29,239 bases of DNA from Stramenopiles sp. TOSAG23-6 (Eukaryota > Sar): the NCBI GenBank assembly GCA_900128565.1, contig LT635972.1, positions 1 through 29,239 of the forward strand, read 5' to 3'. This document shows, in pieces, positions 1 to 29,239 of the stretch. The stretch's first letter is position 1. Every line of letters begins with the position of its first letter. Under the pieces are notes generated by a model that did no database searches, had not been told where the DNA came from, and saw nothing but the letters and a program-made list of their open reading frames with translations. The position numbers and the translations under genes are program-made.

Positions 1-255
1 TTTTATGACAAAAGCCCACGACAAAAGTTTTGAAATAGTGTCAAGTTCATTATTATCTTGCTTAGCACCCAATGAGATAATTTGTCTAGTAGCCCCATTA
101 AAATCACCTCTGAAATCAGCAAATTCCAGAAAAATGGAGTCACACAAGATCATTTTAATGGGGCTACTAGAAAAATTATCTCATTGGTACCTAAGCATGG
201 TAATAATGAACTTGACACTATTTCAAAACTTTTGTCGTGGGCTTTTGTCATAAAA
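1..255. repeat. Long inverted repeat (foldback / MITE-like hairpin)
   Basis: The left arm 1-104 is complementary to the right arm 152-255 with no gaps: base i pairs with base 256-i. I count about six mismatches, most of them near positions 58-70. The loop is 105-151. The arms begin TTTTATGACAAAAGCCC and end with its complement. Short ORFs run through both arms but look like by-products of the palindrome. The window starts at the first paired base, so the element may extend further left and its target duplication cannot be read. The form fits a foldback transposon or MITE; a hairpin small-RNA precursor is an alternative. Confidence 0.85.
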
Positions 256-458
256 TTAATTATTTTTGTCATTTTGAAGCATCTATTGTCTCAGAAATGA
301 CCGAAATCACGAAAAACGTACCCGACTACCTTAAAGTTTTACAGTAGTAATCTAATCTATCTATTAATGTAAAAGTGGTACTAAATAATTCTACTCATCT
401 TGGTTAACCACATTTGCAAGTATTTTGTTGTTTGCTCCAGAGGCTTTATCAACTATAG

Positions 459-2054
459 ATGGTAGCAGGGTGGTATCAGGATTTACAAACCGTAAATATT
501 CAGACATATAAACTTGATAATGAGGTAACACCAACACCTCGAAGTTCTAGACCGCAATTAGTGCCTAAAACAGCTATTTCAGTTCCACCAAAAATACTTT
601 CCACGAAAAACGCTCAACAGCATTGTTCATATAAATACAAGCCTTCTTACAATAACTTTGATATTTCCACATGGCCTTCAAAAGCACAGGGTTCTGGAAA
701 AAATGGAGTTATAGAAAAAGAGAACAACGCATCTACAATAGCCAATTTGAATATGGAAAACCAGTTTTCAGATGCAGTACCAGAACCTCCAGTGTTCGCG
801 AAAAGTAAAGAAAGTATCTTAAAGTACAATTTGCCTCATAAAACAAATAGTTACCCTCCTCCACCGGAAGGGCATCCACCATCCTCCGCTTTGCGTTTAG
901 AAAAGTTGCAGCTGCATGAAAAAGTACTTTTGTTTAGACGTGGACAAACTCGAAATAATTCGAAAAGTAGAACAGAATTCAGAGGGCGGAAGGCAATGAT
1001 GCGACTCAGAAGAGACAGAGAAAATAATCGTTTAAAACATCTGGCAATACAAATGAAGAAAAAGGATAAAATACAGCGTATGCAGCTTGCTAAAAAACAA
1101 CCAAGAATGGGAGATTTAAAAAAACTCCGAGCAAACCAAATAATAACCTTTTGTCGCAAGAAATATTCTGTTAGAGAAAATGATATTTCTCAGCATTCTG
1201 CTGTAGATGGAGAGCGGAATGTATCTGATATGGATAAAAGGGAAAGGTATAAGCGAGATAATAACAGTGTTGCAAAATCCGATGAAAGCAAAAGTAATTG
1301 TGTGAGAAATAAGAAATCTTATGAAAGCAAAAGTAATTGTGTGAGAAATAAGAAAAAGGGAATGAATAGGAGTGATTGTACCGAAAAACCTGATAAATTT
1401 AAGGATGTAAAAATAAGAAAAACGGAAAAGAATAGGAATAATGCTATTCATCGTGTTGCCTTCTTGGAAAATGAATTGCGCCAGGCAAAAACAGATGCTA
1501 TCGATTTTGCTAAGCGTGCTGCAGAAGATGCTACAAAACTTCGCAAGACAATAGTACAACTTCAAACAGAGAATGTTCATTTACGCTGCCAATTAGAAGC
1601 ATGTATGTTTTGTTTTTTTTCAAATTCCATTTTTTGTTCGTACGAAATTTTGTACCTAACGATTTTTTTTGAAATATTTTTCCAAAATACATTATTATCA
1701 CAGAAAGGCAAGTACGAAAAGTGTAATAACCGTTCATTAGAACAAAACAAAAATACAAATATTTCTATTAATGGAAAAATAGTAAGTAAAATATCTGATC
1801 ACAAGACAAAAATATCAAAAGGAGAAAAAGTACAAAGTCAAGAATGTTGCACCACTGAAAGTAATGTAGATAGTAAATTTCAAACAGCTGTATCGATAGC
1901 CCGTGCAGAAGTAAAGCTGCAACTCGAAGAATTGAGTCAAAGTGTGAATTTTGAGAAGAAAAACTATTTTGAGAAGAGTATTTCTGAAAACATTCCAAAT
2001 TCTTTATCGTCTTTATCAATTCACCCGTCAAGAAATGCCCCAACTATTCATTAG
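459..2054 (+). CDS. Basic coiled-coil protein of unknown function, two exons
   Basis: I do not recognise the family. The frame is open from the ATG at 459 to the stop at 2052-2054 and would also be open through the intron. Exon 1 is 459-1602; exon 2 starts at about 1690 (or 1693), giving roughly 502 residues. The protein has a Pro/Ser-rich N-terminus, a very basic stretch around residues 165-220 (arginine-rich, RRDRENNR), and a predicted coiled coil just before the intron with heptad-like Leu/Ile in the segment LRKTIVQLQTENVHLRCQLE. A 13-residue unit (ESKSNCVRNKK plus two residues) is repeated in tandem. The Arg-rich plus coiled-coil arrangement recalls bZIP-like or cytoskeletal proteins, but I see no diagnostic motif. 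The intron is a member of the repeat family described separately. The stop lies inside a 42-bp tandem repeat, so the C-terminus may vary. Confidence 0.75.
   Translation: MVAGWYQDLQTVNIQTYKLDNEVTPTPRSSRPQLVPKTAISVPPKILSTKNAQQHCSYKYKPSYNNFDISTWPSKAQGSGKNGVIEKENNASTIANLNMENQFSDAVPEPPVFAKSKESILKYNLPHKTNSYPPPPEGHPPSSALRLEKLQLHEKVLLFRRGQTRNNSKSRTEFRGRKAMMRLRRDRENNRLKHLAIQMKKKDKIQRMQLAKKQPRMGDLKKLRANQIITFCRKKYSVRENDISQHSAVDGERNVSDMDKRERYKRDNNSVAKSDESKSNCVRNKKSYESKSNCVRNKKKGMNRSDCTEKPDKFKDVKIRKTEKNRNNAIHRVAFLENELRQAKTDAIDFAKRAAEDATKLRKTIVQLQTENVHLRCQLEACMFCFFSNSIFCSYEILYLTIFFEIFFQNTLLSQKGKYEKCNNRSLEQNKNTNISINGKIVSKISDHKTKISKGEKVQSQECCTTESNVDSKFQTAVSIARAEVKLQLEELSQSVNFEKKNYFEKSISENIPNSLSSLSIHPSRNAPTIH
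1284..1361 (+). repeat. 39-bp tandem duplication within the coding region
   Basis: Two nearly identical units beginning GAAAGCAAAAGTAATTG start at 1284 and 1323. The period is 39 bp, so each unit adds 13 codons without changing frame. Confidence 0.85.
1603..1689 (+). other. Introner-family intron, copy 1
   Basis: The 5' end is GTATGTTTTG at 1603. The palindrome TTCGTACGAA is at 1637-1646 and the branch-point-like TACCTAAC at 1653-1660. A T-rich run follows, then GAAATATTTTTCCAAAATA ending at 1689. Cutting here removes 87 nt and keeps the frame, joining GCA T|CA TTA TTA. A cut three bases later, after CAT (1692), is equally in frame. The nearest AG (1703) would produce an immediate TAA. An AG at 1707 is in frame (105 nt), so a canonical GT-AG reading is not excluded for this copy alone. 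Confidence 0.75.
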
Positions 2055-2158
2055 AAAAAGTAGAAATTATCAAGAAATGCCCTGAAGTATTCATTAGAAA
2101 AGGTAGAAATTATCGAGAAATGCCCTGAAGTATTCATTAGAAAAGGTAGAAATTGTAC
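2031..2158 (+). repeat. 42/43-bp tandem repeat, three copies, over the stop codon and 3' region
   Basis: Units beginning AGAAATGCCC start at 2031, 2073 and 2116 (periods 42 and 43) and contain TATTCATTAGAAAA. The stop codon of the upstream gene lies in the first unit. The rest of the 2055-2385 gap is AT-rich with no further gene; the neighbouring genes converge, so it probably holds two 3' UTRs. Confidence 0.9.
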
Positions 2159-2385
2159 CAATATAATTAAAAATCGCAGTAAAATTGTTTATAAAATTTT
2201 TTTGATCATTCTTCAATACAAGAGAAAACTATTTAAGGAATTCGAAGTAGCTTCATATATAGTACAGTACATGTGCTGTATGTAATATATATATGTACAA
2301 AAACAGTGTCATAGGGTAGGATTTAGTTAGAATATTTATTATCAATTTTAACTTGTGATTGAAATTTTCTAAAAATATTTTTTGT

Positions 2386-3684
2386 TTAGTTAGGATTTTG
2401 ATTTTCAAGGCTAAGATCATTCATTCCACCAGGGGCGAGAAGACCCAAAATTCCATCGCCTGTTTCACCAGTAATAACCATGTTACTGTTTTTGGCAATT
2501 CCAGTAAGCACATCAAGTCTCAAATTCTGTACTTCAAACTCTCTAACATCGGCTAACTGGGTAGCTGCAGACTTTTCAATATTCGCATCCAGTTCGATTA
2601 TTTTTGCTTTTTTCTTAGCCACGTCAACACCTGCCTCTGCAAGAACAAATCGACTTTGATAATTTTGTTCGGCTGTCACTTTGCGAGCGTCACAAGTAGC
2701 TCGCGTACGTTCTACAACCTTTGTCGCATCACGTTTGCCATCTTGTGTAGCAACAGATACTTTCGATTGCGCCTCTACAATAGCTACTTCCGTTCGACTT
2801 GACTCATTTACTATACAAACATCACGATGATTCAATGCAGCTGTAAGTCTTTCCTCTCGATTAATAATTGCTCTTTCAGTCTCCGCAGTTAGATCCTGAA
2901 CAGATCGTTTATTTTCTTTCATAATTTGTTCAAGTCGTTGAGCAGCATCGTCATTGACTTTTCGCATTTCAGCAGTGTGTTTCTTCTCCTGTTGTTCCAT
3001 TTGTGTTTCAAATGATGTTCGTGACTGGAGAGTGGCTTCAAGACTTGCTGGGAGTTGTACATTAGTGATCTTTACATTTTTGATTTCAACACCATAAGGT
3101 TTCATAGTTCTATTCAACCCACCTTTCATCCCTAAAGCAAACTCTTCTCTCAAATCAAGAACTTTCATCACAGGAACCCGATTAACCAGTGCACGGATTG
3201 CTTCTTCAACTTCTGCGGACAACAATTCGTCAAAATTACATGCCCCGAGGTGATAAATAAACTTCTTTGCGTCCTCAATTTTTGGTCCAATTTGGAAAGT
3301 TAAACCAAGGTCAACTTCGACCATAACGTTATCAATTGTTGGACAATTCGCTACAGGATGATTGTATGATATTCCCTTACGTGTAACAATGTGTGAAACA
3401 CGATAATACCCAGGCCAGCAACAAATAAAACCAGTCGGCGCCTCACCCTGATCTTTAAACCATTTTTGGTGCAAGACCCAATAGCCAGAAGGTATTGTGA
3501 TACACGTGTTACAACACCAACCGGAAGTTGGTACAAGAACAATAGGCTGCTCGTTGTTGTTCTCAGCTCTGGCAAATACAGCAGCTGCTTCACCCACTGA
3601 TGATATATGCTTCTGAACAACACGTGATTTAACCTTTCTACGGGACATTGTTTCGCAAAACAAAATTAAAGAAAAAGCGCGCAA
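2386..3684 (-). CDS. SPFH/band-7 (prohibitin-homology) domain protein
   Basis: This is a 432-residue protein if started at 3684; a second ATG at 3648 (MSRRKVKSR) would give 420 and may be the real start, since the first 12 residues look unlike the rest. The middle fits an SPFH/band-7 fold: a beta-rich region (TNVMVEVDLGLTFQIG-like) is followed by EEAIRALVNRVPVMKVLDLR and the typical phrase YGVEIKNVKITNVQLP near residues 205-220. After it comes a long Ala/Glu/Lys/Arg-rich helix (about 220-390), as in flotillins and stomatin-like proteins, where it drives oligomerisation. The C-terminus is Gly/Asn-rich. No clear membrane span is seen, so attachment could be by acylation; Cys residues lie near the N-terminal CCNTC. 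The likely role is membrane microdomain scaffolding, inferred from the family only. Confidence 0.85.
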   Translation of the reverse strand: MRAFSLILFCETMSRRKVKSRVVQKHISSVGEAAAVFARAENNNEQPIVLVPTSGWCCNTCITIPSGYWVLHQKWFKDQGEAPTGFICCWPGYYRVSHIVTRKGISYNHPVANCPTIDNVMVEVDLGLTFQIGPKIEDAKKFIYHLGACNFDELLSAEVEEAIRALVNRVPVMKVLDLREEFALGMKGGLNRTMKPYGVEIKNVKITNVQLPASLEATLQSRTSFETQMEQQEKKHTAEMRKVNDDAAQRLEQIMKENKRSVQDLTAETERAIINREERLTAALNHRDVCIVNESSRTEVAIVEAQSKVSVATQDGKRDATKVVERTRATCDARKVTAEQNYQSRFVLAEAGVDVAKKKAKIIELDANIEKSAATQLADVREFEVQNLRLDVLTGIAKNSNMVITGETGDGILGLLAPGGMNDLSLENQNPN

Positions 3685-3754
3685 GAAAGTAAATACAGTA
3701 ACAATAAGTTCACAACATTTTGGCCAAAAAAAAAGTTTTGGACAGTCTTTATAA

Positions 3755-3760
3755 CACGTG
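3755..3760. promoter_or_regulatory. CACGTG (E-box/G-box) upstream of the band-7 gene
   Basis: A CACGTG palindrome lies about 70-110 bp upstream of the two candidate start codons of the minus-strand band-7 gene. Such boxes bind bHLH or bZIP factors in many eukaryotes; function here is inferred from position only. Confidence 0.3.
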
Positions 3761-3944
3761 GCAATCTAAATCATCTCACCGATTATTCATTTTTCTAACA
3801 CGAAATCTATTAAATAAGGTCAATAATCGAAGTTAAAAAACGAGTTTATTATATATTTTTTCCTGAAAAAAATGACGTTGTATCACAATATCATTGAATG
3901 TAAGAATTCATCAATGGTAAATATTTTCATCATTATTCTTCTTT

Positions 3945-5807
3945 TTACTCTTTTTTTTTTGCAAACTTATTTATGTTATTTGTTTCTATGAAATGCATAA
4001 ACTCATCTGGTTTCATTTTCCCTGTTTCAGGAAAGTAAAATATACATTTCAATAGTCTGATTTCTTCAGCGTTTAGTTGTATTGAACGTTTCTTTAATGA
4101 ACGTTTTATACCCTTCTCGAACACTGCCCAGTCAAGATGTCTTGATCCATCTATTCCCATCCAATGGAACTGCTTGGTAATACTAATGCCTCCTCGAGAA
4201 TACGCATGGTCACGGAGCTTCTTGTGCAAATTACTAAGAGTAGTATGGGAAGTACCCAAGTCTTTCAAACGTCTGGATAAAACCTTATCAAAATGACGTA
4301 TAAACACAGCTCCTAGCCTCTGTGGTTCAAACATAACAAAATGCTCAAACTCACTTCGATCAATTTGACCATCCTTATTTCCATCAAGTATTTCTTTTAC
4401 ACACAAAATCTCTGTTTTAGAAAGGTCAACTAATGTACGAAGTGTGTGAGAAAATTCTTCCCAGTCTAAGACACCGGAGTTGCTGATATCATCACCGGTN
4501 CAATGAAATTTTGAACTTACATCAAAACCATTTGCACTCAACGACTTTGAGCGTAACTTTAATTGTATCTTTAGAATAGCTTGTTGTGATAACTGACAAC
4601 TTGTCATTCGTTGTTGTAGCCCTAGTCTGTATTTTCTGGCCTCAATTGATGCTTTCGAATAAACGGATTGGATTAACTCGATAGCTTCTAGACCCTGGGC
4701 TGGTTCAACATTTGCACTTTTTAAGTATTTTGCTTTCCTTAATTCGGTATTTTTGCGGGTTAATTCAATTAGTTCTTTGCGAGACCACGACTTACCCTTG
4801 TAAAAAGCAACGCCTGCTGGATTGTGTGACCTATTCAGTTGATCTTCTATTGCAAACTGTATTTCTTCTGCTTCTACTACATTATCCACACAAGCTTTGT
4901 CCTCCTTGGCTTCGGCCAAGTGTCGCAAATATTTCATATGCTTACTTAATTCGCTGCACCTCAGAATAGCTTTTGATAATTTTGAAAAGTAGTTTTCATT
5001 ATTATGATGAGGTGATTCGTAAAACATCCTCAGTGCATGTTTCTTTTTTTCTGCAAACTCGTCCCAGGAGATAGATCCATCAGACGCTATTTTGAAGATA
5101 TTATACAAACGACGATTCAAACGAGGTGAAGGTTTTTTTTGTTCATGGAGTAGGGTTTTGAGTAATTCAAGAAATGTATCGAAATCTGGATAACCTTTGT
5201 GTTTCTTTGCAAGAATACGTAATATGCTTACTTGGCTCTTTGCCTCCCTCGAAATAATTTCTTGATATTTTAAGGAGTCTTTAGCTCTTTCTATTTTATA
5301 TTCTAAAGAATCAGTGTCTGTCCTGGATATTTTATGCAATTGCTCTGGACTGCAGTTCATAAAGTTATTAAGTGTGTCAATGTCAATGAAGCCATCACTA
5401 TGTGTGTCCATTAGGGTACCTAAAACCTGAAGATCTATATTTGTCAACTCGAGTTCAAGTTGTGAGGCATTGAAAAACTTCTCCCAAGTTAAAACACCAA
5501 CCGATTCACCGTTGTTTCCTTTGAAAATTTTTGTAATACCTTCTTTTCCTTCCCAGATGGGTGCTTTCAATTTTGCCTGTAACGCCGAAAGTTGAGAATA
5601 AGGAATACAATACAGCTCTTTATGGATACTTATATTTGATGATTTTTGGTCGTTTTTTGATCTTTTAGAATGTACGCGTGATGCTGGCACCAGCGACCTG
5701 CCAGCGCGTGCAATACCATGAGCAACAACTCCCGGAGCATGTTCAATGTCATGAATAGCAGTACTGCAAGCGTGCTCAATACGATGAATCAATCCAACTT
5801 TATGCAT
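3945..5807 (-). CDS. Multi-EF-hand protein with three paired modules
   Basis: This is a 620-residue, probably cytosolic, calcium-binding protein. Two loops are recognisable: DTHSDGFIDIDT near residue 134 (Thr at loop position 12, so weakened) and DGNKDGQIDRSE near residue 472 (a full consensus loop). Each is preceded by a degenerate hand of the form G(V/L)L-x-WE-x-F, giving modules around residues 75-155, 410-490 and 535-610. The third pair has lost most acidic ligands (FPETGKMKPDEF). A further single hand (ASDGSISWDEF) sits near residue 240. The central region is helical and Lys/Glu-rich. The N-terminus has a repeated His/Ala pattern (IEHACSTAIHDIEHAPG). An ambiguous base at 4500 falls in the second module, near residue 436. 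A calcium sensor or structural role is likely; the partner is unknown. Confidence 0.8.
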   Translation of the reverse strand: MHKVGLIHRIEHACSTAIHDIEHAPGVVAHGIARAGRSLVPASRVHSKRSKNDQKSSNISIHKELYCIPYSQLSALQAKLKAPIWEGKEGITKIFKGNNGESVGVLTWEKFFNASQLELELTNIDLQVLGTLMDTHSDGFIDIDTLNNFMNCSPEQLHKISRTDTDSLEYKIERAKDSLKYQEIISREAKSQVSILRILAKKHKGYPDFDTFLELLKTLLHEQKKPSPRLNRRLYNIFKIASDGSISWDEFAEKKKHALRMFYESPHHNNENYFSKLSKAILRCSELSKHMKYLRHLAEAKEDKACVDNVVEAEEIQFAIEDQLNRSHNPAGVAFYKGKSWSRKELIELTRKNTELRKAKYLKSANVEPAQGLEAIELIQSVYSKASIEARKYRLGLQQRMTSCQLSQQAILKIQLKLRSKSLSANGFDVSSKFHXTGDDISNSGVLDWEEFSHTLRTLVDLSKTEILCVKEILDGNKDGQIDRSEFEHFVMFEPQRLGAVFIRHFDKVLSRRLKDLGTSHTTLSNLHKKLRDHAYSRGGISITKQFHWMGIDGSRHLDWAVFEKGIKRSLKKRSIQLNAEEIRLLKCIFYFPETGKMKPDEFMHFIETNNINKFAKKKE

Positions 5808-6127
5808 TTTATAGAGAGATTGAAAATTTAGTTTATAGCATTTTTATAAAATGAAAAGCTTCGTCTCGCATAATTTTGACATATTTAATCATTAGGGTAT
5901 ACCAAAGCAACTAAAGAACGTTACGAAACGGCACTAGTAGCTACCATATATCCGATATATATATATACGGTACGTACGTACTAGTCAATTTTTGTGCAAT
6001 TTTTGTGTGACGTCATTTTGAATTTTGATGTGATCGATCGAATATATTATAAAAGATTCTCCTTATTCAGATACTCAAGTTGTTAATGTTTTTCTAGAGT
6101 AAAGTAGCGCTAGCATATCATTAAGCT
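5808..6127. promoter_or_regulatory. Divergent promoter region with a CRE-like TGACGTCA palindrome
   Basis: This 320-bp gap separates the divergently transcribed EF-hand and FYVE-START genes and contains no ORF of note. It holds a TATATATATA tract and GTACGTACGTAC near 5955-5981, and a perfect TGACGTCA at about 6007-6014, roughly 115 bp before the FYVE-START ATG. TGACGTCA is the classic CRE/bZIP site; its use here is inferred. Confidence 0.45.
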
Positions 6128-7750
6128 ATGGTAAACACCGAAAATTGGGTCCCGGACGTTGAGCGTTCACATTGTGTTCAATGTGGCATTTTATTTACAT
6201 TATTACGTCGTAAACACCATTGTCGTAAATGTGGTGATATTTTTTGTGCTACGTGTGCATCACGTAGTAAAGTAATTCTATCCGTGTCTAAGTTTGCAGT
6301 TAGGATATGTGATCTTTGCTTTGTAGAGCCTAATAGATTACTGAATAGGGGTACAGAAGATTATAATGATAACACTACTTTGGTGTCGTTTGCACCATCA
6401 AAATTGTCATCAGAGTCATCAAAATTGTCATCAGAGCCATCAAAATTAATTAATTCATCACAAAATTTGGATGAAAATGGAAACCGATATCAAAAGTTAC
6501 TCAAAAAAATCATCCCAAATTTACTAATGAGGTTACAGAGTGACAAAGATTGGTCTTTAGTAGGAGAGACAAATGGAATGAAAACATATCAACCTAAATT
6601 TACTCCTGATGAAAATTTTGCCTGTGCAAAGGGGACTTGTATTTTCGAATGCCCACCACAATTAATATGGGCATCTATTACTGATTTTTCAAAAAATAGA
6701 AATAATTTTGACAAGTCTTTTGATGGGTCAAAACTTATCGAGCAGATAGACGAAGCTACACATGTACGACATATTCTTTCAAAGCCAATTTGGCCTGCGT
6801 ATGGAAGAGATGTTTGTCTCTTGATTAATTCAAGAANGCTTGATAATGATGATACACGTATGCAACCTCTGTTAAGTCTAGGTGTTAGTATTGAGCATAA
6901 TGATTGTCCTCTATCCGAGGACACGAAAGTTCCAGTTTGTGGTGATAGTGGAGCTTCCAACTACGTCCGTTGTGTTTGTGGTCCTGGTGCATGGCTTCTA
7001 ACACCTATTAGATCAAATAACGATACAAAAATTCACACTAAAGCGTCACTAATCATTAATGTAAATCCCGGCGGAAGCCTTCCCACTAGAATAGTCAGAG
7101 CTGCCATTACAAGTCAATTATCAGTGATGCTGAACTTAAAAGAATTACTAAGTAAAGGCAAATTTATGCAGCAATTTCAATCTACAACGTGGCCCCCAAT
7201 GCCATTATATAATCTTGAGAATAAAAAAAAACTTGAAGGAGGTACCACACGGCAAATTCGAAAATCTTTAGGTAAGAAATTTTACGAGAAATGTGATGTG
7301 GATTCATCTTCAAGTTTGCTGGGTGATACCCCCCTCCCACAAAACGAAATTGATTCTTATAATAAACAAGTAGTAGTAACAACTTGTGCGGAAAATGAAA
7401 AAATAATATGTGATGACGCTTGCCAACTGGACACTACTGCAAACATTCAAAATAGCAGAGAAACTATAGCAAAACAATGGAATAATTTTTACTTTGATAA
7501 TTTTCTTGAAAACGTTTCATTAATTAATGTATTAGATACTGTTAGTAATGCCAAACCATATTATGCTGCGTGTTTTGTGATCATACTACCATTATTGTAT
7601 TATGCTTTTGCAGTATATCAAATTATAAGCATTCAAATAGCTTTTTTATGTATATCTTTTGGGTTATTTTGGAAACATTCAGTGGCTATACCGTGTGGTA
7701 CTACGCATTGTCAAATGTCAGGTAAATTAACAAACATTAAAAACAAATAA
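6128..7750 (+). CDS. FYVE zinc finger plus START lipid-binding domain membrane protein
   Basis: The 540-residue protein opens with a FYVE domain (about residues 7-70). It has WVPD, then CVQC, the basic patch RRKHHCRKCG, CATC and a final RICDLC. Together these make the eight zinc ligands and the PI3P-binding signature, with Ile replacing Val in RVC. A linker with repeated KLSSE(S/P)S follows. Residues of about 115-360 match a START-like fold: KIIPNLLMRLQSDKDWSLV, then FECPPQLIWASITDFSKNRN, then KPIWPAYGRDVCLL and a PGGSLPTRIVRAAI end typical of START domains. Two hydrophobic helices near residues 475-520 predict a C-terminal membrane anchor. The likely role is PI3P-dependent endosomal lipid sensing or transfer. 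FYVE-START pairs are common in stramenopiles, which supports but does not prove that affiliation. An ambiguous base at 6837 affects residue 237. Confidence 0.9.
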   Translation: MVNTENWVPDVERSHCVQCGILFTLLRRKHHCRKCGDIFCATCASRSKVILSVSKFAVRICDLCFVEPNRLLNRGTEDYNDNTTLVSFAPSKLSSESSKLSSEPSKLINSSQNLDENGNRYQKLLKKIIPNLLMRLQSDKDWSLVGETNGMKTYQPKFTPDENFACAKGTCIFECPPQLIWASITDFSKNRNNFDKSFDGSKLIEQIDEATHVRHILSKPIWPAYGRDVCLLINSRXLDNDDTRMQPLLSLGVSIEHNDCPLSEDTKVPVCGDSGASNYVRCVCGPGAWLLTPIRSNNDTKIHTKASLIINVNPGGSLPTRIVRAAITSQLSVMLNLKELLSKGKFMQQFQSTTWPPMPLYNLENKKKLEGGTTRQIRKSLGKKFYEKCDVDSSSSLLGDTPLPQNEIDSYNKQVVVTTCAENEKIICDDACQLDTTANIQNSRETIAKQWNNFYFDNFLENVSLINVLDTVSNAKPYYAACFVIILPLLYYAFAVYQIISIQIAFLCISFGLFWKHSVAIPCGTTHCQMSGKLTNIKNK

Positions 7751-7943
7751 ATATCAACTACAGAATTTCGTGTTTTTCGGTTGAGAAAATATAGCAAAAA
7801 CACGAAATCATCAACGAAATCTAAATCGCGATCATATTCGGAGATAAACTTGACCCCTCATCAAAGTCGTCAAGGAGACATTTGCATGATACCATAGAGT
7901 AGACTAAGTAGAGTATCATTGAGTAGTAACATCTAACATAAAA

Positions 7944-8600
7944 ATGGGTTCAGGTGCATCAACCAACCAAAGTAAAAGAACAATGAAAAACTTGGAGAAT
8001 GCGAGAAAATCTAGACGTGTAACCCGGGTGGAAGTAAACATTGAGAATTTAAAGCTAGGAAACGGTTGTTCGGACTCACAAATCGTCGGCACTAAAGTTA
8101 CGGGTAATGCTGCTTCTACAAAACGTCCTGTACTATGCAATGGCATGGTAACAGAGTATCCAATTCGTAGAACTTCGACCGAACGAAAGCGTAGATCTAA
8201 AAATCGAAGGGATTCCATGAGAGTACTGAAAGATGCACACAAACGAGAGTTGGTGGAACAGAAAGTCACATCGAAGTCGGACTTACTCGAAGAAGAAACT
8301 GATGGATATACTAACGATAAAGCTCATACAATTGCAACAACTAGCTTTCCATCACTTGAAGGTGGTGCAAGTCATCCGAAAATAGGGGAGAAAGAACGAG
8401 GTGGATTAAGTTGCTTTCTTGATTGGGCAACAGATGTTGGTAAAGATGCAGGTATATTATGTCGGCATAGTGTGAAGCGTTTATCTAATAGTAGCTCATC
8501 AGGATTAGCTCAAGTTAGAAGACTGTCTACCTCTAGTTTTGAAAAGGTTCGAAGGATGTCTAGTCGGAGAAGCAATCAAAAAATGCATAACTCAACTTGA
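7944..8600 (+). CDS. Small basic protein with predicted N-myristoylation site
   Basis: I do not recognise the family. The 218-residue product begins MGSGASTNQSK, matching the N-myristoylation consensus (Gly2, small residues at 5 and 6). It is rich in Lys/Arg, and the C-terminal 45 residues contain RRLSTSS and RRMSSRRS, which resemble basophilic kinase (PKA/PKC-like) sites. A short hydrophobic/acidic patch SCFLDWATDVGKD lies near residue 155. A myristoyl plus polybasic switch, giving reversible plasma-membrane attachment, is a reasonable inference. It lies about 190 bp downstream of the FYVE-START gene on the same strand, and its stop is about 80 bp from the stop of the converging minus-strand gene. 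Confidence 0.7.
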   Translation: MGSGASTNQSKRTMKNLENARKSRRVTRVEVNIENLKLGNGCSDSQIVGTKVTGNAASTKRPVLCNGMVTEYPIRRTSTERKRRSKNRRDSMRVLKDAHKRELVEQKVTSKSDLLEEETDGYTNDKAHTIATTSFPSLEGGASHPKIGEKERGGLSCFLDWATDVGKDAGILCRHSVKRLSNSSSSGLAQVRRLSTSSFEKVRRMSSRRSNQKMHNST

Positions 8601-8680
8601 ATATATTTATTGAATATAAAGTTTCAATTTTCGTAGGATAAAGTTTCATTATTATCAAAGCACAACCGTCAATTTCTATA

Positions 8681-9475
8681 CTAACGGGAAAGAATTTCTA
8701 ATAATACTGATGTGCGTATTGTCCCAGAGCTTTTTTTAACAACGCTGAACAACCGCCCAGAAGGTATGTCTCTCATTGCGGTTGCTATATGTAGTAAATA
8801 TTCAGTTAACTCCTCATGACTCTTCTCTAAAAAAATATCAAGACTATCACGATTGAAGTGCTCTAATATTCCTCGATTGAAGTATGTTGGATGTTGCGCT
8901 TTTAACTGTAAATATCCTTTTTTGCAGCAGTAAAGTAGAGCGCTGCGTTCGGTAGCAAATACATGGGGAACAAGCTGATTCTCAAAAGCTGTTCCATTGT
9001 CTTTCCACGAAAGGCAGTTTACATGAAATAACGTGTCACACGGGCTAGATTTACTAATGGGCTTACCTACCGTTAAAACCATGCGACTAGCGATTAACGG
9101 GTCAACTCCTTCAAGCATAGGACAATTAAGGTCACTCTTTGGAAGTAAAACACTAGATTTCCGTTTTTTTCTCTCTGGTAGTATTGGAAATGGCAAAGAA
9201 CATTTTTCATCTGCTTTTATCGTTAATGTGTTTTCTATAATGTTCAATTCACGCAAAGGTGGTGAACATGAAGAAGTTGATGATATCGAACGCTCAATAT
9301 TTTCTTCCTTCGAAGAACTAGAAGATTTGCTTCCTCCATCCGCAAACTCACCATTATTTGTCGAAATGCTTGCGTGACTCCTCTTTTTACAAACCCGCCT
9401 AGTTGAAGGAATCATTTTGGCGTCCATGGTACAAAATGAGTTTTCTAAATCCATTTCGTCTTTATCTATTTTCAT
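8681..9475 (-). CDS. Hypothetical protein with conserved-looking C-terminal helical region
   Basis: I do not recognise this 264-residue protein. The first 120 residues are low complexity (Ser- and Glu-rich, with basic KKRSH and ERKKRKSS clusters resembling nuclear localisation signals). From about residue 125 it becomes well ordered: VDPLIASRMVLTVGKP, an FHVNCLSWKDNG segment, then an amphipathic helical region with HPTYFNRGILEHFNRDSL and EELTEYLLHIATAMRDI. The ordered part probably forms one small domain. An internal ATG at 9451 is an alternative start. The upstream neighbour is the divergent HECT gene. Confidence 0.65.
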   Translation of the reverse strand: MKIDKDEMDLENSFCTMDAKMIPSTRRVCKKRSHASISTNNGEFADGGSKSSSSSKEENIERSISSTSSCSPPLRELNIIENTLTIKADEKCSLPFPILPERKKRKSSVLLPKSDLNCPMLEGVDPLIASRMVLTVGKPISKSSPCDTLFHVNCLSWKDNGTAFENQLVPHVFATERSALLYCCKKGYLQLKAQHPTYFNRGILEHFNRDSLDIFLEKSHEELTEYLLHIATAMRDIPSGRLFSVVKKSSGTIRTSVLLEILSR

Positions 9476-9940
9476 TTGATTATGATGATTCTGGTATGAA
9501 AAACTACTGTATTGGTCTTACTATTTTAGCGTATACAATAGTACCTTACAGTATAGTAGACCGTTAGGGTCCTCGCTAACGACTGTCGAGGAACTCAAAA
9601 AAAAATTGCTATTTTAATAAAATTTTTAATGAGATTTCGTGCATAAGATGTCAAAATTTATTAGGTATGAAATTTTGTATACCGAATTATCGGTTACATA
9701 ATATAACAGGCTCATTTCCGGTGGTTTTCTTCTCGCCCGAGGTTCTTCCATGGATGCATTCGATACACACACAGAAAACGTTCAGAATTCTCTCCATCTT
9801 TTTGCTATAAACTTTTGACACAATATAGCAAAATTGATACAGTACTGATAGCTTTTTTCTAGTTAAAGAAGAAAACGGGTTCTGGTTCATCTACAAGAGG
9901 AGAACGCGCTGACAGTGGCGCGGACTCGGAGTCTGGTGAC
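9476..9940. promoter_or_regulatory. Divergent leader of the HECT gene: hairpin, degenerate introner core and possible canonical acceptor
   Basis: This 465-bp gap holds no obvious gene. CGTTAG/CTAACG (9562-9567 with 9576-9581) and TCCTCG/CGAGGA (9570-9575 with 9587-9592) form alternative small hairpins. A degenerate match to the introner core, TATGAAATTTTGTATACCGAA, occurs at about 9666-9686. A pyrimidine-rich acceptor CTTTTTTCTAG ends at 9862. From there the HECT frame is open to the ATG at 9941, encoding Ser/Gly-rich residues without an ATG. The HECT gene may therefore have an upstream exon, with a conventional AG acceptor. Confidence 0.4.
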
Positions 9941-12388
9941 ATGGGAAATCGTGGTAGTCGACGCAGTCGAAATTCCTCTGTATCGACTGCTCGGGATAGT
10001 AATATCCCAGCGAGACTTTCAGGTGTAAATGCCTTCCAAGCAGCGCAAGCTAGAGCACATGCTCAGCATCAGGCTGCCGAATGGAGACAGCGTCATGATG
10101 CTGCGTGTAGTCATAACCAGCCACGACGCCAAGTGGTCGAGACCTCTCCCCAGGTTGTGCATTGTGTACGCTGCCGTCGTGCTCTTATGCCACCGGCAAA
10201 TCATCCACGTTTCCGTTGTCCTTGTGGGCAAATAATGGCAAATCCTTTCATGGTCAATTCGCAACGGGTTAGGTGTCCACGTTGTGCAGGAATTCTAGCT
10301 CCCGTGCCGGGTCTTACACGATTTCGTTGTCCTTGTGGTGCCCTTCTTACTCTTCCATCGGGTGACTTATGGAAGTGTAATATGTGCCAGCATATGAATC
10401 CAGCGCATAGAGCAGGTTGTGAAATGTGTGGCGAAGGTCGATATAGTTCTAGTGATAGTGAAAAAACGAAGGAAGAAGATGAAAAGTATGTTCGTGAGCG
10501 TTCAAGACTTGTGTCTCAAGGCCAACAAGTCTGGATCCGCCGAATGGATAGTACGTTTTCATAATGAATTTCAAATTTTTTTTTTCGTACGAAATTTTGT
10601 ACCTAACAAATTTCGAATTTAATTTTTTTACAAATTTCGAATTTAATTTTTTTTAACAATACATGTGACAATGTGATACGTTGGGCTCGCACGTATGACC
10701 CTGAAAAGTTTGATGAACAAATTGGTAACTTAACTATTCCTACAAATGCTAAGATCAAGGAAGATTTGAAACGGGCAAAAAAGAAGAGTAAAAAGAAAAA
10801 GAACAAAGCAGATAGAATTTGGCAAACGACATTTGTTCGAAGAATGCTGATTATATTAGGAGGAGAAAAGGTTATTGCAGGTTGTTTTGAGCGTGAAGAC
10901 TTTTTAGAAGGTCTTCAGGCATGTGTAGAAGCAATAGGAGATATGTCTGTGAAGGATTTACGGCAAAAACTTACCCAACATTGTGTTGATCATACCAAGT
11001 GTATTGAAAAATCAGAACTCGTGAAAGCTTTACTTGTGAGTGTAACACTAAGAGCATATAAACGAAACGATGGTTGGGTACGTACATTTGTCAGTAAGAC
11101 TACTGAAGGAAAGAAAGTTGCCTCTGATATTAATTGTACTATGGATTGGATACCAGCTAATCAAGCTGAAATCCGATTAAACATTCCTGGTTTGAATATC
11201 AATTTTCAAGAACTAAGGGCAGCAACTTCTTTACCATTCCGACGTAAACTGCAATGGTTCAGACAGCAAGTTGGGCGAATGGGTGTAAGTTGGGCTGCTG
11301 GACATGTCAAAGTTAGGGTGCGAAGAACGCATCTTCTTCAAGATTCATATGACGCTTTCCGAAAGTTGAAACCTATTGATTTTCGTAAAATATTTCAATT
11401 TGAGTTTATTGGTGAACCCGCTCTAGATGCTGGTGGTGTTGCGCGTGAGTGGTTTGCGTTATTAGGACAGTCGATATTCAATGTAGATTTTGGATTATTC
11501 AAATATGGTGATGTTGATAACTTGTGTTACCAGATCAATCCCAATTCTGGTATTGCGAATGATTTACATCTTCAATATTTCCGATTTGCAGGTCGTCTTA
11601 TTGGAAAGTCATTATTCGACCAACAAATTATTCCTGCACATCTTTCTTTACCATTATATAAACATATGTTGGCGTGGCCGATAACTTTAGGAGATTTAGA
11701 ATATGTTGATCAAGAAGTTCGTAGTTCTCTGACTCAGATTTTGAAGTCAGATGATGTTGCAGATTTAATGTTAGACTTTTGCACTACTGTCGAGTCATTT
11801 GGTGAAATTAATGAAATTGAGCTGAAATCTGGCGGAGGTGATTTAGATGTGACAAATGCAAATCGATATGAATATGTAGAATTAATGTTAAAGCACATTA
11901 TGTTGTCACAGACAAAAGACCAATTGTCTCATCTTCTTATAGGATTCTATGAAGTAATTCCTGAAGCTCTAGTAATGATATTTGATTATCAGGAGTTAGA
12001 GCTTTTAATTTGTGGTTTACCTCATATAGATACTGAAGATTGGCAAAATTCTAGTGTATACCGTGGAGTGTTTAATGCCGATCACAAAGTTATTAAATGG
12101 TTTTGGGAAGTAGTCGAGGAAATGAATGAGGAAAAAAGAGCAAGGTTACTTCAATTTGCCACTGGGACTTCCCGGGTCCCAGTACAAGGTTTTAAAAGTT
12201 TACAATCTAATCAGGGGAAAGGTGCTCCATTTTGCTTGAAATCTGTAGCTCGTAAAGGACCAGCTTTTCCTGTGGCACATACGTGTTTCAATAGGATAGA
12301 TTTACCTGAATATAAATCCTTAGAAGAACTGAAGAAATATCTTATGATTGCAATTCAAATGGAAGCTACAGGCTTTGGTCTTGAATGA
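9941..12388 (+). CDS. HECT-type E3 ubiquitin ligase with zinc ribbons and RanBP2-type zinc finger, two exons
   Basis: Exon 1 is 9941-10550; exon 2 starts at about 10662 (or 10665) and runs to 12388, giving about 778 residues. It begins MGNRGSRR, an N-myristoylation consensus. Two LSD1-like zinc ribbons follow (Cys 75, 78, 93, 95 and 112, 115, 130, 132; each CxxC ... FRCPCG), then a RanBP2-type finger (Cys 146, 149, 160, 163; WKCNMCQHMNP). The C-terminal half is a full HECT domain: FEFIGEPALDAGGVAREWF, then YFRFAGRLIGKSLFD, then the C-lobe with catalytic Cys near residue 745 in AHTCFNRIDLPEY and an extended hydrophobic tail (MEATGFGLE). The family transfers ubiquitin from E2 to the catalytic Cys and then to substrate. 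Myristoylation suggests action at a membrane. The intron has no AG acceptor; see the intron entry. Confidence 0.93.
10551..10661 (+). other. Introner-family intron, copy 2 (no AG acceptor available)
   Basis: It starts GTACGTTTTC. TTCGTACGAA is at 10584-10593 and TACCTAAC at 10600-10607. A 24-bp segment beginning ACAAATTTCG is tandemly duplicated (10606-10629 and 10630-10653). The intron ends TTAACAATA at 10661 (or after CAT, 10664). Removing 111 nt (or 114) keeps the frame and yields MD-T-CDNVIRWARTY. There is no AG anywhere from 10561 to 10706, and the frame from about 10664 on looks coding, so a GT-AG reading fails unless a poor GTCTGG donor at 10529 and an AG at 10708 are used. Without the 24-bp duplication the length is 87 nt, identical to copy 1. 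Confidence 0.8.
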
Positions 12389-12453
12389 TAACACCAATTA
12401 TAATTATATAAAAGATATTAATATAACAATTTCAAAATTTATTTGATTCAAAT

Positions 12454-14736
12454 TCAATAACGCTGTAGCTTCTGTCGCTTACGACGAATACGTTTCGTCG
12501 ATGGCTTTGTACCTCCATTATTATTCAAAGTGTTTTCGACTTTTATTTTTTCTTCGCCTTCTAAATTGTTTTCTGCGGAATCATTACTATCAGAACACTT
12601 CCTCTTCTTTTCCACAGCAGAATTATTTGTTATATCATTCGTATCATTGGAATCATTATTATTTTGTGTTNCTTCATTATTTACAGTAGTGTCATTTGTA
12701 TTATCCTTTTCTTGTGATTTTTGAGTATTTGAATCCAATATATCTCCCTCCTGGCTACGTTCACCATCAGCATCATCATTAACATCCCATAGTGGCGACA
12801 TAACTGGCACTTTCTCCTTATCTTCCCTAGGCATTGTTTTTTTTGGTACTGGGGAAGAAGCTAATGATTCAAAACAATCACGATGGTATATTTGTCCTCT
12901 CGCATTGCCATATGAAGGCGGAGGACGAACAGTGTTTTTCCAAATCCATTGACTATTTCCTGTGTGCTTCCCAGGCGACTGATCACCGGGATTATCTGAA
13001 CTATTTCCACCTCCAGGAGATTCACTAGTAGAGATGTTTTGTTTCACCTCCCACCAATGTCTCTCAAATTGTTCACCACACACAGGACAAGTCTTAAAGT
13101 TCTCATCCAATGGACATCCATTTGAACCTGGAACCCGATTATATAATTTATCCAATTCGCGCTCGACTTCGTTTGAAGAAGACGATTTTTGACCAGAATG
13201 TTTTTCTTCAGCGGCTGCAGCTTCGGCTGCTTGAACATCAAAGAATGATGCAGCGACCGTTTCACTCTTTTCTTCAACCGATGCCAATGCAATACCACCT
13301 GCCCAAGAGTTTTCACCAACAAACCACATCCTTGCAGAACAAGACTGTCCATTCGTCTTCCGACGATTTGCTCGAAAGTACCAATCTAGATGACGAGCAT
13401 GTTCTTCTTCTGTTTTAAAACGAAGTCCATCAATTCGACAAATGATCTTGTCTTTAGGATGTAGACGGTCGAGAAGAAGGTCTGTCACTGATTTTTTATT
13501 TCCATTATTTTCTATTTCAATAGCCGTAGTTTGCGTAGGGTTATTTTTTTGTTCTGTAGAATTGATTAACATAGGATTTTGTATATTTTGCACATTTGCC
13601 ACCAGTGTAGAATTACTACCCATAACTGACATATTTCTATTCATTTCTGTTTGCTGTGAAGGAACTACTACATTCTGACCTGGCATCTGTAATACCGGTG
13701 CTACTTCTGGCATTCTAACCGAAGATGAATTTATATTTACCATAGGAGTTGTATACGAAAGATTTGAATTTTGTTGTTGTTTTCCGTATTGACTATGTTG
13801 TAACAACTGATTATACAAACCAGGGTTTGAGTATTGTAACTGCGCAAGAGGCATTCTTTGTGCAATAGGCACCCTCATTGACTCATACATTTGCTGTAAC
13901 ATTATTGCTAAATGTTGTTCACCAGGTCCCCTTGGAGACATCTGTGAAGATGTCGTCATTTGAAGTTGTGGAGCAGTAATGTGATGATTTTGTGTGGTGT
14001 ATCCGATATGAGATGAATGGGAAGGATACATTTGCACGGCTGTTGGATTCTGTATAGTTGCTGGGTATATGGTCATTGGGGCTGTATTCACCATGGTGTG
14101 CTGAAACTGATGTTGCTGATATTGATTTTGTTGTTGATGATGCTGTTGCTGAAATTGTTGGGTTTGATGTTGATGTTGCTGCTGCTGAAATTGTTGTTGA
14201 TGCGCCTGATGCTGATATTGCTGTTGTGTTGGGTATTGTCGTAATGGTGGGACAAACGCTGCTGGGTTGTGTAAAGTATTTGAAATACTCTGTGGAGGAA
14301 CATATGGTGCTGAGGCATGCAATGTATTTGACATGGGTGCATCTAAAGATAATTGACCTAGTTTTGTTGTAGTTGCAGCTGGAAATATATGCATTTCTGT
14401 CCATGTTTTGAGAACACGAAGCATAGAGCCTCGAGACTTTCCGTCAACTGCAAGAAAAGCATCCGTGAACAGATTCACAATCACAGCGTGAAAAGCTGAG
14501 CGGTATGCTCCTCGAACATTTTTTAAAATGGAATCAATTGTATATATAATAGGTAACTTAAAATTCGGTTGCACTGAAGATATCTTTGAATGAATGACAC
14601 CAACAATTGCAGGAGCACTATGTTTGAAGTCATCAGCGAGCATGGACAAAAGATTGATAACGTCCTTTGCGGGATGACTGCCAAGTGCATCCATTTCTGC
14701 AGAGTACTCAGCTAAAAACGATTGCCGAGCATGCAT
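12454..14736 (-). CDS. PCF11: PCF11-like pre-mRNA cleavage complex protein
   Basis: The 760-residue protein has an N-terminal CTD-interacting domain (about residues 1-125: LLSMLADDFKHSAPAIVGVI, KLPIIYTIDSILKNVRGAYR). A long Gln/His-rich segment follows (about 165-215), then a region with two PCF11-type zinc fingers. The first (about 428-460, ICRIDGLRF then HARHLDWYF) has Asp where the second Cys of CxxCG is expected. The second (about 550-625) has CPVCGEQF and, after a WIWKN motif, IYHRDCFE. Such an order (CID, linker, zinc fingers around a W-rich segment) matches PCF11, a subunit of the CF IA/CF II cleavage factor that bridges RNA polymerase II CTD and 3'-end processing. The C-terminus is acidic/Asn-rich and ends in a basic KRIRRKRQK tail. 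An ambiguous base at 12671 affects residue 689. Confidence 0.9.
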   Translation of the reverse strand: MHARQSFLAEYSAEMDALGSHPAKDVINLLSMLADDFKHSAPAIVGVIHSKISSVQPNFKLPIIYTIDSILKNVRGAYRSAFHAVIVNLFTDAFLAVDGKSRGSMLRVLKTWTEMHIFPAATTTKLGQLSLDAPMSNTLHASAPYVPPQSISNTLHNPAAFVPPLRQYPTQQQYQHQAHQQQFQQQQHQHQTQQFQQQHHQQQNQYQQHQFQHTMVNTAPMTIYPATIQNPTAVQMYPSHSSHIGYTTQNHHITAPQLQMTTSSQMSPRGPGEQHLAIMLQQMYESMRVPIAQRMPLAQLQYSNPGLYNQLLQHSQYGKQQQNSNLSYTTPMVNINSSSVRMPEVAPVLQMPGQNVVVPSQQTEMNRNMSVMGSNSTLVANVQNIQNPMLINSTEQKNNPTQTTAIEIENNGNKKSVTDLLLDRLHPKDKIICRIDGLRFKTEEEHARHLDWYFRANRRKTNGQSCSARMWFVGENSWAGGIALASVEEKSETVAASFFDVQAAEAAAAEEKHSGQKSSSSNEVERELDKLYNRVPGSNGCPLDENFKTCPVCGEQFERHWWEVKQNISTSESPGGGNSSDNPGDQSPGKHTGNSQWIWKNTVRPPPSYGNARGQIYHRDCFESLASSPVPKKTMPREDKEKVPVMSPLWDVNDDADGERSQEGDILDSNTQKSQEKDNTNDTTVNNEXTQNNNDSNDTNDITNNSAVEKKRKCSDSNDSAENNLEGEEKIKVENTLNNNGGTKPSTKRIRRKRQKLQRY
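14101..14228 (-). repeat. Gln/His-coding trinucleotide-rich tract in PCF11
   Basis: CAA/CAG/CAT codons on the minus strand encode an interrupted Gln/His run. It is imperfect, so it is probably low-complexity coding sequence rather than a pure microsatellite. Confidence 0.8.
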
Positions 14737-15043
14737 TTTGCTGTTGTTTATCGTGTAGCTCTAAATACTATTTTGACAAATCTACGCAAATACTCGGGCA
14801 ATTTCAAAAGAACACTCTAATATTATGGTAATTACACGAATATACACACACCGTAGCTCATGATCTGAAGTCTCTGAAGAAGACAAGTTTAGTTTTTTTG
14901 AGTTTTTTTGACACGTGTTGCATGCAACTTTTTGTACACCCGGTACCCGTATAAATTAAATTATTCAGTGACGTTTGCGCAGGAGCGAATATTGCATTGC
15001 GATTTGCCTACAGCGTTTCTAAGTCTGTGCATTACAAAGACAA
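14737..15043. promoter_or_regulatory. Divergent promoter with CACGTG and a 12-bp palindrome
   Basis: This 307-bp gap separates PCF11 (-) from the gene at 15044 (+). CACGTG (14912-14917) abuts the perfect palindrome GTTGCATGCAAC (14917-14928), about 115-130 bp before the plus-strand ATG and 175-190 bp before the PCF11 ATG. Repeated GAGTTTTTTTGA-like runs lie just upstream. No other gene is seen. Confidence 0.4.
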
Positions 15044-15806
15044 ATGATGGTTGTTCACTTTGACTTCTCCACTAAAATCGGTAACAGTAATACCTGTGTC
15101 AATCTCACTTGTGGGCAGACGACCGAAATTTCATTTGCGTTTCCTGCGGATGCTGTCCAGGCAGACGATAATTCGGGGCCTTGGATAGGCTTGTTTGACG
15201 TCGACGCAGCTGGGACACCAACCACATTAGTGACAAAAGACACCTGGTACCGTGCTACAGTCAAGCGAAGTAGCGGATTTTCTTGGGACGCTAAATATAC
15301 AATTTCGGCACCTGGTCACTACGCTATGGTTTTGGTACCAAGAGGTGGATCAGCTAAATCCCCACTTAGTGTCGTTTGTGTGAACGGTGTCGAAATCAGG
15401 GAGCCGAACACCCGCCCACCCCCCCGAACATCTTCAGATAACGAAAAAATTAAAGCCGCACTTCAGGTTTTGACCAAAGAAAGAATTGGAGATTATTCTG
15501 ACCTAATTAACTTTGGATTTAAAAGCACCGCTGCAAAAGTGGAAGGTGATTTAGTGACTATTTGGGTTGAAGAATGTTATGTATGTTTTATATTTTTTTA
15601 AATCGAATTTTTTTTCGTACGCAATTTTGTACCTAACAATTTTTTTTAGATTTTTCTTGAAATATTTTTCCAAAATAAGAGTCGTAGAAAATGGAAATTG
15701 CACAGCAATCCCAAATGACGACGAGGGAGACTACAATAAGACGCCACCAGATGAATCATTTCAATGGCTGGATAATGCAGGTCGCCTCTGTGAACCTGAA
15801 TTTTAA
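15044..15806 (+). CDS. Small beta-rich protein with SKICH-like pattern, two exons
   Basis: Exon 1 is 15044-15580; exon 2 starts at about 15678 (or 15681) and ends at 15806, giving about 221 residues. The start is ambiguous between two consecutive Met codons. Residues 25-125 look like one beta-sandwich: PWIGLFDVDAAG, a DTWYRATVK strand and APGHYAMVLVPRGG. The GPWIGLF signature and spacing recall SKICH-type or related lipid/partner-binding sandwiches, but only weakly. Exon 2 encodes an acidic Asn/Asp-rich tail ending WLDNAGRLCEPEF. The frame of exon 2 requires an intron length of 3n+1, which the conserved element end gives (97 or 100). The stop codon lies in a 16-bp direct repeat. The exon 2 frame choice rests on amino-acid composition, so it is the least certain part. 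Confidence 0.65.
15581..15677 (+). other. Introner-family intron, copy 3
   Basis: It starts GTATGTTTTA, with TTCGTACGCA at 15614-15623 (one base off the palindrome) and TACCTAAC at 15630-15637, and ends GAAATATTTTTCCAAAATA at 15677. Cutting there joins TGT TAT|AGA GTC GTA GAA in the frame of exon 2; a cut after 15680 is equally in frame. Canonical alternatives exist for this copy: a GTTATG donor at 15576 with AG at 15681 or 15687 is in frame. Confidence 0.7.
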
Positions 15807-15830
15807 GGTAGCCTTGAACCTGAATTTTAA
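15791..15830 (+). repeat. 16-bp direct repeat carrying the stop codon
   Basis: TGAACCTGAATTTTAA occurs at 15791-15806 and 15815-15830 (period 24). The first copy contains the stop codon of the upstream gene. Confidence 0.9.
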
Positions 15831-16232
15831 AGTCGCTTACGTCTTTAGAAAGGTTTATGACAAATCTCATTTTGTAATTTTGGTTTTTACTCCTATATGA
15901 ATCCATACCCTCAAATAGATTATTAGTGATACATAATTTGTATTATAATTGCTTAAATTTATTTTCAAATAAATTACCAAAAATAATCAAATTAGACATT
16001 TTCAAGTTATTCTTTAGTAGCTAATTTTTTAAGTAAAACTTGTTAACCCTAACCCTAACTTGAAAAATTTGAACGCGTCAAAAGTGAAAAAAGTTCCATC
16101 ATCAACATCATCAATTGATCAAGTCCCCAATTCGAGCAACTTCGAGCAACTTCGAGAAGTTGGAACTATATGGATCAGCGACTTTACTTAACGATGATAT
16201 CAACTAAATAACCTCATTTACAGTATTCTACG
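15807..16232. promoter_or_regulatory. Intergenic region with telomere-type tract and 10-bp tandem repeat
   Basis: This 426-bp gap between two plus-strand genes is AT-rich in its first half. It holds TAACCCTAACCCTAAC at 16044-16059 (about 175-190 bp before the next ATG). Two copies of TTCGAGCAAC follow at 16131-16150, then a partial third. CAACTT-CGAG-AAGTTG (16148-16163) can form a small hairpin. No gene is seen. Confidence 0.5.
16044..16059 (-). repeat. Short interstitial telomere-type tract (CCCTAA), copy 1
   Basis: TAACCCTAACCCTAAC amounts to about 2.7 units of CCCTAA. In plants and fungi such telo-boxes act as promoter elements. Here it may be that, or a scar of end joining. Confidence 0.85.
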
Positions 16233-17573
16233 ATGGCTAATATTTCTTTGGATCCATGTCGCTCATGGGAGCAGGGTGTAAAACCATTATCTATGTGTGT
16301 TGCAGCGGATAGTGCTTTCGATCCACGTCGCTCACGGGAGCGTGTGAAAACATTATCTATACGTTTTGCTGCGGTGGATAGTGCTTTCGCACATCTTTAT
16401 AGTGGATTGGTAGAGCGACAAAAAACATATGAAAATAGTGAGGTTCAACAACATGAAAGATCAAAAATGCCAACAAATGGTCGAAAACGAGCGCAACTTA
16501 ACGACAAATACAGTACTTTAGTGGGTATTGCAAATGTTTCTGGCATGAACAGTCGTAATAAATATTGCATACCACCACATGTTGCTGTATGGGAATTGTC
16601 TGTTTCTGGTAGGAATATTATGGATAAGAATGTTTTGGTATCACATTTACCTCCGTCTAGGAGTGGCATGCGCACTATAAGTGAACTTGGTTCTACTGTA
16701 TTTATTCTACCTTACCGAGTAATTCCATTCTGTGGAGTAAAGGCGTCATCTTCTCTTTCTAGAATTCATGGTACTGTAAGAAAGAAAACAAAGTCGTCGA
16801 AAAGGTTAAAACATTCCTTTACAGCTCAAGTTGTAGTTGATCGGTTGTGGTCAATGCCATCAATAAATAATGGACTTCACCACATGTCTCGATCTATACC
16901 TATGACTAAAAGAGTTCCATTATATCTTAAACGAAGTTGGAGTAGAAAAACTTTCAAGAGAAAAAACCCCGACCCTACCCTTCATTGTGGCACCCACGAA
17001 ACACAAAATGAAGCTACTTTGGTTCCCAAATCCAATCCGTGTAATAATAACATGAATAATAATAATAACATGAATAATAATGATAACATGAATAATAATA
17101 ATAATAATAATAATAACAAAACTAGCAAACACCCAATTGGAAGTTCGTCTTCATGGCTTCGAAGCCGCATTAAAAGACCAAAACTTTCCCACATTTCTAC
17201 AGCTAATGATAAAAACGAGATTAATTTGATCAGTGTCGCCACAAAAATTTCAGCCAAAAGAAATAATACCGCGAATAGGTCGGAAAATACGAATATTGTC
17301 ACAGAGTTGACAAAGATAAATACTTTATCAGAAATAGCACAGATTCAAAACTCAAATAACGTTTTTTCCATGAAAGCTTTATCAGTGCCAATACCACCGC
17401 AGAGAAACTTTGATGCATTATGTAGTGCCAGTGGTGATGGTAAGTACGATAGTATGTGGGGCACTAATGCTCGGGACAGTGGAGGCGAATTTTCGAGGGG
17501 ACGTGAAAATAGAAACGTAAATAATGATTCAAATACAGCAGTTAACGATGTTCTAAATTCAGTATTTTCGTAA
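16233..17573 (+). CDS. Asn-rich protein of unknown function
   Basis: I do not recognise the family. The 446-residue frame starts at the ATG at 16233. Its N-terminal 55 residues contain an imperfect internal duplication: DPCRSWEQGVKPLSMCVAAD is followed by DPRRSRERVKTLSIRFAAVD. Residues 105-200 look ordered, with YCIPPHVAVWELSVSGRNIM and STVFILPYRVIPFCGVK strands. Around residues 268-295 lies a poly-Asn tract from an AAT/AAC repeat. The remainder is Ser/Asn/Lys-rich and probably disordered. Basic clusters (KKTKSSKRLKH, SRIKRPKLSH) suggest nuclear targeting, as inference only. Confidence 0.7.
   Translation: MANISLDPCRSWEQGVKPLSMCVAADSAFDPRRSRERVKTLSIRFAAVDSAFAHLYSGLVERQKTYENSEVQQHERSKMPTNGRKRAQLNDKYSTLVGIANVSGMNSRNKYCIPPHVAVWELSVSGRNIMDKNVLVSHLPPSRSGMRTISELGSTVFILPYRVIPFCGVKASSSLSRIHGTVRKKTKSSKRLKHSFTAQVVVDRLWSMPSINNGLHHMSRSIPMTKRVPLYLKRSWSRKTFKRKNPDPTLHCGTHETQNEATLVPKSNPCNNNMNNNNNMNNNDNMNNNNNNNNNKTSKHPIGSSSSWLRSRIKRPKLSHISTANDKNEINLISVATKISAKRNNTANRSENTNIVTELTKINTLSEIAQIQNSNNVFSMKALSVPIPPQRNFDALCSASGDGKYDSMWGTNARDSGGEFSRGRENRNVNNDSNTAVNDVLNSVFS
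17040..17118 (+). repeat. AAT/AAC microsatellite encoding poly-Asn
   Basis: Repeated AATAATAAYATG and pure AAT units encode an Asn run broken by Met and Asp. It is likely length-variable between individuals. Confidence 0.9.
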
Positions 17574-17693
17574 AATTTATATAGTTATAAAGTTAAAGAA
17601 ACATCGCAAGCATTTCCGCATTATTGTCGTATTATGTTTTTGCTACTTTACGCATTGTTATCATGTTATTAATTTTTGCTACTAATTCATTGT

Positions 17694-19610
17694 TTACTTG
17701 CTTTCTACATTCTTAAATAATTTTGCTCTTGAGGCAACGATGTCTGAAATGTATGCTTTCATTTCTGTGCCTTCTGCGATTTTATTTTTGTTACCAAATT
17801 CATCTACACGTCTATACAANGTCCCAAGTTTAGCATTTTTGTCGTTTGTCCCAAGTGTAGCTTTTCTTTCAGTCATTGATTCTCTTGAGGCAACGATATC
17901 TGAGATGTATGCTTTCATTTCGGTATCTTCTGCGATTTTATTTTTGTTACCAAATTCATCTACACGTCTATACAACGTCCCAAGTTTAGCAACTTTTTTG
18001 GTTGTTATTTTTTTTTTTTCCTGTGGATGTCGTTTCGAATGAGGAGTTGCTACATGCATTATACTTTGGGCGGTTTTTGTTTCTGGAAACCTCGTTCTAT
18101 TAGGAGTAGTAGAATTTGTTTCTGGAAACCTCGTTCTATTAATATTAAAAGTAGTTGTTGCAATCGATTCATTATCACAATTATTCGACCGTGATTGAAA
18201 ATTGTGTTTTTTATCACATGTTTTGATATCCCGTGATAATAATCGTGAATGCAGGGCGGCACTTATAGGAACGTTTGTTGCGGCTAGTGCTTCATCACAC
18301 TGACGCAATAAATTTGTCCAGATAGCATGAGAGGGATACTTTTCAAATTTTTTGTTTTCAAATTTTTTGTTTTCAGGAGATTTTGTCTTAGGAGATCTCT
18401 TTCGTGGGGAAGACGAAGGCGAAATCGAAGAATCTATATACGACAGTAAGTTATTCTGTTCCTGTGAATGAAGCCTCCGTCTATTGTCCGATCTTCTTCG
18501 ATATTCTTCAGACACATTGTCCAAAGATTTTAAACTAAAGCTGTATCTCGTTGGTGATCTCATTGGCGATGAAATAGGACTATTGTAACTTGTTGCTGAT
18601 ATGTTTGTGGGTGATAACTTTGGAATATTTCTACTTTTTGCGAAAAATTGTTCACTTCTCGGACTGAGCGACTTTGTATAAGCTCCAATTGTTGTTTCGG
18701 ATGTCCCTGGCGATGCCAAAATATCCTCCACTCTCTTTGTGTCCGTTACATTTGCCAAAGTATCTACAAATTCTGTTTGATAGGTTGATTGTTCAGAATT
18801 ATTTTTTGATTTTGTTGTTGTGAATTCTTCTTGGAAAGTTGTGAGTAACTCCGTTGAAGAAGAATCAAAAGAAGTTTGATTTTGTACTGTAGTATCATCC
18901 AGTTGTTGTTCTTGTTGTTGCTTCATCATTGAAGATCTTAAAAGTGGATTTGAAGTTTCCACGTCACTTTGTAGTTTATATTGCATTGAAAGCTTCGGCA
19001 AAGCTTGAATCGTTGTTTTATTTTTGTACCTTTGTTTATTGCGCAAGTTCACTAATTCATCTCGCTTTTTCATATAGTCTTTCATCAATTTTGAAAGTGT
19101 TTCTTGTGAAAATATTCCGTGGGCACTTTGCCAAGCTTCAAAGGCTTTCGTAGAATCTTCCTTGGCCATTTTTATTCTTTTATCTAGATCATAACAATCA
19201 CTTTCTTTATTGTTTCCCGCTTTATAATCACTAGCAGTGAAAACTTTCATTGTTTCTGGTTCCCTTGTCTCAGTTTTTGTAGAATGATCAGCATCAGTAA
19301 GAAATAATGGACCAAGAAAGAAAACTATAATATCACATAACTTTACAAAATCAAATTGTCCAGTCTTTTCAACATCTTCTTCTTGAACTACCTTTAGGAC
19401 AGATGCCTTCATTTTCTCACTACTTTGGATTACACCACATTCTTGCAACACTGGGTATATATCAGCTGTGGTGATGTATTTTTTTCCATTTACCTGAAAT
19501 TTTGTGAAAGTTTCTTTCAACAAAGAATGGCGCTGCCCAGAAGACAATTGCGCCCATTTACGGGTTACACCTGTATGATGTATTGAAAGCTGTTCTGAAA
19601 TAGAGTCCAT
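17694..19610 (-). CDS. Ser/Thr-rich protein with EF-hand-like N-terminus and duplicated C-terminus
   Basis: The family is not recognised. The 638-residue product begins with a helical domain (about residues 1-110) carrying two EF-hand-like helix-loop-helix traces: KFQVNGKKYITTADIYPVL and EEDVEKTGQFDFVKLCDIIV. Both lack most calcium ligands. The middle (about 190-520) is disordered and rich in SP/TP sites (SPTNISATSYNSPISSPMRSP), suggesting proline-directed phosphorylation. Short repeats include NRTRFPET (twice) and NKKFE (twice). At the C-terminus a 52-residue unit occurs twice, each containing LGTLYRRVDEFGNKNKIAE or its copy and MKAYISDIVASR. The predicted helix in each copy could be a coiled-coil segment. 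An ambiguous base at 17820 falls in the second copy. Confidence 0.7.
   Translation of the reverse strand: MDSISEQLSIHHTGVTRKWAQLSSGQRHSLLKETFTKFQVNGKKYITTADIYPVLQECGVIQSSEKMKASVLKVVQEEDVEKTGQFDFVKLCDIIVFFLGPLFLTDADHSTKTETREPETMKVFTASDYKAGNNKESDCYDLDKRIKMAKEDSTKAFEAWQSAHGIFSQETLSKLMKDYMKKRDELVNLRNKQRYKNKTTIQALPKLSMQYKLQSDVETSNPLLRSSMMKQQQEQQLDDTTVQNQTSFDSSSTELLTTFQEEFTTTKSKNNSEQSTYQTEFVDTLANVTDTKRVEDILASPGTSETTIGAYTKSLSPRSEQFFAKSRNIPKLSPTNISATSYNSPISSPMRSPTRYSFSLKSLDNVSEEYRRRSDNRRRLHSQEQNNLLSYIDSSISPSSSPRKRSPKTKSPENKKFENKKFEKYPSHAIWTNLLRQCDEALAATNVPISAALHSRLLSRDIKTCDKKHNFQSRSNNCDNESIATTTFNINRTRFPETNSTTPNRTRFPETKTAQSIMHVATPHSKRHPQEKKKITTKKVAKLGTLYRRVDEFGNKNKIAEDTEMKAYISDIVASRESMTERKATLGTNDKNAKLGXLYRRVDEFGNKNKIAEGTEMKAYISDIVASRAKLFKNVESK
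17728..17998 (-). repeat. 156-bp in-frame tandem duplication (52 residues)
   Basis: Segments starting CTTGAGGCAACGAT at 17728 and 17884 are about 95% alike over more than 100 bp, then diverge in the spacer. The period of 156 bp is in frame. The ambiguous base at 17820 is in one copy, as expected if reads from the two copies were collapsed. Confidence 0.9.
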
Positions 19611-19924
19611 TGATAAGGGTTTATCTAAATAAACTAATCCTTAACAATTTTCAAATAGATCGTAGTATTATTGTAGTGTAAGTAGTAGTAGTTGGCGAGC
19701 GCTTGGCGAGCCGTTTTAACGTCGTTTCAGCCGTTAAAAAGGTGTGAGCCGGGTAACCACAAGTTGTCAAGTCCTCAAGTGAGTGATATCAATAGCTGTC
19801 TTTACTCTTACACTCTCTCACGAGCATTGCAAGCGCAAAGCTAGGTACTATAAAATAATCGAATTGACTCAATAATAGTGGTTTATAAAACTTAGTATTT
19901 AATCACATTGAAATTTCATAGATT
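19611..19924. promoter_or_regulatory. Divergent promoter of SEH1 and the 17694 gene
   Basis: This 314-bp gap holds TTGGCGAGC twice (19692-19700 and 19703-19711) and AGCCGTT twice (within 19709-19735), a relatively GC-rich island in AT-rich surroundings. CCGTT resembles MYB core sites. No gene is seen. Confidence 0.4.
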
Positions 19925-20983
19925 ATGAAGGTTGTCAATCGATTTCCTTCTCAGCATGATGACTTCATCCATGATGTTGCGTATGACTTTTATGGAAAAC
20001 GTTTAGCAACTTGTTCTTCTGACCGCACCATTAAAATATGGGAGCAAGTTTGTCAACAAGATGGAAAGAGTAGTGATAATAGAGAAAAAAATACAGATAA
20101 TGGTGGCTGGGTGCTTCAGGCTTCTTGGAAGGCACATACATCATCTGTGTGGCAACTTGCATGGGCTAACCCAGTATTTGGACAGGTGCTCGCTTCATGC
20201 TCATATGATCGCACTGTCACTATATGGGAAGAGCAGGAAGGAATATGTCGTAGTAATGGACAAAGCCAAGTATCGTGGAAACAGAAAGCCCAACTTGTCG
20301 ATAGTAAAGAGTCGGTGAATACAATTGAATTTGCGCCGCGTCATTTAGGATTGAAACTTGCCACTGGTTCTAGTGACGGTTACGTTCGAGTGTATGAAGC
20401 TGGAGATGTTCTAAATCTCTCACACTGGCAACTCCAGGACAAGTTCAGAGTAGAAGATGTCACTGGTGAATGTAATGATAACAATATAGCGTCGAATTCA
20501 AGTAGTGGTGCGAGTAATCATACTTCAAGTACGAGTGGTGGTGTAACATGCCTCTCCTGGTGTCAGCGTAGGTTTGACTCGCCCATGTTAGCCATAGGTA
20601 CCGCCGGAATTTCACCCCCTTGTATTTGGGTTCATAATGCTGAAATAAAAAGATGGCAGCCCGCATTACAATTGACTGGGCATAGTGCAGGAGTAAATGA
20701 TATATCTTGGGCTCCAAGCATGGGCCGCAGCTTTTATTTTATTGCTACTGCATCGAAAGACGAATCAGTTAGAATTTGGAAAGTTGCAAAAGGTAAAATT
20801 GAGGATGAATGGAAGCTTGCTGAAGATGAAAGCTTTGGTCAAGTGTGGCGTGTCGAATGGAATGTTACTGGTACAATGCTTGCTTCATCGGGGGATGATG
20901 GAAGAGTTCGTTTATGGAAACAAAGTCCGAAAGGAGATTGGCGTTGTTGTGACAAAATCACGGCGGGAGAACAACAAGTATAA
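19925..20983 (+). CDS. SEH1: SEH1-type WD40 nucleoporin
   Basis: The 352-residue protein matches SEH1 in length and order. It has HDDFIHDVAYDFYGKRLATC, then SSDRTIKIWE, then SSVWQLAWANPVFGQVLASC, SYDRTVTIWEE, LVDSKESVNTIEFAPRHLGL, SSDGYVRVYEAGDVLNLSHW and finally GQVWRVEWNVTGTMLASSGD-DG. I see six beta-propeller blades, as expected for SEH1 and SEC13, which complete their propeller with a partner blade. SEH1 works in the Y-shaped Nup107-160 complex of the nuclear pore and in the GATOR2/SEA complex. A Ser/Asn-rich insertion (about residues 184-203) between blades three and four is a local feature. Confidence 0.95.
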   Translation: MKVVNRFPSQHDDFIHDVAYDFYGKRLATCSSDRTIKIWEQVCQQDGKSSDNREKNTDNGGWVLQASWKAHTSSVWQLAWANPVFGQVLASCSYDRTVTIWEEQEGICRSNGQSQVSWKQKAQLVDSKESVNTIEFAPRHLGLKLATGSSDGYVRVYEAGDVLNLSHWQLQDKFRVEDVTGECNDNNIASNSSSGASNHTSSTSGGVTCLSWCQRRFDSPMLAIGTAGISPPCIWVHNAEIKRWQPALQLTGHSAGVNDISWAPSMGRSFYFIATASKDESVRIWKVAKGKIEDEWKLAEDESFGQVWRVEWNVTGTMLASSGDDGRVRLWKQSPKGDWRCCDKITAGEQQV

Positions 20984-21318
20984 AATAGCTGGGGAAATGT
21001 ATCCGGTGTCTTGTTGATGATACAATGAAGTTCGTATCATTATGTCTTTCTACTGACATGGAGTTAGGCATTGTTCAAAGATACTATTTTATTAGTATAG
21101 AATTACCTTTTTTGATAAATTTGAAATTGTACAAAGTACCTTTTTTAAAATTTGAAAAATGAAAATTCTGAAAGAAAAGAATATTTTGATGTACAAAAAG
21201 CATGTCCTATTTATTTTCAGTGTAACACATTGGTAGAACTCAGCCCAATATGGTTATTATTATGCAAATTTTGATAATAAATTTTCATTTCTATTAATCC
21301 AAAATTTGAATTCAAATT
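20984..21318. other. Convergent intergenic region ending in a 20-bp perfect palindrome
   Basis: AT-rich 3' flanks of SEH1 (+) and the DUF4116-like gene (-) meet here. TACCTTTTTT occurs twice (near 21104 and 21138). At 21301-21320 lies AAAATTTGAATTCAAATTTT, a perfect 20-bp palindrome that overlaps the last bases of the stop codon of the minus-strand gene. No other gene is seen. Confidence 0.7.
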
Positions 21319-22371
21319 TTATTGGTCATCTGCATCTCTCTTGCGGCTAGCAAGATAAATATCAATATTACTTCTCAATCGTTCCGAAGCATATTCCAGT
21401 TGATCTGAGCCATTACTCGTTACGGCTGCCAATACAACGTCGTAGTTGTCCTGTAGACGTGCTGAAGCAAATTCAAGCGCAGCGTTAAAAAGGATCGATT
21501 TGCCATCATAATCACTGACTGCAGCAAGAACAATGTTGAAATTGTCCCTCAATCGTTCCGAAGCATATTCGAGTGCTGAGCCATCACGCCTTACGACTGC
21601 CAATACAAAGTCGTAGTTGTCCTGTAGAGCTCGTGAAGCATAACAAAGTGCGTTAGGCCGCTCAACAACGATAGATCTCATTAGATTATCATCTTGAAGT
21701 AATGCAGGATGAGCAAATCGAAGGGATGACGGACGATTACACCCAGCCAATATGACAATCTCACGATCTGCGCGTAATTCAGGTGAAGCGTCCTGCAAGT
21801 AATCCCCATCAAAGCCAACAAGACTTCTCACAACTCTTCGATTAGCAAGATATTCACGGGGAATAAGATTAGCAAGATATTGACGGGGAAGAGGCATGAT
21901 GTGACCACGGCCAAAGTTTTGAAAAAAAACAACTTCCCTTGCAGGATAATAAAAACATTCCTCTGGTATTCCATTTACAAACGGATTGACGAAGTGCATA
22001 ATCCCTCGTCGAAGATCCACTGAATCAATTCGCGTTTGTTGAAGACCTCGTAAAAGTTGAAGGCGCTGATTTACCATTCTTGCGTGGATTGGCGTAACAC
22101 AATTCAGTACCTCCTGTGCTCGTACAGCCAAATCATTTGGCGCAAGGCTGTAACGAGCAGCATCATTTGGATTATTTGGATAGAGCATAACATAGAGTAA
22201 ATGAGACCTCACGTTTGCGTCCAACGGATAAGCCACACCAGCGACACGATCAAGAGTATTGTTGTCGACAGCATACTGCAAAGCTGCTCGGTAGTTTCGC
22301 ATTGCTTCAACTTGCATAAGACTGCAAAGAAGTGCCATAATTGTGAGGAGTGTATATTGATTGAACTTCAT
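21319..22371 (-). CDS. Secreted DUF4116-like repeat protein
   Basis: The 350-residue product has an apparent signal peptide (residues 1-23: MKFNQYTLLTIMALLCSLMQ with likely cleavage after VEA). Residues 195-345 hold about four to five repeats of 40-50 residues, each like ALEYASERLRDNFNIVLAAV or LCYASRALQDNYDFVLAVV. That is the DUF4116 pattern (A..L..N.e.vl.AV...g.al.yAs..L). DUF4116 is abundant in some algae and in giant viruses; its function is unknown. The N-terminal third has a different helical pattern. Two repeats are nearly identical in DNA (CGTAGTTGTCCTGTAGA occurs twice), suggesting recent repeat expansion. Confidence 0.75.
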   Translation of the reverse strand: MKFNQYTLLTIMALLCSLMQVEAMRNYRAALQYAVDNNTLDRVAGVAYPLDANVRSHLLYVMLYPNNPNDAARYSLAPNDLAVRAQEVLNCVTPIHARMVNQRLQLLRGLQQTRIDSVDLRRGIMHFVNPFVNGIPEECFYYPAREVVFFQNFGRGHIMPLPRQYLANLIPREYLANRRVVRSLVGFDGDYLQDASPELRADREIVILAGCNRPSSLRFAHPALLQDDNLMRSIVVERPNALCYASRALQDNYDFVLAVVRRDGSALEYASERLRDNFNIVLAAVSDYDGKSILFNAALEFASARLQDNYDVVLAAVTSNGSDQLEYASERLRSNIDIYLASRKRDADDQ

Positions 22372-22797
22372 CGTTTTAGAATAAATTTGAATGCAAATAG
22401 AATTATTTTACTTGTTAGGAAAACCAATAAACCGGTAAATTCTGTGTCAAGCTCCTTGGTCAGCTGATCATCGGTTTGAATTTGACATTTTTCTTGTTTT
22501 TTCGTGTTTTTGCCTTTAAAGTATAAGGGCTCATTAATTGTATATTGTGGATTAATTGTATATTGTGGCTTGTGTTCACAAATAATACTTGAAAAAACAA
22601 ATAAAACCTTCATATTATCATATTTTATTTCTAAGTAATACATACTTTTAGTTCTTCATGCCACTCTCCATTATTCAATACACAGTTTTCTTTATCAGAT
22701 GTATGTATTTTTTACAATCAACAGAACGATGAATAATTAAAAAATAAATCCTATTGAAATGCATCAGTTTATAACAGTGAATACCTACTGGTTTTAA
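22372..22797. other. Intergenic region upstream of the DUF4116-like gene
   Basis: This 426-bp AT-rich gap between two minus-strand genes has two copies of ATTAATTGTATATTGTGG in tandem (about 22532-22568). A 91-codon minus-strand ORF overlaps the start of the DUF4116-like gene but reads as composition noise. I see no convincing gene. Confidence 0.5.
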
Positions 22798-23493
22798 CTA
22801 AAATCTTGTTTTATACATGTTATAAATTTTCTGCTGTTTCTGTGACTGTTCAAGACAAGCGTTGGCAGCGTCGACTTCATTTCGAAAGTAACCTATTGAA
22901 AAAGAAACTTTTCCTAGAGCCATACCTGTAGCATGCCATTTTCGCCCACCTTTCCGTTTTGTTTTTTGAACCTTGTAACCCGTGATCACATTGTAAAATA
23001 AATAGGTGCCATCGCTAATATGTACTGTTTCCCACTCTTCAACTAAGTTACGTTCAGTAGTTGTCGAATCAGATACCCTTGATATACCATTAACTTCAAC
23101 CCATACATAATTATGAAGGACTCGTGTCATTGGTCGGATTTCCACTCGGTATATACTAGCAGGAGGCAGGTTTCGCATCGTATATTTACGGCGTTTGCCT
23201 GCTACTTTTGTACTTGAAACTTCAAGCCACTCTTCTTTGTCAGGTTTCAACGGATTTTCGTGAGGCACCGTAACACGACGAAGAAACCAGAGTGTGAAAC
23301 CGCCTAACTTGATTTCTTCGGGAATATCTATATCCCAAGTTACGCAAATACTCCCCTCACCGCCGGTCACGTTGACCCAAGTAGTTCCGATGTTTGCAAA
23401 ACGTTCTACAACTTCGTCATAGTCAAGCAATGCCTCAGTTTGAGGGGCACGAAGAGACACCATTACGTTAGAATGTCTCTCTTGACTTTCCAC
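22798..23493 (-). CDS. FN3-like domain protein with WW-like and AP2-like C-terminal segments
   Basis: The 231-residue protein has three distinct segments. Residues 37-140 resemble a fibronectin type III fold (GSICVTWDI, then GFTLWFLRR, then MRNLPPASIYRVEIRPM). Residues 154-175 (WETVHISDGTYLFYNVITG) match the first half of a WW domain, without the second Trp/Pro. Residues 184-217 (RKWHATGMALGKVSFSIGYF plus NEVDAANACLE) resemble the AP2/ERF pattern of strands followed by a helix (W...G....GYF.....AA.A). No catalytic residues are seen, and the family is not recognised. An interaction adaptor, or a DNA-binding role through the AP2-like part, is possible. The start follows from the only ATG in the open frame with sensible composition. 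Confidence 0.65.
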   Translation of the reverse strand: MESQERHSNVMVSLRAPQTEALLDYDEVVERFANIGTTWVNVTGGEGSICVTWDIDIPEEIKLGGFTLWFLRRVTVPHENPLKPDKEEWLEVSSTKVAGKRRKYTMRNLPPASIYRVEIRPMTRVLHNYVWVEVNGISRVSDSTTTERNLVEEWETVHISDGTYLFYNVITGYKVQKTKRKGGRKWHATGMALGKVSFSIGYFRNEVDAANACLEQSQKQQKIYNMYKTRF

Positions 23494-23664
23494 AGACTGT
23501 ATCTAACCTCACTCACGATTTATTGTGTGTATTTGATCTTCGTATTGGCCTATATGTTGTACAGCATCGTGATTGCTAGTATGTCATGTATGAGGTATAT
23601 ACTAGTATATAGCAGAAGTTTGTGTAAGTTTATGCAAGACCTACAGGACGTATACCGTATAGCG

Positions 23665-23676
23665 ACCGGTACCGGT
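23665..23676. promoter_or_regulatory. ACCGGTACCGGT palindrome upstream of the 22798 gene
   Basis: A perfect 12-bp palindrome lies about 175 bp before the ATG at 23493 on the minus strand, followed by further ACCGG units (TTACCGGCGG). It may be a factor binding site; function is inferred from position. Confidence 0.3.
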
Positions 23677-23717
23677 TACCGGCGGTTAATTTAAAACGTT
23701 AAAAAATGTGATGAATT

Positions 23718-25292
23718 TTATTGATTAAAATGCATTAAAATAGCGCGTTCAGTATTCCAGCCATTTTCTTCAAGTAGTTTATTTGCTTGGACATGATCAC
23801 ATCCCGCAATTGAGGAAACTTGTTGAATTTTTTGATTCATTTCAACTTTTTGTTGTTCTTCCCAGTCATTCCTTTTGACTGGGGAAGTTGCAATAGCTGC
23901 ATTCAAAAGGTCTTTCCCACTGTTACTAACTTGTAAAATCTTAGTTTTGTGAATCACACTGTCGAAATCAGCATTTGGATTTATGTCGGGAATGTCAAAG
24001 TCAGAATCATTTTCAATCACTTTTTTCTTTTCCTTTTTTCCTTTTTTTGCTTTCTTTTCCTTTTTTATTTTTTTTACTTTTGGCTTTGGTGACGGTTTAG
24101 TAAAGTCTAGTGGTTCTTTATCATAAATGATATCAAATGCAGTAATTTTAGCGACCACATGAGGTGGTGGAAGTTGTGGTTTTTCGGTAAGCATCATGAA
24201 TATACTTCGATTTTCATCATCCCAGTATTTTGCAAAATTCATACAAGACTCGTGTAAACCATCGAGAGCAGTCATAAACTCTCTGTTTGTAGCATCATCA
24301 CTTCCTATAACGTTTTTCGCGTTTTTCAAAGCTACTTGTGTATGTTTTGCTGCATCTATCATAGCAACAGCTGCTTCACCATGACGACCTTGAAGTTTTA
24401 CATCAACCGCGAGGCATCTCATCGCTAATGCTTTACTCAAACTTAAACCTGTGACTGTACGAATTAATAGTGAAGGTACAACACACAACATTTTTTCTTT
24501 CGGGATTTCCTTCATCGCTTCAACAATCTTTTCATTTACACTTTCAGATCCATATGCTAATCGTGTGAGAGTTTTTGGCTTCATATTTTTCATAAGTGCT
24601 ACGCACAAGGTTGCAGTCTGAGCCTGGGCAAGACCCAAAGCTACTAAAGCTTGAAGTGTACCTCGCTGACACTCAAGAGGTAGTAAGGGGTGCGAATTTT
24701 GCCATTTTAATAATATTTGGGTGTAACAAAACTGTGCTACACCTGCTGCCAAACGCGAATTTTTCCCAGCTTCTTGGAGAGATTGGACGGTATAATTTTC
24801 ACCAGCAACTGCGTTGGCTGCTCTACCAAAATATGCTAAACTTAAATGTGTTACCATATGAGCATACTCAAAAGTGAAAGTATTACCAGTATAAAATTTG
24901 CCTACTTTAATTGAACCTTTGGTACCAAACACCTCTAATACTGGGCTCCAATCAAACTTTATTGATTTTCTATTTTTCATTTGAATTTTCTTTGGTGCAT
25001 TTGAATAACTTATCATGACCCTTCTTAAACATTTTAGGTAAATCTCAATTTCTTTAATAACATTTGCATAATCTCGATCGGGGTCGCGCAATGCACATAC
25101 ACATCGTTGTCGGGCTTGTGAAGTAGCTTGGCATAATTTCAAAATTGGTTCGCGTAGCTTTTTCTCGCCACCAAATATAGCCGAAAAGTCAATGTTATCG
25201 TTAAACTGAGCTCGCGAAGCAGTGAAAGGTTGAAAGATTAGAGGGATAATGACCTCTGGGAGGTTAGCATCTTCAGCAGTAGTCATCACCAA
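23718..25292 (-). CDS. BRO1-domain protein with C-terminal UBA-like domain
   Basis: The 524-residue protein fits a BRO1-like fold over residues of about 1-380: FTFEYAHMVTHLSLAYFGRA, LQEAGKNSRLAAGVAQFCYT, ECQRGTLQALVALGLAQAQT and MRCLAVDVKLQGRHGEAAVA. These recall the helical ALIX/Bro1 order, including the AQAQ helix. A Lys-rich linker (about 395-430) follows. The last 45 residues (VSSIAGCDHVQANKLLEENG, then WNTERAILMHFNQ) form a UBA or TAP-C type helical bundle. BRO1 domains bind ESCRT-III subunits; a UBA would add ubiquitin binding, as an adaptor for cargo sorting. The initiator is ambiguous between 25292 and 25286. Confidence 0.8.
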   Translation of the reverse strand: MVMTTAEDANLPEVIIPLIFQPFTASRAQFNDNIDFSAIFGGEKKLREPILKLCQATSQARQRCVCALRDPDRDYANVIKEIEIYLKCLRRVMISYSNAPKKIQMKNRKSIKFDWSPVLEVFGTKGSIKVGKFYTGNTFTFEYAHMVTHLSLAYFGRAANAVAGENYTVQSLQEAGKNSRLAAGVAQFCYTQILLKWQNSHPLLPLECQRGTLQALVALGLAQAQTATLCVALMKNMKPKTLTRLAYGSESVNEKIVEAMKEIPKEKMLCVVPSLLIRTVTGLSLSKALAMRCLAVDVKLQGRHGEAAVAMIDAAKHTQVALKNAKNVIGSDDATNREFMTALDGLHESCMNFAKYWDDENRSIFMMLTEKPQLPPPHVVAKITAFDIIYDKEPLDFTKPSPKPKVKKIKKEKKAKKGKKEKKKVIENDSDFDIPDINPNADFDSVIHKTKILQVSNSGKDLLNAAIATSPVKRNDWEEQQKVEMNQKIQQVSSIAGCDHVQANKLLEENGWNTERAILMHFNQ

Positions 25293-25686
25293 TATATTTC
25301 TATTGTATGCGATGAACTAATGTTTTCCTCTATGTCGATTCTAAATGGAGAAGAATCGTCTTTTTAAAATAATTTGTAGGTTTTTTGTGTTGTTTAAAAT
25401 AGAGGAGGAGGAGCGAAGTGAGAGAGTGCGAGACACGAAAAGTCGAATAAAAATTACGAAAAAAGTGTAGAGATGAACATACAATAATCTATAAAAAAAA
25501 ACAAATGATGTGGTGTTCAACGTCGAACGACAATCTTTTAATTAATTTTTATATTTGTTTTTGGCATAATTTACAAAAAATATTTTAAGATGCACATCGA
25601 CATCGACATCAACTCAATTTAAATTTGCATATGAATTAATATTTTTACCTTCAAAAAAATTGTGTTGGGTTAGGGTTAGGGTATTT
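25293..25686. other. Intergenic region with purine-rich tract and telomere-type sequence
   Basis: This 394-bp gap between two minus-strand genes starts with a purine-rich tract (GAGGAGGAGGAGCGAAG, near 25403) and ends with TTGGGTTAGGGTTAGGG at 25665-25681, a few bases beyond the stop of the next gene. CATCGACATCGACATC is a short repeat near 25596. No gene is seen. Confidence 0.5.
25665..25681 (+). repeat. Short interstitial telomere-type tract (TTAGGG), copy 2
   Basis: Two to three TTAGGG units (GGGTTAGGGTTAGGG) lie in the 3' flank of the minus-strand gene at 25687. The orientation is opposite to the tract at 16044. Confidence 0.85.
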
Positions 25687-26130
25687 TCAAGAGTTTCCTA
25701 CAACATATTTGCACTTTGTAAGCACTAAAGCAGAATCCCAAACATTTTCTAGCAAAATACTTCCACTTCTACTACCTGTAGATGTCGTCTTTTTCTCCTT
25801 TACAGTAAGAGATTTTTGAAGTTTTAAACCAATAACTGGTCTAGATAGAGAAACGACTTTTCCCTCACATTTTAGCCTTCTGTTCCCAGGTAAGTCGATA
25901 AGAATGTAGGGTGATTCTGTGTGAAGATCGCATAGTGATCCAAAGCATCCTGCAGAAAAAGGAGTCACAGAACCAGGTAAAACAATGAGTAATTTACTTT
26001 TCTTTCGTTGAAGATTTCTTGTGACGTCAAAGCCATCACATGACAATAACGACTGTTTTGGACTCAAAGTATGTGCAGCAGCCGCCCCAGATTTTGGCCT
26101 ATCACCAAACAGTGTTTTTTCAATATCCAT
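25687..26130 (-). CDS. Small beta-rich protein, possibly BIN4-like (topoisomerase VI subunit)
   Basis: The 147-residue product has a disordered N-terminus, then a beta-rich core. KLLIVLPGSVTPFSAGCFG is followed by SPYILIDLPGNRRLKCEGKV and VSLSRPVIGLKLQ, and the end is SILLENVWDSALVLTKCKYVVG. The core order (a DxxG segment, then strands with a G.V.......I....Q pattern, then a buried strand before an acidic loop) reminds me of BIN4/RHL1, which act with topoisomerase VI in plants. The match is by eye and weak, so another small beta-barrel (OB-like) protein is equally possible. The gene is divergent to the 26474 gene. Confidence 0.5.
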   Translation of the reverse strand: MDIEKTLFGDRPKSGAAAAHTLSPKQSLLSCDGFDVTRNLQRKKSKLLIVLPGSVTPFSAGCFGSLCDLHTESPYILIDLPGNRRLKCEGKVVSLSRPVIGLKLQKSLTVKEKKTTSTGSRSGSILLENVWDSALVLTKCKYVVGNS

Positions 26131-26473
26131 GACAATGACTAATGAAGTAAGTATCAGACAGAATAGGTGTTTTGCAGTAGTAATGAAAGATGTTATAATA
26201 ACTTAAAGTAACATTGCTTGTGGTATATTAAGTTGTTGTTTTCAGATTATATTCGGATTTTTCTCAAAAAGATACGACAAATCGAAAAATACGATGTGGT
26301 GTTTGTCGCGNANTTGNAAANTGNAAAAATATTTAATTTCGTGTTTTGNCANGNTTGCGNTTTTTTTTTCNAATCTCATCAATTTAGATTTGATTATNGA
26401 TCGATGATAAAATATNATTGGTGTTATTTTCGAACCTTTTAAAGTGGTAAATTGAGCAAAAGCAATAGTAATC
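26131..26473. promoter_or_regulatory. Divergent promoter containing a cluster of ambiguous bases
   Basis: This 343-bp gap separates the genes at 25687 (-) and 26474 (+). Twelve N calls are scattered over 26311-26416, in contrast with only four in the rest of the window. CGACAAA and TTTGTCG flank a short loop near 26275-26308. Nothing coding is supported. Confidence 0.5.
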
Positions 26474-27578
26474 ATGATGAACGATATTCCTTTTCTTCAA
26501 GTCCATCGTAAAGCTCTTCAAAATGTTCTCACTCATTTGCCTGGAAGTGTGGTAAACCACGAAGTACACCGAAAAAATATGCAAGCTACTCTTGCGACTT
26601 TGCCATGTTCGGAAATGTCAGAAAAAAATAGAGACAAACACAAGTTGAAAGCACAGATGTATCTTTCTAGCATCCAACAAATTAGTAGTCTCAATTTACA
26701 ACCGCGAGATACAAGCAGGATCCACCAAGTTCAAACACTGAATATTTTGCAGAAAGAGTTAGATAAAATGGCTCAGCTCGAGAAGGAAATAGAAAATATG
26801 AAACAGCAACTTGTGGAAAGTAAGTTATTGAATAAGGCTCTCTCCTCTTCAATCGATGAGCAAGCTAAGCGTGTTCAGTGGACGTTTTACCGAATTAAGA
26901 ATTGTATCCCTGATTCTATAGACTCGAATGTTGATGAAAACATAAAGAAAGCGCTTTATGCAAAACCACTTCAACACATGTACTTTTCATCTTCAATTTC
27001 AAATTTATTTATTATTCCAAATTTCGTACCTAACGATTTTTTTTGAATTTCAAATGTAACATATTATTTCGCAACACATGCGTCTTTCAAAAATAACTTG
27101 TTCTTTTCGACCGGCGAGAAGTAGAGGTAGATCAAAGAATGTTTACAATGGAAATAATAATACGTTGCGTTCGTATAATAGTGGTTCAAATTCATACAAT
27201 GGAAATAATAATAGAAATGGTTCAAATTCAGGTTCAAATTCATACAATGGAAATAATCATAGAAATGGTTCAAATTCATACAGCAACAATAATCGAAACT
27301 ACCAAAGTCACCATAAACAAAGATACCAAAATAGTAATAACTTTGATACCAACGAGTTCAATAACGAAAGTCATGATTTTGGACAAAATACTGGAAATAC
27401 TAATTGCACTGCTTCATTAGAGTCCCAGCAAGAGACCGTCAGGCAAAAACTTCGTTCAGCTGCGTTTTCTAGAAACAGTAGCTCATTGCAAATGGCAATA
27501 AATGAAGCACTTAGTTTAGGCATGCATTTTGAAGTTAATCAAGGTAGAAAACAGTTGGCAAGAATACAAGGGTTATGA
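26474..27578 (+). CDS. Coiled-coil / Asn-Gly-rich protein of unknown function, two exons
   Basis: Exon 1 is 26474-26979 and exon 2 27080-27578, giving 334 residues in one open frame. I do not recognise the family. The start has an imperfect internal repeat (VHRKALQNVLTHLPGS, then VHRKNMQATLATLPCS). Residues of about 90-140 form a predicted coiled coil (LQKELDKMAQLEKEIENMKQ). Exon 2 opens with an Arg/Ser-rich segment (RPARSRGRSKN) and then Asn/Gly/Ser repeats (SYNGNNNRNGSNSG), like prion-type or RNA-binding low-complexity regions. The last 50 residues look helical and ordered (RQKLRSAAFSRNSSSLQMAI). The junction is set by the 9-bp duplication flanking the intron. Confidence 0.75.
26980..27079 (+). 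other. Introner-family intron, copy 4, flanked by a 9-bp target site duplication
   Basis: It starts GTACTTTTC, contains the core in shortened form (ATTTCGTACCTAAC, branch-like TACCTAAC at 27027-27034) and ends CAACACAT at 27079. The 9-mer CAACACATG occurs at 26972-26980 and 27072-27080, exactly 100 bp apart. Removing one copy plus the element joins CAA CAC ATG to CGT CTT in frame. No AG occurs from 26981 until 27118. The AG at 27118 would also be in frame but would delete the RLSKITCSFRPA segment and lies about 85 nt after the branch-like site. Confidence 0.85.
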
Positions 27579-27777
27579 AGTATATTTCGTGTATATATTT
27601 CCCAACGACACGATTCAAATGTAAAACGTTTTGAAACAAATTATCAAATGCTTGATTTTGACAGTTTTTTTTAGGTTTCAAGTAAACAATGGAATGTCTT
27701 CTCAACGCAATTTACAATGATAAAGCCTTCCATTTTTCAAAATAAATCAATTAATCATATTTAATTTGTAATTTGTT

Positions 27778-29188
27778 TTATCGAGTAAATATCTTCGCAA
27801 ATGTGTCCTTTAATCGTGCGAGAGACACGTCATTACCTTTATGTTCACATGTTTTAATAAGGTCAATAAATGCACCTTCATCTTTCAATTTAACGCAAAT
27901 ATCAGCAGCTTCAGACCAATAGCCACTCTCCGAGAATAATTCCAATCTAGATGTCACATCCTTCACACGATGTATATATTTTGCAGCTTCTCTTGTGTTT
28001 CCTTTCTTTAAGCATGCATCTGCAAAAGGACGAAATCCAATCGGAGGTCTTTTTTCATTAGAAAAACTTTGTAGCATTTTCCAATCTTCGCATTCTGCTA
28101 ATGCCTTCACTTTCAACTTCCAAAATCGTTTATCTGGTACTGCAAATGTGTTCTTAATAGTCACAGCTTTGGTGTGCTGTGATAAAACAATACAATTATA
28201 AATTGTCTCACACACAGACATATCAATAAAATATGATTCGCCTGTAATCTGTTCCAAATCTTGCTGTATAACTAATAATTTCATTTGTTCTTCTGTTGCT
28301 TTCCAAAGGAATCCAAGTCCTTTATCGCCTTCCTTGTGTCCCGTATAAAACATACCCGATGCAACTTTCATAGCTTTTAATCGATTTTTTATATCTGTCG
28401 ATGCATACGCGTCCTGTATCGTTAATAATCCAGCATCACAATACCGTTTATTATAATAGTATAATTGTTTTAATAACGACTTATCTTGTACTTTACAATA
28501 TTTTACAAGTAAGTCTATTGGTGCAGAAATTATTTTATGGACAGGATGTATTGCAGACGGCCCAGACACAAACCCTACCAAGTCCAAGGGGCCACTCGGT
28601 TTTGATACCAAATGATTCTGATAAGTCTCTAACACTTGAGATGTAGCGAGTGAAATAAGTTTAAAAAACTCTTTTGGATTTCTTCCTTCAGAAGCTACAT
28701 TCTTTTTTATATGCAAAAGTGTCAGATATATTAAATCTGAATCACCTGATTTTGTTGCCTTTTCAAGCGCCAGTTGTTCTTGGTGCATACTAAGAAGCAT
28801 TGGTACCTGGTTCGATGCCTTAGGTTCATATTCAAGTAACATCGTTGCCAATGATCTACGACCTGTACTCTCTGCTACTGCAGCCACTTGAGCAAAATTC
28901 ATTGTCGCCCCCATTGGATTTGTACTAGAAGAGCCCATGTCTTCAGATGATGATGAATTTATGGATACTTTAGACAGTTTTTCGCGAACAGCATTGCATA
29001 AATCAATATCACTCATCGTTGGAGAGCATCTAACTTTTGCTGAGGCCCAATGCACTAAAACACGATTTTTTTTTAAGTTTAAATAATCACACAATTTTAA
29101 AGCGAGAAAGTGTAGATTTCTATTAACAATTCTATTTACAACAACTTCTTCTGTCAGCACATCATATTGAAGCGAAGTGATTGGAATG
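27778..29188 (-). CDS. VPS16: VPS16, C-terminal exon (partial at the 5' end)
   Basis: About 470 codons of the C-terminal part of VPS16, a core subunit of the HOPS and CORVET tethering complexes that act at late endosome/vacuole fusion with VPS11, 18 and 33. The reading matches the family from the first residues: ITSLQYDVLTEEVVVNRIVN, FLALKLCDYLNLK, HWASAKVR, MLLEYEPKASNQVPMLL and GDSDLIYLTLLHIK. The end is also typical: EDWKMLQSFSNEKRPPIGFR, CLKKGNTREAAKYIHRVKD and LKDEGAFIDLIKTCEHKGND. The beta-propeller half is encoded beyond the window. The exon begins at about 29188 (or 29185), right after an introner element. The stop is TAA at 27778-27780. Confidence 0.95.
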
Positions 29189-29239
29189 TATTTTGGAAAA
29201 ATATTTCAAAAAAAAAAACTTAAATTTGTTAGGTACAAA
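29189..29239 (-). other. Introner-family intron in VPS16, copy 5 (3' part only)
   Basis: On the minus strand: TACCTAAC at 29235-29228, a run of 11 T, then GAAATATTTTTCCAAAATA ending at 29189, followed by CATTCC and the VPS16 exon. The 5' part lies outside the window. The only AG between the branch-like site and the exon (in TTTAAG) would be followed by an in-frame TGA before the VPS16 frame begins, so no AG acceptor is usable. The next AG (before EEVVV) would delete the conserved ITSLQYDVLT. Confidence 0.85.

Follow-up and report, generated by a model that had tools for sequence, protein, structure and literature searches.

A repeat family of introners, probably removed as GT-AT introns, in a stramenopile genome

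Introners are short mobile elements of DNA that turn into introns where they insert. AG forms the 3' end of nearly all other introns and is among the most conserved signals of eukaryotic genes. As described in the accessible sections of PMC9860276, one repeat family gave rise to many introns in unrelated genes of Micromonas, Aureococcus and Florenciella, among others, with short direct repeats and usually unchanged protein length, and the same was found here; MAST is not mentioned in the main text of that paper. The introner elements of Amoebophrya also resemble those described here in their marine protist host, TE-like spread, direct repeats at the borders and non-GT-AG ends (available parts of PMC7789003). 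As here, AT ends are found in Fritillaria, where the U2 spliceosome accepts 3' AT and AC ends; 3' AT introns account for 44% in F. pellucida and 34% in F. borealis, and introner transposons are named as a possible source (PMC13326754, consulted sections). In hemistasiid diplonemids, most introns break the GT-AG rule and the spliceosome is kept, similar to the situation here, and the median intron length of 91 nt in Namystynia is also similar (PMC12621601, consulted sections). Among the titles and abstracts listed in literature searches, which covered few subscription papers and no preprints, none joins MAST-3 with non-AG introners.

The window, the whole 29,239-nt stretch of DNA analysed, comes from a host that is probably MAST-3F, an uncultured marine stramenopile, judging from protein similarity and the database label. 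The original prediction had taken five introns in the window to be copies of one element, and this was confirmed at the positions claimed, with the 3' boundaries corrected to 3 nt further on. The absence of a 3' AG had been missed at that first reading. Copy 1 (1603..1692, plus strand) was 90 nt long, ran from GTATGT to AATACAT with its boundary set by the family rule and the frame, and showed 97% identity to the next-best copy. It lies in a gene of unknown function taken from the ORF list (459..2054, plus strand; 501 aa after splicing). Copy 2 (10551..10664, plus strand) was located in a HECT ubiquitin ligase gene (9941..12388, plus strand; PF00632, E=5.1e-91), whose spliced protein of 777 aa had 70% identity to relative P0165 over 100%. 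The 24-bp internal duplication predicted for this copy was found, but its length was 114 nt with the duplication rather than 111 nt, and that of copy 1 was not the predicted 87 nt. Copy 3 (15581..15680, plus strand; 100 nt) had a 3' end altered to AATAAGA, and its excision restored the frame of the gene at 15044..15806 (plus strand; 220 aa after splicing), the first exon of which had no Pfam match. In this copy, TTTTTTTTAG ended 31 nt upstream of the inferred end and out of frame. Copy 4 (26980..27079, plus strand; 100 nt) was diverged, ended in ACACAT and lies in the gene at 26474..27578 (plus strand; 334 aa after splicing). Copy 5 (29186..29239, minus strand) consisted of the 3' part only, truncated by the contig end, in a VPS16 gene whose exon downstream of the copy (27778..29185, minus strand) matched Vps16_C (PF04840, E=7.5e-62).

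The GTAYGTTTT-like start that had been proposed was present as GTAYGTTTT in copies 1 to 3 and as GTACTTTTC in copy 4, while the start of copy 5 was cut off by the contig end. Among the stretches said to be shared, GTACCTAAC was common to all five copies and GAAATATTTTTCCAAAATA occurred in copies 1, 3 and 5. A third stretch, TTCGTACGAA, was exact in copies 1 and 2, appeared as TTCGTACGCA in copy 3, was absent from copy 4 and was not visible in copy 5. CTAAC branch-point-like motifs were located on the plus strand at 1656..1660, 10603..10607, 15633..15637 and 27030..27034 in copies 1, 2, 3 and 4, respectively; the first three were matches to a strict pattern (ending at 1660 in copy 1) and the last was read from the sequence. 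Excision was required for an open frame at copies 2, 3 and 4, and copy 1 was open in frame by chance. Unspliced, the frames of copies 2 and 4 met a stop after 207 and 190 aa, respectively. Several other genes in the window were single uninterrupted ORFs with Pfam matches, and an Rfam scan of the window at the gathering threshold gave 0 matches.

The strict pattern for the 5' two thirds of the element had 787 matches in the 8.0-Mb assembly, while the reversed pattern had 0, and an HMM scan of about 240 kb found 103 elements. Many further copies are thus present in the genome, and the likeness extends well past T-runs. The layout of the element was GTAYGT...CTAAC...AATACAT, with the GTAYGT start and the CTAAC motif conserved across an alignment of 25 copies. 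Among the 52 listed copies, the flanking exons differed from copy to copy. All 52 full-length copies had longer open frames on the sense strand, compared with 48.8% of 5000 random positions, and the copies were therefore not mostly outside genes, the outcome that would have spoken against the introner reading.

Excision from GTAYG to AATACXY joined the frames in 34 of the 38 clear cases, compared with 726 of 2190 clear random positions, and an in-frame stop lay inside the element in 23 of these 34. Three of the four misfits (L007:1366, L014:9663 and L018:5363, named by locus and position) had another element close downstream; the fourth (L003:1501) lay beside a run of A and was unexplained. 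After removal of 10 elements, a 2.67-kb stretch at L021 read as a single frame of 522 codons free of stops, whereas the unspliced stretch contained 31, 38 and 61 stops in its frames. A Pfam search of this 522-aa spliced protein matched 0 families. Alignments to homologs, which were proteins of other species with best identities of 68% and 70%, were gap-free across the junctions in adenosine deaminase (ADA), asparaginase, coronin and the HECT ligase of the window. The junction of copy 2, RRMD/SDNVIRWAR, was identical in P0165. The flanks of copy 2 are not a repeat, and RMDSDN, also found in the nearest relative, was obtained only with GT...AT; other registers gave RMDCDN, RMECDN or RMDTCDN, RMDCDN being just one residue off. 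At the level of sequence, exact excision of the elements is supported, as is their identification as introners of one repeat family by the orientation, the joined frames and the gap-free junctions.

The last two bases of the intron equalled the last two bases of the exon in 42 of 52 copies, compared with 29.7 after shuffling, and 0 of 2000 shuffles reached 42. The repeat was absent from the remaining 10 copies, and a one-base match alone was not significant (44 of 52, compared with 41.8). The 2-nt repeat resembles a 2-bp target-site duplication and is too short for certainty. Because the last two intron bases usually repeat those of the exon, excision usually restores the sequence present before insertion. 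Such precise excision, restoring a 2-bp repeat, also resembles transposase-type elimination, and the elements could be removed from DNA in another nucleus or life stage, like the internal eliminated sequences (IES) of ciliates. We consider this extremely unlikely. IES of ciliates are not known to have a strand preference relative to genes, and a DNA-level cut would not require the sense direction seen in 52 of 52 copies; motifs like a 5' site and a branch point were conserved, and protein similarity places the host among the stramenopiles. A search for an autonomous partner element, covering the DDE_3 transposase family in the partial assembly, found none; the one ORF detected lacked repeated ends, and its region occurred only once, except that a 113-bp part of it was present a second time within that contig.

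The introns ended in AATACAT and not in AG, so that the 3' AG of canonical GT-AG introns was lacking. A whole-genome pattern extended through AATACNN had 658 matches, of which 624 had a final pyrimidine; at most about 5% (34 of 658) could therefore end in AG. The elements might still be ordinary GT-AG introners if the spliceosome took an AG in the element tail or in the downstream exon, and the canonical 5' site, the branch motif and the occurrence, in 13 of 51 copies, of a YAG 5 nt or more beyond this motif fit this explanation. However, the YAG was at the very end in one copy only (L008:208). In the other 12, one of which (L014:9895) is cut by a contig end, it lay 5-35 nt before the end, and the remainder was not divisible by 3 in 10, so that use of the internal YAG would shift the frame. 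Judging from the frames, YAGs within the element tail were passed over. In copy 2, the first AG after the branch motif ended 44 nt into the exon and led to an early stop, and the homologs aligned gap-free at AATACAT. An AG acceptor is thus very unlikely. When other introns were sought by motif and frame over about 240 kb, 15 candidate 5' sites yielded no convincing GT-YAG intron, which argues weakly for their absence; several of the 15 were diverged or neighbouring introners and three had an in-frame YAG option. A frame-switch scan for non-introner introns was too noisy to be used, with 138 gaps of which 24 contained an introner; the remaining gaps among those listed were mostly shadow-ORF-like.

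Non-spliceosomal, structure-guided removal, as discussed for non-canonical introns of euglenids, hemistasiids and Amoebophrya, was judged very improbable. Pairing between the ends is possible across some 4 bp (GUAU/AUAC), and at least 4 end pairs were found in 51% of 51 copies compared with 14% of shuffles, but this pairing may merely reflect the terminal inverted repeat. No shared fold was found in 25 copies (consensus energy -0.06 kcal/mol, 0 compensatory pairs), and the conserved GTAYGT and CTAAC suit a spliceosome. The stable end pairing and the lack of a U1-like 5' site that mark nonconventional introns of euglenids and diplonemids were not seen here.

It is highly probable that the introners spread by copying and are removed from pre-mRNA as GT-AT introns, most likely by the U2-type spliceosome. 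We infer that the elements are removed from RNA, that the U2 spliceosome carries this out and that copying proceeds by transposition. The element would copy itself into coding sequence and leave a direct repeat of about 2 bp, mostly AT, at its borders, and each insertion would then be taken out of the pre-mRNA, with the ordinary spliceosome of the U2 type as the most likely agent. This spliceosome would use a canonical 5' site (/GTAYGT), a CTAAC branch point and, about 32-48 nt past it, the unusual acceptor AATACAT/, giving GT-AT and not GT-AG introns. A Prp8 gene was present; U2AF1, U2 and U6 were not found in the partial assembly, which says little in a search with no positive control.

A large and uniform family of GT-AT introners, still recognisable as such and canonical in 5' site and branch motif, would allow the acceptor step to be viewed apart from the rest of splicing, and would suggest an ability of mobile elements to change splice rules. 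Whether a transposon-like family supplied essentially all recognisable introns and moved the acceptor of the genome from AG to AT, with YAGs ignored, is evenly balanced in our judgement; if true, the splicing code would have changed wholesale in connection with an invasion by introners. Non-AG introners may also help to explain the poor gene models of this lineage. Five in-frame pieces are missing from the public model of the SEH1 gene in the window, and too few complete proteins matched the MAST-3F assembly to train the annotators' gene finder (PMC5778133, available parts).

The family differs from each of the closest systems, as far as the consulted sections of the papers describe them. The introners of PMC9860276 have GY/AG sites, carried or co-opted, and target-site duplications of 3-9 bp, whereas the acceptor here is non-AG and the repeat about 2 bp. 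Amoebophrya introners show no clear terminal dinucleotides, inverted repeats of 8-20 nt and direct repeats of 3-5 nt (PMC7789003); here GTAYGT, CTAAC and AATACAT are fixed, as are the termini, and the inverted and direct repeats measure about 5 nt and 2 nt. The conserved motifs without a shared fold also contrast with hemistasiid introns, which have no strong terminal motifs and extensive end pairing (PMC12621601). In Fritillaria, the major non-canonical classes of F. borealis have AG at their 5' end, and duplicates of U2AF are implicated (PMC13326754), whereas the introns described here have a canonical GT 5' end and form one recognisable repeat family, and their host is a stramenopile rather than an animal.

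The element was found throughout the assembly (8.03 Mb in 408 contigs, the window being contig C22). With copy 1 as a DNA query, at least 41 matches were obtained (of 1460 first-look candidates, 40 went on to scoring). The strict pattern GTAYGTTTTN{25,55}TTTTGTACCTAAC, which covers the 5' two thirds of the element, gave 787 matches across the whole assembly, 398 and 389 on the two strands, against 0 for the reversed pattern. An HMM initiated with 21 seeds identified 103 elements in about 240 kb, a set that leaves out L001 (a repeat of the window) and L022 (nearly identical to L021) and is enriched by stretches L002–L008, chosen for matching the element. Without L002–L008, the window and 19 stretches, none longer than 10 kb (218,364 bases in all), contained 79 HMM elements and 28 strict-pattern elements. 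Scaling from either count suggests about 2,000–3,000 elements in the 8-Mb assembly, a total that is only approximate because of near-duplicate (C13/C14) and mirrored (C2) contigs. Among 51 aligned copies, identity to the nearest neighbour was 83% at the median and reached 98%, which makes some copies look recent.

The assembly was redundant, C13 and C14 (the sources of L021 and L022) being 99.99% identical across 9,998 nt, and element positions were mirrored along C2. The contig end at window positions 1–255 carried an inverted repeat of 109 nt (93% complementary, 37-nt spacer); this repeat and the C2 mirroring look like whole-genome-amplification chimeras. A telomere-like repeat, TAACCCTAACCCTAAC, lay within the contig at about 16044–16059, and a protein with five DUF4116 stretches was encoded at 21319–22371 (minus strand).

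Intron tests were carried out on the 52 of the 103 HMM elements that matched the HMM almost end to end. The sense strand carried the longer open frames at all 52 copies, compared with 48.8% of 5000 random positions. A single clear frame was present on both flanks of 38 copies, and excision from GTAYG through the second base past AATAC joined the flanking frames in 34 of them (726 of 2190 clear positions in the random control). These results support the original prediction that the copies are introns. The lengths of the 34 frame-joining copies covered all residues modulo 3 (13, 13 and 8), and 23 contained an in-frame stop. Among the four exceptions, three had a second element shortly downstream and one (L003:1501) adjoined a run of A. 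When ten elements, their ends picked by motif, were excised from the reverse complement of L021 7230–9899, one frame had 0 stops in 522 codons and the others 59 and 30; the unspliced frames had 38, 31 and 61. The spliced protein matched no Pfam family. An introner pair separated by a 39-nt exon was observed at L007:1366–1592. Composite introners occurred in L021 (reverse complement 9466–9637, two cores) and at C28:3331–3436 (matched with two alternative 3' ends), which suggests that parts were duplicated in tandem.

Alignments with homologs place the predicted junctions with single-residue precision. At the junction, adenosine deaminase (LAIH|VGEVP), asparaginase (FTGA|FIP) and coronin (GWC|MMPKR) were gap-free against 6iv5, 8uoo and 7sty, respectively, and coronin also against P0121, a metagenomic relative 71% identical. 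The bases bordering copy 2 (10551–10664, plus strand), in the HECT ubiquitin ligase gene, differ between its two sides (GGATA| and ACAT|), which makes its splice register testable. Excision as GT...AT gave RRMDSDNVIRWAR, matching the nearest relative, P0165, while other registers gave RMDCDN, RMECDN or RMDTCDN. RMDTCDN, unlike P0165, is the product of the 111-nt copy 2 originally proposed, which is accordingly replaced by the GT...AT register. RMECDN is disfavoured because D is identical in P0165–P0169; the more distant P0170, P0172, P0173 and P0176 were more variable at this junction. By these comparisons GT...AT is the favoured register, with a small chance left to RMDCDN, one residue off P0165.

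An AG at the inferred 3' end was rare. Among the 51 copies whose branch motif could be recognised, 13 held a YAG at least 5 nt past it. This YAG formed the very end of the element at L008:208 and lay 5–35 nt upstream of the inferred end in the other 12, with a remainder not divisible by 3 in ten of these. In the adenosine deaminase intron, TTTTCTTACAG lies 5 nt upstream of the end and is unused by homology. The branch A was 32–48 nt from the element end. Across the whole assembly, GTAYGTTTT...GTACCTAAC...AATACN was followed by a pyrimidine in 624 matches and a purine in 34 (a few places counted twice, and some purine matches falling inside longer tails), and reversed controls gave 0. An AG end is thus possible in at most about 5% of pattern-matched copies; copies with altered AATAC, such as window copy 3 (15581–15680, plus strand, ending AATAAGA), escape the pattern. 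A scan of about 240 kb for other frame-joining introns returned 15 5'-site candidates, of which three offered an in-frame YAG and several were diverged or neighbouring introners; none was a convincing GT-YAG intron.

In 42 of 52 copies the element ended in the same two bases as the exon before it (29.7 expected; 42 reached in 0 of 2000 shuffles); the matched pairs were AT (35), CT, AC, GT (2) and TT (3). One-base matches (44/52 against 41.8 expected) were not significant, and three-base matches (18/52 against 12.3) were reached in 5 of 2000 shuffles. The repeat looks like a 2-bp target-site duplication, and ATGTA/TACAT at the termini looks like a short inverted repeat. A target preference could possibly produce the same borders instead. 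A search for Tc1-like DDE_3 transposases, the one family searched, found one ORF (426 aa, L029:793–2073 on C298) that is not repeated in the assembly, apart from a 113-bp piece on the same contig, and has no related ends.

The SEH1 gene of the window encoded the same protein as EukProt GSMAST32.ASY1.ANO1.614.1 except for five in-frame pieces absent from that entry and 3 mismatches. Similarity was next highest to proteins from EukProt and metagenomes, then to oomycetes and further stramenopiles. The label of the entry suggests a single-cell assembly of MAST-3 from Genoscope, and its "32", together with assembly statistics in PMC5778133, would indicate MAST-3F rather than MAST-3A as the host. 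The public SEH1 model P0001 (window 19925–20983) lacks five in-frame pieces encoded in the DNA, which are likely false introns in the annotation. The Prp8 gene had an open frame of 2021 codons with a PROCN domain, stopping at unread bases ahead of the C-terminal part, with a 454-aa ORF adjoining; 235 residues of a 236-residue segment aligned to human Prp8, gap-free and with few differences. A spliceosome component is therefore present.

Four or more end pairs were formed by 51% of copies against 14% of shuffles, and no common consensus fold was found in 25 aligned copies, so the element was not classed with the structure-guided nonconventional introns. Introners are well known, as are non-canonical introns in Amoebophrya, Fritillaria, hemistasiids and Euglena. 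The literature searched described no single recognisable introner family in a stramenopile that pairs a canonical 5' splice site and branch motif with a fixed AATACAT acceptor, as seen here.
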